NCBI RefSeq assembly: GCF_030408855.1
Contig: NZ_CP047358.1
Location: 124,001 to 188,000, forward strand
Source of the DNA: Corynebacterium glaucum
GTDB taxonomy: Bacteria > Actinomycetota > Actinomycetes > Mycobacteriales > Mycobacteriaceae
Direction: 5' to 3'
Length of the DNA stretch: 64,000 nucleotides
In this document: positions 1 through 64,000 of the stretch, one piece after another
Layout: every line of letters starts with the position of its first letter
Numbering within the stretch: position 1 is the stretch's first letter
Notes under the pieces: generated by a model
Told to the model about the DNA's origin: nothing
The model's input: the letters and a program-made list of their open reading frames with translations, nothing else
Database searches by the model: none
Program-made: the position numbers and the translations under genes

Positions 1-176
1 AGCGGCGGCAGCTCGGGTTCCGCGAGCGGGGAGGCCGACGGCGCGGGCTGGGAGCTTTGCGCCCACGCCTGCGCGGCGAAGCCCGCGCCGACGGTGCCAG
101 AAGTGACCGCAGCGGTGCGGAGGAAGTTACGACGGGATACGGAACGGCTCGTTGCGGCGGCCTCGCTTCGTCTCAC
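1..176 (-). CDS. Tat-exported protein, N-terminal part only (cut by window edge)
   Basis: About 58 residues of a minus-strand reading frame run off the left edge. From a GTG at 174-176 the product starts with a Ser/Arg/Ala-rich n-region, then SRRNFLR at residues 14-20, a classic twin-arginine motif. A hydrophobic Thr/Ala/Gly stretch follows, and a probable signal peptidase site after QAWA near residue 37. The mature part begins with a Ser/Pro/Ala-rich linker. The protein is therefore probably folded in the cytoplasm and exported by Tat. The catalytic part is outside the window, so function cannot be assigned. The GTG is the only usable start close to the motif, but no good ribosome binding site precedes it, so the exact start is uncertain. 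Confidence 0.7.
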   Translation of the reverse strand, partial: MRRSEAAATSRSVSRRNFLRTAAVTSGTVGAGFAAQAWAQSSQPAPSASPLAEPELPP

Positions 177-283
177 GCCCCATATGGTCGGACACTCATG
201 CTTGGAGCGCGAGTGCAGGACACAAAGTTGGTGCAGGTTTCGCCGCGTGTTTGGCCGTTGTTTACCTAATTCAAGCGGGCGGT

Positions 284-802
284 TTACCCGCGGCGGTTGA
301 GGCGCACGTATTCGTCTTCATTGACGTGCAGTTCAAACCCCGCAGAGGTCGCGTTCTCGTAGGCAAACAGGAACTCCCCGTCGGCCGCCATCAGCTCCCC
401 GTCGCGGTCGTAGACGTCGCCGGCCACAATCGCTTGCTGCCGCTCCGGCAGCAGCGTGCACGCGGTGGTAAACACCTGCGCTCCGCCCGGCGAGTAGGTG
501 AAATTGCACCAGTTCTCGTTCACCGTGACCCGCACCGTATCCAGGTCGCTCGCCTCGTCCTCGCGGTAAAAGTAGGTGCCGGGCGGAATCAGATCGGGGT
601 GGTCGCGGTCAGCGGCCCGCCGCTCGGGGTCACTGTCGGCAAGGGCAGAGGCCCCAGCCCCAGGTCGCTTATCGACGGCCACTTCACCGCCATCCCCATC
701 CCCATCCCCGAATCCGCCACACCCGGCCAGCGTGGCACTCAGCGTGATGCAGATGGCGATCCCAGCCGCCGCCAGCGCCGCAGCTTCGAGGAATCCACGC
801 AA
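284..802 (-). CDS. Putative secreted lipoprotein, unknown function
   Basis: 172-residue protein with a lipoprotein signal: a hydrophobic Ala/Ile-rich segment ends in LAGC (residues 25-28), so Cys28 should be lipidated and the protein held on the outer face of the membrane. A Gly/Asp-rich flexible linker follows. The globular part (about 65-172) contains two cysteines (NWCNF and TTACTL) that could form a disulfide. I do not recognise the family. It starts 4 bp after the ferritin stop, so the two are probably co-transcribed. A link with iron handling is only suggested by position. The linker contains one copy of the recurrent 11-mer, read as VDKR. Confidence 0.7.
   Translation of the reverse strand: MRGFLEAAALAAAGIAICITLSATLAGCGGFGDGDGDGGEVAVDKRPGAGASALADSDPERRAADRDHPDLIPPGTYFYREDEASDLDTVRVTVNENWCNFTYSPGGAQVFTTACTLLPERQQAIVAGDVYDRDGELMAADGEFLFAYENATSAGFELHVNEDEYVRLNRRG
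667..677 (-). repeat. Recurrent 11-mer CGTCGATAAGC, copy 1
   Basis: Exact copy inside the linker of the lipoprotein gene, read in its frame as VDK-R. It is one of 18 identical copies in the window. Confidence 0.9.
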
Positions 803-806
803 GGCG

Positions 807-1304
807 CTAGGAGAGCGTGGTGCGGGTGGACAGGGCGGCGTCGATACGCAGAAGCCCCGAACCGTCGGAACCGACGAGCTGAAGCTGATCGACGATCTCT
901 CCGACCGTGGCTTCCTCTTCGATCTGCTCGTTGAGGAACCAGTTGAGCAGCGCGCGGGACTCTAAGTCGCCGACCTCGTCCGCGATGCGGGTGATTTCGC
1001 GGATCTGCTCCGAAACCTTCTGCTCGTGCACGAGCGCGGCGCGGAACGCGTCGAGCGGGCCGCTGATCTCCGGCGCGTCGATCGCAATCGTGCGCGGCTG
1101 CACGCGCTCGCCGCGGTCGATGAGGTGCTTGGCAAACTTCTGCGCGTGCTCCGTTTCCTCCTGCGCCTGCGCGGTGAACCACGCGCACAGGCCCGGGAAG
1201 GACAGCGCGTCCATCTCGTTGGCCAGGTAGCGGTACACGTAGGCGGCGGCGTATTCCTCGGTGACCTGCTGGGTGATGGCTTCTTTGAGGCGGGGATCAA
1301 TCAT
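807..1304 (-). CDS. ftn: Ferritin (non-haem iron storage protein)
   Basis: 165-residue ferritin of the bacterial FtnA type, forming a 24-subunit cytoplasmic shell that oxidises Fe(II) and stores it as a ferric core. The ferroxidase ligands are all present at the positions seen in E. coli FtnA: Glu17, Glu50, His53, Glu94 and Gln127 (EEYAAAY, QEETEHAQ, VHEQ, NEQIEE). Length is normal for the family. The ATG at 1302-1304 is 11 bp after the stop of the upstream DUF6882-like gene and the lipoprotein gene follows 4 bp downstream, suggesting an operon. Regulation by DtxR would be usual in this genus, but I did not identify a clear operator. Confidence 0.95.
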   Translation of the reverse strand: MIDPRLKEAITQQVTEEYAAAYVYRYLANEMDALSFPGLCAWFTAQAQEETEHAQKFAKHLIDRGERVQPRTIAIDAPEISGPLDAFRAALVHEQKVSEQIREITRIADEVGDLESRALLNWFLNEQIEEEATVGEIVDQLQLVGSDGSGLLRIDAALSTRTTLS

Positions 1305-1315
1305 GTGCCCGGATT

Positions 1316-2707
1316 TTACAGCACCGCGACCTGGCCCCCGGTGACGCTGAGCTGCACCACCTCACCGCTCGGCAGGGTCAGGCTGGGGCGTTTGCTGCTC
1401 TTGCTTAGGGTCAGCTGGCGGTGGTGTGCGTAGGCGCGCAGCGCGCGGTGCACGTCCACGCGCGGCGGCAGCGGCGGGGCTGCCAGGGCCGCGCGCACGC
1501 CGGGCACGGTGATTGGCGGCAGGTTGAACCGCGGCGAGTGCAGCACAATCACTGCGGTCTCACCGCCAGGCAGGTTGAGGTAGTACAGGTGCGTGCCGCG
1601 CTGCATGTGCGCGATGTACGGCATGAGCTGGTACTGCTCGAGCACCACGGTCGGTAGCTCCCCGCGCGTCAGCGATACGATGCGCTCGCGCACGCCCATG
1701 TCGTGCACACCCCGGATGAACTCCAGGGAAGGGTTCGGCTGGCCCTGGTCGTACGTCCAGCCCCACCGGAAGGTCCCATTCGGCAGCAGGTAGCCGGCAA
1801 TTTGCGGCACAAGCTTATCGACGCCCCCATCAACGAACCTCACCTCCGCCTGACGCAAATCATCCGAGAAGGTGATGCCGGCGATGATGCTATTGCAGTA
1901 CGCGCGGTGCTCGTTGAACATGAACCACGACTCGTTGGTCACCCGGATGGGTTCGTTTTCTTCGGTGTCGCGCCGGGCGCTCATCACTGCCGACGCGTGC
2001 GCTCCTGCCGGGCCGGCGCCGGGGCGGTTGAGCACTTCGATCAGCGAGCCGTCGCTCAAGCGCAGCTCATGCATTCCCGGGGCGACGGTCTGGGAGCCCA
2101 CGAGGTGCTCGCCGAGTTGCTTGGCCAGCGTGCTCACCGCCTCCAGCTCGTCCGCGTTCGGCGGCATGACCGTGTGCGCGATAGTGCGGCGCACCACGGA
2201 GCCCACCGGCTCACCGGTCTTCATCAGGTTCGGCAGAACCACGATGACCAGCTGCTCGGCATGGATGTTCGGCAGCGTGTTCGGCAGCGTGTTCGGCAGC
2301 GTGTTGGGCAGCACGATGATCGGGTTGCCGCCGTGGCGCGTCTGCAGCGCCTGAAGAAATGGCGTGGCCAGCGGTTCCTGGAACGGCGCCGGGCGGGTGA
2401 ACTCGGGGATCGGGTTGCCGTTGGAGCCGGCCTGGTTCTGCGAGACAAGTCGGATATGGCCGCCGCTGATGGTCGCCACGATGATGCCCGGGTGGATCTC
2501 GCTGACGCCGACCGAGCTTGTCACCTGCAGGTTGATCGCGATGTCGCCGCCCGGTGTCGGGCCATATTGGTGCACCACCCGGTAGTTCACCGGTTGCGCG
2601 AGGCGCCCGTAGAAGTTCGACGCCGCCAGGAACCGGGTAAATAGGGACAAGCGGCCCTCGCGCAGCAGCGCGGGCGACGGCGCAGGGTAGCCAGGCGCAA
2701 AACTCAT
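1316..2707 (-). CDS. DUF6882-like conserved hypothetical protein
   Basis: 463-residue cytoplasmic-looking protein without signal peptide or membrane segment. The central-to-C-terminal part (about 250-390) contains aromatic motifs such as FRWGWTYDQ and NESWFMF that resemble DUF6882 proteins of actinobacteria; function unknown. Residues of the form LPNT are repeated three times and followed by LPNI (around 135-150), encoded by 12-bp direct repeats at 2271-2312. I chose the ATG at 2705-2707 because a longer reading frame would run back through a terminator and tRNA-Ser. The ferritin gene follows 11 bp downstream. The assignment to DUF6882 is from motif resemblance only. Confidence 0.7.
   Translation of the reverse strand: MSFAPGYPAPSPALLREGRLSLFTRFLAASNFYGRLAQPVNYRVVHQYGPTPGGDIAINLQVTSSVGVSEIHPGIIVATISGGHIRLVSQNQAGSNGNPIPEFTRPAPFQEPLATPFLQALQTRHGGNPIIVLPNTLPNTLPNTLPNIHAEQLVIVVLPNLMKTGEPVGSVVRRTIAHTVMPPNADELEAVSTLAKQLGEHLVGSQTVAPGMHELRLSDGSLIEVLNRPGAGPAGAHASAVMSARRDTEENEPIRVTNESWFMFNEHRAYCNSIIAGITFSDDLRQAEVRFVDGGVDKLVPQIAGYLLPNGTFRWGWTYDQGQPNPSLEFIRGVHDMGVRERIVSLTRGELPTVVLEQYQLMPYIAHMQRGTHLYYLNLPGGETAVIVLHSPRFNLPPITVPGVRAALAAPPLPPRVDVHRALRAYAHHRQLTLSKSSKRPSLTLPSGEVVQLSVTGGQVAVL
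1813..1823 (-). repeat. Recurrent 11-mer CGTCGATAAGC, copy 2
   Basis: Exact copy inside the DUF6882-like gene, read as VDK-L, with the G-rich 5' flank (GGGGG before the core) seen in several other copies. Confidence 0.9.
2271..2312. repeat. 12-bp in-frame tandem repeat in DUF6882-like gene
   Basis: The unit GGCAGCGTGTTC (plus strand) occurs three times nearly perfectly (2271-2282, 2283-2294, 2295-2306), with a partial fourth unit. It encodes LPNT repeats. Copy-number change by slippage would keep the frame. Confidence 0.85.
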
Positions 2708-2730
2708 GCGTGTCAGCGTAGCGGGAAACA

Positions 2731-2791
2731 AAACAGGCCCCGCACCGGGCCGGTCACCAAAACCGGGGGCCCAAGTGTGCGGGGCCTGTTT
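2731..2791 (-). terminator. Intrinsic terminator after tRNA-Ser
   Basis: A perfect 15-bp inverted repeat (arms AAACAGGCCCCGCAC at 2731-2745 and its complement at 2777-2791) lies just downstream of tRNA-Ser on the minus strand. The U-rich side reads TGTTT past the stem. It separates the tRNA from the DUF6882-like gene. Confidence 0.85.
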
Positions 2792-2800
2792 CGAATTTTG

Positions 2801-2886
2801 CGGAGGATGTGGGATTTGAACCCACGAGGGTATTGCTACCCGCACGCGTTCCAGGCGTGTGACATAGGCCGCTAGTCGAATCCTCC
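2801..2886 (-). tRNA. tRNA-Ser (anticodon GGA)
   Basis: 86-nt class II tRNA. Acceptor arms GGAGGAT and ATCCTCC pair perfectly. The anticodon stem CACGC/GCGTG carries the loop CTGGAAC, giving anticodon GGA. The long variable arm GCGGGTAGCAATACCC is typical of serine tRNA, and the T arm contains GTTCAAATC. The 3' CCA is not encoded. Confidence 0.95.
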
Positions 2887-3031
2887 AGCTGACACGTGCA
2901 GCACCGCTTGAAAAGCGGCGCCGATTGCATCGCTGGCAATACTGTAGTGCATTGCCACCGCGAGCCACAAAACGGCAAGACACGGTGTGCGCCAGCGAGA
3001 AGGTACAGCGTGACAGAGGGGGGCGTGGGGC

Positions 3032-3042
3032 CGTCGATAAGC
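3032..3042 (+). repeat. Recurrent 11-mer CGTCGATAAGC, copy 3 (intergenic)
   Basis: Exact copy in the spacer between tRNA-Ser and the SRP RNA promoter, preceded by a G-rich run. It is outside any gene. Confidence 0.9.
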
Positions 3043-3065
3043 ATGCGGCAACTGGCGGCCCCTTT

Positions 3066-3094
3066 TTGTGCCACCTGGGCGATCCGGCTACAGT
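3066..3094 (+). promoter_or_regulatory. Probable promoter of SRP RNA
   Basis: A -35-like TTGTGC (3066-3071), a 17-bp spacer and a -10-like TACAGT (3089-3094) sit directly before the SRP RNA, giving an expected start near 3100. Confidence 0.65.
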
Positions 3095-3096
3095 GA

Positions 3097-3193
3097 GGGC
3101 CAGGATCCCACGCGGTGCTTATCTTGTGAACTCCCCCAGGGCGGGAACGCAGCAAGGGTCAGCGAGCTCTGGCAGGTGCGTGGGGTCCCCTTT
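3097..3193 (+). ncRNA. ffs: Signal recognition particle RNA (4.5S type)
   Basis: About 97 nt. The conserved SRP helix 8 region is clear: GGCGGGAACGCAGCAAGGGTC, with the asymmetric-loop elements GGAA/AGCA and the closing GCAAGG segment, bounded by base-paired ends (CCCACGC near 3107 and GCGTGGGG near 3179). It is the RNA partner of Ffh for co-translational targeting of membrane proteins. Its position between tRNA-Ser and aspT matches other corynebacteria. Exact ends are estimated from pairing. Confidence 0.85.
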
Positions 3194-3218
3194 GTATTCA
3201 CGGGTACGATTGAGCATC

Positions 3219-4499
3219 ATGGCTACCCCTTTAAACGAGATGAACCCGCAGGAATGTGAGGCGTTGGCCAAAGACGTCCGCGAACGGTACGCCGAGCTGA
3301 AGGCGAAGAACCTGAACTTGGACCTCACCCGCGGCAAGCCGTCGAGCGAGCAGCTGGACTTCTCCCAGGATTTGCTCGCGCTGCCCGGGACGGACAACTA
3401 CCGCGCGAAAGACGGCGTGGACGTGCGCAACTACGGCGGGGTCGACGGCATCGTGGACATCCGCGAGCTGTGGGCGGAGCTTATCGGCGTCGACGCGGAG
3501 AACCTCATCGCCGGCGACGCGTCCTCGCTGAACATCATGTTCGACCTCATCTCCTTCGCGTTCGCGTTCGGCACGAACGACTCGCCGCAGCCGTGGAGCA
3601 AGGAGCCGGGTGCGAAGTGGCTCTGCCCGGTGCCGGGCTACGACCGCCACTTCACCATCACCGAACAGTTCGGGTTCGAGATGGTCAACGTCCCAATGCT
3701 TGCCGACGGCCCTGACATGGACGTCGTCGAAGACCTTGCACGCGACCCGAACGTGAAGGGTATGTGGTGCGTGCCGATCTTCTCCAACCCCACCGGCGTG
3801 ACCTACTCTCGCGAGACGGCTGAGCGCCTCGCGGCGATGGAGACCGGCGCGCCGGACTTCCGCATCGTGTGGGACAACGCCTACGCGGTGCACGCGTTCA
3901 CCGACGAACTGCCGGAGAACCCGAACGTCATCGAAATCGCGGCGGAGAAGGGCAACCCGAACCGTTTCTGGTACATGAGCTCGACGTCCAAGATCACGCA
4001 CGCGGGCGCGGGTGTGGCGTTTTTCGCGTCGTCGAAGGAGAACCTCGACTGGTACCGCTCGATCGCGGGCGTGCGCGGCATCGGACCGAACAAGGAGAAC
4101 CAGCTTGCGCACGCCGCGCTGTTCGGCGACGCGGAAGGGGCGCGTGCGCTGATGCGCAAGCACGCCGGCTCGCTGGCGCCGAAGTTCGAGGCCGTGATCG
4201 GCATTCTGGGCGAGCGGCTCGGCGGCTACGGCGTCGCGGAGTGGACCGAGCCGAAGGGCGGCTACTTCATCTCCCTCGACGTCGTGCCCGGTACCGCGAC
4301 CCGCGTGTGGGAGCTGGCGAAAGAGGCGGGCATCAACCTCACCAAGGCCGGCTCCGCGTTCCCGCACGGCACCGACCCGGACAACCGCAACATCCGGCTT
4401 GCCCCGTCGCTGCCGCCGCTGGACGAGGTCACCGAGGCGATGGACGGCGTCGCCACCTGCGTGCTTCTCGCCGCCATCGAGCACCGAGGTGCCCAGTGA
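3219..4499 (+). CDS. aspT: Aspartate aminotransferase (AspT, actinobacterial subgroup)
   Basis: 426-residue PLP-dependent transaminase interconverting aspartate/2-oxoglutarate and oxaloacetate/glutamate. It belongs to the corynebacterial AspT type (subgroup distinct from E. coli AspC). Visible elements: the N-terminal RGKPS motif, the substrate/PLP region NPTGVTYS (about 193-200), the IVWDNAYAVH Asp-Tyr pair (about 219-228) and the Schiff-base lysine in STSKITHAG (Lys258). The ATG at 3219 is chosen because the upstream extension would run through SRP RNA. The stop overlaps the GTG of the next gene (GTGA), indicating translational coupling. Aspartate made here feeds the LysC/Asd pathway encoded further along. 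Confidence 0.93.
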   Translation: MATPLNEMNPQECEALAKDVRERYAELKAKNLNLDLTRGKPSSEQLDFSQDLLALPGTDNYRAKDGVDVRNYGGVDGIVDIRELWAELIGVDAENLIAGDASSLNIMFDLISFAFAFGTNDSPQPWSKEPGAKWLCPVPGYDRHFTITEQFGFEMVNVPMLADGPDMDVVEDLARDPNVKGMWCVPIFSNPTGVTYSRETAERLAAMETGAPDFRIVWDNAYAVHAFTDELPENPNVIEIAAEKGNPNRFWYMSSTSKITHAGAGVAFFASSKENLDWYRSIAGVRGIGPNKENQLAHAALFGDAEGARALMRKHAGSLAPKFEAVIGILGERLGGYGVAEWTEPKGGYFISLDVVPGTATRVWELAKEAGINLTKAGSAFPHGTDPDNRNIRLAPSLPPLDEVTEAMDGVATCVLLAAIEHRGAQ

Positions 4500-5038
4500 C
4501 AGGTAACGAGCTCCTTGCATGGATCGACACCATTTTCCCGGGCATTGAGCTTTCGCTTGTCGACGACTCCGCCGTCGCCACCAGCACACACCAAGACCTC
4601 CCCGTTGCTGTGACGGTCGGGTTCTCCACGGTTGATACTGGGCTCCGCCTGGAGGCGGATCCGAGCACACTCGTGGGGTGTGAATTGGCGGTCAAAGGTG
4701 GCGTCGATAAGCAATTGCTCGCGCAAACCGCAATTGAAGCGACCCGGATCATCAACTCCTTCGGGATTCCTGCGCAGCCTGGGGTGCTTTTGGAGAACCT
4801 GTTTTCCAATGTCGAGCTGCCGCCGGGCGCGACCGTGGGGCACGGGTTCTTGCGCGAGCCGGACCTGTTTTACAAGGGCACGCCCGTGCACCCTGAGGAG
4901 GGGAAGCTGACCGTGCTGCTGGAGCTGGTGGCGCTGACGGATACGGAGTATCGGATTGCGTCTGAGCAGGGCGTGGAGATTTTGAAGCAGCAGCTGCGGC
5001 GGCGCAGCGTGGACATTACGGATTGGTTCAGGGGCTAA
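4496..5038 (+). CDS. Suppressor-of-fused-like domain protein (tentative)
   Basis: 180-residue soluble protein starting at a GTG that overlaps the aspT stop by 3 nt; dnaX begins 3 nt after its own stop, so it sits in an aspT-dnaX operon. The C-terminal half (motifs DLFYKG, LLELVALTDTEYRIASEQG, then a short helical end) resembles the bacterial suppressor-of-fused (SUFU-like, PF05076) fold, often found as immunity-type or unknown proteins. The resemblance is weak. No membrane segment is present. One recurrent 11-mer is read here as VDKQ. Confidence 0.65.
   Translation: MTGNELLAWIDTIFPGIELSLVDDSAVATSTHQDLPVAVTVGFSTVDTGLRLEADPSTLVGCELAVKGGVDKQLLAQTAIEATRIINSFGIPAQPGVLLENLFSNVELPPGATVGHGFLREPDLFYKGTPVHPEEGKLTVLLELVALTDTEYRIASEQGVEILKQQLRRRSVDITDWFRG
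4702..4712 (+). repeat. Recurrent 11-mer CGTCGATAAGC, copy 4
   Basis: Exact copy in the SUFU-like gene, read as VDK-Q. Confidence 0.9.
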
Positions 5039-5041
5039 TAG

Positions 5042-7720
5042 GTGGCGCTGTACAGGAAGTATCGGCCGGCGACGTTTGGCGAGCTGGTTGGCCAGGAGCA
5101 GGTGACACGCCCGCTGTCGACAGCGCTGGATAACGGCCGGATCGCGCATGCGTACCTGTTTTCGGGGCCGCGCGGGTGCGGCAAGACGTCGTCGGCGCGC
5201 ATTCTGGCGCGGTCGCTGAACTGTGTGGAGGGGCCGACGTCGACGCCGTGCGGGGTGTGCGCGTCGTGCGTGGCGCTGGCGCCGGGCGGGCCGGGCAACC
5301 TGGACGTGATGGAGTTGGACGCGGCATCGCACGGCGGTGTGGACGACATGCGTGAGCTGCGCGAGCGTGCGATGTTCGCGCCGGCGGATTCGCGCTACCG
5401 CGTGTTCATCATCGACGAGGCGCACATGATCTCCGCCGCCGGCAACAACGCGCTGCTGAAGATTGTGGAGGAGCCGCCGGAGCACCTGATCTTTGTGTTC
5501 GCGACGACCGAGCCGGAGAAGATCCTGGGCACGATCCGTTCGCGCACGCACAACTACCCGTTCCGCCTGCTGGCGCCGGCCGCGATGCGCGAGCTGCTCG
5601 AGCGCGTGGTGGCGGAGGAGGGCGTGTACGTCGACGAGAACGTCCACCCGCTGGTGATTCGCGCTGGCGGCGGGTCGCCGCGCGACACGCTGTCGATCCT
5701 GGACCAACTGCTTTCCGGCGCGGGGGCGGACGGACTGACCTACGAGCTGGCGCTGCCGCTGTTGGGTGTGACGGACCTGTCGCTGTTGGACGCGGCAGTG
5801 GACGCGATCGCCGACGGCGACGCTTCCGCCACCTTCCACACCATTGACGCCGTCATGGAGTCCGGCCACGAGCCGCGCCGTTTTGCCACCGACCTGTTGG
5901 ATCGACTGCGTGACTTGCTGATCATCCGCACCGTGCCAGATGCGTTCGGGCAAGGCCTTGTCGACGCCCCCGTCGACCGCGCCGAAATCCTGCGCGCTGA
6001 AGCCGCGCGTTTTAGCCCCGCTCAGCTCGCAGATCTGGCGACCGAGGTCAACGACCGCGTCTCCGATCTACGCGGCGCGACCTCGCCGCGGCTGCTGCTC
6101 GAGGTGATGATGGCCCACCTGCTTACGCTCCCCTCGGGCGCCGGCGCCGGCGCCGACACCAGCGCGACCGGGGCCGCTGTCAGCTCTCCCGCTGTCAGCT
6201 CTTCCGCTGGCACCGCCACCCATTCCGGCTCCGCAGTCACTCGCGGCTCAGGCGGGGCGGCGGCCGCCGCTGCGGCGGCAGCGGCTGCAGCGGCCGCAGG
6301 TCGCGGGGTGCGCAGTTCTTCAACACCCGCCGCTCAGGCGCCGCAGCAGACCGCACTGCCGCAGCAGACCGCGCCAGCCACATCGACGGCGGCGAAACCC
6401 ACACCGGAACCGGAACCGGAGCCGCAGCCCGACTTCGAGCCGGGGCAACCTCCCGCGCCGGAACCGTCCCGTTCTGAGCCCGCGCCCGCCCCGGCGATGA
6501 CTCCACCGGTCGCGCCTGCCGCACCCGCAGAGCCAGCAACGCACGCCGAGCTGGCAACGCACGCCGAGCTGGCAACGCACGCCGAGTCGGGAGGGCAAGC
6601 CGAGCCCGACGATCGGGCTCAAGCGATCGACGACACCTACAAGGACGCTCCGACACCGGATCGGGCTGAACCGACACCCGCGCAGTCGCCTGCATCGGCA
6701 CCCAGCGAGGAGCTCGGAGATGTCGAACACACTCCGCAAACAGCTGACGGCGCGGCTGCGGCGGAGAACATGGCTCCAGCTGACGAGACCGCGACCACAG
6801 GCGAAGCATCCACAGGCGAAGCATCCACTGACGGAGAATCCACCGGCGGAGAATCCACGGAGGCGCCTTCCGCGACCGAGGCCCCGGCTGCTCAGGATGC
6901 GGGTGCAGATGTGGGAGAAGCGACCGGGGATGTCGGCGAGTTCGATGGGGATGCGCTGTTCCACCGCATAGAGCGGGATTGGACGACGCTTCGTCAGTCG
7001 GTGGGCGCGCGGAACAAGGTCGCCGAGATCATGCTCACCGAGGCACGCCCGCTCGGCTTTGACGGCGCGACCTTGGTGCTCGGCCACAACACTGGGGCGC
7101 TGGCGGGCCGCATCAACGCCGAAAACAACAACGCAGACATCGTCGCGGTGCTCTCGGAGAAGCTGGGTGCGCAGATTGGGGTGCGGTGTGTGGTCGGCAC
7201 TGATCCGGCCGCCGCGAACGTCCGCGCGCCCGAGCGCAAGGCAGTGTGGAACCCGGGCAAACCCGAAGTCGCCGGGCGCACTGAGAGCGGTGGGCGCACT
7301 GCGCGCGGCGGGAATGCTGCGGCCAACTCGGGTGACGCGGAGGGCGCGGATCAGCCTGACGACCCTGCGCCGGCACCTGCACCGGCGAAGTCACCCGCGC
7401 CCAACGACTGGCGGTCGGCAGCCCAAGCAGCGGCGCAGGCAGCCAGCCAGCAAGCCGCGGCTAAAGCAAAGCGGGACAGTGAAGAAATCCCGCCCCCACC
7501 GGAGCCCATTGACGACGAACCCCCGTACGACCCCTGGAATGGGGATGAAGGGGGGAGCGGTGGGGCGTCGATAAGCGAAGCAAAGCCCTACTCCCAAGAG
7601 GACGAGGAGCGCGACATGGCTGACCAGGCTGAAGCCGAGGAAGGGGAGCGCGATCGCCGCGACGCGACGCAGGTGGCGATGGAGCTGCTGGCGAGCGAGC
7701 TCGGCGCGAAACCGCTGTAG
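5042..7720 (+). CDS. dnaX: DNA polymerase III subunit gamma/tau
   Basis: 892-residue clamp-loader subunit; the GTG start begins VALYRKYRP, typical of the family. AAA+ ATPase: Walker A GPRGCGKTS (42-50), a four-Cys zinc module (Cys61, 70, 73, 76), DEAH box (125-128) and the sensor/Arg-finger region TIRSRTH (about 160). Domain III follows to about 360. Then comes a long low-complexity linker (about 365-635) rich in Ala/Pro/Glu/Thr, including a 13-Ala run near 400 and three ATHAE repeats near 500. A tau-specific polymerase-binding-like domain lies at about 640-725 (LFHRIERDW). The Ala/Pro/Glu-rich C-terminal tail carries a recurrent 11-mer read as ASIS. I saw no slippery sequence for a frameshifted short form. 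Confidence 0.95.
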   Translation: MALYRKYRPATFGELVGQEQVTRPLSTALDNGRIAHAYLFSGPRGCGKTSSARILARSLNCVEGPTSTPCGVCASCVALAPGGPGNLDVMELDAASHGGVDDMRELRERAMFAPADSRYRVFIIDEAHMISAAGNNALLKIVEEPPEHLIFVFATTEPEKILGTIRSRTHNYPFRLLAPAAMRELLERVVAEEGVYVDENVHPLVIRAGGGSPRDTLSILDQLLSGAGADGLTYELALPLLGVTDLSLLDAAVDAIADGDASATFHTIDAVMESGHEPRRFATDLLDRLRDLLIIRTVPDAFGQGLVDAPVDRAEILRAEAARFSPAQLADLATEVNDRVSDLRGATSPRLLLEVMMAHLLTLPSGAGAGADTSATGAAVSSPAVSSSAGTATHSGSAVTRGSGGAAAAAAAAAAAAAAGRGVRSSSTPAAQAPQQTALPQQTAPATSTAAKPTPEPEPEPQPDFEPGQPPAPEPSRSEPAPAPAMTPPVAPAAPAEPATHAELATHAELATHAESGGQAEPDDRAQAIDDTYKDAPTPDRAEPTPAQSPASAPSEELGDVEHTPQTADGAAAAENMAPADETATTGEASTGEASTDGESTGGESTEAPSATEAPAAQDAGADVGEATGDVGEFDGDALFHRIERDWTTLRQSVGARNKVAEIMLTEARPLGFDGATLVLGHNTGALAGRINAENNNADIVAVLSEKLGAQIGVRCVVGTDPAAANVRAPERKAVWNPGKPEVAGRTESGGRTARGGNAAANSGDAEGADQPDDPAPAPAPAKSPAPNDWRSAAQAAAQAASQQAAAKAKRDSEEIPPPPEPIDDEPPYDPWNGDEGGSGGASISEAKPYSQEDEERDMADQAEAEEGERDRRDATQVAMELLASELGAKPL
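6536..6588 (+). repeat. 18-bp tandem repeat in dnaX linker
   Basis: Nearly three units of an 18-bp repeat encode ATHAEL-ATHAEL-ATHAES. They lie in the unstructured linker of DnaX, close to a GCN-rich poly-Ala tract (6255-6300). Confidence 0.85.
7566..7576 (+). repeat. Recurrent 11-mer CGTCGATAAGC, copy 5
   Basis: Exact copy in the low-complexity C-terminal tail of dnaX, with GGGG flank, read as ASIS with a rare ATA isoleucine codon. Confidence 0.9.
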
Positions 7721-7779
7721 AGCAAGCGGGTACACTGGGCAGAGGTTGTATTAGCGATAAAGAAAGGGTGGATCCCACC

Positions 7780-8139
7780 ATGACCCAGCCAAACATGCCG
7801 GCAGATATGCAGGAACTGATCCGTCAGGCCGCTGAGGTGCAGGCGGCGCTGCAGCAGGCGCAGCAAGAGCTGCTGAACACCACCGTGGTTGGTACCGCCG
7901 GCGGCGAGCTGGTCTCCGTGACCATGACCGGCGGTGCCGAGATCACCGAGCTGAAGATCAAACCGGAGGCTGTCGACCCGGAGGATGTTGAGACACTGCA
8001 GGACCTGATCCTGGCTGCGTACCGCGACGCGCACACCAAGGCTGGCCAGCTCGCGCAGGAGAAGATCGGCCCGCTGACCGGCGCTGCCGGTGGCCCGCAG
8101 GCTGGCCCGGGCGAGGTGCCGTTCGGCGGCATCATCTAG
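7780..8139 (+). CDS. ybaB: YbaB/EbfC family nucleoid-associated protein
   Basis: 119-residue small dimeric DNA-binding protein. The layout fits YbaB: an N-terminal helix rich in Gln/Ala (residues 6-35), the central beta region GGELVSVTMTGGAEITELKI, the Asp-Pro turn VDPEDVETL and a C-terminal helix. It is usually found between dnaX and recR, as here. The ATG at 7780 lies 12 nt after AAAGGG. A GTG four codons upstream is in frame but too close to that ribosome binding site. The role is inferred from family knowledge: nucleoid organisation, possibly linked to RecR-dependent repair. Confidence 0.9.
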   Translation: MTQPNMPADMQELIRQAAEVQAALQQAQQELLNTTVVGTAGGELVSVTMTGGAEITELKIKPEAVDPEDVETLQDLILAAYRDAHTKAGQLAQEKIGPLTGAAGGPQAGPGEVPFGGII

Positions 8140-8164
8140 GCGCTGCCCCGAACTTCACTGCCTC

Positions 8165-8197
8165 AACGCGCCTGGCCACGCGCCGGGCGTTTTCTTT
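8165..8197 (+). terminator. Possible terminator between ybaB and recR
   Basis: A GC-rich imperfect hairpin (GCCTGG pairing with CCGGGC, closed by AAC/GTT) is followed by TTTTCTTT. recR may therefore also have its own promoter. Confidence 0.5.
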
Positions 8198-8244
8198 ATG
8201 CACCAGTAACCCTGGGCACCCTGCACACCCCTCAAAGGAGCGCG

Positions 8245-8871
8245 ATGTTTGAAGGCCCGCTGCAAGACCTCATCGATGAGTTCTCGCGTCTGCCCGGTGT
8301 CGGCCCGAAGTCGGCGCAGCGCATCGCGTTCCACCTGCTGCAGACCGAGCCGGACGACATCGACCGGTTGCGCGCGGCGCTTGAAGCGGTGCGTGACGGT
8401 GTGACGTTCTGCCGCATCTGCAACAACGTCTCGCGCGAAGAGGTGTGCCGCATCTGCGCGGATTCCGGGCGCGACAAGTCGCTAGTGTGCGTGGTGGAGG
8501 ATGCGAAGGACATCCAGGTCATTGAACGCACCGGCGAGTTCAGCGGCCGCTACCACGTGCTCGGCGGTGCGTTGGACCCGCTGGCGAACATCGGGCCGAA
8601 GGACCTGGCGATTGCGTCGCTGCTGCAGCGCATCGGCGGGGTGCAACCGGACCTCGCGGACGGGGAAATCCCGGAGATCGCGGAGGTCATCCTCGCCACT
8701 GACCCGGACACCGAAGGCGAGGCGACCGCGTCCTACATCGCCCGGCTGCTCAAGGACTTCCCGGATCTCACCGTTTCGCGCCTCGCATCCGGCATGCCGC
8801 TGGGCGGGGACTTGGAGTTTGTCGACGAACTCACGCTCTCCCGCGCCCTCAGCGGCCGGTTGAAGCTCTAG
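8245..8871 (+). CDS. recR: Recombination mediator RecR
   Basis: 208 residues. RecR acts with RecO/RecF to load RecA at gaps. It has an N-terminal helix-hairpin-helix ([17 protein letters not shown], about 15-31), a C4 zinc finger (CRIC-X10-CRIC, about 57-74) and a Toprim domain with VVEDAKD and the acidic [10 protein letters not shown] motif. The ATG follows AAAGGAG, a strong ribosome binding site. The stop overlaps the stop of the convergent cyclase gene by 3 nt. Confidence 0.96.
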
Positions 8872-9599
8872 AACCCGCCCTCAGTCGCTTCGTCCACGGC
8901 GTCCTCGATCAGAAAGTCCATGTCGTTGAGGAACGCCGTCACGCTGACCTGCGACGAATCCACGCCCGCCACCCGCAGCGGACCAAGCGTGACAAAGTCG
9001 ATCCACTTGTCGCCGACCGGCGCCAGCGACAGGTCCTCGATCGCGGTGATGAAGTTGTCGCGGTACGCGCCCAGCAGCTGGCGGTGCGCTTCGGTGCCCA
9101 GGTCGTTCCACGGCGCGCCGACTGAAATCCAATCCAGCCCGATGCATTGCACGTGCGTTTCCGTCGCCAGCCATTTGCACAGCTCCGGGTCGAGGCACGG
9201 CCCTTCCTCCTGGTAGACCTGCGGGTTCTCGCTGCGGTAGCGCTCGAAGCCGGTCCGGATCAGCAGCAGCCGAATGCCGTCAAACTCGCTTGCGTAGGGT
9301 TCGATGTCCTCAACGGTCAGGATCGATTTGGGCTTGCTTTTCGACGGCACGTCCACCAGCAGCACCTCATCCCCGTCAAAGTTGAACCGTTCAGGGCCAA
9401 GTTCTGCGATGGTCACGCCGTCGGGAACAAAGTGGCGCGGCGCGTCCATGTGCGTGCCGAAGTGATTTGGCAGGGTGCTGAGAAAGCTGTTCGCATCGCC
9501 GTCTTCACCGATCACCGTGCGTTGGGTGGTCTCGAGTTTCGGGGTGCCGGGGTAGGCGGGGCCGTTGGGTTCAAGGATGTGGCTCAAGTGCACGTACAT
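8868..9599 (-). CDS. Cyclase family protein (KynB-like, PF04199)
   Basis: 243-residue metal-dependent hydrolase of the arylformamidase/cyclase family. The signature [12 protein letters not shown] (about 46-57) supplies His/Asp metal ligands; a second conserved block [12 protein letters not shown] follows near 160. The substrate is not predictable from sequence; family members hydrolyse formylkynurenine or act in polyketide or isatin metabolism, and no kynurenine genes are nearby. The ATG at 9597-9599 (MYVHLSHI) matches the usual family start; a 10-residue extension is possible. Its 3' end overlaps the recR stop tail-to-tail. Confidence 0.85.
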
Positions 9600-9668
9600 G
9601 CTTCTGCATGCTAGCGCTGTTGACGCCACCGGCGCTGCCTTCGCTGCGCACCGCCACCGCCCGCGCCG

Positions 9669-10475
9669 CTAGTTCAGGCGTTCCATGCGCAACCGGTCGA
9701 TGGTCGGCAGCTCGAGCGGCTCGAGATCTTCGATGGTGCAGCCCATTGCCTTGGCGAGCAGCAGGTCCGCGAGCTGCGGGTTGCGGGCCAACGCCGGGCC
9801 GTGCATGTAGGTGGCAATGACGCTGCCTTGCACGACGCCCTCGATCCGGGTGCCACTGGTGGCGCTATTGGTTGCGCCCTCTGCGCCCCTTTCGCCCCCT
9901 TCGCTTGCGCCGTTGTTACGGACGGCAGCGCTCGCGCCATTGCCGGTGCCGCGGGTGACCGTCGCCAGCGGCTGCGCGTCGGGGCCCAGGGTGGTGGCGC
10001 CCATATGGTTCTCGAAACCGGTGAGCGGCTCCGTAAGCTCCGCGGTGATGCCCACGCGGGAGGGTTTGGACGCGATTTCCCCGATGGCGCGTTTGGAAAG
10101 GGGCTGCGTGGTGGCGTCGATAAGCGAAATGCCCTGTGCCTCCGTGCCGTGCGCGAAGAAGCTGTGGCCGAGGATCTGCATGCCGGCGCAGACGGCAAAG
10201 ATGGGGGTGCCGTCGGCGGCCGCGGCCTGCAGGCCTGGGGAAGCGGCGAGGCGCGCGGCTGCGATGACCTGGGCGGAGTCCTCGCCGCCGCCGAGGGTGT
10301 AGATGTCGCAATCCGCGGGGATTTCGTCGGTGAGCGTCACTTTGCGGACTTCGGCGCGGATGCCGCGCATGCGGGCACGCTGGCGCAGGACGAGCGCGTT
10401 GCCGTCGTCGCCGTAGGTGCCCAGGATGTCCGGCAGGATCAGGCCAATGGTGAGCGTGCGGGTCGGCTTAGCCAC
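9669..10475 (-). CDS. gatD: Lipid II isoglutaminyl synthase, glutamine amidotransferase subunit GatD
   Basis: 268-residue class I (CobB/CobQ-like) glutaminase. It hydrolyses glutamine and channels ammonia to MurT for amidating D-Glu of lipid II. The nucleophile is Cys96 in FAVCAGMQ and the catalytic His is His225 in TYMHGP. A low-complexity insertion rich in Gly/Ala/Ser/Asn (about 177-210) interrupts the segment just before the catalytic His; I would expect only a few residues there. Its start overlaps the murT stop by 8 bp, so the subunits are translationally coupled. A recurrent 11-mer is read on the opposite phase as SLIDA. Confidence 0.93.
   Translation of the reverse strand: MAKPTRTLTIGLILPDILGTYGDDGNALVLRQRARMRGIRAEVRKVTLTDEIPADCDIYTLGGGEDSAQVIAAARLAASPGLQAAAADGTPIFAVCAGMQILGHSFFAHGTEAQGISLIDATTQPLSKRAIGEIASKPSRVGITAELTEPLTGFENHMGATTLGPDAQPLATVTRGTGNGASAAVRNNGASEGGERGAEGATNSATSGTRIEGVVQGSVIATYMHGPALARNPQLADLLLAKAMGCTIEDLEPLELPTIDRLRMERLN
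10115..10125 (+). repeat. Recurrent 11-mer CGTCGATAAGC, copy 6
   Basis: Exact copy within gatD, on the non-coding strand, so the gene reads it as LIDA. Confidence 0.9.
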
Positions 10476-11748
10476 GGTAATCCTCCTGCTTGGTCAGCGC
10501 CTTCTTCAGGTCGCGGAACGCGGTGTAGTTTGCGAGCACCTCCACGCGGCCCGGCGGGCAGGCGCGGATCGCGTCAACGGGGTCGTGGATGAGCTGGTGG
10601 TCAATGCCCGCGTAGAGGAGGCGCACCGCGAGATCGGTGCCGCGCTCACCGGCGGCGATGACTTTCGTCTCGCCGAAATCCTCGAAGGCGACGTCCCACA
10701 GCCAGGAGACATCCTCGCCGTCGCCCTGCTGCGCGTTCACACCGATGACCACGCCGTCCGCTTCGCGGTCCAGCATGCTAAGCGCCTCCTGCCAACCGGC
10801 CGGGTTCTTGGCCAGCAGGAGGTGGATCTCGTGGTCGCCGAGGTGCACAGTGGAGTAGCGGCCGGCGACGTTGTCGATCTCCTCCGCCGCGGCCACCGCC
10901 TTCTCCAGTGGCACGCCGAACGCCTCGACGGCGCACGCGATCGCCTGGGCGGCGTTGCCGCGGTTCGCCTGGCCCGGCAGTTTCAAGCTGAGCGGGACCG
11001 TCTGGCCGTCGGGGGTGTGGAGCCCGTCGTTATCGACCCACCAGTCGGGGGTGGGACGGCGGAAGTCGGTGCCGTCGACAAGCGGCTCGAGCGCGTACCA
11101 GTCGCCGTCGTCGGTGCGCACGACGTGGCCGCCGGAGCGCGGGTTGGTCACCGAATCGCCGGCCCAGCCGCTGCCCGCCGCGACCCACACCACGTTCGGG
11201 TGGTCCCAGGCACACGAGGTGATCAGCACATCATCGCAATTCGCAACGATCGTCGCCTCCGGATGCTCCATCACGGCCTGGCGCAGCGCGCGCTCGATCG
11301 AGTTGATCTCACCCACACGGTCAAGCTGGTCGCGCGAAAGGTTCAGCAGGACCAGGGCTTCAGGAGCAAGACGCTTGGCGACGGCCGGCACGTGCAGCTC
11401 GTCCACCTCTAGGACAATATGGCTGGCGTCACCACCTGCCATAAGCGCCGAAATGATGCCGGCATCCATGTTGTCGCCACCATCGTTGGTGGCCACGGTG
11501 TGGGTGGTGCGCATTGCGCTGGCGAGCATCCGGGTGGTGGTCGACTTGCCGTTGGTGCCGGTGACCAGCACCGCGGGGCGGCCGCGGCCCAGGGAATCCA
11601 TGATGTCCGGGTCGATAGCGCCGGCAACTAGGCCGCCGATCATGCCGCCAGCGCCGCGGCCGGTCGCGCGCGAGGCGGCAGTAGCGGCACGCGCCGCGGT
11701 CACGGCTAGCGAAGATCGAATGCGGGCGAGACGTCCTTGCTCGGTCAT
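10468..11748 (-). CDS. murT: Lipid II isoglutaminyl synthase, Mur-ligase-like subunit MurT
   Basis: 426-residue ATP-dependent ligase partner of GatD. It has the Mur ligase P-loop VTGTNGKSTTTR (about 61-72), central-domain motifs (LNLSRDQLDR), and a C-terminal DUF1727 domain that contacts GatD. In MurT proteins such as that of S. aureus a four-Cys zinc ribbon interrupts the central domain. Here the matching stretch reads NPRSGG...FRRPTPDWW, without CxxC pairs, so the zinc site appears lost. The ATG at 11746-11748 is chosen over a longer frame that would overlap the DnaQ-like gene. It is essential-type cell-wall machinery in this order. Confidence 0.92.
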   Translation of the reverse strand: MTEQGRLARIRSSLAVTAARAATAASRATGRGAGGMIGGLVAGAIDPDIMDSLGRGRPAVLVTGTNGKSTTTRMLASAMRTTHTVATNDGGDNMDAGIISALMAGGDASHIVLEVDELHVPAVAKRLAPEALVLLNLSRDQLDRVGEINSIERALRQAVMEHPEATIVANCDDVLITSCAWDHPNVVWVAAGSGWAGDSVTNPRSGGHVVRTDDGDWYALEPLVDGTDFRRPTPDWWVDNDGLHTPDGQTVPLSLKLPGQANRGNAAQAIACAVEAFGVPLEKAVAAAEEIDNVAGRYSTVHLGDHEIHLLLAKNPAGWQEALSMLDREADGVVIGVNAQQGDGEDVSWLWDVAFEDFGETKVIAAGERGTDLAVRLLYAGIDHQLIHDPVDAIRACPPGRVEVLANYTAFRDLKKALTKQEDYRG

Positions 11749-11758
11749 GCGGCCTACG

Positions 11759-12823
11759 TTACTCCGGCCGTGCGCCGGAACCGGACTCCATTTCGGCAAC
11801 GGCTCGCGTGAATTCTTCGGCGGAGAGAATTGGGATGTCTTTGCGGTGCGCGTGCATCGCCTTGCCACGCAGCTCCACGCCTTTGACCTGCGCGTCCGAA
11901 ACCACCAGCGAGGTCTGGCGTGACAACTTCTCGGAGTAGGTCAGCCCAGCGCGCACCGCGGCGTCAATGAGGGTGTCGGGGCGCACGGCCACGTCATCGG
12001 TGACCACCACTTCCATGCCCTTATGCAGGCCCGCGTCTACGGCGTACACGCCGGGGTTCTCGGCCGCCGCGCCCGCTTTTTGCGCGTCGACGCGCACGTG
12101 GCTCCGTTGCAGCCCGAACGCGTCGGCGGTGAGCTCGCTGGGATCCAGCTCCGTCAGCGCACCCGCACCGCGTAGCTGCAGGAACAGCTGCATCAGCATC
12201 AAGGTGTTCGCCCGCATGCGCGCCTGCTCGAGTTCGTGGCGGTCCGCCCTCGCACCGGCGCCGTTCGCCGCCGCATCACTCGCACCCGCACCCGCACCCG
12301 CGTTGCTCGGCTCCCCGACACCCAGCGCCGGCGCCACCGCCTGCAGCCGCGCATCCACCGGCACAAACCCCTGCAGCCGCGCACTGCCCAGCACGTCCAC
12401 CATGCTCGACGGCCGCGGCACGTGCCCGACCCGCTGGCGCCGCCGGTTGCCCTTCCCGCGCCGGGAACGGTTCGCTCGGGCCGCCGCGTTCATCGCCCGC
12501 CGCGCCTCGGAAACCACGAACCCCCAATCGCGTGGGGAGTCATAAAGGACGAGCACCCTGCCGTCGATAAGCTTGTTCAGGGTGCGCAACGAGCGAGCAA
12601 ACCGGGGTGCCTGCGCGAAGTCGCCGACCTCGAGCCCGTGGATGTGGCGCGGCCCGGGGTCGCAACCAGGGTTGAACACCTGGTGGAATTCCTCGCCGAT
12701 CTCGCCGGCCTCGTTGAACGTCACCGCATCGAGCGTGAGCAGGCGCCCAGTCCCCGGGTGAATCCCGGTTGTCTGCGCGTTCAGCACCACATACGGGTGG
12801 GCTGGCTCGTTCGGGGCGGTCAT
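11759..12823 (-). CDS. DnaQ-like exonuclease-fold protein with BRCT domain, catalytic residues altered
   Basis: About 354 residues (an ATG three codons upstream is equally possible). The N-terminal part (about 10-110) has the RNase-H-like DnaQ/epsilon fold pattern, but the first exonuclease motif reads VVLNAQTTG where active DEDDh enzymes have D-x-E. Both metal-binding acids are thus missing. A basic Arg-rich linker and a Gly/Ala-rich low-complexity segment follow. The C-terminal ~75 residues (VVVTDDVAVRPDTLI ... SLVVSDAQVKG) look like a BRCT domain. It probably binds DNA or a partner rather than cutting DNA. It begins an apparent operon with murT-gatD (stop 10 bp before the murT start). Confidence 0.8.
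   Translation of the reverse strand: MTAPNEPAHPYVVLNAQTTGIHPGTGRLLTLDAVTFNEAGEIGEEFHQVFNPGCDPGPRHIHGLEVGDFAQAPRFARSLRTLNKLIDGRVLVLYDSPRDWGFVVSEARRAMNAAARANRSRRGKGNRRRQRVGHVPRPSSMVDVLGSARLQGFVPVDARLQAVAPALGVGEPSNAGAGAGASDAAANGAGARADRHELEQARMRANTLMLMQLFLQLRGAGALTELDPSELTADAFGLQRSHVRVDAQKAGAAAENPGVYAVDAGLHKGMEVVVTDDVAVRPDTLIDAAVRAGLTYSEKLSRQTSLVVSDAQVKGVELRGKAMHAHRKDIPILSAEEFTRAVAEMESGSGARPE
12562..12572 (+). repeat. Recurrent 11-mer CGTCGATAAGC, copy 7
   Basis: Exact copy within the DnaQ-like gene on its non-coding strand, read as KLIDG. Confidence 0.9.
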
Positions 12824-12853
12824 TGTTCGCATCTTAGCTGCCAGGGGCTTTTC

Positions 12854-12864
12854 GCTTATCGACG
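12854..12864 (-). repeat. Recurrent 11-mer CGTCGATAAGC, copy 8 (intergenic)
   Basis: Exact copy in the 40-bp spacer between the Pro-rich membrane protein stop and the DnaQ-like start, with the long GGGGG flank. Confidence 0.9.
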
Positions 12865-12872
12865 CCCCCTTG

Positions 12873-14144
12873 CTACCGCCCTACCGGCACCCCCGCAGCC
12901 CCTGCCGGGGCGCTCGCAGGCGCAGCGGGTGGTGCAGCCGTGGGCGGCACGTTGGGCGGGACGTTGGGCGGAGCTGTTGCTGGCACCGACGGAGGCGCCG
13001 TCGGAGGCGCCGTCAGCGGAGCAGTCCCGAGGGGAGCGGCCGGGGCACCAGTCGCCGGGGCGTTGGCCGGCGGAACGGAGGCGGGCGGGACCGTTGCGGG
13101 CGGGGCGGTGGTCGACGGGTCGCTGGACTCGTCGCGGTTGATCACGGTCACCGAATTGTCGTCGTCAGTTTGCGTCTGCTGTCCGAGCACGAGGGCACCG
13201 GCGACGATGAGCGCGAGCGCGGCAACCGTGATCACTGCGCCGATAATGAGGTTGGTGCGGTGGTTGCGCACGTCGGTGGGCGCGGTGTCCTCGGTCTCGG
13301 CGGCGAATGCGGCCGCGGCGGCTTCCTCGTCGGCCTCGTACTGCTGCTCGCTGGGCACTTCGACAGGCTCGGCGACCGGCTTGATGGGGGAGAACGAGGA
13401 GGTAACTGAGGGGTCGGCGAGGAAACCGGGGCGGGTCAGTGCGTCGAGGCCCGGGAGCGGGGAAATGGCGGGGAACTCATCGACGAAATCGACATCCACC
13501 GGGCCGACGGTGATGGTCAGCTGTGGTTGCCCGCCGACTGGCGCGTGGTAGCCGCGCGCGACGGCGGTGAGGCCGCGGCGCTCGAGCGCACGCAATGTCG
13601 GTTCCAGCGCGGCGCTGGTGGCCGGATCGAGGTGGGCGACCTCGTGGCCGTCGAGCCGGACCACAACGTCATCTACGTCGTCGAACCCGACCGTGGTAAG
13701 GACGTGCTTGCGGCCCATCTCCAGCGCCTCGGGCGCGTCCTCGGTGTAGAAGACGTCGGTGGGGCGGCCTGGCTCGAGGAACACCCACGGCTCGCTCGGC
13801 GGCTGGTTCTCCGGCAGCAGCAGGCCGGGGCGCGGGAGGCGTACGGAGAGTTCGGAGTTGACCGCATCGAGGCGCGTCGCACGCACCGTGACCTGGGGGA
13901 CCAGGCCGGTGTTAATGATTTGGTAGAGCTCGGGGTACTCACGGGCGTCGTCAGTGCTGACTGCTCCGAGCACGACATTGTCACTCTCGATGACAAACCC
14001 TGCGCTGTTGGCGCGCGGCAGGAGCGTCGCGGGCAGGTCAACGACCTTGCTGCCGGCGGACTCGAGGAGGTAGGCGACGATCACCCGATCCAGGTCAATG
14101 GCGGAGACACTGCGCACAGCCCCCAGGCCATGGTCTGGAATCAC
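12873..14144 (-). CDS. Single-pass membrane protein with Pro-rich C-terminal tail, unknown
   Basis: 423 residues. The N-terminal ~290 residues are soluble, followed by an acidic Ala-rich stretch and one transmembrane segment (about 313-335, rich in Ile/Ala/Leu/Val). A ~85-residue Pro/Ala/Thr tail follows, presumably outside the cell, with repeats such as APPTAPP and NVPPNVPP. This topology suggests wall-spanning or partner binding, but I recognise no family. The GTG start follows an in-frame stop. A short upstream reading frame of 14 codons ends in ATGTGA overlapping this GTG, so translation may be coupled to it. It lies between leuA and the DnaQ-like gene on the same strand. Confidence 0.75.
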   Translation of the reverse strand: MIPDHGLGAVRSVSAIDLDRVIVAYLLESAGSKVVDLPATLLPRANSAGFVIESDNVVLGAVSTDDAREYPELYQIINTGLVPQVTVRATRLDAVNSELSVRLPRPGLLLPENQPPSEPWVFLEPGRPTDVFYTEDAPEALEMGRKHVLTTVGFDDVDDVVVRLDGHEVAHLDPATSAALEPTLRALERRGLTAVARGYHAPVGGQPQLTITVGPVDVDFVDEFPAISPLPGLDALTRPGFLADPSVTSSFSPIKPVAEPVEVPSEQQYEADEEAAAAAFAAETEDTAPTDVRNHRTNLIIGAVITVAALALIVAGALVLGQQTQTDDDNSVTVINRDESSDPSTTAPPATVPPASVPPANAPATGAPAAPLGTAPLTAPPTAPPSVPATAPPNVPPNVPPTAAPPAAPASAPAGAAGVPVGR

Positions 14145-14225
14145 ATACGGCGTAGCGCGGATGCGTCGTCACCTCCCATGGCCATGTGTAGTTACTTATC
14201 CGCGTTTACATTACAACTGTTCCTT

Positions 14226-14279
14226 GGCAGGAGCGAGACGAATAGGTCGGATTCGGATCGCCTATTTGTCATTCCTGCC
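14226..14279 (-). terminator. Large hairpin downstream of leuA
   Basis: Nested inverted repeats: outer arms GGCAGGA (14226-14232) / TCCTGCC (14273-14279) and inner arms AATAGG (14241-14246) / CCTATT (14261-14266). It is placed where the leuA transcript should end, though without a clean U-run. Confidence 0.45.
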
Positions 14280-14300
14280 CCCGGGGCGCCACCCCCGCGG

Positions 14301-16198
<1,898 letters not shown>

Positions 16199-16228
16199 GC
16201 GGTGCTCACTTCTGGAGCAAAGTTTAGG

Positions 16229-16274
16229 CCACGGCCGGCAAGCACTACATCCGCGACGGGGTGCCGGCCGTGTG
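16229..16274 (-). promoter_or_regulatory. leuA attenuator hairpin
   Basis: Strong hairpin with arms CCACGGCCGGCA (16229-16240) and TGCCGGCCGTG (16262-16272) between the leader peptide stop and leuA. The first arm on the transcript lies about 25 nt after the leader stop. The following sequence (CCTAAACTTTG) has only a weak U-run, so it may act on transcription or translation. Confidence 0.6.
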
Positions 16275-16296
16275 GTTGATCGGGGTTGATCAGAGC

Positions 16297-16341
16297 CTAA
16301 TTCCCGCCGCGGCGTAGAAGGAGAAGCGCTCGCTGCGACAT
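16297..16341 (-). CDS. leuL: leu leader peptide with four consecutive Leu codons
   Basis: A 14-codon reading frame, MSQRALLLLRRGGN, with four adjacent leucine codons (CTT CTC CTT CTA), upstream of leuA and followed by a stable hairpin. This is the hallmark of ribosome-mediated attenuation: when charged tRNA-Leu is scarce the ribosome stalls on the Leu run and the downstream fold changes. Attenuation of leuA by leader peptides is reported for actinobacteria. A -10-like TAGGCT ends 7 nt before the ATG, so the peptide may be translated from a leaderless transcript. Confidence 0.8.
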   Translation of the reverse strand: MSQRALLLLRRGGN

Positions 16342-16348
16342 GTGACGC

Positions 16349-16354
16349 AGCCTA
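16349..16354 (-). promoter_or_regulatory. -10 element of the leuL-leuA promoter
   Basis: TAGGCT on the minus strand, 7 nt upstream of the leuL ATG. A possible -35 (TTGTGC at 16374-16379) is 19 bp further upstream. The expected transcript start falls at or next to the leuL ATG. Confidence 0.5.
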
Positions 16355-16398
16355 CACAACTGGCGCGGCTGCGGCACAAGGATTGCCAAAAATTCTCG

Positions 16399-16465
16399 GC
16401 GCGGGCAAATGCGCGCGGCCGATTTCGCGCGGCCGATTTCGCGCGGGCAAATGCGCGCGGGCGAA
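16399..16465. repeat. Short imperfect tandem repeats between leuA leader and HNH gene
   Basis: GCGC-rich units alternate: GCGCGGGCAAAT appears at both ends and GCGGCCGATTTC twice in the middle. The block is purely intergenic, just downstream of the HNH gene stop. I see no gene or terminator in it. Confidence 0.7.
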
Positions 16466-16489
16466 CCGCCGGTCGAGCTACGGGCCGAG

Positions 16490-17596
16490 CTACCGGCCGA
16501 ACAGCGTCTGCATCGCGCCGTACGGGTGGTAGTTGTTGGGCACTGCGTATCCCCGCGGCGACACCCAGGTCGGCGCCCCGCGCACGTTTTCTATCCGGCC
16601 GCGCCGCTTCCGGTGCGTGTCATCGTCGTTGGTGCGGTTGTGGTACCGGCACAGCATCGCCAGGTTGCGCATGTTTGTCTCGCCGCCGTGTTTCCACGCG
16701 ACGATGTGGTGCGCTTCGCAAGAGTCGGCGCCGTGGCGGCAGTCCGGCACCGGGCACACCGGGTTCGCGGCGCGCGCCAGCACGCGCTGCTTCTCGTTCG
16801 CGCAACGCTCGCCGCGGTACAGGTTCACCGCGCCGTCCTCTGCGTGAAACACCGCCACTCGCACCCCGTACGCCGGGTTGGAAAAGTAGCGGGCCAGGTA
16901 CTCGGCACCCGTGATGGTCGTGCCGTCGGTGAGCCCGAAGCGGACCTCGTTCGGGTCAGCTTCGTCGTTCAGCACCTTCGCCAGCTCCGGCGCGGGCACC
17001 AGCACCAGCGGCTGCGGCGCCGCGCACGGCACGCCAGCCTGCGAGCCATCACCGCGCATGATCCGCACAAAGTTGGCTGCCAGCTGCGGGCCGGCCGGCC
17101 GATCCGGGTCAATCCCGCGGGTCACGGCATGCTCAAGGTCCGCGATGTCGCGCTCGTCGGCAGTCACAGTCACCGTTCGCTTGCCCATGCGCGAGCGGCT
17201 AAACGACGCCCCGTCGCTCGGCGCCACCTGCTCCACCGGCACCAGCCGCTTCAGCATTCGCGCGAACGATTGGTACGATCCCGGCCGCGCCGCCGCCAGC
17301 TCCTCCAGCACGTCGAGGCGGGTGCGTGTTCGCTCCCGCGCCCCCACCGCGTCCAGCCGCCGCTCGATCAACGCCAGCTGGTCCAGGGAAAACGTGCCGC
17401 GACGCACGAGATCCACCGCGCGGGCTTGCTGGCGGTGGGCGGTGGTGGGGGCGACGTAGACGTCGTAAAGCTTGGCCCAATCCCGAACCTTGCCGGGCTC
17501 GATTCCGGCGTCGAGTGCTGCTTGCTTGTCGAACCCGGCCAGCGTGTCCAGAACACTGCCGGACATGGCCTGAAGGAACGAAGCAAACGAAGTCAT
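16490..17596 (-). CDS. HNH endonuclease-type protein (DUF222-like)
   Basis: 368 residues. The C-terminal HNH/McrA-like nuclease domain (about 275-335) has paired cysteines (NPVCPVPDC), the SCEAHHIVAWKHGG core with the catalytic HH, the Asn of NMRNL and the final CRYHN. The N-terminal ~250 residues are helical and resemble the DUF222 region common in actinobacterial HNH proteins. Such genes occur in many copies in these genomes and their role is unknown; some may be remnants of mobile elements. The ATG at 17594-17596 gives a full-length protein. No partner genes are evident. Confidence 0.85.
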   Translation of the reverse strand: MTSFASFLQAMSGSVLDTLAGFDKQAALDAGIEPGKVRDWAKLYDVYVAPTTAHRQQARAVDLVRRGTFSLDQLALIERRLDAVGARERTRTRLDVLEELAAARPGSYQSFARMLKRLVPVEQVAPSDGASFSRSRMGKRTVTVTADERDIADLEHAVTRGIDPDRPAGPQLAANFVRIMRGDGSQAGVPCAAPQPLVLVPAPELAKVLNDEADPNEVRFGLTDGTTITGAEYLARYFSNPAYGVRVAVFHAEDGAVNLYRGERCANEKQRVLARAANPVCPVPDCRHGADSCEAHHIVAWKHGGETNMRNLAMLCRYHNRTNDDDTHRKRRGRIENVRGAPTWVSPRGYAVPNNYHPYGAMQTLFGR

Positions 17597-17685
17597 GCTC
17601 CGAACGCTAACCCGCCGCGCGCCCCGCCGGAACCCCTCGCACGCGCATCATAATGTGCAGGTCAGATGGAACCGGCCCGCACCCG

Positions 17686-18336
17686 CTAGAGCCACCCGCG
17701 CTCAAGCGCGATGGTGTAGGCCTCGAAGCGGTTCGCCGCTCCCGTTTTGGCAATTGCGGAAGACACGTAGTTCCGCGTCGTGCCGGGCGCGAGGTGTGCG
17801 GCCTCGGCGATCGCGTCGATCGAGCCGCCGCGCCCCGCCAGCAACAGCACCTCGGCTTCGCGCTCGGTCAGCGGCGAGTCGCCCGCAGCAATGGTCGCGG
17901 CCGCCAGCTCGGGGTCGATGTGCCGCTTGCCCGCGTGCGCCGCGCGAATCGCCGCCGCAAAGTCCTCGGCAGAGGAAGTCTTCGGCAGCACCCCCAGCAC
18001 ACCAGCAGCAAGCGCTCGCTTAACGACGCCCGGCCGCGCGTGACTCGTCACCACCACAACCCCGGCATCGATCCGCGCAGCCACGGCAACGCCGTCCATG
18101 CCGGCACCATCCACGTCGCTGTTGGAATCGCCTTTGTGATCACTGCTCAGCTGCAAATCCGTGACCACCACGTCGGGGCGGGTTTCGGGGTTGTCCGAAA
18201 CCGTGGACCACCAGGTGAGGAATTCGTGAGCCGAGTAGGCGACGTGGACGACGTCGATGTCGTCCTCCAGGCTGATCAGGGTGGCGAGGGAGTTGGCGAC
18301 CAAGGTTTCGTCGTCAAGCAAAGCGACGGTGATCAT
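17686..18336 (-). CDS. LuxR/NarL-family response regulator
   Basis: 216 residues. The receiver domain has acidic Asp8/Asp9 and phospho-acceptor Asp60 (VVTDLQL), then the TSH and K (LPKTS) positions. Between Asp60 and the usual MDG motif lies an extra Ser/Asp/Gly/Asn-rich stretch of about 15 residues (64-79), which is unusual next to the active site. The C-terminal LuxR helix-turn-helix (about 154-216) has SPLTEREAEVLLL and APGTTRNYVSSAIAKTG. It overlaps the stop of the sensor kinase gene by 4 nt, so it is its cognate regulator, probably controlling the adjacent ABC exporter. Confidence 0.92.
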   Translation of the reverse strand: MITVALLDDETLVANSLATLISLEDDIDVVHVAYSAHEFLTWWSTVSDNPETRPDVVVTDLQLSSDHKGDSNSDVDGAGMDGVAVAARIDAGVVVVTSHARPGVVKRALAAGVLGVLPKTSSAEDFAAAIRAAHAGKRHIDPELAAATIAAGDSPLTEREAEVLLLAGRGGSIDAIAEAAHLAPGTTRNYVSSAIAKTGAANRFEAYTIALERGWL

Positions 18337-19538
18337 GCGCCTACCTTAAGCGCGACCGTGAAGCTGTTGGGGGACTGCTCGACCGTGAGGTGCGCGGAGT
18401 GTGCTGCGGCGCGGTGGCGCAGGCCCTCGAGCCCGGCGCCGGGGCGATCGGAGGGTTCCGGGTGGTCGTTGGTGACGGTGATGGCTTCCGGAGTGACCTC
18501 GATGGTGACCTGCGTGGCTTGGGAGTGGCGCAGCACGTTGGTGGCGGCCTCCCGAACGAACCAGGCGGCGGTCTCGCGCAGGTGGGCGGGCACGTCGGCG
18601 CTGGTGCCGGTGATGGTGACGGTGGCGCCGGCGTCGGTGAGCACCTGCTTCGCGCCGGCGAGCTCCGTGGCGAGGTCGGGGGTGCGATAGCGGTTGACCA
18701 CGTGGCGCATGTCGGCGGCCGCGGTCTGGGTGAGCTGGTGGAGCTCGGTGAGCTCGTCGGTCAGGCGCGGGTCATTTCGTGCGGCAAGGGCTTGAGCGAG
18801 CTGTGTCTTGATGGTCATCGCTGCGAGGTGCTGGCCCATCGTGTCGTGCAGGTCCTGAGAGAGGCGCAGGCGCTCCTCGGCGACGGAAAGCTTCGCTTCA
18901 AGCTGGCGGGCGCGCTCCGTTTCAATCATCGCGCGGGAGTACCACAAGGTCATGGGCGCCATCGCTCCGAACGCCACGCTGTATGCCACCAGCACAACCG
19001 CGAAGTTTCCGCCAGCGACGGTGGCGACAGTCACCGCGGCGGCCACGATCAATGCTGCCGAAAAGGCAACGCTGTGACGCACAAACGGTAGGTAGGCGAT
19101 GAGAATAATGAAGTAGATGCCAAGCGCGGCCGTCCCGGCACCCCAGGTGTACGTCCCCGGTGCCAGCGCGGCGACCGCGCAGCTCACGGCCAGCGCTGCC
19201 AGCTGCACCACGAGGCCGATCCGCAGCCACGCTTCGCCGTGTGGGTGCGGTTCGAGCCGCAGTTTCGGGTTGGTGTGCAGGGCAACCGACCCGGCGGCGC
19301 AGGACACGAACGCGACTGCGACGCCTGCGAACAGCGCTGGTCCCCAGTGTGGGGCTCGAACAACCGAATTGAACGCGATCACCGAGATGACAAACCACGG
19401 CGCTCCGACTATGGACCACCGGTTCACTGCCAAGAAGCGTGCCGAGTAGTCCATGTTGCGCCAGGTCGTTCGCTTGGCCGGGCGGGGCGCAGGTGCTGGC
19501 GGTGCTGGCGGTGCAGGCGGAGTCGGGGGTATTGACAT
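18333..19538 (-). CDS. Sensor histidine kinase (HisKA_3 type)
   Basis: 401 residues. A Pro/Ala-rich cytoplasmic N-terminus (about 1-22) is followed by six or so transmembrane helices (about 40-205) with no large external sensor. Then come a coiled-coil, the phospho-acceptor box LSQDLHDTMGQHL with its His near residue 232, and an HATPase_c domain (REAATNVLRHSQAT, GAGLEGLRHR). The kinase may sense within or at the membrane, as in exporter-linked NarL-type systems. It lies 21 bp after the permease gene and overlaps the regulator gene, completing an ATPase-permease-kinase-regulator operon. Confidence 0.92.
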   Translation of the reverse strand: MSIPPTPPAPPAPPAPAPRPAKRTTWRNMDYSARFLAVNRWSIVGAPWFVISVIAFNSVVRAPHWGPALFAGVAVAFVSCAAGSVALHTNPKLRLEPHPHGEAWLRIGLVVQLAALAVSCAVAALAPGTYTWGAGTAALGIYFIILIAYLPFVRHSVAFSAALIVAAAVTVATVAGGNFAVVLVAYSVAFGAMAPMTLWYSRAMIETERARQLEAKLSVAEERLRLSQDLHDTMGQHLAAMTIKTQLAQALAARNDPRLTDELTELHQLTQTAAADMRHVVNRYRTPDLATELAGAKQVLTDAGATVTITGTSADVPAHLRETAAWFVREAATNVLRHSQATQVTIEVTPEAITVTNDHPEPSDRPGAGLEGLRHRAAAHSAHLTVEQSPNSFTVALKVGA

Positions 19539-19559
19539 GGTGGCCCTTAACAGTAGCGC

Positions 19560-20387
19560 CTAGCGATGCGTCTCCCAGCGCATGTACTTGTACCCGCCCC
19601 AGATCAGCACCACAGCCCACGCGGCAAGGATGAGCAGCTGCACCCAGGAGTCGGCAAGCGTTGCGCTGAAGCTCTCACCGATCCAGCCCTCGCGGAACAA
19701 GTCAATCGCGAGCGCAAACGGGGTGCGATCCAGGACATTGGCCACGCCTTCGGGCATGAGCTCGCGGAAGGTGGACTGCGACAGGATCATGAGTATCAGT
19801 ACCGGCATGGAGGTGATCTGCGCGTTCTCCGCATTCGCCGTGAACGTGCTGGTGAGCAGTGCCAGCCCATGGGAAACCGCGATGCCCAGGACCATCACCG
19901 CGAGCATCAACAGCGGGTTCACCGGCCACACGTGCGGCACCGGCGGCTCGATCGGTATGAACATCGACATCGTCGAAAACGCCACCACAATGACCACGGT
20001 AAGCCCGAGCATTGCCACCGCAAGAGGCACACAGATCGCGGTGAGAATTTCCCAATCGCGCGACTCGCCGGTGCGCAGCCGCTTGAGCACTTTCTCATCA
20101 CGCCTGGTCACCGCCATTGAAAGCGCCGGATAATATAACCCAAAAGCCAGCGCAAAAAGGATGAAAATCTCCGCGGCGGCCGCGGTCGAACCCACCGATT
20201 GATCACCCACCACCCACACGAACAGCGGCAGCACCGCAGGAAACAGCAGCGCCAGGATCACCAGCAGTCGGTTGCGCGTGAATTGCAGCCATTCAGCTCG
20301 GCCCAACGCTCGCAGTCTGCTTATCGACGCCCCACCGCCACGCTCAGGCAACGCAGTCGGGGAGGGAGAGGTCTGTACAGAAGTCAT
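19560..20387 (-). CDS. ABC-2 type exporter permease
   Basis: 275-residue membrane protein with six predicted transmembrane segments (first at about 40-60, last at about 250-268) and a short cytoplasmic N-terminus. It is the permease partner of the ATPase encoded immediately upstream (4-nt overlap). Drug- or peptide-type export is likely for this class, substrate unknown. The N-terminal tail contains a recurrent 11-mer read as GGASIS with an ATA codon, in a segment of low constraint. Confidence 0.9.
   Translation of the reverse strand: MTSVQTSPSPTALPERGGGASISRLRALGRAEWLQFTRNRLLVILALLFPAVLPLFVWVVGDQSVGSTAAAAEIFILFALAFGLYYPALSMAVTRRDEKVLKRLRTGESRDWEILTAICVPLAVAMLGLTVVIVVAFSTMSMFIPIEPPVPHVWPVNPLLMLAVMVLGIAVSHGLALLTSTFTANAENAQITSMPVLILMILSQSTFRELMPEGVANVLDRTPFALAIDLFREGWIGESFSATLADSWVQLLILAAWAVVLIWGGYKYMRWETHR
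20319..20329 (-). repeat. Recurrent 11-mer CGTCGATAAGC, copy 9
   Basis: Exact copy in the N-terminal tail of the ABC permease gene, GGGG flank, read as ASIS. Confidence 0.9.
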
Positions 20388-21355
20388 GCTGCTTCCTTTC
20401 CGGTGGGGGTGTCAGTGCTGGCTTCAGTGCCGGTTCCAGTGCCGGCTCCAGCGCCGGCGATGTTGTGGAACACCTGCTCGAGGCTCGCGGGGCGGGCGGC
20501 GAACTCGTCAAGCGCCAAACCGTGCTGGTCCGCCCAGCGCAGCACCGCGAAGGTGTCGTCTTGCAGGCGCGAGGTCGAGATAGTGACGCGCCCGCCGGCG
20601 CGGTGCGTGGTGGTGCCGGGGAGGTCGGGCAGTGGGGGCAGGTCGGGCGAACCCGGCGCGGCGTCGTGAAGCGAAAATGCGATCTCGGACGCCACCGTGT
20701 CGGTCAGCTCCGCCTTGGTGCCCTCCATCTCAATGCGGCCGCGGTGCATGATCGCGATGCGGTCGCACAGTCGCTCGGCTTCTTCGAGGTAGTGGGTGGT
20801 AAGCACCATGGTCACGCCGCGGTCCTTGAGCCCGCCGAGCAGCTCCCACACGCGCCGGCGCGACTCGGGGTCCAGGCCGGTGGTCGGCTCGTCGAGGAAC
20901 AACACCGCCGGGTCGCCCACCAGCGCGCAAGCCAGATCCAGGCGCCGCTGCTCGCCGCCGGATAAGGACCCCACCTTCACATTGCGTCGGTGGTCGAGTT
21001 GGACGTCGCGCAAGATGTCGTCGATAAGCAATGGCTCCGAGCATGTACCAGCCCACATGGTGAGGGTTTCCTCCACCGTGAGTGCCTGCGGGAGGCCGCC
21101 GGATTGGAGCATGATGCCGGTGTACGGGCGCACCCGCGCGCGATCCGCGACCGGGTCGCCGCCGAGCACGCGCACCTCGCCCGCGGTCGGACGCGCGAGG
21201 CCCTCCATCACCTCCAGCGTGGATGTTTTACCGGCGCCGTTTGTGCCCAGCAGCCCGTAGACCTCGCCGCGTTTGACGTGCAAGCTCACGCCGTCCACCG
21301 CGGTGAAGCCGCCGTAATCGCGCTTCAGATTCCTCACTTCGATTGCGTTTTCCAT
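20384..21355 (-). CDS. ABC transporter ATP-binding protein
   Basis: 323 residues. Walker A GTNGAGKTS (about 37-45), signature LSGGEQRR (about 133-140), Walker B VLFLDEPTTGLD (about 153-164) and a switch His in TTHYLEE. The ~100-residue C-terminal extension ends in a low-complexity Gly/Thr/Ala tail (AGAGTGTGTEAST). The ATG at 21353-21355 (MENAIEVRNL) is the normal start for this family. It is the first gene of the exporter/two-component operon. DrrA/CcmA-like, substrate unknown. Confidence 0.92.
   Translation of the reverse strand: MENAIEVRNLKRDYGGFTAVDGVSLHVKRGEVYGLLGTNGAGKTSTLEVMEGLARPTAGEVRVLGGDPVADRARVRPYTGIMLQSGGLPQALTVEETLTMWAGTCSEPLLIDDILRDVQLDHRRNVKVGSLSGGEQRRLDLACALVGDPAVLFLDEPTTGLDPESRRRVWELLGGLKDRGVTMVLTTHYLEEAERLCDRIAIMHRGRIEMEGTKAELTDTVASEIAFSLHDAAPGSPDLPPLPDLPGTTTHRAGGRVTISTSRLQDDTFAVLRWADQHGLALDEFAARPASLEQVFHNIAGAGAGTGTGTEASTDTPTGKEAA
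21019..21029 (+). repeat. Recurrent 11-mer CGTCGATAAGC, copy 10
   Basis: Exact copy within the ABC ATPase gene on its non-coding strand, read as LLIDD. Confidence 0.9.
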
Positions 21356-21424
21356 GCCTCCAAGCGTGCCGGGTGGGCGTCGGCGCTGGTAGAGGCGGAT
21401 GTCAGCAATCTGCCGTGACAAAAG

Positions 21425-22273
21425 TCATCGCAGGGAGGCCCGCGTCAGTTTCACAGCCGAAAGAAGCATGATGCTTATCGACGCCCCCATCAACGCCAAT
21501 CCCCAACCCCCAACGTCAAATTCCTCCCCGAGCAGCGTGTACCCCAGCGCGAGGGCGACCATCGGCTCGGCGACTTTGTTGGCGGGCAGCGAAGTGGCCA
21601 GATCGCCGGCGCCGAAGGCGTACTGCTGCACCACAATGCCGGCGACGGCGGTAGCGATCACGGCCCAGAACTGCCAGCTAGCTAGCATGGCGAGCCACCC
21701 GCGGTGGGTCAGCACGTCCATGGCGACCTTGGCAAAGACCGCGAGGTACCCATAAATCGCGCCGCAGGTGAGGCCGTAGGTGAGGGCTTTGGTGGCGGCG
21801 GGGCGTCGAGAAGCAAACGCGAACGCTCCTGCCGTGACCAAGATGCCGAGGACGATGACCGCAACCCACTCCCGCGCGGCGACCTCGCGGGTGCCGGGCA
21901 GCGGGTGACCGACGACCACCACAACCGCGACCGACGCGGTGAGCACGACCGCCCACAACCCCTCCGCGCGCGACATGGGCATCCGCTCCACGCGCGAAGA
22001 CAACAGCAGCGTGAGCATGAGCGACAGCACGAGAATCGGCTGCACTACCAGCAACGAACCGAACGCGAGCGCCGCCGCCTGGAACACATAGGCCACAAAC
22101 GCGATGCCCATGGACAGCCACCAGTTGAGGTTGCTCAGCGACTTCAGCGGCGCGGTGTTCGCCTCCGAGCGCGACTGGCCGGCGCGCAGAATGCGGTGGC
22201 GCCACACCGTGCCCACCGCGATGAGTACGGCGGAGATCAGCGCGAAGGCGCTCGCGAGGAGGTTGCTGTGCAC
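21425..22273 (-). CDS. DMT-superfamily transporter (EamA/NIPA-like)
   Basis: 282-residue integral membrane protein with about ten transmembrane helices and the two-repeat layout of the drug/metabolite transporter superfamily. An early helix-loop (VWRHRILRAGQ) and the late ANKVAEPMVALALGYTLLGEE block are typical. Substrate cannot be predicted. It is divergent from lysC with a 92-bp shared promoter region. Near its C-terminus the sequence GASISIML is produced by a recurrent 11-mer with ATA codons. Confidence 0.85.
   Translation of the reverse strand: MHSNLLASAFALISAVLIAVGTVWRHRILRAGQSRSEANTAPLKSLSNLNWWLSMGIAFVAYVFQAAALAFGSLLVVQPILVLSLMLTLLLSSRVERMPMSRAEGLWAVVLTASVAVVVVVGHPLPGTREVAAREWVAVIVLGILVTAGAFAFASRRPAATKALTYGLTCGAIYGYLAVFAKVAMDVLTHRGWLAMLASWQFWAVIATAVAGIVVQQYAFGAGDLATSLPANKVAEPMVALALGYTLLGEEFDVGGWGLALMGASISIMLLSAVKLTRASLR
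21473..21483 (-). repeat. Recurrent 11-mer CGTCGATAAGC, copy 11
   Basis: Exact copy near the 3' end of the DMT transporter gene, long G flank, read as ASIS. It forms an inverted pair with copy 10, 443 bp away. Confidence 0.9.
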
Positions 22274-22298
22274 GGCGCATGATATTAGCGGGCTGCTG

Positions 22299-22326
22299 TG
22301 TGACCAGAGTGAAGAGACGCTAAACT
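22299..22326 (+). promoter_or_regulatory. Probable lysC promoter
   Basis: -35-like TGTGAC (22299-22304), 16-bp spacer, -10-like TAAACT (22321-22326), about 40 bp before the lysC ATG. Confidence 0.6.
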
Positions 22327-22365
22327 TTTACAGCGTTGTTTCATCCAGAAAGGTGTGTTGACCAC

Positions 22366-24676
<2,311 letters not shown>

Positions 24677-24693
24677 CCTGCAGCCGCGCGCGT

Positions 24694-26196
24694 CTAGCGC
24701 TCGCTGCGCGGGTTCTCCACGCGAGTGGAGCCCGCGGTGGGGCTTTCGTCCGCGTCTGCTTCTGTGTCTGTCCCGGTGTCTGCGGGTAATGCGCCCTCGT
24801 CCGACTCCGCTTCCTCGGCCTGATCCGCGGCGATCAGTTCGTCGATAGTGGTGTCCTCCCACGGCCGGTCCGGCTGGTACTGGTCCTGGGTGACTGGCTC
24901 GGTGTAGGAGACGAAGACAACGGGGGCTTGGTCCTTGTCTTCGGGGTCGAAATCGATCTCGTCGTCGGCGCTGAGCTCGGCGATCACTTCGTCTTCAAGC
25001 GCCTCGGCGAGCTCTTCGTCGTCCACCACGGACATGGAGGTGACGTACTCCAGCTCGCGCTCGTCGTTTTTGGTAAAGCGCTCGCGCGGGTCCAGCTTGG
25101 CCCGGGTGAGTTCCATCGCACGAGCGCGGCGCTTCTGTTCCTTGCGCAGTTTCGGCAGGCCGCGCAGCCAGGCAGCGGATACCACGACAATGAGCAGGAT
25201 TCCTAGGTAGCCCAGGATCGGGTACACGGTAGAAACCAGCTTCTGGAAACCAACGAAAGACAGCGCGAAGCCGATGAGGCAGGCTGCGATGTAGATGATG
25301 CGGAACTTGTCCTCGCGGCCGCGCGCGAGGCGCTTGCCAAGGGCGAAAAACATGCCCAGCGAGGTAGCGAAAATCATGCCGAAGATGACCAACGACATGA
25401 TCAGGCCGAGGGTCGGGTTGATGTCCGTGATCAGGGTCAGAAGAGGCATGTCGTTGCCGGAAACAAGATCAATCTTGAGCAGCAGCGAGAACGCCAGCAG
25501 CATCAGCATGACAAGGTAACCCATGCCGCCCAGCAGGCCACCCAGGCCGGCGGCGCGGGTGTTCAGGGTGTTGCCGCCAATCACCAACGCCATGGAAACC
25601 ACGCACATCACGTTCAGGCCGGTGTAGTTCAGCGCTGAGATCCACCAGTTGGGCAAGGTGGTGTCCACCTGCGCGGCAGCTGCGTTGACGGCGTCCCAAT
25701 CCGGCGCTGCGTGCACGATGGTCCAGCCGCAGCCGAAGATGACAAAGAAGAGCAGAAACGGCGTGAGGAACCCGATTGCGCCCGTGACCTTGTCCACGTC
25801 AAGCATGCCGAACCCGATGGTCAGCGCGAGCATGAGCACCGCGCCGATCCACACCGGCAGCCCGAACTGCTGGTTCAGGTTTGCGCCAGCGCCGGCGAAC
25901 ATGACGAAGCCGATGGAGAACAGCGTGACAATTGTGGCGATGTCCAAGATCCAGGACATCACCTTGCTGGAAATCGCTCCGAGCACTTCCATGTGCTCGT
26001 TCGCCTGGTAGTACGAACCGAGCTGCAAGATGGTCACTCCGGCGATGACCATTAGCGTGGAGCCGAGGACTGCGCCCCACATGCCCTGCGTGCCAAAGGC
26101 CGAGAAGTAGAGGAGGGCCTCCTGGCCCGAGGCGAAGCCGGCGCCGACGACGGTGCCGATGAAAGCAAACGAGATGAGTAAGGCGTTTTTCCACAT
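24694..26196 (-). CDS. YkvI-like membrane transporter with acidic C-terminal tail
   Basis: About 500 residues. The first ~350 form 10-11 transmembrane helices of the YkvI/LeuT-fold type (FIGTVVGAGFASGQE near the start is the typical unwound TM1 motif). The cytoplasmic tail of ~150 residues is strongly acidic (Asp/Glu-rich from about 370 on) and has no counterpart in short YkvI proteins. Substrate unknown; amino acids are likely for this fold. The ATG at 26194-26196 (MWKNALLIS) is chosen as the true start; a 13-residue extension is possible. It lies between asd (convergent) and sigC (same strand). Confidence 0.8.
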   Translation of the reverse strand: MWKNALLISFAFIGTVVGAGFASGQEALLYFSAFGTQGMWGAVLGSTLMVIAGVTILQLGSYYQANEHMEVLGAISSKVMSWILDIATIVTLFSIGFVMFAGAGANLNQQFGLPVWIGAVLMLALTIGFGMLDVDKVTGAIGFLTPFLLFFVIFGCGWTIVHAAPDWDAVNAAAAQVDTTLPNWWISALNYTGLNVMCVVSMALVIGGNTLNTRAAGLGGLLGGMGYLVMLMLLAFSLLLKIDLVSGNDMPLLTLITDINPTLGLIMSLVIFGMIFATSLGMFFALGKRLARGREDKFRIIYIAACLIGFALSFVGFQKLVSTVYPILGYLGILLIVVVSAAWLRGLPKLRKEQKRRARAMELTRAKLDPRERFTKNDERELEYVTSMSVVDDEELAEALEDEVIAELSADDEIDFDPEDKDQAPVVFVSYTEPVTQDQYQPDRPWEDTTIDELIAADQAEEAESDEGALPADTGTDTEADADESPTAGSTRVENPRSER

Positions 26197-26293
26197 GGTA
26201 AGAGTGCAAATTTTCTGGGAAGGGAATGGATACAAACCGGTAAATCACCCTATAACAGTTGTCACCTAAAGGCCCATTGTCGTCGAACCGCCT

Positions 26294-26848
26294 TCACTCG
26301 TCGCCGGCGACGAGGTCGCGCCGGGCTCGCGCGACCCGGGACCGGATCGTGCCCACACGCACGCCCGCAATCTTTGCGGCTTCCTCGTAGGAGTACCCAA
26401 GCACTTGGGTGAGCACCAATGCTTCTCGACGCTCCGGGGCCAGCGAATCCAGCAAGGCCCGTGCGTCCATCATTTCGGACCACACGCTTGCGTCGTCCGA
26501 GCTCGGCGCTGTCTCGGTGACGCTGCGGTATTCCACGTCGCCGTACCCCGCGGCGGCGCTCTGTGGCCGCGCAAGGTCGTGGCGCACCGAGTCCGCCCAC
26601 GTGCGCCGCGCAAGTGAGAGGAGCCAAGTGCGTGCCGACGACCTCGCGGCAAACCGAGGAAGGGCTTTGAGTACCCGCAGATAGGTTTCCTGGGTGAGGT
26701 CGTCGGCGGATTCGCGGCCGGCGAGATGCGCGAGCAGGCGCCACACGTCGTCTTGGGTGCGCGCGATGAATTCGGTGAGCGCAACGGCGTCGCCTCGACC
26801 GGCCTTGAGGGCGAGGTCGGTGACGTAGTCGTCGTCAAGCCTGCTCAC
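26294..26848 (-). CDS. sigC: ECF RNA polymerase sigma factor SigC
   Basis: 184 residues with region 2 (DDVWRLLAHLAGRESADDLTQE, about 33-54) and region 4 (LVLTQVLGYSYEEAAKIAGV, about 143-162). Position beside asd and divergent from katA is that of sigC in C. glutamicum. No anti-sigma factor gene is adjacent. In corynebacteria SigC is linked to respiratory-chain/copper stress; that role is taken from the literature, not from this sequence. Confidence 0.9.
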   Translation of the reverse strand: MSRLDDDYVTDLALKAGRGDAVALTEFIARTQDDVWRLLAHLAGRESADDLTQETYLRVLKALPRFAARSSARTWLLSLARRTWADSVRHDLARPQSAAAGYGDVEYRSVTETAPSSDDASVWSEMMDARALLDSLAPERREALVLTQVLGYSYEEAAKIAGVRVGTIRSRVARARRDLVAGDE

Positions 26849-26916
26849 GAACCGTAACCCTAGCAGCCGATAGCCTGCGAAAACCGTGAGTCAGCGGTGG
26901 GTGTGGGAATCGGGCG

Positions 26917-26922
26917 TAGACT
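26917..26922 (+). promoter_or_regulatory. -10 element of katA promoter
   Basis: TAGACT about 30 bp before the katA GTG, in the 104-bp divergent region with sigC. The -35 is weak, as is common in this genus. Confidence 0.5.
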
Positions 26923-26952
26923 GGTAAACGACTTCAACGAAAGGACCACATC

Positions 26953-28554
26953 GTGGCTGAAGAACACAAGGTAGAGAACACCGAGAACATCCTGCAGCGC
27001 GGCGAGCGTGCGCCGGGTGACGGCAAAACCACCACGCTCGGCGGCGTCCCGGTTGCTTCGGAAAACCACTCCGTGGTGCAGGGGCGCCAGGGCGCGAGCG
27101 TGCTCAACGACATCCACCTGATTGAGAAGCTCGCGCACTTCAACCGCGAGAACGTGCCGGAGCGCATCCCGCACGCGAAGGGGCACGGCGCGTTCGGTGA
27201 GCTGCACATCACCGAGGATGTGTCGAAGTACACCAAGGCGAAGCTGTTCCAGAAGGGCACCGTGACCCCGATGGTGGGCCGCTTCTCCACCGTCGCGGGC
27301 GAGGCCGGCTCCCCGGATACCTGGCGCGACGTCCACGGCTTCGCGCTGCGTTTTTACACCGAGGACGGCAACTACGACATCGTGGGCAACAACACCCCGA
27401 TCTTCTTCATGCGTGACGGCCTGAAGTTCGCCGACTTCATCCACTCCCAGAAGCGCGACCCGCGTTCCGGTCTGCGCTCCGACGAGATGCAGTTCGACTT
27501 CTGGTCCCGCACCCCGGAGACCCTGCACCAGGTGACCTACCTGCTGGGCGACCGCGGCACTCCGAAGTCCACCCGCCACCAAGACGGCTTCGGCTCCCAC
27601 ACCTTCCAGTGGATCAACGAAGAGGGCACCCCGGTGTGGGTGAAGTACCACTTCAAGACCCGCCAGGGCTGGGAGACCCTCACCGATGCCGAGGCCACCG
27701 AGAAGGCCGGCACCGACCCGGACCTGCACCGCGAGGACCTTTTCCAGGCCATCGAGCGCGGCGACTACCCGATCTGGGACGTCAAGGTCCAGATCATGCC
27801 GTTCGAGGACGCGGAGACCTACAAGTACAACCCGTTCGACCTGACCAAGGTGTGGAGCCAGAAGGACTACCCGCTAGTCGACGTCGGATACTTCGTGCTC
27901 AACCGCAACCCGAAGAACTTCCACGCGCAGATTGAGCAGCTCGCCCTAGACCCGTCGAACCTGGTGCCGGGCGTGGGCCTGTCCCCGGACCGCATGCTGC
28001 AGCAGCGCGTGTTCGCCTACTCGGATCAGCAGCGCTACCGCATTGGTCCGAATTACCGCGACCTGCCGGTCAACCGTCCGATCGTGGACGTGAACACCTA
28101 CGCCGAGCGCGGCCCGATGGCGTACTTCTTCAACAACGAGGGCGAGCCGAACTACTCCCCGAACCGCACCGACAAGGGCATGGGCTACCTGGACAACGGC
28201 GAGGACTCCTCCTCGATGCAGGACTACGGCCAGGCGGAGAACCTCTACGTTAACCCGGACCCGCACGGCACGGATCTGGTGCGCGCGGCGTACGTGAAGC
28301 ATGAGCTTGATGACGATGCTTCGCAGGCGCGCGACCTGTACGAGAACGTCTTCGACGACGCTGCAAAGCAGCGCTTCATCGACAACGTCACCAACAAGAT
28401 GCTGGCGATTAAGAACAAGGATGTCGAGGAGCGCACGTTCAAGTACTGGGGCATGATCTCCGACGATTTGGAGCAGAAGCTCCGTTCGGAGCTCGGCCGC
28501 AAGCGCGCGGACTCGTCTCAGGACGACAAGGAAGCATCCTCGGCCAACCCGTAA
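26953..28554 (+). CDS. katA: Haem catalase
   Basis: 533 residues, clade-typical monofunctional catalase. Distal His74 (RIPHAKGHG) and Asn147 (IVGNN) and the proximal haem ligand Tyr356 (VFAYSDQQR) are present. The GTG start follows GAAAGGA with good spacing. It decomposes H2O2 in the cytoplasm. It is monocistronic, with a recurrent 11-mer 2 bp after the stop. Confidence 0.96.
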   Translation: MAEEHKVENTENILQRGERAPGDGKTTTLGGVPVASENHSVVQGRQGASVLNDIHLIEKLAHFNRENVPERIPHAKGHGAFGELHITEDVSKYTKAKLFQKGTVTPMVGRFSTVAGEAGSPDTWRDVHGFALRFYTEDGNYDIVGNNTPIFFMRDGLKFADFIHSQKRDPRSGLRSDEMQFDFWSRTPETLHQVTYLLGDRGTPKSTRHQDGFGSHTFQWINEEGTPVWVKYHFKTRQGWETLTDAEATEKAGTDPDLHREDLFQAIERGDYPIWDVKVQIMPFEDAETYKYNPFDLTKVWSQKDYPLVDVGYFVLNRNPKNFHAQIEQLALDPSNLVPGVGLSPDRMLQQRVFAYSDQQRYRIGPNYRDLPVNRPIVDVNTYAERGPMAYFFNNEGEPNYSPNRTDKGMGYLDNGEDSSSMQDYGQAENLYVNPDPHGTDLVRAAYVKHELDDDASQARDLYENVFDDAAKQRFIDNVTNKMLAIKNKDVEERTFKYWGMISDDLEQKLRSELGRKRADSSQDDKEASSANP

Positions 28555-28556
28555 GC

Positions 28557-28567
28557 CGTCGATAAGC
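28557..28567 (+). repeat. Recurrent 11-mer CGTCGATAAGC, copy 12 (intergenic)
   Basis: Exact copy in the 18-bp gap between the katA and mnhG stops (convergent genes). There is no room for a protein-level reason. Confidence 0.9.
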
Positions 28568-28572
28568 GAAAG

Positions 28573-28920
28573 CTACACGGTGCCCGGCACCTGGTACTCG
28601 GGGGGTGCCGGCCGCTTGTCGGTTACGGTGACGCCGTAGATGGAGCGGCCCATGATGTAAGAGGCGACCGAGCCGATGATCCATACGCCGAAGACGGCGA
28701 TGATCGCGCGGATGAAGTCGTTCAGGTCGAAGCCAGTGGTGGACCAGGAGTAGATGAGCTTGGCCACGATCATGATTGGGAACGCGATGACCACTAGCGG
28801 GCCGAGCAGGTTGACCCGGGTGAGTGCGTCGGGGGCGCGGAGCTGCAGCAGCATGGTCGCGACCACGCAGATGGTGGCGATGACCACGAGTATGGCAACG
28901 ATGATCTCGGCGATGGTCAT
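28573..28920 (-). CDS. mnhG: Na+/H+ antiporter subunit MnhG/MrpG
   Basis: 115 residues with three transmembrane helices (about 5-25, 38-60, 68-92), as in MrpG. It is the last gene of the Mrp operon; its ATG overlaps the mnhF stop (TAATG). Structural subunit of the multi-component antiporter for Na+ efflux and pH homeostasis. Confidence 0.9.
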   Translation of the reverse strand: MTIAEIIVAILVVIATICVVATMLLQLRAPDALTRVNLLGPLVVIAFPIMIVAKLIYSWSTTGFDLNDFIRAIIAVFGVWIIGSVASYIMGRSIYGVTVTDKRPAPPEYQVPGTV

Positions 28921-29186
28921 TAGCGGCGTCCTCTCGAGATGATGCGGGCCATGGCAATGGTGGGGATGACACCGCAGACGAGTGCGGCGAGGATCGGAAT
29001 TTCGTAGCCGATCATCGTTTCCTTCTGCAGCGACCACACGAGGAAGATCACCACCATGGCGTAGAAGATCACGTCTGCCATAACGGCGCGGGACAACTCG
29101 TCTTTGGTCAAGATGAGCGCGACGAGCACGACGAGCAGGCAGACCGCCATCACGGCCAGGCACGCCATCACAATGGTTTCAAACAT
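28920..29186 (-). CDS. mnhF: Na+/H+ antiporter subunit MnhF/MrpF
   Basis: 88 residues, three transmembrane helices, small MrpF subunit. Follows mnhE by 3 bp and overlaps mnhG (TAATG). Confidence 0.9.
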   Translation of the reverse strand: MFETIVMACLAVMAVCLLVVLVALILTKDELSRAVMADVIFYAMVVIFLVWSLQKETMIGYEIPILAALVCGVIPTIAMARIISRGRR

Positions 29187-29189
29187 GGC

Positions 29190-29624
29190 CTAGTCATTCC
29201 TTTCATCCGGTGCCACTGCGTAGTCGGGCCGGTCGGGTCCGAGATCCGTGTACGGCTCCCACTGCACCGCCGCGGGATCGATCGGGGCGTCCTTCAGCGC
29301 GGGGTTCACGTGCTCCTCCATGTCCGCCAGCGAGGCGATGACATCCTCAGGATCGTCGCCGAAGGCGGCCTGGACGAGGAGGATGTCAGAGCCCTTCGGG
29401 CCGATCTGGTGGCGCAGGCCCATGGACAGGGTGCCGGGGGTGGCGGTGATGGAGCTGGAGAACCAGAAGATCTCCCACTCGCCCGTCAGGCGCAGTGGGT
29501 AGTAGATCACGATCGGTTTCATGCCGGGGTTCGGCTTGAACGCCGCGACGATGGCGTCCCAGCCGGCGACGAAGATCTCTTTGATGATCCAGAAGGTGTA
29601 GCCGATCCAGTGTCCGATGTTCAT
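29190..29624 (-). CDS. mnhE: Na+/H+ antiporter subunit MnhE/MrpE
   Basis: 144 residues. MrpE-type core (about 5-115): hydrophobic N-terminal region, then the conserved SSSITATPGTLSMGL segment and a soluble C-terminal part. The start overlaps the mnhD stop (TAATG), so translation of the operon is tightly coupled. Confidence 0.9.
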   Translation of the reverse strand: MNIGHWIGYTFWIIKEIFVAGWDAIVAAFKPNPGMKPIVIYYPLRLTGEWEIFWFSSSITATPGTLSMGLRHQIGPKGSDILLVQAAFGDDPEDVIASLADMEEHVNPALKDAPIDPAAVQWEPYTDLGPDRPDYAVAPDERND

Positions 29625-31165
29625 TACTTCGCACCTTCCATGTCAGCGGCAGGTTGCTGCGGGTCCGGGATGCCCACCGGGTCGCTGCCCAGCACGGCGG
29701 TGGTGTACGCCTCGACGTTGAGCAGGTCGTCCACCGCCGAGGTGACAAAGCCCCACATGTGGCCGGCGAAGACGAACATCAGCAGCGACAAGATCATCAG
29801 CGCAGCCGACGGCAGCATGAACGCGGTGCGGATGCGCAGGTTCTCCGGGTACTTCTGCATCGGGCGGCCCCAGAAGACCTTCTTCCACACGCGCATCATG
29901 GACAGCAGCGCACCGAAGGACGCCACGATGATTGCGGTGATGGCCACCCAGGAGCGCCAGTCGCCCGGGGCGGCCGCCGCCAGCATGATGGTCACCTTGC
30001 CGAAGATGCCGGAGAACGGCGGGAAGCCCACGATGGAGAACGCGCCGGCGACGAACACCGCGGCCGTCCACGGGTCGCGCCGGGCGATGCCCGAAAGCTT
30101 CGACATCGTGCCGGTGCCGTACGTTTCCTCGATCGCACCGGAGTTCAGCACGAGCGCGCCAACGGTGATCATGTGGTGCAGCGCGTACATCACGCCGGCG
30201 GCGAGAGCGTAGCGGGCATTGTCTTGCGTGAACGCCAGCACGATGAGGATGAACGGCATGCCGTTGACCATCTGGTACGCCAGCACGCGGCGGATGGTGT
30301 GCTCCGCCAGGCCGGCATAGCCGCCGATGATCATGGAGATCACCATGATCACAATGATCAGGGTGTTCCACCGCGGGTCCATGTCGAACATGATCACCCA
30401 GATACGCATGATCATGTAGACCGCGACCTTCGTATGCAGTCCCGAGAAGAGGCCCATCACCGCAGCGCTTGTCGACGGATACGTTCTTGGCAACCACGTG
30501 TGCACCGGGAAGACACCGGCCTTGGAGGCCACCGCGATCACCACGATGCCGGTAGCAACCGTGGCCGGGCCATTGCCGGCGGCGATGCCCTGCAGCGACG
30601 CCAGGTTGACCGCACCGGTGACGGCGTAAAGATAACCCACGCCCATCACCAGCATCGTCGACGCCAGCAGGTTCACCAGCACGAAGGCGCGGGCGGACAG
30701 GAGACGGTTGCGGGTACCGCTCATAGCGATCAAGCCGTAAGACGGTAGGAGCATGACCTCGATCATGACGAAGAAGTTGAACAGATCCGCCGTGAGCAGC
30801 GCGCCGGAAACACCGGTGATGAGCACCAGTGTCAACGGCGTGTAGAAGCGGGCCTTGGTCTCGCCCGCCACGATGGCGAACCAGTTCGAGGTCAGCGCCA
30901 CGATCATCGTGGTCACGATCATGATCGCGGAGAACCGGTCCGCCGCAAAGGAGATACCCACGCCGCCTTGGTAGAGGCCGATGACGTGGCTAACGGTGCC
31001 GTGCTGCGCGGTGTAGCTGTAGAGCCAGATGCCGCCGGCGAGGTTGATCGCCGGGATGAGCAGGGCGAGGATGTCGTTGAACCGCTTCGATGGGATGAGG
31101 GCCGCGATAGCCGCGACGATGAGCGGCAGGGCGACGAAGACGGGGAGGATTGCGCTGGTTTGCAT
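29624..31165 (-). CDS. mnhD: Na+/H+ antiporter subunit MnhD/MrpD
   Basis: 513 residues, about 14 transmembrane helices of the NuoM/N-type proton-translocating family. Conserved Glu in FVMIEVMLLPSYGL (TM5) and Lys residues in the middle helices (VASKAGVFPVHTWLP) mark the proton path. It overlaps mnhC and mnhE by TAATG junctions. Confidence 0.95.
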   Translation of the reverse strand: MQTSAILPVFVALPLIVAAIAALIPSKRFNDILALLIPAINLAGGIWLYSYTAQHGTVSHVIGLYQGGVGISFAADRFSAIMIVTTMIVALTSNWFAIVAGETKARFYTPLTLVLITGVSGALLTADLFNFFVMIEVMLLPSYGLIAMSGTRNRLLSARAFVLVNLLASTMLVMGVGYLYAVTGAVNLASLQGIAAGNGPATVATGIVVIAVASKAGVFPVHTWLPRTYPSTSAAVMGLFSGLHTKVAVYMIMRIWVIMFDMDPRWNTLIIVIMVISMIIGGYAGLAEHTIRRVLAYQMVNGMPFILIVLAFTQDNARYALAAGVMYALHHMITVGALVLNSGAIEETYGTGTMSKLSGIARRDPWTAAVFVAGAFSIVGFPPFSGIFGKVTIMLAAAAPGDWRSWVAITAIIVASFGALLSMMRVWKKVFWGRPMQKYPENLRIRTAFMLPSAALMILSLLMFVFAGHMWGFVTSAVDDLLNVEAYTTAVLGSDPVGIPDPQQPAADMEGAK

Positions 31166-31581
31166 TACTCGGCCGCCCCCTCTGCGGTGAAGGTCTTGAC
31201 TCGGGCGTTTCGGCCGGCGGTCGACAGGGCTGACGGGCTGAGTTGGGTTGGGTCGTAGGTCCGGTCGTCGTCAAGCTTGTGCTCGGACGTGTCGTCGTGC
31301 TTACCGAGAGCTGAAAGCATGAGCAGGATTGTCGTGGTTGCCATCGCGATCACGATGGCGGTGAGCACGAAAGCCTGCGGCAGCGGGTCCGAGAGGTCCT
31401 CGAACGGGGTGCGCGAGGGAAATGCCTCGCCGCGCCACGCGCCGACGCCGGCGGCCAGCAGGGTGAGGTTTGATGCGTGGCCGAACAGCGACATGCCGAA
31501 GATGATGCGGACCATGCCGCGCTGCATGATCAGGTACACGGCGCCGGCCATGAGGACTGCGATGGTGAGTGCCATAACCAT
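31165..31581 (-). CDS. mnhC: Na+/H+ antiporter subunit MnhC/MrpC
   Basis: 138 residues (or two fewer if the second ATG is used). NuoK-like three-helix subunit: MVRIIFGMSLFGHASNL and FVLTAIVIAMATT are family motifs. A ~40-residue soluble tail follows. The start lies 7 bp after the mnhA stop. Confidence 0.92.
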   Translation of the reverse strand: MVMALTIAVLMAGAVYLIMQRGMVRIIFGMSLFGHASNLTLLAAGVGAWRGEAFPSRTPFEDLSDPLPQAFVLTAIVIAMATTTILLMLSALGKHDDTSEHKLDDDRTYDPTQLSPSALSTAGRNARVKTFTAEGAAE

Positions 31582-31588
31582 GGGGTGC

Positions 31589-34513
31589 TTACCGTTCCTT
31601 TCCGTCTGCAGGGGCGCCGGCCAGCGTGCGATCTGGCGCCGGGTTGATCGGGGCGGGGTAGGGGTCCGCCGGGTTGTCGGGCAGTTCCGGAGTTGGAACG
31701 TCCGGCAGCGGGTTCGCATCATGGTCGCGGGTGTAGGTCAGATCCGAGATGTCCTTGCCCGGGCGGAGGTAGCCGCCGAGCGCGTTGATCGCGGAGGTGA
31801 CCATGCCCAGCACGGCGAGGTAGATGCCGAAGTCGAAGATGAGCGACGTGGTCATGTGCTCGCCGAAGATTTCGCCGTGGATGGCGTACATGAAGCCGCC
31901 CTCGATGAAGCCGAGGAAGCCTGAGGTGATGGCGATGATGATGCCCCAGCCGGTGAGCTTGATCGGGGTTTCATCGCCGACGACGTCGTTGTCCGCGCCC
32001 TCAGCGAGGTAGCTCAGCGCGAAGCCGGTCGCCAGCACCAGGGCGGCGACGAAGCCGCCGCCCGGCGCGGTGTGGCCGCGGAAGAAGATGAGCACCGACA
32101 AGACGATGAGCACCGGCCAGATCAGCTTCAAGCCCTTGCGCAGCGGAATCGAGTTGTACTGCGACTGGCCGAACGGGCGCGGGCGGGTGCCGGCTTCGAA
32201 GGTGTGGCGCGGCATGGAGCCGACCACTGCGGCGATGACCACCGCGGCCATGCCCAGGACGGAGAGCTCGCCCAGGGTATCGAAGCCACGGAACTCGACG
32301 ATGATCACCGCAACGATGTTGTCGGCGCTGGTCATGTCGCCGCCTTCGGTGAGGTACCACTCGGCCAGCTCGGAGCGGCCGCGGCGGCCCGTGAGCGTGT
32401 ACACACCGGCGAAGGTGACCACGCCGGCAATGAGCGCGGAGATGGCCGCGGAGATCTTGCGAGGCGTGGGCGTCTCCGGGAACATGCGCGGCTGGTAGCG
32501 CAGCACCACCATGATCACCACGACGGTGAGCGCCTCCACCAGGAACTGGGTCAGTGCCACGTCTGGTGCACCCAGCATGAGCATTTGCAAGCTCATGCCC
32601 ACGCCGACGGTGCCCAGCAGGATCGCCGACGCCAGGCGCGAGCGGGTGAGCACCATGCCCACCACGGATGCCGCGATGATGGCGAACGGGATGAGGTCCC
32701 ACCACACGTCGATGCCTTCGGGGCGCGGGGCTGGGGTGACGCCGTCCACGCCGTCGGTAAGCAGCAGCGTGCACAGGCCCAGCAGCAGTGCCAGGGCGAC
32801 CGGCGGGAAGAGGTGGCGCGTCGGGTTGAAGCCGTCGGCAAGCGCGCCCATGCCCTTGCCCGCCGCGGCGAGGACGCCGACGGTGCCGCGCAGCACGTCG
32901 TTGCCGGTGGCCGGCAGCAGCTCCTTGTTCTCCAGCGCCGCCCAGACGCTCTTGCGCGCGAAAAGGACAAACAGCACGCCGGCGACGAGCACCAGCATGG
33001 AGACGATGAACGGGGCGGTCACGCCGTGCCACAGCGCGAGGTGGGAGTGGTAGTCCCCGTCGCCGGTGACTGCGTGGACACCGGCGGTAATCGGGTTATC
33101 CACGGTGACCAGCATGAACGGCAGCACCAGCGACATCAGGCCCGGCAAAGCAGCCGGGAGCCAGAAGCGAACCGGTGCTTCGTGGACGCCCGACATGTCC
33201 TTCGGGCCGTCGACAAACGCGCCGAAGACGATCTTGGCGGAGTAGACGAAGGTGAGGAACGCGGCGATGCCCGCAATCACCAGCAGCACCATCCCGTACG
33301 GCGTCTCGTGGAACGCCTCCAAGATGGCCTCCTTGGAAATGAAGCCGAACAGCGGCGGCACCGCGGCCATCGACGCGGCCGCAACGCACACGGAGGCGAA
33401 GGTGAACGGCATCTTGTCGTAGAGCTTGCCCAGGCGGCGCATGTCGCGGGTGCCGGTCTCGTGGTCGATCACGCCGATGAGCATGAACAGCGACGACTTG
33501 AACAGCGCGTGCGCCAGCGTGTGCACCAGCGCCGCGGCAATGCCCACGGTCCCGCCGACACCGATGGCGGCCACGATCCAGCCCAGGTGGGACACGGTGG
33601 AGTAGGCAGTCAGGTGCTTCAGGTCTGTCTTCGTGATGGCGAAGGTGGCACTCATCAGGGCCGTAAAGAGGCCCATGATCAGCAGCAGCCCGTTCCAGGC
33701 GGGGGTGCCGTCGAAAATCGTGGAGAAGCGGATGAGCAAGTAGATGCCGGCCTTGACCACTGCTGCGGCGTGCAGGAACGCCGAGACCGGGGTGGCGGCC
33801 GCCATGGCTTCCGGAAGCCAGAAGTGGAAGGGGAACTGCGCGGCTTTGGTGAAGCCGGAGACGGCGATCAGGATCGCCACCGTGGTGGTCAGGCCCGGGT
33901 CTTGCGCCCACACGTCGGAGGCCAGGATGCCTTCGAGCGAGGTGGTGCCCGCGGCGATTGACGCCGTCGCCAGCGCCGCGAGCAGCGTCAAGCCGCCGAA
34001 GAACGTCAAAATCAGCGTGCGGTAGGAGCCGTCCTCGCCGCTGGAACCCGAACGGGCGATCAGCATGAACGACGCGATGGAGACCAGCTCCCACGCGATG
34101 AACAGCAACACGGCGTCGTCGGCAAGCACGAGCAACAGCACGGACAACGTGAACGCCGTCATGATGGTGTAGAAGCTGATGTTGCCCTTGCGTTTTGGCA
34201 GGTAGGCGGCGGAGTAGGTGAACACCACACCGCCGATGACAAGCGCGAGCAGCGCGAAGAAGATGCCCAGGCCGTCCGCCCGGAGCGCGAAGCTCACCGC
34301 GGTGCCCGGGCCGAGGATGTCTTCAGCCCAACGAACCCCCCACGTCAGCGGGGTGCCGTTGGATACAGCGGGAAATTCGCGGCCAAGCAAAGCCGCTGCA
34401 ACGAAAAGCGTAAGAGCAATTGGGTAGCCGGCAGCTCGGTCCATCACCCGAACGAGGATTGGTGAAAGCACCACCGTCGCCCCGACGAGCGCGAGCACGA
34501 GAGGAAGCGTCAT
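31589..34513 (-). CDS. mnhA: Na+/H+ antiporter subunit MnhA, fused MrpA-MrpB
   Basis: 974 residues. Residues 1-~780 are MrpA: NuoL-like with FIAWELVSIASFML (proton-path Glu), the TKAAQFPFHFWLPEAM segment with Lys, and the C-terminal MrpA extension. The last ~150 residues (from about IPLRKGLKLIWPVLIV, with the MrpB hallmark FFRGHTAPGGGFVAAL) are a MrpB domain, so no separate mnhB exists. This A-B fusion is common in actinobacteria. First gene of the mnhACDEFG operon; the ATG at 34511-34513 lies well downstream of an inverted repeat that may be regulatory. Confidence 0.94.
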   Translation of the reverse strand: MTLPLVLALVGATVVLSPILVRVMDRAAGYPIALTLFVAAALLGREFPAVSNGTPLTWGVRWAEDILGPGTAVSFALRADGLGIFFALLALVIGGVVFTYSAAYLPKRKGNISFYTIMTAFTLSVLLLVLADDAVLLFIAWELVSIASFMLIARSGSSGEDGSYRTLILTFFGGLTLLAALATASIAAGTTSLEGILASDVWAQDPGLTTTVAILIAVSGFTKAAQFPFHFWLPEAMAAATPVSAFLHAAAVVKAGIYLLIRFSTIFDGTPAWNGLLLIMGLFTALMSATFAITKTDLKHLTAYSTVSHLGWIVAAIGVGGTVGIAAALVHTLAHALFKSSLFMLIGVIDHETGTRDMRRLGKLYDKMPFTFASVCVAAASMAAVPPLFGFISKEAILEAFHETPYGMVLLVIAGIAAFLTFVYSAKIVFGAFVDGPKDMSGVHEAPVRFWLPAALPGLMSLVLPFMLVTVDNPITAGVHAVTGDGDYHSHLALWHGVTAPFIVSMLVLVAGVLFVLFARKSVWAALENKELLPATGNDVLRGTVGVLAAAGKGMGALADGFNPTRHLFPPVALALLLGLCTLLLTDGVDGVTPAPRPEGIDVWWDLIPFAIIAASVVGMVLTRSRLASAILLGTVGVGMSLQMLMLGAPDVALTQFLVEALTVVVIMVVLRYQPRMFPETPTPRKISAAISALIAGVVTFAGVYTLTGRRGRSELAEWYLTEGGDMTSADNIVAVIIVEFRGFDTLGELSVLGMAAVVIAAVVGSMPRHTFEAGTRPRPFGQSQYNSIPLRKGLKLIWPVLIVLSVLIFFRGHTAPGGGFVAALVLATGFALSYLAEGADNDVVGDETPIKLTGWGIIIAITSGFLGFIEGGFMYAIHGEIFGEHMTTSLIFDFGIYLAVLGMVTSAINALGGYLRPGKDISDLTYTRDHDANPLPDVPTPELPDNPADPYPAPINPAPDRTLAGAPADGKER

Positions 34514-34531
34514 AAAAAGACCTTCACTGAT

Positions 34532-34592
34532 TGTGGGACAGGTCGGACTGCCGACGTATCGGCATGTAAGACCGTACCAATTGTCCACAATC
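34532..34592. promoter_or_regulatory. Inverted repeat upstream of mnhA
   Basis: GATTGTGG (34532-34539) and CCACAATC (34585-34592) are exact reverse complements, extended by a near match (ACA/TGT) inward. They flank the 129-bp divergent region between mnhA and the YhgE-like gene. Operator or structural role unknown. Confidence 0.4.
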
Positions 34593-34642
34593 CCGGTGCG
34601 CCTACCAAAGGAACGAGGGTGCCGCGACTTTAATGACCAGGC

Positions 34643-36079
34643 ATGAAATGGCAGATCTGGGTAGCCGTAATCGCGCTTGTCGTGGGTGCGCTCTTGCCAA
34701 TGAGCCCCGCATCCACCTGGACACGAGCCGACGCCGACGCTTCCGCAGCCGCCGGTGCGCCGCAGGGTTCGCGGGGTCCGGACGGCCTCGACAACGCTCG
34801 TCGCGCGACCAGCGACGCCGCGTCGCAGCTCAGCTTGCTCACCGCAGGCACGTCGCAGCTTGTCGAAGGGGTCGGAGAGTTCGATAAAGGGAAGCAATCG
34901 CTTGTCGACGCCCTGTCCAGCGCAGAGACCGGCTCCCGCGAACTGTCCAACGGCATGGTGCAACTGCAGGCCGGCACCGGCCAGCTGGCGACGGGGGCGA
35001 CCCAGGTTGCTGACACGATCGGCGGTGTCGTCGACCAGGTGGCTGGCTTCGACGCGGTGCGTGGCCAGGTTGTGGCCTCGATCGACCGTGCGCTGGAGGG
35101 GACGAAAGGCAGCAAGGACCGGGACGTGGTTGAGGCGCGCAAGGCCCTGGAGGGGCTGCGCTCCCAGGCTGTGACCGCGGAAATTCCGCCGGATGCGCTG
35201 GTGCAGATGAACCAGCTTCGCGACGGCTCACGCGAGCTGGCGAACCAGCTTTCAGTGCCTGGTTACGCGTACCACGATGGCGTGTACACGGCGACGAACG
35301 GTGCCGCCGAACTGGCCAAGGGTCTCAAGGAGATGAACGAGAACTCCGGTGAAATTGTCGACGGCATCGAGGAGCTGACCGCGGGTGCAGAGCGCATCGA
35401 CGAGATGGCGAAGAAGTCCTCGGAGAAGGTCTCCGCGGTGCGCGCGGCGCTGCCGGTGGCCCCGGCGGCTGCCGCAAATGGCCAAACTGCGAACGGTCAG
35501 GGTGCGGAGGCTGAACAAGTGCAGGTGTCTTCGCTGTCGCCCGTGGCCGCAATGCTCATCGCCGCGTTACTCACACTCGGCGGCGTTGCCCTCGCTGGGG
35601 CAGCGATGGCTCTATCGCGCCGCAACTTCGCTGTGTTCGCGGGCGGTGCTGTGCTGCTCGCGCTTGCCAGCTGGATCCTGGTTGTCGTACTCGGCGCGGG
35701 CTTCGATGCGGGCCAGCTCGCGATTGCGGGGCTTGCGTTGCTGCTCGGCGCGTTCGCGGCGGCCGGCCTCCCGGCTGCGCTGGCGTCGGCATTCGGTGCC
35801 CCGGCTGGGTTCGGAGTGGCCTCTGCGCTGGCACTCGTGCAGGTCGGGCTAGTCGGCTGGGTTTGGCGCACCGCTGCGGCTGCACCGGTGGCGGGTGCTT
35901 GGTTGACGGCCTCCTCGGCTGCCCCGATGCACTGGACCACGGCGGCGCTCTCTGCAAACGGGAACAACGGTTCGCTGAGCGCCCTGATCTCTAGCTTGCT
36001 CCTGTCGCTGGTACTTGCGACGGCTGGCCTGGCTGCAATCGACGCTCGGACGCGCCGCGGCGACGGCCACGACCTCTAG
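34643..36079 (+). CDS. YhgE/Pip-like membrane protein (short form)
   Basis: 478 residues. One N-terminal transmembrane segment (about 4-22), then an external ~270-residue helical region with heptad-like repeats (SNGMVQLQAGTGQLATGATQ and similar) as in YhgE/phage-infection-protein family members. Then come four to six C-terminal transmembrane helices (about 300-465). It lacks the long extracellular insert of typical YhgE. Function of the family is poorly known; roles in export or cell-surface assembly are suggested. ATG at 34643 gives an intact signal-anchor; weak ribosome binding site. Confidence 0.75.
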   Translation: MKWQIWVAVIALVVGALLPMSPASTWTRADADASAAAGAPQGSRGPDGLDNARRATSDAASQLSLLTAGTSQLVEGVGEFDKGKQSLVDALSSAETGSRELSNGMVQLQAGTGQLATGATQVADTIGGVVDQVAGFDAVRGQVVASIDRALEGTKGSKDRDVVEARKALEGLRSQAVTAEIPPDALVQMNQLRDGSRELANQLSVPGYAYHDGVYTATNGAAELAKGLKEMNENSGEIVDGIEELTAGAERIDEMAKKSSEKVSAVRAALPVAPAAAANGQTANGQGAEAEQVQVSSLSPVAAMLIAALLTLGGVALAGAAMALSRRNFAVFAGGAVLLALASWILVVVLGAGFDAGQLAIAGLALLLGAFAAAGLPAALASAFGAPAGFGVASALALVQVGLVGWVWRTAAAAPVAGAWLTASSAAPMHWTTAALSANGNNGSLSALISSLLLSLVLATAGLAAIDARTRRGDGHDL

Positions 36080-36086
36080 CCCCGCT

Positions 36087-36121
36087 TTAAGGTTGTTAAC
36101 CCCTGGTTATCAACCTGTTAA
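36087..36121. other. Long imperfect hairpin after the YhgE-like gene
   Basis: TTAAGGTTGTTAACC and GGTTATCAACCTGTTAA pair over about 15 bp with one mismatch and one bulge around a CCT loop. It sits between the YhgE-like stop and the 5' end of a truncated gene. It could be a terminator or a scar of a rearrangement. Confidence 0.6.
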
Positions 36122-36463
36122 GCCTTAGCTAGCTCTCCCGACATCAAGGCGGCCGTTGTCGACAAGGACCAGGTCCGTGGCGATTACATCGACAACACCA
36201 CCGTCGCTCGCCTGACCCTGGACAAGTGGTGGACCGCGCAGTCGGCAGATACGACCGATAAGCCGAAGCAGGACGACACCAAGCAGCCCGACGCGCCGAA
36301 GCAGGATGACTCCAAGAAGGAGGAGCCGAAGAAGGACGACAAGGACGCAAGCTCCCTGTCTCCGGCTGGTATCGCTGGCATTGTCATCGCAGTGCTTGCA
36401 GCCCTCGCTGGCATCGCAGCCTTCGTCGCACCGCAGATCCAGAACTTCCTGCCGAAGTTCTAA
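36122..36463 (+). pseudogene. Remnant: C-terminal part of a secreted, membrane-anchored protein
   Basis: An open frame of 113 codons directly after an in-frame TAA has no ATG, GTG or TTG start and no signal peptide. It encodes a short globular end (VDKDQVRGDYIDNTT ... DKWW), a Lys/Asp/Pro-rich linker, one transmembrane helix and the end QIQNFLPKF. The last 19 bp are identical to the last 19 bp of the phoA-like gene 5 kb away. The coding pattern is well preserved and the 5' part has been lost, probably by deletion. Which enzyme it belonged to is unknown; a phosphatase-like protein is a guess from the shared tail. Confidence 0.7.
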
Positions 36464-36495
36464 CGCAGCGGTTATAACGCAGCGCTGAACAAACT

Positions 36496-36542
36496 GAACC
36501 CCTCCTCAACTCACTCAATCTGGGTGAGTCGGGGAGGGGTTC
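36496..36542. terminator. Bidirectional intrinsic terminator
   Basis: Stem GAACCCCTCC...ACTCAC with GTGAGT...GGAGGGGTTC, serving the remnant (plus) and the secreted protein gene (minus), which ends at 36551. Confidence 0.8.
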
Positions 36543-36550
36543 GGCGTTTG

Positions 36551-37357
36551 TTAGAACGGCAGCTTGATGCCCAGGTTCGGTAGAGCGAGAGCACCACCGA
36601 CAATTGCAGCGATGATCGTGATGAGCGCACCGACCACCACGTCGAAGTTGCTCTGCTTCGAGCTCAGCGTCGAGGAGAGGTCCAAAGTCGGCGCGGTGCT
36701 GATCTCCGGGTAAACAACCTGTTTGCTGGTGCCAAGCGCACACGCCTCAGCTGCCTGGCGATCCGATGCCGCAATCTGGTTGCTTCGCTTGTGCGCGTCG
36801 CCTGCCGGAGTCGCCTCCCACGCGGCGACAAGCTTGTCCAGGGTGGCCTTGTCCATCTTGCCCACGTTGTTCAGCGGAATCGGATCCAGAACCGGGGACT
36901 CGGTTCCAGCCCTCACTCGAAGATTGTCCAGGTCGATGCCTTCGAGAGTGACGGCGGTCGTAGGCTCCACCGTTTTCAGCAATAGGCGAGCGCTGGTGTA
37001 GTCAAAAATGAGGTCGTCGTTCAAACCTGCTGCCTTGAGTGCTTCACGCTGCTCGGTCGAGATCTCCGGCTTCGTGGTGGCGGTGGCATTCTCGAACAGC
37101 GTCGAGCCAACCTTCGCCGCATCAGGGAAGACAGTCTCAATCGCTTTCACGAGATCGCGCGAACGCTCGTAGGGGCCGAGCGTTTTCGAGTCGTCGAAAA
37201 GCTTTTGTGCGAACTTTTTCTCTCCTGGGGTGAGAGTGACCTGACAGTGGTTGTCGCTACCCCTGGGGCCGAGGGTGGCGGCTTGGGCGGGGGTGGTGAT
37301 GGTGGTCAGGGCGACGGCGCATGCGGCGATGGCGGTGACGGCGCGACGTGCGGACAT
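36551..37357 (-). CDS. Secreted protein with C-terminal membrane anchor, unknown
   Basis: 268 residues. Sec signal peptide (1-~27, cleavage after AQA) and mature protein with two or three cysteines (HCQVTL, EACALG). A single C-terminal transmembrane helix (about 240-260) is followed by the tail NLGIKLPF. It is not a recognised family. The ending (hydrophobic helix then a short tail ending LPKF/LPF) is shared with the phoA-like protein and the remnant next door, suggesting a common way of membrane attachment. The ATG at 37355-37357 is chosen for the signal peptide; the longer upstream frame has no coding support. Confidence 0.75.
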   Translation of the reverse strand: MSARRAVTAIAACAVALTTITTPAQAATLGPRGSDNHCQVTLTPGEKKFAQKLFDDSKTLGPYERSRDLVKAIETVFPDAAKVGSTLFENATATTKPEISTEQREALKAAGLNDDLIFDYTSARLLLKTVEPTTAVTLEGIDLDNLRVRAGTESPVLDPIPLNNVGKMDKATLDKLVAAWEATPAGDAHKRSNQIAASDRQAAEACALGTSKQVVYPEISTAPTLDLSSTLSSKQSNFDVVVGALITIIAAIVGGALALPNLGIKLPF

Positions 37358-37376
37358 GGGAAGCTTCCTTTGCAGA

Positions 37377-37388
37377 ATCAACGTTGAT
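37377..37388. promoter_or_regulatory. 12-bp perfect palindrome ATCAACGTTGAT
   Basis: Located 20 bp upstream of the secreted-protein ATG in the region shared with the divergent DUF1541 lipoprotein gene. Possible operator; no known regulator matched. Confidence 0.4.
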
Positions 37389-37510
37389 AGAGGCGGTTCT
37401 ACTTTGCTTAGCGCTACGCAGGTGTGAAGAGTTACACAAGTTCGGCGTGTCCGGCCTCTGGTAAGCCTGGAATGAGAGCCAACGAACCAGAAAGGACCAA
37501 GGAGGATCCC

Positions 37511-38107
37511 TTGAACACGTTCAAAACCGTCGCCCTCGTTGCTGGTGCAGCCGCATCCGTTTTCGCGGTGAGCGCTTGCTCGACGGACAGCGCTACCGAC
37601 AGTGCAGACGAGACCACTGCAGCATCGCAGAGCAGTCATGAGGGCCATGAAGGCCACGGCGCTGGCGGCCACGAGCACGACCACCCGGAAGATGGCGGCC
37701 CGGCACCGGCCGGCATCGAGGAGGCCGAGAACCCGACGTACCCGGTGGGGGAGGAGGTCATCCTCACTGCTGACCACATGCCGGGCATGGACGGCGCGCC
37801 AGCAACCGTGTCCGGCGCGTTCAAGACTTACATCTACGCGGTCACCTACACCCCGACCGACGGCGGCGACCCGGTGGTCGACCACAAGTGGGTTGTGCAC
37901 GAGGAGTTGGACAACGTCGGCGATGAGCGGCTTGCCGACGGCGCGACCGCTGTCATGAACGCCGAGCACATGAGCGGGATGAAGGGCGCGGAGGCAACGA
38001 TCGTATCCTCGACTGATGAGACGGTGTACATGGTGGACATCGACACCGACGAGATGACCATGAAGCGCCACAAGTGGGTCGTGGAGAGCGAGATCCAGCC
38101 GAAATAA
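37511..38107 (+). CDS. DUF1541 (YdhK-like) lipoprotein, His/Met-rich
   Basis: 198 residues. Starts at TTG, supported by a perfect AAGGAGG 5 nt upstream. Lipoprotein signal with SAC lipobox (Cys23). A His/Gly/Asp/Glu-rich linker (HEGHEGHGAGGHEHDH) follows, then two tandem DUF1541 repeats (about 75-135 and 140-198), each with an HM-x2-M motif (ADHMPGM, AEHMSGM) and a VDHKWVV / RHKWVV end. His and Met clusters suggest binding of copper or another metal at the cell surface; this is inference. Confidence 0.88.
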   Translation: MNTFKTVALVAGAAASVFAVSACSTDSATDSADETTAASQSSHEGHEGHGAGGHEHDHPEDGGPAPAGIEEAENPTYPVGEEVILTADHMPGMDGAPATVSGAFKTYIYAVTYTPTDGGDPVVDHKWVVHEELDNVGDERLADGATAVMNAEHMSGMKGAEATIVSSTDETVYMVDIDTDEMTMKRHKWVVESEIQPK

Positions 38108-38282
38108 GCCTTATTGGAAAGCGTTCTCATCGGCACGACGGAATATATACGGGATGATCTGCGAGTTTATGTGATAAACCGAGTGTTTACCTAGAGTTAA
38201 GGAACTGGCAAGCGGCTGGGCATAGCGTGAGGATTGGTTGAAAAACCACTAAATTTTCCCACCTCTCCGAAGGGATAGCTTC

Positions 38283-41200
38283 ATGCGCTTCTCATTGAAG
38301 GCAGCAGCTTCCATCGCCAGCGCATCAGCGCTGACCCTGGCAACCCTGCCTATGGCGGCCGCAGAAACCGCCCCCTACCAGTCCTTCAACGGCAAGGACT
38401 CCTGCATATCTATCGATTCCAATGGCAACGTTCGCGCACCCCAACCAGGCGAGTGCGCGCAGTTTGGCAAGGGTGGCCCGGGTAACTCCGATGCCCAAGC
38501 GCGAAACGTCATCTTCATTCTTGGCGACGGCATGGGCCATCAAGAGATCACCGCCGCCCGCAACTACCTCAAGGGCGCTAACGGTCGTTTTGACGGTCTC
38601 GACAACCTGACGGCATCGGGCGCCTACACCACCTTTGCTATCGGCAAGGACGGAAAGCGTCAGTACGTTACCGATTCTGCCGCATCGGGCACGGGCTGGA
38701 CCACCGGTACGAAGTCCTACAACGGCGCGCTGGGCGTGGACATCGCAGGCACCCCGCACGAAAACCTCCTCGAGATGGCGAAGAATTCCGGCATGCGCAC
38801 GGGCAACGTGTCCACCGCCGAAATTCAAGATGCCACGCCGGGTGCACTGGGCACCCACTCGCGAAACCGCTCTTACTACGCACCTTCCGGTGAAAAGAAG
38901 GTCGTCGGTGAAGAGGACGCCCGCGAAAACGGCGGTCTTGGTTCGATCTCTGAGCAGATCATCGACACGCGCGCTGATGTCACGCTCGGTGGCGGCCGCA
39001 AGTACTTTGACACTGAGGTTGTAGAAGGCGGTGAAAACCGCAACCCGTTCCTCACCAACAAGAACGACGGTGGAAAGGAATGGGAGGCTGGCAAGACCGT
39101 TCGCGAGAACGCTGAGGCTAAAGGCTTTCAGCTTATCGACGACAAGGACGGCCTCGCTGGGATCACCGTAGCGAACCAGGACACTCCGGTTCTTGGCCTT
39201 TTCAATGACGGCAACATGACTCGTCGCTACGAGAAGACAGTTCCAGTGAAAACCGATGGCACCACCACGCCGGAGGTCTGCAAAACGCAGGATAACGGCA
39301 ACGAACCCACCGCAGCGGAGATGACTAAGAAGGCCATCGAGTTGCTCGATGACAAGAACGCCGAGAAGGGCTTCTTCCTTCAGGTTGAGTCCGCCTCCAT
39401 CGACAAAGCTGACCACGACGCCGATGCCTGCGGCATGATCGGCGAGACTGAGCAGATCGACGAAGTGATTAAGGCTGCGCTCGACTTTGCCAAGGCAGAC
39501 GGTGACACTCTTGTCGTGGTCACCGCAGACCACGCTCACACCGCAGAAATCGTCCCCGACGGCCAGCCGTCGGTTTCCCCAGTGACCCGATTGAAGGTTG
39601 CCAAGGATTCCCGCGACGGCCAGGACAATGTCATGTCCGTGGCCTTCGGAACCGTGGCATGGCAGGACAAAGATGGCAACGACACCTTTGCCTCGAAGAA
39701 GATTGGTGACCCGTTCGACAACCCGAGCTTTTCCATGCAGCACACCGGAACTCAGGTGCGCATCGCCGGCTTCGGCCCAGGCTCGGAAAACCTCAACGGT
39801 CAGATGGATCAGACCGATGCGTTCTATGTGATGGCGAACGCAATGCGTCTCAACGGCGGGACCGAGGGTGGTCAGAAGCCGTGGGACATCACCAGCGGCA
39901 ACAAGCTGCAGTCCCTCGCGGTACGCAACGAGGCGAAGGGCAGCGACGAGTTGTGCTACCTGGTGAAGCCTGGCACCGCGCCGGCGGTCGGTGACTGCGC
40001 TCAGTTTGGCAAGACCGGCCAGGGCATTGACAAGACCAAGGCGAAGAACGTTGTCGTGATGATCGCCGACGGTACCGGCGACAGCGAAATCACTGCGGCC
40101 CGCAACTACCTCAAGGGTTCCGCTGGTCGCTTTGAGGGCCTGGACAACTTGGACTACACCGGCTACCAGACCACCTTCTCCCTCGATAGGGAGACGGGAC
40201 TGCCGGATTACGTTACGGATTCGGCTGCGTCCGGCACCGCCTGGAACTCGGGCGTGAAGACCTACGACGGTGCAATCGGCGTTGACCTCAACGGCAAGCC
40301 CGTTGCCACCATGGGTGAGATCGCTAAGGCTCACGGCATGAAGATCGGTAACGTCACCACCGCAGAGGTGCAGGACGCCACCCCAGCTGCGTTCGCCGCT
40401 CACGCGCTTTCCCGCTCTGATTACGCTCCGTCGGGCGGCAAGGATCTCAAGCAGGCGCAGGACAAGCAGCTGCGCGAGAATGGCGGTCTCGGCTCGATCT
40501 CCGAGCAGATCGTTGATCTGCGTGCAGATGTCACCCTCGGCGGCGGTGCGAAGTACTTTGATGCAGACGTGAAGCAGGGCGGCCGATTCGGTGCGGGCAC
40601 CGAATGGACTGCAGGCAAGTCCGTGCTCGAAAACGCTAAGGACAACGGCTACCAGGTTGTCTCCAACGCCTCCGAGCTTGCTGCCCTTCAGAACAGCGAC
40701 GAGCCGATCCTGGGCCTTTTCTCTGACGGGAACATGCCGCGTCGCCTCGACCGCCTCGTACCGACGAAGGATGGCGCGAACGCGGATTCCAAGGTCTGCG
40801 CCGCAAACCCGAAGTTCACTGACGAGACCCCGACGCTGGCAAACATGACCGGCAAGGCACTGGAGTTGCTGCAGAACGACAACGGCTTCCTCCTGCAGGT
40901 TGAGTCCGCATCGCCGGACAAGGCAGCGCACGATTCCGATCCGTGCGGTCTGTTTGGTGAGGTCGGTCAGTTCGACGAGGCGATCTCCGTTGTCCAGCAG
41001 TGGGCAGAGAAGACCGGCGAGCCGACGTTGATCATCGCAACCGCGGACCACGCTCACGCCACGCAGATCACCTACAACGACACTGAAACCGCTGGCCTGA
41101 CCTCCAAGGTGCTCACCGCTGATGGCAGCCCGATGACTATCAACTACTCCAACACCACGGAGCTCGAGTCCTCCTCCAAGCCGGGCACGCCGGGTTACGA

Positions 41201-41534
41201 GGAGCACACCGGTACCCAGGTGCGAATCGCGGCTTCCGGTCCGGGTGCGGCGAACATCACCGGTCAGATCGATGAAACTGACATCTTCTATGCCGTGATG
41301 AACGCGCTGCAGCTTGATCCGTCGAAGAGCAGCGGCGATACTCAGCAGGCAGGCGACGATGCTGGCAAGGGCACTGACAAGAGCGCCAACACCAGCTCCC
41401 AGGGCAGCTCTGATAAGCCAGCGTTGTTCGTGGTCGGCGTGCTGGCCACCATCACTGCCGTTCTCGGTGCGATTGGATTCATCTTCCAGGATCAAATCCA
41501 GCCGTTGCTGGCTCAATTCCTGCCGAAGTTCTAA
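38283..41534 (+). CDS. phoA: Alkaline phosphatase with two fused PhoA domains
   Basis: 1083 residues, about twice the usual length. Sec signal peptide (1-~27) is followed by two complete E. coli-type alkaline phosphatase domains (about 57-560 and 575-1015). Domain 1: metal Asp in ILGDGMG, nucleophile Ser132 (TDSAASG), VESASIDKADH, TADHAH, QHTGTQ. Domain 2: IADGTG, Ser647 (TDSAASG), VESASPDKAAH, TADHAH, EHTGTQ. All catalytic and zinc/Mg ligands appear kept in both. A Ser/Gly/Asp linker, one transmembrane helix and the tail QFLPKF follow. It should be anchored outside the membrane, releasing phosphate from esters. Probably PhoRS-regulated, but I did not find a firm PhoR box. Confidence 0.93.
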   Translation: MRFSLKAAASIASASALTLATLPMAAAETAPYQSFNGKDSCISIDSNGNVRAPQPGECAQFGKGGPGNSDAQARNVIFILGDGMGHQEITAARNYLKGANGRFDGLDNLTASGAYTTFAIGKDGKRQYVTDSAASGTGWTTGTKSYNGALGVDIAGTPHENLLEMAKNSGMRTGNVSTAEIQDATPGALGTHSRNRSYYAPSGEKKVVGEEDARENGGLGSISEQIIDTRADVTLGGGRKYFDTEVVEGGENRNPFLTNKNDGGKEWEAGKTVRENAEAKGFQLIDDKDGLAGITVANQDTPVLGLFNDGNMTRRYEKTVPVKTDGTTTPEVCKTQDNGNEPTAAEMTKKAIELLDDKNAEKGFFLQVESASIDKADHDADACGMIGETEQIDEVIKAALDFAKADGDTLVVVTADHAHTAEIVPDGQPSVSPVTRLKVAKDSRDGQDNVMSVAFGTVAWQDKDGNDTFASKKIGDPFDNPSFSMQHTGTQVRIAGFGPGSENLNGQMDQTDAFYVMANAMRLNGGTEGGQKPWDITSGNKLQSLAVRNEAKGSDELCYLVKPGTAPAVGDCAQFGKTGQGIDKTKAKNVVVMIADGTGDSEITAARNYLKGSAGRFEGLDNLDYTGYQTTFSLDRETGLPDYVTDSAASGTAWNSGVKTYDGAIGVDLNGKPVATMGEIAKAHGMKIGNVTTAEVQDATPAAFAAHALSRSDYAPSGGKDLKQAQDKQLRENGGLGSISEQIVDLRADVTLGGGAKYFDADVKQGGRFGAGTEWTAGKSVLENAKDNGYQVVSNASELAALQNSDEPILGLFSDGNMPRRLDRLVPTKDGANADSKVCAANPKFTDETPTLANMTGKALELLQNDNGFLLQVESASPDKAAHDSDPCGLFGEVGQFDEAISVVQQWAEKTGEPTLIIATADHAHATQITYNDTETAGLTSKVLTADGSPMTINYSNTTELESSSKPGTPGYEEHTGTQVRIAASGPGAANITGQIDETDIFYAVMNALQLDPSKSSGDTQQAGDDAGKGTDKSANTSSQGSSDKPALFVVGVLATITAVLGAIGFIFQDQIQPLLAQFLPKF
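39131..39141 (-). repeat. Recurrent 11-mer CGTCGATAAGC, copy 13
   Basis: Exact copy within the first phosphatase domain, read as QLIDD. The G-rich flank is missing, so this one may be by chance. Confidence 0.8.
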
Positions 41535-41571
41535 CCCACGTGCAGCGCGCGCTTGAGCGCAGCGCGCACGA

Positions 41572-41604
41572 AAAACCCGCCGGGCAGACTGCCAGGCGGG
41601 TTTT
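41572..41604. terminator. Intrinsic terminator after phoA
   Basis: Perfect stem AAAACCCGCC / GGCGGGTTTT with an inner GGCAG/CTGCC helix. It may serve phoA and the convergent tRNA-Pro. Confidence 0.88.
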
Positions 41605-41614
41605 GCCGTGTTGG

Positions 41615-41688
<74 letters not shown>

Positions 41689-41746
41689 GTACTCGGAACA
41701 CTCTACTCCCGCCCGATACAACCGCCAAAACGGCAGTTCAGCGGGA

Positions 41747-42637
41747 TTATCGCTGTTCGGTGATGCGGAGGCGCACGGCTGTGGGCGGGCAGAAGAAGCG
41801 CACCGGCGCGTACTTCGACTGGCCCAAACCAGGCGAGACGTGCATCCACATGTCGCCGTAACGGTGCAAGCCGGAAGCGCGCTCGCGGTCGATGTCTGCG
41901 TTGGTCACTAGCGGGCGCCCGCCGGGCAGGCAGATCTGCCCGCCGTGGGTGTGGCCCGACAATGCGAGCTGGTAGCCGTCAGCCTCGAAGGCATCGAGCA
42001 CTCGCCGGTATGGTGCGTGCAGCAGACCGAGCGCCAGATCCGCATCTGGGTTCGGCTTGCCCGCGATCTTCGAGTACTCGTCCAGCTCGTGGTGCGGGTC
42101 GTCCACACCTGCAACCGCGAGGCGGAGGCCGGAGGCCTTGAACTCCAGTCGCTGGTGGGTGGCATCCTGCCAGCCACGCTCGATGAACGCGGCACGCATC
42201 CCCTCCCAGGGAAGGTCCACGTAGCTCGGTTCGCGCTTCTGGTCCAGCAGGTATTTCGTCGGATTCACCGGCTGCGGCGCCCAATAATCGTTGGTGCCAA
42301 ATACGAACACACCGGGCACATCCAGCAGCGGCCCCAGCGCATCCAGCACCCACGGCACACCATCCATGTCGGAGAGGTTGTCGCCGGTGTTCACCACCAG
42401 GTCGGGCTCGAGCTCCGCCAGCGCCTGGACAAACTCTACTTTTTTGCGCTGGCCAGGAATCATGTGCAGGTCTGCAACGTGCAAGATGTTAAAGCTCTCG
42501 CGGCCTTGCAGCGTTCCCGGCTCGAGCAGTTCGAGCGAGTAATCCACCACTCGGAAGTCGCGGGTTTGCAGCGCGCCCCAAGTGATCGTCGATAAGCCTA
42601 GAGCTCCGGTGATGGCAAGTGCGCGAGATTTCTTCAT
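41747..42637 (-). CDS. Metallophosphoesterase (YkuE-like)
   Basis: 296 residues. An N-terminal hydrophobic segment (5-22) acts as signal anchor. Calcineurin-like phosphatase domain: VADLHM (metal Asp-His), NTGDNLSDMDG, FVFGTNDYW (GND/H variant with Asn ligand), LLHAPYRR and LSGHTHGGQ. It probably acts on the outer face of the membrane; family members hydrolyse phosphodiesters or UDP-sugars. The ATG at 42635-42637 is chosen for the membrane segment. Divergent from the YqeY gene. Confidence 0.88.
   Translation of the reverse strand: MKKSRALAITGALGLSTITWGALQTRDFRVVDYSLELLEPGTLQGRESFNILHVADLHMIPGQRKKVEFVQALAELEPDLVVNTGDNLSDMDGVPWVLDALGPLLDVPGVFVFGTNDYWAPQPVNPTKYLLDQKREPSYVDLPWEGMRAAFIERGWQDATHQRLEFKASGLRLAVAGVDDPHHELDEYSKIAGKPNPDADLALGLLHAPYRRVLDAFEADGYQLALSGHTHGGQICLPGGRPLVTNADIDRERASGLHRYGDMWMHVSPGLGQSKYAPVRFFCPPTAVRLRITEQR
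42587..42597 (+). repeat. Recurrent 11-mer CGTCGATAAGC, copy 14
   Basis: Exact copy at the 5' end of the metallophosphoesterase gene, read on the other strand as LSTI using a TTA leucine codon. Confidence 0.9.
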
Positions 42638-42673
42638 TAACCCGACTTTAGCGCTCAAGTACGCTTGGGGCCC

Positions 42674-43126
42674 ATGAGTGCATTGAAAGACCAGATCCGC
42701 GCCGACCTCAAAGAGGCTATGAAGGCCAAGGAGAAGGAGCGCACGGGCACGATCCGCATGCTGCTCGCCGCCATCCAGACCGCGGAGACCGAGGGGTCGA
42801 AGCATGAAGTCGATGACGACGAGATTCAAAAGATCATCGCCCGCGAGATCAAGAAGCGCCGCGAGTCGGCCGAGATTTACCAGTCCAACGGGCGCGAGGA
42901 CCTCGCCGAAGCAGAACTCAACGAAGCAGCAATCCTCGAGGCCTACCAGCCCCAGCAGCTCACCGATGCAGAGCTTGCTTCGCTTGTCGACGGAGTGGTT
43001 GACCGCCTCGGCGCCACCTCCATGGCCCAGATGGGCGATGTGATGAAGGCCGCCACGGCAGAAGCTGCTGGCCGAGCCGACGGCAAGCGCCTCTCCGGTG
43101 CCGTCCGGGCGCGCCTTGGGAACTAG
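42674..43126 (+). CDS. GatB/YqeY domain protein
   Basis: 150-residue helical protein of the YqeY family (MSALKDQIRADLKEAMKAKEK start; RMLLAAIQTAE; REIKKRRESAEIY). The domain resembles the tRNA-binding tail of GatB, but stand-alone function is unknown. Convergent with ponA, 8 bp apart. Confidence 0.93.
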   Translation: MSALKDQIRADLKEAMKAKEKERTGTIRMLLAAIQTAETEGSKHEVDDDEIQKIIAREIKKRRESAEIYQSNGREDLAEAELNEAAILEAYQPQQLTDAELASLVDGVVDRLGATSMAQMGDVMKAATAEAAGRADGKRLSGAVRARLGN

Positions 43127-43134
43127 CAGCGTAA

Positions 43135-45570
43135 CTAGCGGAAGTACTGCTGGAGGCCTTCCGCCATCTCGTTGAGCTGGCGCTCCAGCTCTTCGGTGTC
43201 GATCCCGCTCGGCTCCGGGCTTTCGGAGCCGGAGTTGTCGTTGTCATCGTTGTCCACGCGGGGGCTTGTGGTGGTACCGCCGGGGCGGGTGCCCGTGCCG
43301 TCCGAGGCGTTCAAGGTGACTAGGGATCCGCGGGCCAGGTTCGGATCTGCTGGGGTGACCGAGACAACCTCGCCCTTGGGTGCGCCACCGCCGTACACCG
43401 TGACGATGGTGACGGTGTAGCCCTCGCCTTCAAGCTTCGCCTTGGCGGCCTGCGACTGCATGCCGATAGCTTCATCGAGCACGCCGCGACGGGTGCCCTT
43501 GTCGTAGCCTTCCGGTGTCCCGGGCAGCCCCGCTTCAGCGGCACCAGGAACTCGGAGGGCAGCCTGGAACCATGTGTCTGCGGCCTCGTTGCCGCCGAAC
43601 AACGTGCCGTTTGCGCACTGGCGGACGGGGCCGGTGCAAAGTGGGGTGGTTTGGGTGCCGTCGTTGAAGATGTACGGCGCAGCAGCCAGCCCGCGGGTGA
43701 ACCCGAGGAACGCCGATGACTGGTGCGACTCCGTGGTGCCCGTCTTTGCCGCAACGGGGGCGCGCCACCCGTTCGCGCTCGCAGCGCGCGCGGCGGTGCC
43801 CTTGGTGGTGTCGTGCGACATGCCGTTGGCCAGAGCGGCTGCGATATCGGGCTCAACTGCTTGTTCGCAATCCGGCCGCTCGATGTAGACCTCCTGGCCG
43901 TACTTGTCGGTCACGCTCTTCACCGGGTTCGGTTCGCACCAGCGGCCCTCAGAGGCAAGCGTGGCTGCGACGTTGGACAGCTCAAGCGCGTTGACTGGGG
44001 TGGGCCCGAGCGTGAACGCGCCCATGTTGTCCTCTTTGGCTGCGGTCGCGATGGAGCGGCCGTCGCCAAACGTGCCCTCGTCCTGGTACGAGCGCATGCC
44101 GAGGCGCACCGCGATGTCGACGGTGTTGGCCACACCCACCTGCTGAACAAGTTCGATGAACGTGGTGTTGGGGGACTGCGCGAGCGCATCGCTCAGGCTC
44201 ATTCGCGGAGCGTACCGGCCCGCGTTCTCCACGCAGTACGCGTTGGGCGGGCACCCTTCCGCGCCGCCATGGCCCATCCCGTAGACCACCGAGCGGGTGG
44301 GCACCTCCAACATGGTGTTCAACCCGTAGCCCTGCTCAAGCGCTGCGGCGGCGGTGAAGATCTTGAACACCGATCCGGCGCCGTTGCCCACCAGCGAGGT
44401 CGGCTGCGGCATGATCGTCTGGCTTTGGTCCAGGTCGAGACCGTAGAAGCGCGAAGACGCCATTGCGACGATGTCGCGCGAATCCGTGCCCGGCGCGATC
44501 ACGTTGAGTACTTCGGCAACACCGCCAGCCTCGGGCGAGACGTTGTTGCGCACCGCAGTTTGGGTCGCATCCTGGATCGCCGGGTCGAGGGTGGTTGTGA
44601 TCGTGTACGAACCGTGCTCGAGGTCCTCCTGGGTGAGGCCCTTTTCTGCAAGATATTTCAGCGCGTAATCGCAGAAGAATCCGCGGTCGCCGGCACCGAG
44701 GCAACCGTCGGGAAGCAAATTGGGTTCCTCGAGCACACCGAGTGGCTCTCCTGCGATGGAGTCAGCCTCCTGCTGGCTGATGTAGCCCTCGGCCGCCATG
44801 TTGTTCAGCACGGTGTTGCGGCGCTGAGTTGCCCCGTCGGGGTTGGTGTACGGGTTCAGGTACTCGGAGGACTGCAGGATGCCGACGAGGAGTGCGGCCT
44901 GCCCCGGGTCGAGATCCGCGGCGGGCTTGTCGAAGTAGGTGCGCGCAGCTGCCTCAATACCGTAGGCGTGGTTACCAAAGGAAACGAGGTTGAGATAGCG
45001 GGTGAGGATCTGGTCCTTGGTCAGTGTCTTATCCAGGTCCGAGGCCATCCGCATCTCGCGCAGCTTGCGGGGGATGGACTGCTCGGTAGCGGCGCGCGCG
45101 TCCTCGTCATCCTCCGCCTCGATGAGCCAGAGGTAGTTCTTCACGTACTGCTGGTTGATCGTGGACGCGCCCTGCTCCACCCCGCCGGCCAGCACGTTGG
45201 TGACCATGGCGCGGATGAAGCCCTGCATATCCACACCTTCGTGTTCGTAGAACCGGCGGTCTTCGGTAGCTACCAGAGCGTTCTTCACGTGGTCGGAGAT
45301 TTCCTCGCTGGCCACTTCGTAGCGGCGCTGGTGGTATACCCACGCCATCGGGTTGCCGGCCGCGTCCGTGATGGTGGTGACGCCTGGGACATCACCCCCG
45401 GACATGTCCGAAAGGTTGGACTGCATCGTCTCATCTGTGCGGGCAACGGCCATGCCACCGATGCCGACTATGGGCGCGATGCACAGCGCCATTATCAACC
45501 CGGCCGTAACCATGGCGACCAGGAGTTTTGCAAGTGACCTCAGGGCAGACACGTCACTACCGTAATTCAT
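43135..45570 (-). CDS. ponA: Class A penicillin-binding protein (PBP1A type) with PASTA domain
   Basis: 811 residues. Cytoplasmic start, one transmembrane segment (about 15-45), then a glycosyltransferase domain (ATEDRRFYEHEGVD, about 100-113; STINQQYVKNYLW). The transpeptidase has active Ser400 in SVFK, SPN in AQSPNTTF and KTGTTE. A PASTA domain (about 690-755) precedes an Asp/Asn/Ser-rich tail and a short helical end. It polymerises and cross-links peptidoglycan at the membrane outer face. ATG at 45568-45570. Divergent from whcA, as in C. glutamicum. Confidence 0.95.
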   Translation of the reverse strand: MNYGSDVSALRSLAKLLVAMVTAGLIMALCIAPIVGIGGMAVARTDETMQSNLSDMSGGDVPGVTTITDAAGNPMAWVYHQRRYEVASEEISDHVKNALVATEDRRFYEHEGVDMQGFIRAMVTNVLAGGVEQGASTINQQYVKNYLWLIEAEDDEDARAATEQSIPRKLREMRMASDLDKTLTKDQILTRYLNLVSFGNHAYGIEAAARTYFDKPAADLDPGQAALLVGILQSSEYLNPYTNPDGATQRRNTVLNNMAAEGYISQQEADSIAGEPLGVLEEPNLLPDGCLGAGDRGFFCDYALKYLAEKGLTQEDLEHGSYTITTTLDPAIQDATQTAVRNNVSPEAGGVAEVLNVIAPGTDSRDIVAMASSRFYGLDLDQSQTIMPQPTSLVGNGAGSVFKIFTAAAALEQGYGLNTMLEVPTRSVVYGMGHGGAEGCPPNAYCVENAGRYAPRMSLSDALAQSPNTTFIELVQQVGVANTVDIAVRLGMRSYQDEGTFGDGRSIATAAKEDNMGAFTLGPTPVNALELSNVAATLASEGRWCEPNPVKSVTDKYGQEVYIERPDCEQAVEPDIAAALANGMSHDTTKGTAARAASANGWRAPVAAKTGTTESHQSSAFLGFTRGLAAAPYIFNDGTQTTPLCTGPVRQCANGTLFGGNEAADTWFQAALRVPGAAEAGLPGTPEGYDKGTRRGVLDEAIGMQSQAAKAKLEGEGYTVTIVTVYGGGAPKGEVVSVTPADPNLARGSLVTLNASDGTGTRPGGTTTSPRVDNDDNDNSGSESPEPSGIDTEELERQLNEMAEGLQQYFR

Positions 45571-45635
45571 GCTGCGGTGAGGGGGAATACGTAACTCCCC
45601 CCGATTTTGTGATCCATTCGACAGCGAATATTGCC

Positions 45636-45651
45636 TGTGAATACACTTACA
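45636..45651. promoter_or_regulatory. Possible GlxR/CRP-type site between ponA and whcA
   Basis: TGTGA-N6-TTACA, one mismatch from the TGTGA-N6-TCACA consensus used by GlxR, in the 198-bp divergent region. GlxR itself is encoded nearby. Confidence 0.4.
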
Positions 45652-45768
45652 CGCGTAACGCACATGTTGTTGTGGGGCGCTGAGGTACTGGCCTGTCAAG
45701 TATTTCACGGAGTGCCCCGCTGCAAGAATCTGCGGCATCTCGCAGATATCTCCTGAAAGGGGCCTGAC

Positions 45769-46125
45769 ATGACCGCCACGCTGGGACAGACCGCCGTTGA
45801 TGCCCGCAGCACCACCCCCAAAAAGTGTGATGCAGCTGGCAACCTGGTTTTTGATCGGGGGGAGTGGGTCACTCAGGCGCACTGTCGCTCCGGAGATCCG
45901 GATGCGCTCTTCGTCCGCGGGGCGGAACAGCGCAAGGCGGCAGCGGTGTGCCGCCGTTGCCCGGTGCTCGTGGAGTGTCGTGCGGACGCGCTGGACAACA
46001 AGGTCGAGTTCGGGGTGTGGGGCGGTTTGACCGAACGTCAACGTCGCGCAGTGCTGCGTAAAAACCCGCACGTCACTGACTGGGCTACCCACCTCGCCAC
46101 CGGAGGCGAGATCGAAGGCCTCTAA
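45769..46125 (+). CDS. whcA: WhiB-family Fe-S regulator WhcA
   Basis: 118 residues. Four cluster cysteines Cys39, Cys61, Cys64, Cys70 (HC-x21-CRRC-x5-C), the GVWGG beta-turn (about 82-86) and a basic C-terminal ERQRRAVLRK segment. Position next to ponA matches whcA, reported in C. glutamicum as a negative regulator of the oxidative stress response. ATG preceded by GAAAGGGG. Confidence 0.9.
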   Translation: MTATLGQTAVDARSTTPKKCDAAGNLVFDRGEWVTQAHCRSGDPDALFVRGAEQRKAAAVCRRCPVLVECRADALDNKVEFGVWGGLTERQRRAVLRKNPHVTDWATHLATGGEIEGL

Positions 46126-46164
46126 GCGCCGACGCGACCTCCGGGCAGCGGTACAGTGGATCTC

Positions 46165-46320
46165 ATGACGAAATGGGAATACGCCACCGTGCCGCTGCTT
46201 TCGCATGCAACCAAGCAGATCCTTGATTCCTGGGGCGAGGACGGATGGGAACTAGTTGCCGTGACCCCGGGCCCGAACCCAGACAACGTAGTCGCCTACA
46301 TGAAGCGGGAGTTGAGCTAA
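46165..46320 (+). CDS. Small conserved protein (DUF4177-like)
   Basis: 51 residues, MTKWEYATVPLL... then SWGEDGWELVAV and a basic end. The WEY...ILD.WGEDGWELV pattern is that of DUF4177-type proteins, function unknown. Its stop is 3 bp before the RidA-like ATG, so they form an operon. Confidence 0.8.
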   Translation: MTKWEYATVPLLSHATKQILDSWGEDGWELVAVTPGPNPDNVVAYMKRELS

Positions 46321-46323
46321 ACC

Positions 46324-46794
46324 ATGGCCAAATGGAGCGATCGTCTCGCTGAACTGGGGATTGAGCTGCCGGCTGTCGCCGCTCCGGTCGCTGCGTACGT
46401 CCCGGCAGTGCGCACCGGCAACCAGGTGTGGACCTCCGGCCAGCTGCCGTTTGTGGACGGTGAGCTCGCCGCCACCGGCAAGGTCGGTGCCGCAGTATCG
46501 CAGGAAGATGCGTACACCTACGCCCGCCACTGCGCACTGAACGCAATCGCTGCCGTTGATGCCTTAGTCGGTGTCGACGAGATTGCACGAGTGCTCAAAG
46601 TGGTCGGCTATGTCGCCTCTGACCCTGATTTCACTGGTCAGCCGGCGGTGGTCAATGGCGCTTCGGAACTGATGCAGGAGATCTTCGGAGAGGCTGGCGA
46701 GCACGCTCGCTCCGCCGTCGGGGTTGCCGCGCTGCCAATGAATGCGCCCGTTGAGATCGAGCTTGTCGTCGAGCTGCGCGCCGCAGGCAGCTAA
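46324..46794 (+). CDS. RidA/YjgF family protein
   Basis: 156 residues. RidA-like fold with TSGQLPF, ALNAIAAVDALVG and the C-terminal VEIELVVEL strand. The usual catalytic Arg region of RidA is replaced here (NAPVEIE), as in the YjgF subgroup with other or no activity. Enamine/imine deaminase activity is therefore uncertain. Lies between the DUF4177-like and beta-lactamase-fold genes in the same operon (10-bp gap). Confidence 0.88.
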   Translation: MAKWSDRLAELGIELPAVAAPVAAYVPAVRTGNQVWTSGQLPFVDGELAATGKVGAAVSQEDAYTYARHCALNAIAAVDALVGVDEIARVLKVVGYVASDPDFTGQPAVVNGASELMQEIFGEAGEHARSAVGVAALPMNAPVEIELVVELRAAGS

Positions 46795-46804
46795 AGTAGT
46801 GGTC

Positions 46805-47617
46805 ATGGAACATCCCGCCTACAGTCAGCTTCGCCCGGTGACGGCTTCCGCAGCCGTCGTCTTGGCACCGAACCCGAGTTACGCGGCGCTTGAAGGCACG
46901 AACTCCTGGGTGATTCGTGCACCCGAGGATGAGTTCAGCATCGTTGTTGATCCGGGTCCTGCCGACGAGGGGCATCTCAACGTGCTTCAGGCGCGCGCCG
47001 AGAAAGTCGCTCTGGTGCTGCTCACGCACCGCCACCACGACCATGCAGATGGTGCACAGCGCTTCCGCCAGCTTGCAGGAGCGCCGGTTCGCGCTTTCAA
47101 TCCGCAGTATTGCTTGGGAGCGGAGCCGCTTACCGACGGCGAAGTGATCAGCGTCGACGGCATCACCCCGACGCTGAAAGTGGTGGCTAGCCCGGGTCAC
47201 ACCCGCGATTCGGTGTGCTTCTACGTCTACCCGACCAGAGATCAGTCGGGGGCGCCGGAGGCGATTCTCACCGGCGACACGATCGCTGGCCGCCACACCA
47301 CCATGATCTCTGAGACCGACGGTGACCTCGGTGACTATCTGGCCACTCTGGAGCGGCTGCAAACCGACGGCAAGGATGTCACCCTGCTTCCGGGCCACGG
47401 CCCAGAAGGAGCGGATCTGTCTGCGTACGCTCGCAAGTACATCGACCGTCGAAACCTACGCCTCGACCAGATCCGGGAGGCACTCGCGAAGTATGGCGAG
47501 GACGTGGACATCAACACCCTGGTGGACGCGATCTATGACGATGTCGACCCGGTTTTGCGCGGCGCGGCAGAGCAATCCACCCGGGTGACGCTTCGCTACC
47601 TGAAACAGCAGCAATAA
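46805..47617 (+). CDS. Metallo-beta-lactamase fold hydrolase (LACTB2-like)
   Basis: 270 residues. THRHHDHADG (metal His/Asp motif, about 75-84), SPGHTRDS (third His), LTGDTIAG (Asp) and LPGHGPEG (His). The C-terminal helical extension is typical of LACTB2/glyoxalase II-like hydrolases that may act on RNA or thioesters. Substrate unknown. Terminator-like palindrome follows the stop. Confidence 0.9.
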   Translation: MEHPAYSQLRPVTASAAVVLAPNPSYAALEGTNSWVIRAPEDEFSIVVDPGPADEGHLNVLQARAEKVALVLLTHRHHDHADGAQRFRQLAGAPVRAFNPQYCLGAEPLTDGEVISVDGITPTLKVVASPGHTRDSVCFYVYPTRDQSGAPEAILTGDTIAGRHTTMISETDGDLGDYLATLERLQTDGKDVTLLPGHGPEGADLSAYARKYIDRRNLRLDQIREALAKYGEDVDINTLVDAIYDDVDPVLRGAAEQSTRVTLRYLKQQQ

Positions 47618-47634
47618 GCAGCGGCCGCAGTACA

Positions 47635-47656
47635 GCTAGCGGGGCGCCCCGCTAGC
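47635..47656. terminator. 22-bp perfect palindrome between convergent genes
   Basis: Two GCTAGCGGGGC arms with no loop, overlapping the glxR stop. It can fold as a hairpin on either strand and probably terminates both transcripts, though a U-run is lacking. Confidence 0.55.
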
Positions 47657-48335
47657 GTGCGCGCCGAGCGAGGTGCTCGGTGTCCACGATGAGCACGCTC
47701 TTGCCCTCGAGGCGGATCCAACCGCGGTGAGCGAAGGTTGCAAGCGCCTTGTTCACAGTTTCGCGGGAGGCGCCCACCAGCTGGGCGATTTCTTCCTGCG
47801 TCAGATCGTGATTGACACGCAGCGCGCCCCCCTCTTGGGTGCCGAAGCGGTTTGCCAGCTGGAGCAGGGTCTTGGCGACACGGCCGGGGACATCGGTGAA
47901 GATAAGGTCCGCGAGCGATGCGTTGGTGCGGCGCAGGCGGCGAGCAAGGACGCGAAGCAGCTGCTGCGAGATCTCCGGGTGCTCATCGATCCACTGCTTG
48001 AGCATCGTCGAGTCCATCGTTGCCGCCGTGACCTCGGTGACGCAGACAGCGGAAGAGGTGCGCGGGCCGGGATCGAAAATGGAGAGTTCGCCGAACATGT
48101 CGGACGGGCCCATCACGGAGAGCAGGTTTTCGCGGCCGTCGGGAGCGTGGCGTGCGAGCTTCACCTTGCCGGAGACGATGATGTAGAGCCGGTCGCCTGG
48201 CTCGCCTTCGTCGAAGATCGTCGTTCCGCGAGGGAACGTCACGGTCTCCATGTCCTCGATGAGGGCACCTACCGCAGTAGGGTCAACCCCCTGGAAAATG
48301 CCCGCTCTGGCAAGGGTCTCCTGCACGCCTTCCAT
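47652..48335 (-). CDS. glxR: cAMP-dependent global regulator GlxR (CRP family)
   Basis: 227 residues. Cyclic-nucleotide domain with the phosphate-binding cassette [17 protein letters not shown] (about 82-98) and a C-terminal winged helix-turn-helix ([21 protein letters not shown], about 177-197). Genomic position (whcA region, next to nth) and sequence are those of corynebacterial GlxR, controlling carbon and respiratory genes. The upstream region holds a nested inverted repeat with CRP-like half-sites, fitting autoregulation. Confidence 0.95.
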
Positions 48336-48421
48336 TGAACCTCCTCGCGCGCCCCATGAGGGGAGTGAGCATCACGCTAACTACGTGCGGGTACTGCGTG
48401 GTTTTTCTCACTCGGGGCATG

Positions 48422-48477
48422 AAATTGTGATTTCATCACATCTCGCTCTGACGTTAGCGAGACTACCATCACAATTT
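48422..48477. promoter_or_regulatory. Nested inverted repeat with CRP-like half-sites upstream of glxR
   Basis: Outer arms AAATTGTGAT (48422-48431) and ATCACAATTT (48468-48477) are perfect inverses. Inner arms TCTCGCT (48441-48447) and AGCGAGA form a second stem. The outer left arm is also part of TGTGA-N5-TCACA, a GlxR-like palindrome one base short of the canonical spacing. T6 follows on the plus strand. Confidence 0.6.
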
Positions 48478-48489
48478 TTTCCATGAGAG

Positions 48490-48615
48490 CTAATCGGCTA
48501 AAGATCCTATCCCAGCGATAGCTCCGGTTCCCACGACGGTGCGCTCGATTCCTTCCATACCCACGGTGAACAACCCGACACCCAGAGGCACTAGCGCCAC
48601 TAAAAGGAAACTCAT
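48490..48615 (-). CDS. Small membrane protein, 41 residues
   Basis: Short frame starting [16 protein letters not shown], with one or two hydrophobic helices (about 3-20 and 29-38) and a [13 protein letters not shown] loop. AGGA lies 8 nt before the ATG. Located between glxR and nth on the minus strand. Probably a real conserved small gene, but too short for certainty. Confidence 0.55.
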
Positions 48616-48646
48616 GGTGTCCATCCTACGGGCTAGCATGATCGGC

Positions 48647-49501
48647 ATGCCTGAAAATTCAGAAACGCCTGCGGGGACCGGTAGGGCGGACAACGGGGCG
48701 TCGATAAGCAAGCGAAAGCTCCGGCGACCAGGCACCCACCCGGCTGCGAAGGGGACGGAGACCGACCTTGGGAGGGTGCGCCGCGCGCGACGCATCAACC
48801 GCACGTTGGCGGCGACTTTTCCTGATGCCCATGCGGAGCTCGACTTCACGAACCCGCTTGAGCTGTTGGTGGCGACGGTGTTGTCGGCGCAAACCACCGA
48901 CGTGCGGGTCAATCAGGTCACCCCGGCGCTGTTTCGCGCATATCCGTCCGCGGCCGACTACGCGGAGGCGAATCAGGCCGAGGTTGAGGAGCTGATCCGC
49001 CCCACGGGATTTTTCCGGTCGAAGGCGGCGAACCTGATCGGGCTGGGCCAGATGCTGGTGAGCGAGTACGGCGGGGAAGTGCCGGTGAAGGTGGAGGATC
49101 TGGTGCGGCTGCCGGGAGTGGGGCGCAAAACTGCGCATGTGGTGCGAGGCAATGCATTCGGGCTTCCGGGGCTGACCGTGGATACGCACTTTCAACGTCT
49201 GGTGAAGCGACTTGCGCTGACCGAGGAGACGGACCCGGTGAAGATCGAGCACGCCGTGGGGGAGCTGATTGAGAAGAAGGAATGGACGATGTTCTCCCAC
49301 CGGATCATCTTCCACGGGCGTCGCGTCTGCCACGCCCGAAAGGCCGCGTGTGGCGCCTGCCCGATCGCGTTCGATTGTCCTAGTTTCGGCCTCGTCGGCC
49401 CGGCTGAGCCCGCGGAGGCGGCCGCGTTGGTGACGGGGGAGGAGCGCGAGCACATCCTGCGTCTGGTTGGCATGCCCGACGCTGAAAGCGAGAAGGAGTA
49501 A
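48647..49501 (+). CDS. nth: Endonuclease III
   Basis: 284 residues, longer than E. coli Nth by an N-terminal tail of ~45 residues. Helix-hairpin-helix [12 protein letters not shown] with catalytic Lys, catalytic Asp in TVDTHFQR, and a [4Fe-4S] cluster motif C-x6-C-x2-C-x5-C near the C-terminus. Base-excision glycosylase/AP lyase for oxidised pyrimidines. The tail ([14 protein letters not shown]) is encoded over a recurrent 11-mer. Start uncertain: ATG 48638 and 48647 are both possible. Confidence 0.94.
48699..48709 (+). repeat. Recurrent 11-mer CGTCGATAAGC, copy 15
   Basis: Exact copy in the dispensable N-terminal tail of nth, GGGG flank, read as ASIS with ATA. Confidence 0.9.
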
Positions 49502-49507
49502 GCAAGC

Positions 49508-50098
49508 GTGCAGAAATCGGCGATCTGGAGCGTCGTGGCGGTGGCCGTGGTCACGGTCTTAGTGCTTGCGGGCGCGTTTGTGCTGCTGCGCGGCGGTGAA
49601 GACGACGCGGCCTCGGACGCCGCGCCTTCGGAATCGGCGGTGGGGCCGTCGCAAATCACGTTTGTGCCGAATGCGGACCAGCGCGCGGATTGCGTCGCAG
49701 GTGGCGTCGGGGGCATCGATCTACCGTGCCTCGGCGGCGAAGACGTGCCCGGTGAGCTCAACGACATCACCGTGGTGAACCTCTGGGCGTGGTGGTGTGA
49801 GCCGTGTCAACGCGAGCTACCGATTACCCAGGCGCTTGCCGACGCGCACCCGGAGTACAGCGTGGTCGGGGTGCATGCCGACGCAAACGCGACAAACGGG
49901 GTCGCGATGATGAATGAGCTGGACGTGTCGTTTCCCAGCTACCAGGACGACACGAATCGCTTTGCGGGCCTGCAGGGGCTGCCCGGAGTGGTGCCGATCA
50001 CGCTGGTGTACCAGGGCGGCGAACCGGTGGGTATGTTCCCGCAGGCATTCAACTCCCTGGAGGAGCTCGAGGCGGCTGTCGACGGGGCGCTCTCCTGA
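49508..50098 (+). CDS. TlpA-like membrane-anchored thioredoxin
   Basis: 196 residues from a GTG start. Signal anchor (about 8-28), acidic linker, thioredoxin fold with active site WAWWCEPCQREL (about 95-106) and cis-Pro region VVPITLVY. An extracytoplasmic thiol-disulfide oxidoreductase, perhaps with an additional disulfide (ADCVAGG / LPCLGG). Its stop overlaps the Nudix ATG (TGATG) and nth precedes it by 6 bp. Confidence 0.9.
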   Translation: MQKSAIWSVVAVAVVTVLVLAGAFVLLRGGEDDAASDAAPSESAVGPSQITFVPNADQRADCVAGGVGGIDLPCLGGEDVPGELNDITVVNLWAWWCEPCQRELPITQALADAHPEYSVVGVHADANATNGVAMMNELDVSFPSYQDDTNRFAGLQGLPGVVPITLVYQGGEPVGMFPQAFNSLEELEAAVDGALS

Positions 50099-50823
50099 TG
50101 GGGCGCGCTACCGGCGATGTAGATCTGCGCCCAGATGCGGCGCCACAGTGGCTGCGCCCGCTGATCGCTCAGCTGGGAACATCTGAGCACTCCGGTCGGG
50201 TGCGCGAGATGTTGGCTTCGCGGGTTCCACAGCGCGACCGTGAAGATGAAGCTGCTGTGCTGATCGTGTTCACCGGCGATCCGCATGCGGCAACCGTCCC
50301 GGACGATGCGGCGGTGCTGATCACCCACCGGCACCCCAAACTGCGCAGCCACTCCGGGCAGATGGCATTTCCCGGCGGCAAGATCGACCCGGGCGATTCC
50401 GGTCCTGTCGACGCAGCGCTGCGTGAGGCCACAGAGGAGACTGGCCTCGAGCGCCACCGCGTGACCCCACTTGGGGTTTTCGACGCGGTCACGACCGGCG
50501 GTTCGCGCAAACGGGTGCGCCCCGTGCTCGCCTACGCTGCCGATCCGGGCGAGGTGTACCCGGCCAGCGAGGTGGAGACCGATGACGTATTCTTCGCGCC
50601 GCTCCGAGAGCTGGTTGCGCCCGAAAACCGCATCACCGTGGGATGGCGGGGCTGGACAGGGCCCGCATTTCATGTGGGCTGTTACCTGGTGTGGGGGTTT
50701 ACCGGGGTGCTGCTCAGTGTGGTCTTGGAGTTCGGCGGGTGGGCGCGTTCCTATGACGAGGACACGGTGCACAGCCTTGAAGACACGCTGGCGCAGTCCT
50801 GCAACGGGGAGCAGCAGCACTAA
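50098..50823 (+). CDS. Nudix hydrolase, CoA pyrophosphatase type
   Basis: 241 residues. The Nudix box is of the CoA-pyrophosphatase form (GGKIDPGDSG...ALREATEETGL), with the characteristic Asp-rich variant. HRHPKLRSHSGQMAFPGG precedes it, the UPF0035/NUDT7-NudL signature. It likely cleaves CoA or acyl-CoA to 4'-phosphopantetheine and 3',5'-ADP. Confidence 0.9.
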   Translation: MGRATGDVDLRPDAAPQWLRPLIAQLGTSEHSGRVREMLASRVPQRDREDEAAVLIVFTGDPHAATVPDDAAVLITHRHPKLRSHSGQMAFPGGKIDPGDSGPVDAALREATEETGLERHRVTPLGVFDAVTTGGSRKRVRPVLAYAADPGEVYPASEVETDDVFFAPLRELVAPENRITVGWRGWTGPAFHVGCYLVWGFTGVLLSVVLEFGGWARSYDEDTVHSLEDTLAQSCNGEQQH

Positions 50824-50898
50824 CCGGGGGTAAGCTAGCCCGGATGCCCGAAGATCCGGAGCCCCAGACAAGCGAAACGTAGAGGAGGTGGCGGCGGC

Positions 50899-52104
50899 GT
50901 GCAGATCGTTCTCGACGCAGCCCTCATCCTGCTGATCGTTATTGCCGTGATCGGAGGCTGGCGTCAAGGTGCGCTGTCTTCGATTCTTTCCGCAGTTGGT
51001 GTTGTCGCCGGCCTGGTCGTCGGGCTGGCGCTGGCACCGTTGGCAATGGGTGCGGCCGACGCGCAGTCGCTGCGCGTGGTCATCCTGGTCACCTTAGTGG
51101 TGCTTTTCGTCGGCGTCGGCAACGTTGTGGGGGCGGCTGCTGGCGCACAGCTGCGCAACAACGTGCGCCGCCGCTCCACTCAGATCGTTGACTCCGCTGT
51201 GGGCGCAGTGTTTCAGGCGCTGGCCACTGCACTGGTGGTTTGGTTCATCTCCATTCCGCTGGCGTCTGCCTTGCCGGGCAAGACCGGTGACGCAATCCGT
51301 AATTCGTCGGTGCTCTATGGCATTGACGCGGTGGCGCCGCCGAACCTGAGCCAGCTTCCCGCACGGCTTGCGGTCATGCTGGATGAGACAGGTTTGCCGC
51401 CTCTGGTTTCCCCGTTCGGCTCCCCGCGCGGCGGCCACGTGGACGCTCCGGACCCGGACGTGTTGGACCAAGCTGTGGTCAAAACCGCCCGGCCGGCAGT
51501 GGTCCAGGTCATGGGCGATTCGGGCTCGTGCCAGCGCCGCCTCATGGGCACCGGCTTTGTCATCGCGGATGATTACGTGCTCACCAACGCCCACGTCGTC
51601 GCTGGCACGGACTCGGTGGCGCTGAACACGGTGGTGGGAGTCAAGCGCGCCGATGTGGTGTTCTACGACCCAGACGTGGACATCGCCGTGCTGCGTGCGG
51701 AGCGCCTCGGCATCGATCCGCTTGCGTGGCATGAGGACACGCTGGTCAACGGCGATGACGCGATAGTAATGGGCTACCCGCTGTCAGGACCGTTCGAGGC
51801 GGCGCCAGCGCGCATTCGCGGCCGAATGAACATCTCCGGTCCCGACATCTACGCCCAGGGCCGGGTGCAACGCGAGGCCTACACCATCCGCGGCGTAATC
51901 CGTCAGGGCAACTCTGGTGGGCCGCTGCTCACCCCGGAGGGTGAGGTCGTCGGCATGATTTTCGGCGCGTCGCTGGACTCCACCGACACCGGCTATGCAC
52001 TCACGACTCAGCAGGTGCAGGAGCGCGTGGGGGAGATCTCCGAGTTGGTCGACCCGGTCGACACCCAGGCCTGCGTCGGCGCGGCTACAGGTCCAGCAGC
52101 TTGA
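50899..52104 (+). CDS. marP: MarP-like membrane serine protease
   Basis: 401 residues from a GTG after GGAGGTGG. Four transmembrane helices (about 3-165) of the CvpA/colicin V type, then a chymotrypsin-like protease domain: His232 (TNAHVV), Asp261 (DVDIAVL), Ser339 (GNSGGPLL). Mycobacterial MarP (Rv3671c) protects against acid by cleaving envelope targets; the same role is likely here. The last ~20 bp overlap the convergent hydrolase gene. Confidence 0.92.
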   Translation: MQIVLDAALILLIVIAVIGGWRQGALSSILSAVGVVAGLVVGLALAPLAMGAADAQSLRVVILVTLVVLFVGVGNVVGAAAGAQLRNNVRRRSTQIVDSAVGAVFQALATALVVWFISIPLASALPGKTGDAIRNSSVLYGIDAVAPPNLSQLPARLAVMLDETGLPPLVSPFGSPRGGHVDAPDPDVLDQAVVKTARPAVVQVMGDSGSCQRRLMGTGFVIADDYVLTNAHVVAGTDSVALNTVVGVKRADVVFYDPDVDIAVLRAERLGIDPLAWHEDTLVNGDDAIVMGYPLSGPFEAAPARIRGRMNISGPDIYAQGRVQREAYTIRGVIRQGNSGGPLLTPEGEVVGMIFGASLDSTDTGYALTTQQVQERVGEISELVDPVDTQACVGAATGPAA

Positions 52105-52831
52105 CGACGGCCATGACAAACGCCGTCGGGTCCTCCACATGCGGCAGCGCGAGCTGCGCAATCGGCCCGTCTAAGTCGCTGTCCTGAGCCGTAAAGGGGC
52201 GCAACCGCGATGCGGCGACAATGTGTGAGAGCGCGTTGTCTATGCGGCGGGCTGCGAGGCGCAGCGCCAGGTGCTCCTGAAAGTCCTGTGATGCGTGAAA
52301 TGCGTCGCTGGTTTCTGCCACAAAGTTGGCCCGCCAGATCGAGTCGAGTGCGCGCTCGCTTAGGCTGAGCAGCGGCGCTGGCAGCCTGGTTAAGGCGGCA
52401 GGGAACCCGCTCGAAGTGGGGAGTGAGATCACCTGGTGGATCAGCTCGTTGTGGCGCTTCGCCGCTGCCTTAGCAATTACTGACCCGGTGTCTGCACCCA
52501 CGACGGCCGCGCGGGTGTGGCCGAGGGTGCGAATGACGCCTTCCACGTCACCGGAGAGGATCTGCAACGTGTCGCCGGCGCGGTGCGGGGGCTTGTCGGA
52601 CATCCCGAAGCCGCGGGCATCAAGGGCCGCGACGTGGAGGCCATGGGCCGCAAGCGGCGCGATGGCATCTTTGAAGTCGAACCACCCCCCGAAAGCGCCG
52701 TGGATAAGCAGGATCAGTGGGTCACCCCGATTGCCAGCCTCCGCAACGTGGAGCCGGGTGCCGCGGGTGTGCAGCATCCGGTGGTTGAAGTCGCCCTCAA
52801 GCTCGACGACGTTAGGCGGGTGGGGCGCCAC
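52085..52831 (-). CDS. Alpha/beta hydrolase with Asp nucleophile (epoxide hydrolase-like)
   Basis: 248 residues. Oxyanion motif LIHGAFGGW, nucleophile elbow VVGADTGSV with Asp (as in epoxide hydrolases and dehalogenases, not Ser), and catalytic His in LALPHVEDP near the C-terminus, with only ~18 residues after it. The substrate is unknown. Its 3' end overlaps the marP end by 20 bp. Confidence 0.85.
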   Translation of the reverse strand: MAPHPPNVVELEGDFNHRMLHTRGTRLHVAEAGNRGDPLILLIHGAFGGWFDFKDAIAPLAAHGLHVAALDARGFGMSDKPPHRAGDTLQILSGDVEGVIRTLGHTRAAVVGADTGSVIAKAAAKRHNELIHQVISLPTSSGFPAALTRLPAPLLSLSERALDSIWRANFVAETSDAFHASQDFQEHLALRLAARRIDNALSHIVAASRLRPFTAQDSDLDGPIAQLALPHVEDPTAFVMAVVKLLDL

Positions 52832-52905
52832 TTGGTTGGTCCCTTCAGCATTGGAAAACGCCCGCGTCCTTAGCGGTCTAAGGGCGCGGGCGTGAGAGGC
52901 GGCGT

Positions 52906-53502
52906 CTACTTGTCGGTGTTGACTGCGGTGGAGCCGCCGCGGCGATCCGCCGGCACGGTGCGTGCTGCGCCCGTGCCAGCCGGTGCGGCCACCGGCGAGG
53001 TGGTGTAGAGACCGCTTTCGTCCTTTGCCAGGTTCTGCTGCGCCTGGCCCGGAACCAGGTTGCGCAGCTCGTTGACGGACTGGACGGTGCGCTCCGGTGC
53101 CTTGATCTTCTTCAGGTTGCGGAAGCCCAGGAACGCGATCAGACCTGCGAGCGCGAGCATGATCAAGAAGACAATGAGGAACGCCCAGCCGCGGTGCATC
53201 CAGGACGCCAGCATCTCAGCCAGCGCAAAGAAGAGGAAGAAGGTGGAGTACAAAGCGATCACGCCCGCGACTGCGAACATGCCGCCACCAATCGCGCCCT
53301 TCTTCACCTCGCCGACCACCTCGGCCTTGGCCAGCTCGATCTCGCCGCGGACGAGAGTGGACACCTGCTCGGTCGCGTTGGAAATCAGGGTGCCGATGGA
53401 ATCCTGGCCTGGCTGCGTCACACCAGTGTCGCGCAGCGGAATGGAGTCCACCTTCGCGGACACGGCTGTGGAACCGCTGGTGTAGAGACCTTCGTTGCTC
53501 AC
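52906..53502 (-). CDS. Phage holin superfamily III-like membrane protein (PF07332/DUF1469)
   Basis: 198 residues. Amphipathic N-terminal helix (SNATEQVSTLVRGEIELAKAEV), two transmembrane helices (about 73-97 and 104-128), and a flexible Ala/Thr C-terminus. Despite the family name this is a common actinobacterial membrane protein with no phage genes nearby. Often encoded near the ssd/tad region, as here. Confidence 0.87.
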   Translation of the reverse strand: MSNEGLYTSGSTAVSAKVDSIPLRDTGVTQPGQDSIGTLISNATEQVSTLVRGEIELAKAEVVGEVKKGAIGGGMFAVAGVIALYSTFFLFFALAEMLASWMHRGWAFLIVFLIMLALAGLIAFLGFRNLKKIKAPERTVQSVNELRNLVPGQAQQNLAKDESGLYTTSPVAAPAGTGAARTVPADRRGGSTAVNTDK

Positions 53503-53677
53503 TGTTTTAAACCTTCCTCACGTTGCGCGGCTTCGCCATCTCTGCGTGGTTTGCCAGCTTCGTGGCAGCTCGAGCGCAGCGACGCGGAGCGATATCGCAC
53601 TCAACAGTAGCCATGTTCTGCCCAACTTGCCTAAGAACATGCCCGGAACGTGCCCCCGGTTTCTTCGTCGCCTGCTA

Positions 53678-54481
53678 CTACGCAGAGCGCTTCTCCTTTC
53701 GCAGGGCCCGCGAGATAAGCACTCCGCCCACCACAATCGCGGTCACGCCCGCAACCACGCCGGCACCAATGCCCACTTCGCGGGCATTCGGCATCTGAAT
53801 CAGCGGCACTGGGTCTTTGAAGCTGCGGGTATCCCACCCCTCGCTGAGCGCGTGTTTACGCAGTGCCCGGTCCGGGTTCACCGCGACTGGGTTGCCCACT
53901 AACTCCAGCATCGGAATGTCCGTCGCCGAATCGGAGTATGCGAAGCTGGCCTCGAGGTCGTAGCCGTGCTCGTCGGCGAACTGCTGGACTGCCACCGCCT
54001 TCGCAGGGCCTTTGAGGTAACGCGTCACCTCGCCGGTGAGTTGGCCGTCGACAATCTCCATCTCTGTGGCAACGACGGTGTTCACCCCAAGCTCGTGCGC
54101 AATCGGCTCGACCAGGATCGACGCTGACGCGGAAATGATGATCACGTCGTGGCCGCGGGCCTGGTGCTCTTGGATTAGCTCGCGGGCCTCGGCGTAGATC
54201 GCCGGGGTGACAACGGTGCGCATCGTTTCCGTCGTGATGCGCTGTATTTCTTCGATAGACCAGCCCTGCACCATCTGTGCGAGCGCGTCGCGGGTGGTGT
54301 CCATCTTTTCGCTGGACTGGCCGACCAGCATGTACGACGCCTTGGTCAGGTACATGTCGATCGCTTCCTGGCGGGTGATCAGGCCGTTGTTGAAAAATTG
54401 CTTGCCAAAGGCGAACGCGGACGAGGTCGCGATGATCGTCTTGTCCAGGTCGAAAAACGCCGCAATTTTCGGGGTGGCCAT
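53678..54481 (-). CDS. HAD-IB phosphatase (SerB-like) with C-terminal membrane segment
   Basis: 267 residues. HAD motif I FFDLDKTII (9-17), motif II IIISAS, and motif III/IV Lys and FAYSDSATDIPML. One C-terminal transmembrane helix (about 237-258) anchors it. It is regularly found divergent from ssd in actinobacteria; the substrate is unknown and SerB-type phosphoserine phosphatase activity is unproven. Confidence 0.9.
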   Translation of the reverse strand: MATPKIAAFFDLDKTIIATSSAFAFGKQFFNNGLITRQEAIDMYLTKASYMLVGQSSEKMDTTRDALAQMVQGWSIEEIQRITTETMRTVVTPAIYAEARELIQEHQARGHDVIIISASASILVEPIAHELGVNTVVATEMEIVDGQLTGEVTRYLKGPAKAVAVQQFADEHGYDLEASFAYSDSATDIPMLELVGNPVAVNPDRALRKHALSEGWDTRSFKDPVPLIQMPNAREVGIGAGVVAGVTAIVVGGVLISRALRKEKRSA

Positions 54482-54603
54482 ACATCAGCAGTGTAGACCG
54501 TTATCCACACAAGAATTAGTGACAAATCTCCGAAACGGCCGAGTTATCCACAGTTTGGAGACGGGCCCTTGCCGTTTATGTTTCGTTCGTGCACGCTAAG
54601 TGC

Positions 54604-55632
54604 ATGACACAAACGCAACTAACAAATCCACGCCCGGCTCCGATTCTCGTCGCGGTCGATGATCCGTTGTTGCACCCGGAGGCCCTGCACATAGCCGCCG
54701 CCTGCGGAAGGCCAGTGGTTGAGGTCAGCGATGAGGTGCAGCTCGCTCGCATGCAGCCAAAAGCATTCGCTTCGCTTATCGACGGCTCCTTGGGTCCGCC
54801 CACCCCAACCCCAACCACCTTTGTCATCACCGCGTCTCCGGGCGCAGCACCACCCGGTGCGTTTGTGCTGCCCGCCCAGGCCGCTGATTTGCTTCGCGCC
54901 CTCGGAGCGCTTTCACTGCGCGGTGAACCGGATCCTGCGGCTGCGGGTGCGGTCATCGCGGTGGTCGGTGCCGCGGGTGGTGCCGGCGTGTCCACCCTTG
55001 CAGCGGCTGTGAGTGCCCGCGCGGGTGCAGGCAGCGTGCTTGTTGATGCGCATCCGCGTTCCGGGGGTCTCGATCTATTACTGGGGATTGAGGAAGTACC
55101 GGGTGCTCGTTGGGGCGAGATCGAACTCGGGGAGGGGGTCATTGCTCGCGGGGATTTGCTGCGTGCGCTGCCTTCAACTGACGCGCAGGTCGCGGTGCTC
55201 ACGGTCGCCCGCACCACGATTGTCGATCCGTTCCCACTCCGCGCCGAGGACGTCGACGCTGCCGTGGCCGCTTGCGCGTCGGACGGGGTGACGGTGATCG
55301 ACGCCCCTGTCAGCGCAATCCCTCCTCGTTGCGATCTCGCGGGCATTGTTGTGCCCGCACAGCTGCGCCCGGCTGCCGCAGCGGCGGCAATCGTTGCCCA
55401 GTGCGATGCAGCCGGCATCGCCCACGGCCTCATCGTGCGCGACTGCGCGTGGGCGTCGCTGAATCAGAGTGAGCTTGAACGCGTAACGGGATCCCGAGTG
55501 CTCGCCAGGTTGCGCACCTGCCGCGGTCTGGCACGCACCATCGAACGCGGAGGGTTGCCAGCGAGGTTGCCCCGGCCGCTTGCCCACGCTGCCGACGCGG
55601 TGCTCGCCGAGGCCACGCGAGGTGCGAGATGA
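54604..55632 (+). CDS. ssd: Septum-site-determining/CpaE-like ATPase (Ssd, TadZ-like)
   Basis: 342 residues. N-terminal pseudo-receiver region (VAVDDPLLHPEALHIAAACG) and a MinD/ParA-like ATPase domain with deviant Walker A GAAGGAGVSTLAAA (about 124-137), lacking the usual Lys, as in Ssd proteins. It likely positions the Tad apparatus, and Ssd overproduction affects division in mycobacteria. The ATG overlaps the next gene (ATGA). A recurrent 11-mer is read as SLIDG. Confidence 0.88.
   Translation: MTQTQLTNPRPAPILVAVDDPLLHPEALHIAAACGRPVVEVSDEVQLARMQPKAFASLIDGSLGPPTPTPTTFVITASPGAAPPGAFVLPAQAADLLRALGALSLRGEPDPAAAGAVIAVVGAAGGAGVSTLAAAVSARAGAGSVLVDAHPRSGGLDLLLGIEEVPGARWGEIELGEGVIARGDLLRALPSTDAQVAVLTVARTTIVDPFPLRAEDVDAAVAACASDGVTVIDAPVSAIPPRCDLAGIVVPAQLRPAAAAAAIVAQCDAAGIAHGLIVRDCAWASLNQSELERVTGSRVLARLRTCRGLARTIERGGLPARLPRPLAHAADAVLAEATRGAR
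54774..54784 (-). repeat. Recurrent 11-mer CGTCGATAAGC, copy 16
   Basis: Exact copy in the linker region of ssd, read as SLIDG. Confidence 0.9.
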
Positions 55633-56765
55633 CCAACCCAGTGAACGACATCGCAATTCTCGAGCGCGTCCAACGCCGCATCGCCGACGAGCCGGAGCCA
55701 CCCGGCCCTGAGCGCCTTGCCCACCTTATCCGCGAGGAAGCGGTAGTGATCAGTGATATCGACGTACTCGACATGATGCGCAGGCTACGCGAAGATACGA
55801 CCGGAGTTGGCCCCCTCGAAACGCTCTTGCTGGGCGGCGAAGTCACCGACATCTGCGTCAACGGGCCGGATGAGATCTTCATCGATCGAGGTCGAGGCCT
55901 CGAGCCAGTTGCCGATCGCCCCTTCGCAACCGACGCGGATGTTCGCCGACTCGCTACCCGCCTTGCGCTCAATTGCGGGCGCAGGCTTGACGACGCCCAC
56001 CCCTACTGCGATGGCCACCTCACCCGCCCAGACGGCACCTTGCTGCGCTTCCACGCGGTGGTTGCTCCCACGTCGCAGCCGGGCACCTGCATCTCGCTGC
56101 GCGTGCTGCGCACTGCCACCGCTAGCTTGGAAGATCTGCAGCGCCGTGGAGCGATCGATGCCGAGCGTGCCGCACTGCTGTGCAAGTGCGTCCGGGAAAG
56201 AAAAAGCGTCCTTGTTGTCGGTGGCACCGGTTCAGGTAAGACCACGCTGTTGTCCGCGCTCCTAGCTGAGGTCGATCCTGCTGAGCGGATCATCGCTATC
56301 GAGGACACCCGCGAACTCACCCCGGCTCATCCGCATGTGCTGAACCTAAGCACCCGCGGGGCAAACACGGACGGCGCTGGCGAGATCACTGTCGCCGACC
56401 TGGTCCGTCAGGCGCTGCGAATGCGCCCGGACCGCATTGTGGTCGGAGAAATTCGCGGGGCGGAGGTCATCGACCTGCTCGCCGCGCTCAACACCGGCCA
56501 CGATGGGGGCGGCGGCACACTCCACGCGAACTCCATCGGGGAGGTCCCCGCGCGCCTCGAGGCACTCGCCGCGCTCGGCGGGCTCGACCGAGCCGGGCTC
56601 CACGCCCAACTAGCGGCCGCAGTAGATCTGATCGTCGTGGTGAAACGCCACCCTGACGGCCAACGTCGCGTGGAGCAAATCGGCGTACTTGAGGGCCAGC
56701 CAGTGAACGCCCGCGTGGTCTGGGATGCAACCACCGGCCCAGCTGAAGGGTACGAGGAGTTGTGA
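55629..56765 (+). CDS. tadA: Tad pilus assembly ATPase (TadA/CpaF)
   Basis: 378 residues, secretion-ATPase of the VirB11/GspE superfamily. Walker [10 protein letters not shown] (about 198-206), Asp box AIEDTREL, Walker B ([12 protein letters not shown]) and the His-box-like [14 protein letters not shown]. Powers Flp pilus extension. It overlaps ssd by ATGA and the next gene by TGATG. Confidence 0.95.
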
Positions 56766-57535
56766 TGGCCAGTATCCCCCTCGCTGCATGCTGCCTGGCA
56801 GGTGCTGCGCTCATGCAGCCCCCGCGTCCGATGATTCGTATCCGCGCCGCCGCTCTCGGAAACCGGAATCCAGCGTGGATTCCCGCCACCGTCGCTGTGG
56901 TGGCCATCGCCGCCTTTGCTTTCGATAAAGCGGGTGTGGTCATCGCGGCCGCGCTCGCTGCTGCGACAGCGGTGCACATGGTGAACAGCCGCAGAAAGGA
57001 TCGCGACGCAGCAGCCGGGACTCGCGCCGCCGCAGATTACATTGGCCACCTCGCTGAAAGTGTTGGCGCTGGAGCGACGTTCACTGATGCGGCGAGACGC
57101 GCCGCGGACCGCCTCAGCAATGACACCTCCTCCATCCGCCGTGATGCCCTAAACATCGCGAACGCCTCCGCAAGTGGCAGCGCGGTCCCCGAACTGATAA
57201 CTCCCGAGCTCAAACGCGTTGCTTCCCTGTGGGCACTTTCCGCTACCCGTGGAATCCCCGTCAAAGGCCTGCTCGCCAACGCCCGCGATGAAATCGATCA
57301 CGCCGTGCGGCACCGGACCGCCACTGACGCTGCGCTGGCTGGCCCGAAGACCACCGCGACGGTGCTGTCGTTGCTCCCATTGGCGGGGATCGCGATGGGG
57401 AGTGCAATGGGTGCTAACCCAATTGATTACCTCACCGGATCTGGGATCGGGGCAGTGCTGCTCGTTGTCGGGACTGCGTTAGTCTGCGCAGGAGTCCTGG
57501 TGTCCCATGAGATCATCCGGAGGGCCGCCGCATGA
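56765..57535 (+). CDS. tadB: Tad pilus inner-membrane protein, TadB-like
   Basis: 256 residues. N-terminal membrane segments (about 38-72), cytoplasmic T2SSF-type helical domain (about 85-195), and two C-terminal transmembrane helices (about 200-250). Probable platform protein for pilus assembly, sharing overlaps with tadA and the TadC-like gene (ATGA). Confidence 0.85.
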
Positions 57536-58092
57536 TCTCGACGCTCACCACGTTGCTCTTCGCCGCGGCGATTGCGCTGCCACCCACCGCGCCTAAGCAT
57601 CGACTCCCTGCGCGCCGACCCGAGCGGACCAAGAACCCCCGCGATGGTCCGCAGGGGTTCAACCTCAACCGATGTGCCAGTGACCTCCGCCTCTTCGCCG
57701 CTTGCGCCCAGGCGGGGTTGCCCCCGCCGCATGCGGCCGCCGCAGTCGCAGATACCTACGCCGGGGAGGCACATCCATGGCATACCACTGCCGCGTTGTT
57801 GGCGCTCGGGGCCGAACCCGAGCGCGCTTGGTCGGAACTCGCCAGCGTCCCTGGCGGCGCCGACCTGGCCAGTCTTGTCACTTTGTCCAACTCCTCCGGC
57901 ACCTCGCTTTCAGCTGGGTGCGTGCGGATTGCGGAGCGTCTCCAAGCAGAAGCCGCAGACCGCGCCACCGCGAAAGCAGAACGTGCCGGGGTCCTCATTG
58001 CAATCCCGCTTACCGCATTTTTCCTGCCCGCGTTTTTCACCCTCGGGCTGGCTCCCGTGGTGATCAGCTTGGGCAGCGAAATGCTCAACTAG
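57532..58092 (+). CDS. tadC: Tad pilus inner-membrane protein, TadC-like
   Basis: 186 residues, a short T2SSF-type protein. A membrane N-terminus and Arg/Pro-rich segment precede a helical domain (LRLFAACAQAGLPPPHAAAAV, ...) and a C-terminal membrane helix (about 155-182). Partner of the TadB-like protein; overlaps it by 4 nt. Confidence 0.82.
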   Translation: MISTLTTLLFAAAIALPPTAPKHRLPARRPERTKNPRDGPQGFNLNRCASDLRLFAACAQAGLPPPHAAAAVADTYAGEAHPWHTTAALLALGAEPERAWSELASVPGGADLASLVTLSNSSGTSLSAGCVRIAERLQAEAADRATAKAERAGVLIAIPLTAFFLPAFFTLGLAPVVISLGSEMLN

Positions 58093-58155
58093 CAACCCAT
58101 CGACAACAACTCACAACAGCAACCCACAACAACTTCTCACGAAAAGGAAACCACC

Positions 58156-58386
58156 ATGAACCGCATCCAACTCACCGCAATCTCCGCATACGAATCCACG
58201 CTGCGCGCCGGCTCCCGCATGGTTGCCAAACTCGGCAATGACGAGGGAATGTCGACCATTGAATACGCCTTTGGGTCACTGGCTGCCGCCGCGCTGGCCG
58301 GGGTGCTCTACCTCGTGGTCAACGGCAACGGTGTCACCACCGCGATCGAGAAAGTAATCACCGACGCGCTGAACAACCGTCCGTAA
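58156..58386 (+). CDS. Flp-type pilin (DUF4244)
   Basis: 76 residues. A hydrophilic leader of ~31 residues ends in DEGMSTIEYAF: cleavage after Gly and the Glu5-Tyr6 pair of Flp pilins. A hydrophobic helix of ~25 residues and a short C-terminal end follow. It is likely the major pilin. ATG follows AAAAGGAAA. No prepilin peptidase gene is seen in this locus. Confidence 0.87.
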   Translation: MNRIQLTAISAYESTLRAGSRMVAKLGNDEGMSTIEYAFGSLAAAALAGVLYLVVNGNGVTTAIEKVITDALNNRP

Positions 58387-58656
58387 ATGACCACCATCGA
58401 AACAGCGCTCTCGCTAGCGACACTGGTTACTGTCGCCGCCGCGATCGTGGCGGGCATTGCCACCATAGCAGCGTACATTTCGGCGGTGGACATCGCAGGT
58501 GCGACAGCACGCGCTGCTGCGATCGGTGTGACGTATGAGCCGCCTCGCGGCAGCGTCAGCGTCGTAGAGCAAGCTGGCCTGGTGACTGTCACCGCGTCGG
58601 TACCGGCGGCGATTGGCACGATGCAGGCGTCTGCAATCTATCCGGTGGAGTTTTAG
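58387..58656 (+). CDS. TadE-like minor pilin
   Basis: 89 residues, starting directly after the pilin stop (TAAATG). Begins MTTIETALSLATL, a prepilin-like helix with Glu at the expected position but practically no leader, then a short beta-rich end. It fits the TadE-like pseudopilin family. Confidence 0.75.
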   Translation: MTTIETALSLATLVTVAAAIVAGIATIAAYISAVDIAGATARAAAIGVTYEPPRGSVSVVEQAGLVTVTASVPAAIGTMQASAIYPVEF

Positions 58657-58950
58657 ATGAGCACGGTCACGTCCGCCGGCATCGCCGCCTCCGTCATTGC
58701 GCTCGCAGTAGGGGTCGCTGCTGTCGGCGCTCAAGTGGCGGACTCGCACCGGAGCCAGGTCGCAGCGGACCTGTCTGCGGTGTCCGCAGCGACCGCGCTT
58801 TACCAGGGGGCTGATGCTTGTGACGTGGCGGCACGCACTGCTGCGCTTAACGGTGCCGCGGCTCAATCTTGCGACATAGTTGACGGGGATGTGCGCGTCA
58901 CTGTCAGCTTCCGTCGTGCGGAAGCCACCGCCCGCGCTGGTCCCGCTTAG
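58657..58950 (+). CDS. TadE/TadF-like protein (Rv3654c family)
   Basis: 97 residues, ATG directly after the preceding stop. N-terminal membrane helix (about 5-27), then an Ala-rich helical stretch (SQVAADLSAVSAATAL) and Cys residues (DACDVA, SCDIV) that could form a disulfide. It ends the Tad operon; its stop overlaps the convergent helicase stop by 4 nt. Confidence 0.75.
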   Translation: MSTVTSAGIAASVIALAVGVAAVGAQVADSHRSQVAADLSAVSAATALYQGADACDVAARTAALNGAAAQSCDIVDGDVRVTVSFRRAEATARAGPA

Positions 58951-61298
58951 TTCGCGTCTTCACCCGCCGTCATAGTGACAAGCGCACCGAGCAACTTCAG
59001 CGCGGCGTGCTTGTCCAACGGTTGGTTGCCGTTGCCGCACTTAGGCGAATGCACACACGACGGGCAGCCGTCGTCGCAACCGCACGCGCGCACTGCTTCG
59101 TACGTGGCGGTGATCCACTCGTGAAAGCGGGCAAATCCTTCGTCGGCGAATCCTGCGCCCCCGGGGTGGCCGTCGTAGACAAACACGGTCGGCAGCAGCG
59201 TGTCTTGGTGCAGGGCGGTGGAAACCCCGCCGATGTCCCACCGGTCACACGTGGCCAAAAGCGGCAAGAGTCCGATCGCGGCGTGCTCGGCGGCGTGCAG
59301 CGCGCCGGATACCTCGCCCGCGGCAATGCCCATCGCTTCCAGCGCAAGCGGGTCGATGGTGTAGGCGACTGCGCGGGTGATCAGACGCTGCTCGGGGAGG
59401 TCGAGTGGGATGTGCTCGCTGACGGTGCCGTCGGCAAGGCGCACCACGTAGCCGGTCACCCGGTCGATCACCTCGACATCCACACTGGCCACCCACAACC
59501 CCGGCGACGGGTTTACCAACTCGCTCGGCTCGCCCAGCAGGGTGATGTCGGTGGTGGAGCGGGCCTGGGTGGAGTAGTCGGGCTGCTCCGGTACCACCAG
59601 CGCAACGTAGTCGTCCAGGTCGAGTTCCTGCACCACGAAGTACTCGCCCTGGTGCAGGTAGACGGCACCGTCGTGCACCTGGCTCATCGCTTTGCCCGCA
59701 TCAACGGTGCCCAAGAGCCGCCCGTCGGTGACGTCCACAATCGCCACTTCCTGGCCAGCACCGCCGCGAAGCGACACCGCTGCATGCGCCGTCTCCGGGC
59801 GCAGATCGCCCTCGAGCTGCGGCACCGCGAACCACCGATCGCCGCGTTGACGCAGGAAACCACCCGCAGTCAGCTCAGCGACGACCTCGTCAGCGTCAAA
59901 CGCCGTGACGTCACCGCGTGTCAGCGGGCGTTCGACGGCCGCGCAGTACATGTGCCCGCGCAGGATGTAGGGATTGTGCGGATTGAACACGCTGTTTTCC
60001 ACCGGCTTGCCCAGCAATGCCTCCGGGTGATGCACCAGGTAGGTATCCATCGGGTCGTCGCGGGCGACCATCACCACCACCGCATGTTGCCCGCGCCGAC
60101 CCGCGCGCCCCGACTGCTGGCGAAACGACGCCACCGTGCCCGGGAACCCCGCCATCACTACGGCGTCCAAACCACCCACGTCGATCCCCAGCTCCAGCGC
60201 GTTTGTGGTCGCCATGCCAAGCAGCTCGCCTTCATCTAAAGCCCGCTCAAGCGCACGGCGATCCTCGGCGAGGTACCCCGCCCGGTACGAGGCGACGCGC
60301 TTCGCGAAATCGGGCCGCCCCTGCAGCACCAGCTCCTCCTGCGCGCGCATCGCCACCGTTTCCGCAGCGCGCCGGGAGCGCACGAAGGTCAGGGTGCGCG
60401 CACCGTCGGCGATCAGCTTCGCCATCACACCTGCGGCTTCGGTGGTCGCCGCGTAACGCACCGGCGCCCCGTTCTCGCCTTCCGCGTCTTCAATGAACCC
60501 CGGTTCCCACAGCGCAATCGTGCGTTCGCCGGTCGGCGCGCCGTCGGTAGTCACCGCCACCACGTCGCGCCCGCACAGCCGCGAGGCCTGCCCGGCCGGA
60601 TCGGCCGCCGTCGCAGACGCGAAGATCAACGTCGGGTGCGCGCCGTACGCTGCGGCGATGCGCAGCAGCCGCCGCTGCACCAGCGCCACGTTCGCGCCAA
60701 ACACACCGCGGTACGTATGGCACTCGTCCACCACCACATACTCCAGGTTTCGCAGCAGCCGCGCCCACCGTGCATGCCCAGCGAGAATCCCCGCGTGCAG
60801 CATGTCCGGGTTCGTGAACACGTACCGCGTGTGCTCGCGAATCCCGGGCCGGGCCTCGGCGGGCGTGTCACCGTCGTAGGGAGCAGGGTGGACATTGCTT
60901 ATCGACGCCCCTTTGACCATGCCCAAGGTCGCCTGCAACTGATCCGACCCCAACGCTTTCGTGGGCGTGAGATACATCGCGCACGCCGTCGGATCGGCGG
61001 CCAGCCGAGACAGCACCGGAAGCTGGTAGCCGAGCGACTTGCCCGACGACGTCCCCGTTGCGATGACCACATCGCGTCCTTGCCACGCCAGCTCGGCACA
61101 CTGCGTTTGGTGTGTGAAAGGGCGGGTGATGGAGGCGTCGATAAGCACTTGCTTCAAGCTGGGCGCAACCCATAGGGGCCACTCGCCGTAGTGGGCGGGG
61201 GAGGCGGGCACCGTTTCCACGTGCGTGATGGTGGAGGTGGGGAAGCGGGCGCGAAGTGAGGTAAGGAGCTCTTCGCCGAAAAATCCACTGCCATCCAT
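58947..61298 (-). CDS. DEAD/DEAH-box helicase with DUF1998 (Hrq1/YprA-like)
   Basis: 783 residues. Walker [12 protein letters not shown] (about 81-91), Walker [10 protein letters not shown], helicase C motifs [15 protein letters not shown] and [10 protein letters not shown]. The C-terminal DUF1998 module carries four Cys ([14 protein letters not shown]). Similar to the MrfA/YprA-type helicases implicated in DNA crosslink repair; function here inferred. Two 11-mers lie close together near its 5' end. Confidence 0.92.
60897..60907 (-). repeat. Recurrent 11-mer CGTCGATAAGC, copy 17
   Basis: Exact copy in the helicase gene, GGGG flank, read as GASIS with ATA. Inverted pair with copy 18, about 230 bp apart. 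Confidence 0.9.
61136..61146 (+). repeat. Recurrent 11-mer CGTCGATAAGC, copy 18
   Basis: Exact copy in the helicase gene on its non-coding strand, read as VLIDA. Confidence 0.9.
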
Positions 61299-61452
61299 GG
61301 CATACAACGTAGGTCACATCCTTGCGCTCCGTCGTGCCGTCTCACCCGTTTCGTGGCACACTAGTGGACGGTCACAGATTTTGTGTGCGCCCGTTCACGG
61401 TGCTCGCGAGGATTGTGCATCTCAACGTACATTTTTGAAAGGTCACATTCAC

Positions 61453-61656
61453 ATGGCAACCGGCACCGTTAAGTGGTTCAACGCCGAAAAGGGCTTTGGC
61501 TTCATCGCCCCGGACGACGGCTCTTCCGACGTCTTCGTCCACTACTCCGAGATTCAGGGCTCGGGCTTCCGCACGCTGGAGGAGAACCAGCAGGTGGAGT
61601 TTGAAATCGGCGAGGGTGCGAAGGGCCCGCAGGCACAGCAGGTGCGCGCGATCTAA
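61453..61656 (+). CDS. cspA: Cold-shock protein A
   Basis: 67 residues, single OB-fold with RNP1 KGFGFI (14-19) and RNP2 VFVHY (27-31). Binds single-stranded RNA/DNA as an RNA chaperone. ATG preceded by GAAAGGTC at a long spacing. It has a leader of about 100 nt, usual for cold-shock genes. Confidence 0.96.
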
Positions 61657-61683
61657 CTCGCAGGCGCTGTAGAACCGGTAGAA

Positions 61684-61708
61684 AACGGCACCCAAACCGG
61701 GTGCCGTT
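61684..61708. terminator. Intrinsic terminator after cspA
   Basis: Perfect stem AACGGCACCC / GGGTGCCGTT with a 5-nt loop followed by GATTTGTTT; it may work for both convergent genes. Confidence 0.9.
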
Positions 61709-61715
61709 GATTTGT

Positions 61716-62687
61716 TTATGCGCTGTCCCAGCTGAACGTCACGCGGCTGAAGTCGCGGGTGCGCAGATCATCTGGGTGGATGAAGAAGTTCGCCGCGCCA
61801 TAATCTTCAAACATGATGGTTTCCTCGTCGGAGCCGATGTGGGCGAGGCAGATGGTGGGATCGCCCGGCGGGCGCCGGTCAAGCTGCACGAAGGACGGGT
61901 AACCGCCAAGCGCGAACACAAAACCGAAGCCAAACGGCGCGTCTACGATGCGCTCCTGCATCGACTCGTCTACCGCAAAGCCGTCGGCTTCCACCTCAGC
62001 GACCAGCGATGCGATCTTTTCCTGCACTTGTGTGGGGTTGAGCCATACACCATCCGGGAAGCGGGTGCGCGCCTCAAGCTCCTGGACCTGCGGCACGCCG
62101 GTGTCTGTGCCGCGGCGGACAACAATGTGCTCGTTGGTGGCGTGCAACGTCATGAACTCTTCGCCGCGGCGCAAGAACACGTGCCCGGATTCGCTGCCGA
62201 TTTCCCAGGCGTCTTTGCAGTTGAACGTCGGTGTCATGCTGGTCAGCGTGCCGGTAAGTGGCATGCCCTCTTCTGGGTCTTCCATCGGACCGGGGTAGTC
62301 CTCGTAGGACGGCAACGAGCCGGTGTGCGGCGCGTCCACGTGCTCGATGTAGCGCGCCAGCGGCGGGCTGTCCAGGCCCATCAGTGAGTCATTGCGCACG
62401 AACAGCTGCAGGATTCCGGTGGTGGGGAAGTCCGGCAGTTCCGGCAGTTCGTCGAAGTTGAACTGGGCGATAAACAGCATCGGCCCGGCCTCATCTTCGG
62501 GGAAGGGGTGGCTTTCGGGCAGGTACGGGGTGCCGCCGATTTTCGACGTAGTCGGGGTGTCTGGGCGCTCGGGGGCGAGGTCGAGGTCGATCACCGGACG
62601 GGTGGTGTCGGTGTCGAAGTCGAACAGCGTGTAGTTCCAGGGCAGTGGCGGAGGCGTTGATTCGGTTGGCTCAGTTGGCTCAGTCAT
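61716..62687 (-). CDS. DUF1963/YwqG-like protein
   Basis: 323 residues. A Pro/Thr-rich N-terminus precedes a YwqG-like core: SKIGGTPYLPE, PMLFIAQFNFDELPELPDFPTTGILQLFV (given in parts), and QLDRRPPGDPTICLAHIGSD. The family is of unknown function. The ATG at 62685-62687 is chosen over a TTG three codons upstream. Confidence 0.85.
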   Translation of the reverse strand: MTEPTEPTESTPPPLPWNYTLFDFDTDTTRPVIDLDLAPERPDTPTTSKIGGTPYLPESHPFPEDEAGPMLFIAQFNFDELPELPDFPTTGILQLFVRNDSLMGLDSPPLARYIEHVDAPHTGSLPSYEDYPGPMEDPEEGMPLTGTLTSMTPTFNCKDAWEIGSESGHVFLRRGEEFMTLHATNEHIVVRRGTDTGVPQVQELEARTRFPDGVWLNPTQVQEKIASLVAEVEADGFAVDESMQERIVDAPFGFGFVFALGGYPSFVQLDRRPPGDPTICLAHIGSDEETIMFEDYGAANFFIHPDDLRTRDFSRVTFSWDSA

Positions 62688-62746
62688 GCCGCCCAATACT
62701 AATAAATCCCTGAGACGGAGAAATTACGGGGGAAATCAGGGGGGAC

Positions 62747-63385
62747 TCAGAGCGCGGAGAACCCGCGGCGCACATCGCGCCATTCGAAGAAGCGCGACTG
62801 GGCGCGCTGGATAAGCAGGCCAACCAGCGAGCCGAGCAGCACACCGGCGATCATGGCCAGGATGGGGTATTCGGACAGCAGCGAGCCGCCGAGGTAGCCC
62901 ATGCCGGCGGACAGCAATGCCCAGATCACCACGCCGATCGTGTCGTAGAACACGAACGCGAACCAGCTGTAGCGCACCGATGCCAAGACAATGGTGGCCA
63001 CCCAGCGCGCCCAGGGGATGAAGCGCCCGACGATGATGGTCACTCCGGCGCTGCGCTTCATGTTGCGGCGCACCCACGCAATCGCTTGGCCGGATTTGGA
63101 TTCGGGGTCGAGACGTTCGACGTAGCCAATGAGCTTGCCGCCGAAGGCGTAACACAGGTTATCGCCGATGATGCCGCCGATGGCCGCAGCCACGATCAGT
63201 CCCCACACGCTGGGCACGCCCTGGGACGCGGAGAACGCCGCGGCCAGGTTAATCACCGTTTCTGATGGGATGAACGGGATCAGCGCGTCACCAATAATCA
63301 GGAGGCTGACAAGCGGGTAGAAGATGGGCAATTCCATCAGCGCGTACAAAAACTCGATGACTGGATCGAGGAAACTCATGTCCAT
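62747..63385 (-). CDS. DedA/SNARE-associated family membrane protein
   Basis: 212 residues. Several membrane helices with IPSETVINLAAAF, GIIGDNLCYAFGG and the conserved VGRFIPWARWVATIVLAS block of DedA proteins, which act as lipid or undecaprenyl-phosphate flippase-like transporters. AAAGGAG lies 14 nt before the first ATG (63385); the second Met two codons later is also possible. Divergent from topA. Confidence 0.9.
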   Translation of the reverse strand: MDMSFLDPVIEFLYALMELPIFYPLVSLLIIGDALIPFIPSETVINLAAAFSASQGVPSVWGLIVAAAIGGIIGDNLCYAFGGKLIGYVERLDPESKSGQAIAWVRRNMKRSAGVTIIVGRFIPWARWVATIVLASVRYSWFAFVFYDTIGVVIWALLSAGMGYLGGSLLSEYPILAMIAGVLLGSLVGLLIQRAQSRFFEWRDVRRGFSAL

Positions 63386-63543
63386 CGCGGCGGCGCCATC
63401 TCCTTTCTCAGGCAGAACTAGAAAGCGATTGTAGGCATAGAGGGGGTGAGATCGGTTAAGTCTCTGATACAAATAAGGAAGTTTGAATCCGGTGCAAGCG
63501 GTGCACATGCGCCGGAGCGGAAAGTGGGAGGTGTCACCCGAGC

Positions 63544-64000
63544 GTGGCTGCAAATGGCAAGACTCTCGTCATCGTGGAGTCGGCGACCAAGGCGAAGAAG
63601 ATTCAGAAGTACTTGGGCGATGACTACATCGTGGAGGCCTCGGTGGGCCACATCCGCGACCTGCCCGGCCGCGCCGCGGACATTCCAACCAAGTACAAGA
63701 AAGAGCCGTGGGCCAAGCTCGGCGTGAACCCGGAGGACGGATTCAGCCCCATTTACGTGGTCAGCCCGGACAAGAAAAAGAAGGTCTCCGACCTCAAGGA
63801 CAAGCTCAAGCAGTCCGACAAGCTCCTGCTGGCCACAGACCCGGACCGCGAGGGCGAGGCCATCGCCTGGCACCTGCTGGAAACGCTCAAGCCCCAGGTG
63901 CCGGTGGAGCGCATGGTGTTCAACGAGATCACCGAGTCCGCCATCAAAGAGGCCGCGGAAAACACCCGCGAGCTGGACATGGACCTCGTCGATGCGCAGG
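63544..64000 (+). CDS. topA: DNA topoisomerase I, N-terminal part (cut by window edge)
   Basis: At least 152 codons from a GTG (VAANGKTLVIVESATKAKK). Toprim domain with VIVESATKAKKI (catalytic Glu) and the acidic ATDPDREGEAIAWHL motif. GGGAGG lies 12 nt upstream. Relaxes negative supercoils; the active-site Tyr domain is beyond the window. Confidence 0.95.
   Translation, partial: MAANGKTLVIVESATKAKKIQKYLGDDYIVEASVGHIRDLPGRAADIPTKYKKEPWAKLGVNPEDGFSPIYVVSPDKKKKVSDLKDKLKQSDKLLLATDPDREGEAIAWHLLETLKPQVPVERMVFNEITESAIKEAAENTRELDMDLVDAQ

Follow-up and report, generated by a model that had tools for sequence, protein, structure and literature searches.

A gapped repeat in Corynebacterium genomes as a putative DNA uptake sequence

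DNA uptake sequences are known from two Gram-negative families. In the portions of the papers available to us, the only holders named are relatives of Neisseria and the Pasteurellaceae; the Neisseria DUS is given as GCCGTCTGAA (PMC6370729), and eight dialects are described in the Neisseriaceae (PMC3630211). Literature searches yielded no report of an uptake sequence in Gram-positive bacteria, and among the matches listed there was none of natural transformation in Corynebacterium. Here we put at roughly 65% the probability that an 11-mer repeated in a Corynebacterium genome, CGTCGATAAGC, is one spelling of an uptake sequence of that genus.

The repeated motif and its placement

The window (the whole 64-kb stretch of DNA analyzed) contains 18 exact copies of CGTCGATAAGC, 10 on the plus and 8 on the minus strand, each precisely where the original prediction had placed it. 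The near-zero expectation claimed for the 11-mer agrees with dinucleotide shuffling of the window (mean of 0.03 copies and largest count of 1 in 100 shuffles), and the assumed G+C content of about 65% was measured as 64.8%. Across the whole genome the 11-mer occurs 508 times (263 + 245 by strand) versus once for its reversed control, far above expectation. The signal is therefore genuine, and larger than claimed, but the 11-mer is not its unit. The repeat unit is the gapped motif CGTCG-NN-AAGC (CGTCGNNAAGC), of which CGTCGATAAGC is the commonest spelling. It is present 46 times in the window, where the frequencies of the two half-motifs would predict about 2, and 1,554 times in the genome (784 + 770 by strand) versus 103 (57 + 46) for the reversed control, with a repeat interval of about 1.6 kb. 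Two near-matches quoted earlier both belong to the gapped motif; the position 18018 was exact, whereas the one given as 11071 lies at 11073..11083.

These 46 matches form our site list for the window, 18 of them spelled CGTCGATAAGC. Copies of CGTCGATAAGC within ORFs lie at 667..677 (-, in ORF 284-682-), 1813..1823 (-, 1316-2707-), 4702..4712 (+, 4496-5038+), 7566..7576 (+, 5270-7720+), 10115..10125 (+, 9669-10475-), 12562..12572 (+, 11759-12823-), 21019..21029 (+, 20384-21355-), 21473..21483 (-, 21425-22273-), 39131..39141 (-, 38352-41534+) and, both in the helicase ORF 58947-61298-, 60897..60907 (-) and 61136..61146 (+); another, at 54774..54784 (-), is inside tadZ. An intergenic copy at 3032..3042 (+) is upstream of the SRP RNA, one at 28557..28567 (+) is between convergent ORFs, and those at 12854..12864 (-), 20319..20329 (-), 42587..42597 (+) and 48699..48709 (+) were called intergenic. 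The remaining sites are spelled CGTCGACAAGC at 4555..4565 (-), 11073..11083 (+), 30467..30477 (-), 34900..34910 (-) and 42982..42992 (-); CGTCGTTAAGC at 18018..18028 (-); CGTCGGCAAGC at 3698..3708 (-), 32833..32843 (+), 34117..34127 (+), 37930..37940 (-) and 49834..49844 (-); CGTCGAAAAGC at 9336..9346 (-) and 37192..37202 (+); CGTCGCCAAGC at 11373..11383 (-); CGTCGTAAAGC at 17461..17471 (+); CGTCGTCAAGC at 18309..18319 (+), 24289..24299 (-), 26830..26840 (+), 31266..31276 (+), 52099..52109 (-) and, inside tadA, 55985..55995 (-); CGTCGTGAAGC at 20662..20672 (+); CGTCGAGAAGC at 21804..21814 (+) and 26421..26431 (-); CGTCGGTAAGC at 32752..32762 (+) and 47128..47138 (-); CGTCGCGAAGC at 35215..35225 (-); and CGTCGGGAAGC at 44706..44716 (+).

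Logos built from 108 and 314 sites of this genome, and from relatives, show a strong bipartite core, CGTCG-NN-AAGC, within softer extended flanks. These comprise a G at position -2, a left arm rich in G that spans about 30 bases and a right arm rich in A, giving about 45 patterned bases in all; the G-rich 5' flank noted in the prediction was borne out by G at -2 in 76% of 108 copies. Within a genome sample of 464 kb in 21 stretches, holding 314 gapped-motif sites, spacing was under-dispersed (index of dispersion 0.75 over 116 bins of 4 kb), with 25 gaps under 200 bp seen versus 40 expected. Three quarters (75%) of the 11-mers were inside ORFs. Single fixed-base variants were scarce (0 to 40 per variant versus 314 intact sites), so decay products are rarer than had been guessed, a point against the uptake reading. 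Site density was 0.23 per kb in low-GC genes versus 0.90, a comparison confounded by base composition; it fits depletion in new DNA but also plain base composition.

Dialects across the genus and the history of sites

Motif copies are also abundant in relatives, as in C. pollutisoli, where the gapped motif is found 824/758 times by strand (control 37/26). Dialect 1, CGTCG-NN-AAGC, is carried by 171 of 242 genomes of the genus, and dialect 2, CATCG-NN-AAGC (CATCGNNAAGC), by 17 of the other 71. A third spelling, CGCG[AG]CGTCA, was found in 1 of the remaining 54 genomes (1,106 copies versus 27), so that 54 of the 242 are without both main dialects and 53 without all three spellings. Where both were counted, in the 71 genomes lacking dialect 1 and in 7 that carry it, the dialects are mutually exclusive: dialect-2 genomes have dialect-1 counts at or near the control, and dialect-2 words number 52 in G000 and 25 to 80 in six other dialect-1 genomes. 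Among 140 genomes of 30 other genera, the motif excess was at most 2.7-fold. Many taxa outside the genus gave single chance matches in a database search. Dialects combined with a lack of strand polarity are a mark of DNA uptake sequences (DUS/USS).

Conservation at orthologous places, proposed earlier as a check, turned out to be partial: in comparisons with dialect-1 relatives, 7 of 26 pairs have retained the motif, versus 7 of 252 random positions. One such place reads GCTTATCGACG in the genome itself and GCTTGTCGATG in the dialect-2 genome G027. Compared with the conspecific strain G061, the core differs at 6 of 1,296 positions, the spacer at 7 of 288 and the outer flanks at 228 of 10,224; the rate of difference at the nine fixed bases is one fifth of that at the two free bases. 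The left arm (80 of 4,320 differ) is not clearly conserved between the strains, a further point against the uptake reading. Ortholog alignments across coding sites were ungapped within six residues on either side in 59 of 72 cases, and those at random positions in 607 of 692 (p 0.19); 10 of the 13 gapped site alignments came from relatives lacking both dialects. Because site alignments are as ungapped as random ones, the sites are not insertions, and the alignments indicate that they arise by substitution at tolerated places. SNPs between the strains form a mosaic, with local densities anywhere between 0 and 161 per kb (index of dispersion 55). Moving away from a site, their density climbs from 1.7% to 3.3% over the first 2.5 kb and is 2.7% beyond; frequent recombination would give both patterns.

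Weighing the explanations

A by-product of codon usage or composition would be in keeping with the preference of coding sites for one frame, which reads Leu-(NNC)-Asp in antisense (178 of the 264 coding copies of the gapped motif), and with an antisense excess of 194 to 70 (p 1e-14). Synonymous-codon shuffling, however, generates 19.6 gapped motifs versus 259 coding copies seen, and 3.1 11-mers versus 81; the codon-preserving comparison suggested with the original prediction does not produce the motif. If the sites were transcription terminators or regulatory elements, opposite-strand neighbors within 60 bp at only 5 of 314 sites, which leaves almost no inverted-repeat pairs, would be hard to accommodate, as would the distribution of the 27 11-mers called intergenic (14 are flanked by tandem genes, 8 by divergent and 5 by convergent ones). 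We give these origins almost no credence. We rate as equally negligible a mobile or repetitive element of REP/MITE type scattered through the genome, and likewise a recurring protein motif; high copy number is the one point in their favor. Flanks of different copies have a common base preference but no common sequence and, together with the ungapped ortholog alignments, reveal no insertion of a homologous unit, so a REP/MITE repeat was rejected. A protein motif is opposed by sites in all six frame/orientation classes, 50 of 314 being called intergenic.

Chi and KOPS resemble the motif in being over-represented short words along the chromosome, but they are usually strand-polarized. The Corynebacterium motif is not, either across the chromosome (784/770, p 0.74) or by replichore (146 sites with replication and 168 against in the 464-kb sample, p 0.24, with the origin end of the contig taken from dnaA and dnaN at its start and the terminus assumed to be opposite). 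KOPS (FtsK) was rejected since the skew shows no change of sign between replichores in the 21-stretch sample. A Chi-like hotspot, where a break-repair helicase-nuclease of the AdnAB/RecBCD type would halt degradation and start recombining, could explain a motif that is frequent, mostly genic, conserved and surrounded by lower divergence. Besides the missing polarity, however, about 45 patterned bases with a free two-base gap are long for Chi, known sites of which have 5-8 bases, and a motif missing or respelled among species of one genus is unexpected for a repair-enzyme signal. Whether Chi regulates AdnAB is described as not known in the available part of PMC4824097. We consider such a hotspot unlikely. 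Even spacing, occurrence on both strands and a nine-base core under purifying selection would also suit a chromosome-structuring or marking site, bound at CGTCG-NN-AAGC by an abundant protein (nucleoid-associated protein, methyltransferase or similar). Dialects that switch as a block weigh slightly against this, as a binding protein could still be involved, and so does a single copy in two Corynebacterium phages totaling 87.5 kb, whose hosts may use another dialect; a structuring site is doubtful as well. The judgment that the repeat is closer to an uptake sequence than to Chi or KOPS is supported by the counts, the codon shuffles, the unpolarized strands and the partial orthologous conservation.

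Candidate machinery and comparison with known systems

If the motif is an uptake sequence, cells would bind free tagged DNA, most likely via ComEA or a protein of the Tad/Flp pilus; the DNA would then enter through ComEC and recombine with the chromosome. The bias of uptake towards tagged DNA could let tagged alleles spread, a molecular drive that would place tags at tolerated positions throughout the genome, equally on either strand, and keep these tags intact. Preferential uptake, receptor and drive are steps that we infer. A change of receptor in a lineage might then lead to genome-wide respelling, and DNA of other species would thereby be disfavored. More broadly, we think it probable that Corynebacterium is a naturally transformable genus that recognizes its own DNA by sequence, the gapped tag being read by a Tad/Flp-pilus system. 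Changes of spelling, whether the G-to-A change at base two or the complete respelling of G012, would have split the genus into groups preferring their own DNA.

The genome encodes ComEA and ComEC, and a Tad/Flp pilus operon lies inside the window (54589..58950, +), all its genes being on the plus strand. Its first gene, tadZ-like (54589..55632, 347 aa), has no Pfam match; its name rests on its position ahead of tadA and on matches at that position in relatives, some of which, with a fetched stretch starting near tadA, show a weak match or none. The gene caller missed it and counted the site at 54774 as intergenic. It is followed by the pilus ATPase gene tadA (55629..56765, 378 aa; PF00437 T2SSE, 1.7e-49), tadB (56762..57535, 257 aa; PF00482 T2SSF, 3e-5, its 24.4 bits just below the curated cut-off of 25.2), tadC (57532..58092, 186 aa; PF00482 T2SSF, 4.5e-11) and a Flp prepilin-like DUF4244 gene (58156..58386, 76 aa; PF14029, 1.9e-20). 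Two minor pilin candidates follow. The TadE-like one (58387..58656, 89 aa) has no Pfam match, but all 12 of the 12 fetched relatives of dialect 1 or 2 show a match at this place, that of G070 being weak (E 0.018); the TadF/TadG-like one (58657..58950, 97 aa) has a weak PF13400 Tad match (0.028, below cut-off) and a match in 11 of those 12.

From its genes, we propose this operon as the candidate DNA-uptake machinery. Presence of machinery genes does not predict the motif, which weighs against the uptake reading: ComEC is found in 241 and Flp pilin in 238 of 242 genomes, and some genomes lacking both dialects hold whole-looking Tad operons (G043, G131). T2SSF and Flp pilin matches are absent from G171, with 1,535 dialect-1 copies (listed as 100% complete, 30 contigs), from G156, with 213 dialect-2 copies (99% complete, 70 contigs), and from the less complete G168 and G189, while G198 is without T2SSF. 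No receptor covarying with dialect was found, and inspection by eye of the Tad operons of 20 relatives found minor pilin candidates and singled out no dialect-specific feature.

If the uptake reading is true, Corynebacterium would provide the first such system beyond the Neisseriaceae and Pasteurellaceae. It would have arisen independently as the third of its kind, and in a Gram-positive genus of which many species have been sequenced. The long-debated reason for the existence of uptake sequences (species barrier, molecular drive or receptor by-product) could then be examined in about 190 genomes that use three or more dialects. Many corynebacteria would be predicted to be transformable with tagged DNA, which would be useful for harmless and industrial species, and the motif would give a lead to the receptor by which Tad/Flp pili bind DNA.

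Natural transformation dependent on Flp/Tad is described in Micrococcus luteus (PMC4322843), which likewise has comEA, comEC and tad genes; according to that paper M. luteus lacks TadZ, whereas the Corynebacterium operon has a tadZ-like gene, and the terms "uptake sequence" and "foreign DNA" are absent from the paper's text. The DUS of Neisseriaceae, as far as the accessible sources describe it, is alike in its thousands of copies, in dialects fixed within species and differing among relatives, and in its tie to pilus-based uptake. It differs in sequence and phylum, and the Corynebacterium core is gapped with long G-rich and A-rich arms. The pilus there is of type IVa, whereas Corynebacterium has Tad/Flp pilus genes, no identified ComP counterpart and almost no inverted-repeat pairs. 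For the USS of Haemophilus and other Pasteurellaceae, the parts of the papers at hand report flanks of AT-tracts, in contrast to the G-rich left and A-rich right flanks here, and a bias towards gene ends that is not evident in Corynebacterium; 65% of USS are in ORFs in H. influenzae versus 75% of Corynebacterium 11-mers. Shared features in those sources are a short strong core with softer flanking tracts over about 30 bases (PMC7811141, PMC2346458), no general chromosome orientation bias with unequal orientation within genes, and two spellings in one family.

Identity of the repeated unit

The original prediction described an exact 11-mer recurring 18 times in the window. All 18 positions were exact, ten on the plus strand and eight on the minus, compared with a mean of 0.03 copies in 100 dinucleotide shuffles, and the whole-genome count gave 263 + 245 copies in the single 2,529,320-base contig of C. 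glaucum (where the window is G000:C1:124001-188000), versus 1 for the reversed control. In a 464-kb sample of this genome, made up of the window and 20 further stretches, 108 perfect 11-mers were found. One-base variants outside the sixth and seventh bases occurred 0 to 9 times each, while at those two positions CGTCGACAAGC reached 49 copies and the others 4 to 20; these counts used concatenated stretches, whose 20 joins can yield chance words. Because variants are tolerated at these two positions and rare elsewhere, the unit is the gapped CGTCG-NN-AAGC (dialect 1, core also written CGTCGATAAGC). The repeat is thus real and genome-wide, while the 11-mer gives way to the gapped motif as its unit.

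CGTCG-NN-AAGC occurred 314 times in the sample, versus 29 for the reversed pattern; 300 gapped patterns with shuffled letters averaged 5.9 copies and reached at most 44. An unguided search of the window for words of nine bases, allowing gaps of 0 to 4, likewise ranked it first (46 copies versus 2.0 expected). Genome-wide we counted 784 + 770 copies versus 57 + 46 for the control, which amounts to one per 1.6 kb. AT was the commonest spacer (108 in the sample), followed by AC (49), TC (31), GC (24) and AA (20). In open-licence PubMed Central text the 11-mer matched 3 papers and its reverse complement 2, none of which concerned genome motifs, judging by titles and abstract beginnings.

The flanks were numbered with the first core base as 0. 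Aligned 11-mers carried G at -2 in 76% of cases, were G-rich to about -30 with A at -7 and -6, and continued on the right with R-A-A at +11 to +13. Among 11-mers called intergenic, A stood at +12 in 89% and at +13 in 78%, several reading CGTCGATAAGCGAAAAGCTC. The G at -2 and the G-rich left arm recurred in the seven genomes drawn, which represent both main dialects, and the left-arm signal, -2 excepted, was weakest in G070. Helical phasing of the G-tracts was considered and rejected, as the peaks at -2, -5, -11, -14, -17 and -20 differ by multiples of three; this spacing corresponds to the wobble positions of antisense sites, and we therefore claim no 10-11-base phasing.

Codon context and maintenance of sites

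Genes were called with a home-made codon model that missed tadZ, so that coding fractions are approximate: 81 of the 108 11-mers lay within called genes (47 antisense, 34 sense), the coding share of the sample being 82%. Antisense 11-mers used one frame in 45 of 47 cases and sense 11-mers two (25 and 9 of 34). No coding 11-mer used the frame that places TAA in frame, and for the gapped motif 194 of 264 coding sites were antisense. Codon bias was rejected as the source by a codon-preserving model, in which synonymous shuffling within genes retained 3.1 (sd 1.7) of 81 11-mers and 19.6 (sd 3.9) of 259 gapped-motif sites. Terminator pairs were likewise tried and rejected.

Conservation at orthologous positions was examined in 142 tblastn pairs with sampled stretches from 30 relatives, of which 72 alignments cover a site, all sites having been selected as intact in C. 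glaucum. Relatives of the same dialect retained the motif in 7 of 26 cases versus 7 of 252 random positions (p 6e-5). Among 12 pairs with relatives using CATCG-NN-AAGC (dialect 2), one had the dialect-2 word there (GCTTGTCGATG instead of GCTTATCGACG) and another carried a dialect-1 word at the site. Insertion elements were rejected as the origin, with a gap near the site in 13/72 alignments versus 85/692 random positions (p 0.19).

A second genome of the species, G061, aligned over 218 kb with 2.59% differences. The nine fixed bases differed at 6/1,296 positions versus 7/288 for the two spacer bases (p 0.004), and the flanks at 1.9-2.4%. Starting from either genome, 138 of 144 sites were retained; 192 of 1,311 letter-shuffled control words were altered (sites versus words, p 2e-4), sites and words alike being selected as intact in the C. 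glaucum genome of the window. The left arm differed at 80/4,320 positions, where conservation beyond that of the outer flanks was not clear. Divergence climbed from 1.7% in the 30 bases nearest a site, counting the core, to 3.3% at 1.5-2.5 kb and was 2.7% farther away, a trend that site-free islands could explain in part. SNPs ranged from 0 to 161 per kb (index of dispersion 55, 223 bins), a mosaic such as recombination leaves.

Two 20-kb stretches of the C. glaucum genome, L133 (1530001-1550000) and L137 (2010001-2030000), held only six gapped-motif sites each, with site-free gaps of 9.9 and 7.7 kb, and are candidates for newly acquired islands. Two Corynebacterium phages contained one dialect-1 copy and no dialect-2 word in 87.5 kb.

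Distribution and dialects in the genus

Dialect 1 was present at 195 to 1,964 copies, with strands about equal, in 171 of the 242 genomes of the genus, a set that includes two from C. glaucum. The remaining 71 held 8 to 134 copies, which is control-like but reaches 4.3-fold in G170. Carrier cut-offs were chosen by visual inspection of the gap in the counts (at least 195 copies for dialect 1, at least 159 for dialect 2), so that G170 and G178 (115 and 127 copies, each about four times control) count as non-carriers. Dialect 2 occurred at 159 to 1,184 copies in 17 of these 71 genomes (control 6 to 27); dialect-1 genomes contain few dialect-2 words, only 52 in C. glaucum and 25 to 80 in six others. 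Elsewhere in the family, counts in 140 genomes belonging to 30 further genera were near control, the top excess being 2.7-fold.

Named Corynebacterium genomes were enriched in 13 of 13 cases, including C. pollutisoli (1,582 copies), C. stercoris (1,558), C. gottingense (1,476), C. tapiri (1,118), C. pacaense (810) and C. lowii (727), but are no independent sample because they were selected by matching a 14-base form of it. None of eight other taxa selected in this way was comparable, the top ratio being that of Singulisphaera (318 versus 177).

Genomes with neither main dialect were varied. In G012 (loci L189-L191), CGCG[AG]CGTCA reached 1,106 copies versus 27 for its control and at most 84 in the other 53; this count covers the first ten bases of the full word CGCG[AG]CGTCAT(C)A, which represents either a separate dialect or a separate system. 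The word GTGGCGTCG, A-rich on its right, exceeded control at least 2-fold, and at most 5-fold, in 14 of 54 genomes. Its excess over the reversed control was 3- to 5-fold in G007, G018, G049 (556/151), G058, G142 and G230 (517/103), only some of which carry the A-rich sequence to its right, and small samples made its core no sharper. This excess may be a looser third dialect. Gapped-word scans of 40-80 kb in G043, G131, G232 and others gave no motif of such build, which is no proof of absence because the same scan missed dialect 2 in G027 (736 copies).

Other repeats were seen in these relatives. In G049, TTATCCACA, which we take to be DnaA-box-like, occurred nine times in the 20 kb of L211 (G049:C1:400001-420000) and not at all in L212, and L211 is perhaps the replication origin of its contig. 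A perfect palindrome, CTGGCCGGCCAG, stood at three places within 40 kb of G002 (L153-L154), and the strong local repeats of G018 (L192-L194), GGAGC....GGAG and CCGGGTGCTCCA, probably belong to a repeated element or repeat protein distinct from the motif studied here.

Candidate uptake machinery and interpretation

A Tad/Flp pilus operon lies in the window at 54589-58950 and encodes a tadZ-like protein, tadA, tadB, tadC, a DUF4244 Flp prepilin and two TadE/F-like small proteins, with gapped-motif sites at 54774 and 55985. Adjoining it on the opposite (minus) strand is a DEAD-box helicase with an MrfA zinc-binding domain (PF09369; 58947-61298). An Rfam search of the window at the gathering threshold returned an SRP RNA and a tRNA, and nothing else. 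The predicted DNA-uptake genes comEC and comEA are on the minus strand of locus L185 (7913-9529 and 9526-10224). In Micrococcus luteus, transformation needs tad genes, and the tad + comEA/EC combination is, according to the authors, frequent among actinobacteria (PMC4322843).

ComEC was found in 241 of 242 genus genomes, Flp pilin in 238 of 242 and ComEA in 80 of 80 tested (weakly in G128, G177 and G185). None of these near-universal components therefore discriminates carriers, and presence or absence of machinery was rejected as a correlate: the gene set permits the motif and does not predict it. Weak or missing T2SSF matches were associated with absence of both main dialects (23/31 versus 31/211, p 3e-11), a hand tally that is not independent evidence because the cut-off (E >1e-6 or none) was our own choice and kinship, ignored in the figures, confounds it. 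Eight of the 31 still have a dialect, dialect 1 in six and dialect 2 in two. Searches for T2SSF and Flp pilin found no match in G171 (2.4 Mb, 30 contigs; 1,535 dialect-1 copies) or G156 (2.4 Mb, 70 contigs; 213 dialect-2 copies), which points to recent Tad operon loss, an assembly gap, or a motif independent of Tad.

We put the probability that the motif is a genus-wide uptake sequence at about two in three. A Chi-like function is unlikely: Chi and KOPS are polarised, as the original prediction noted, whereas the layout here is unlike either, with spacing more regular than chance (index 0.75 in the 464-kb sample) and no strand preference across the genome (p 0.74) or relative to replichore (146 versus 168, p 0.24; the contig starts with dnaA and dnaN, and the terminus was assumed to lie opposite). 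A role as a chromosome site is about equally improbable.

Depletion in foreign DNA and a receptor apart, the motif resembles an uptake sequence in almost all features open to sequence analysis. It matches the description of DNA uptake sequences (DUS/USS) in having more than 1,000 copies on both strands, a compact core flanked by softer arms, placement at tolerated codons, regular spacing, strongly maintained sites, and one spelling per species with kindred spellings in relatives. The open-licence PubMed Central matches listed, by titles and abstract beginnings and exclusive of preprints and subscription papers, included no Corynebacterium uptake sequence or such motif. Neisseriaceae have eight DUS dialects acting as barriers (PMC3630211). 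In Haemophilus the uptake sequence combines a core with AT-tracts, and a model based solely on biased uptake can account for its spread through the genome (PMC7811141).
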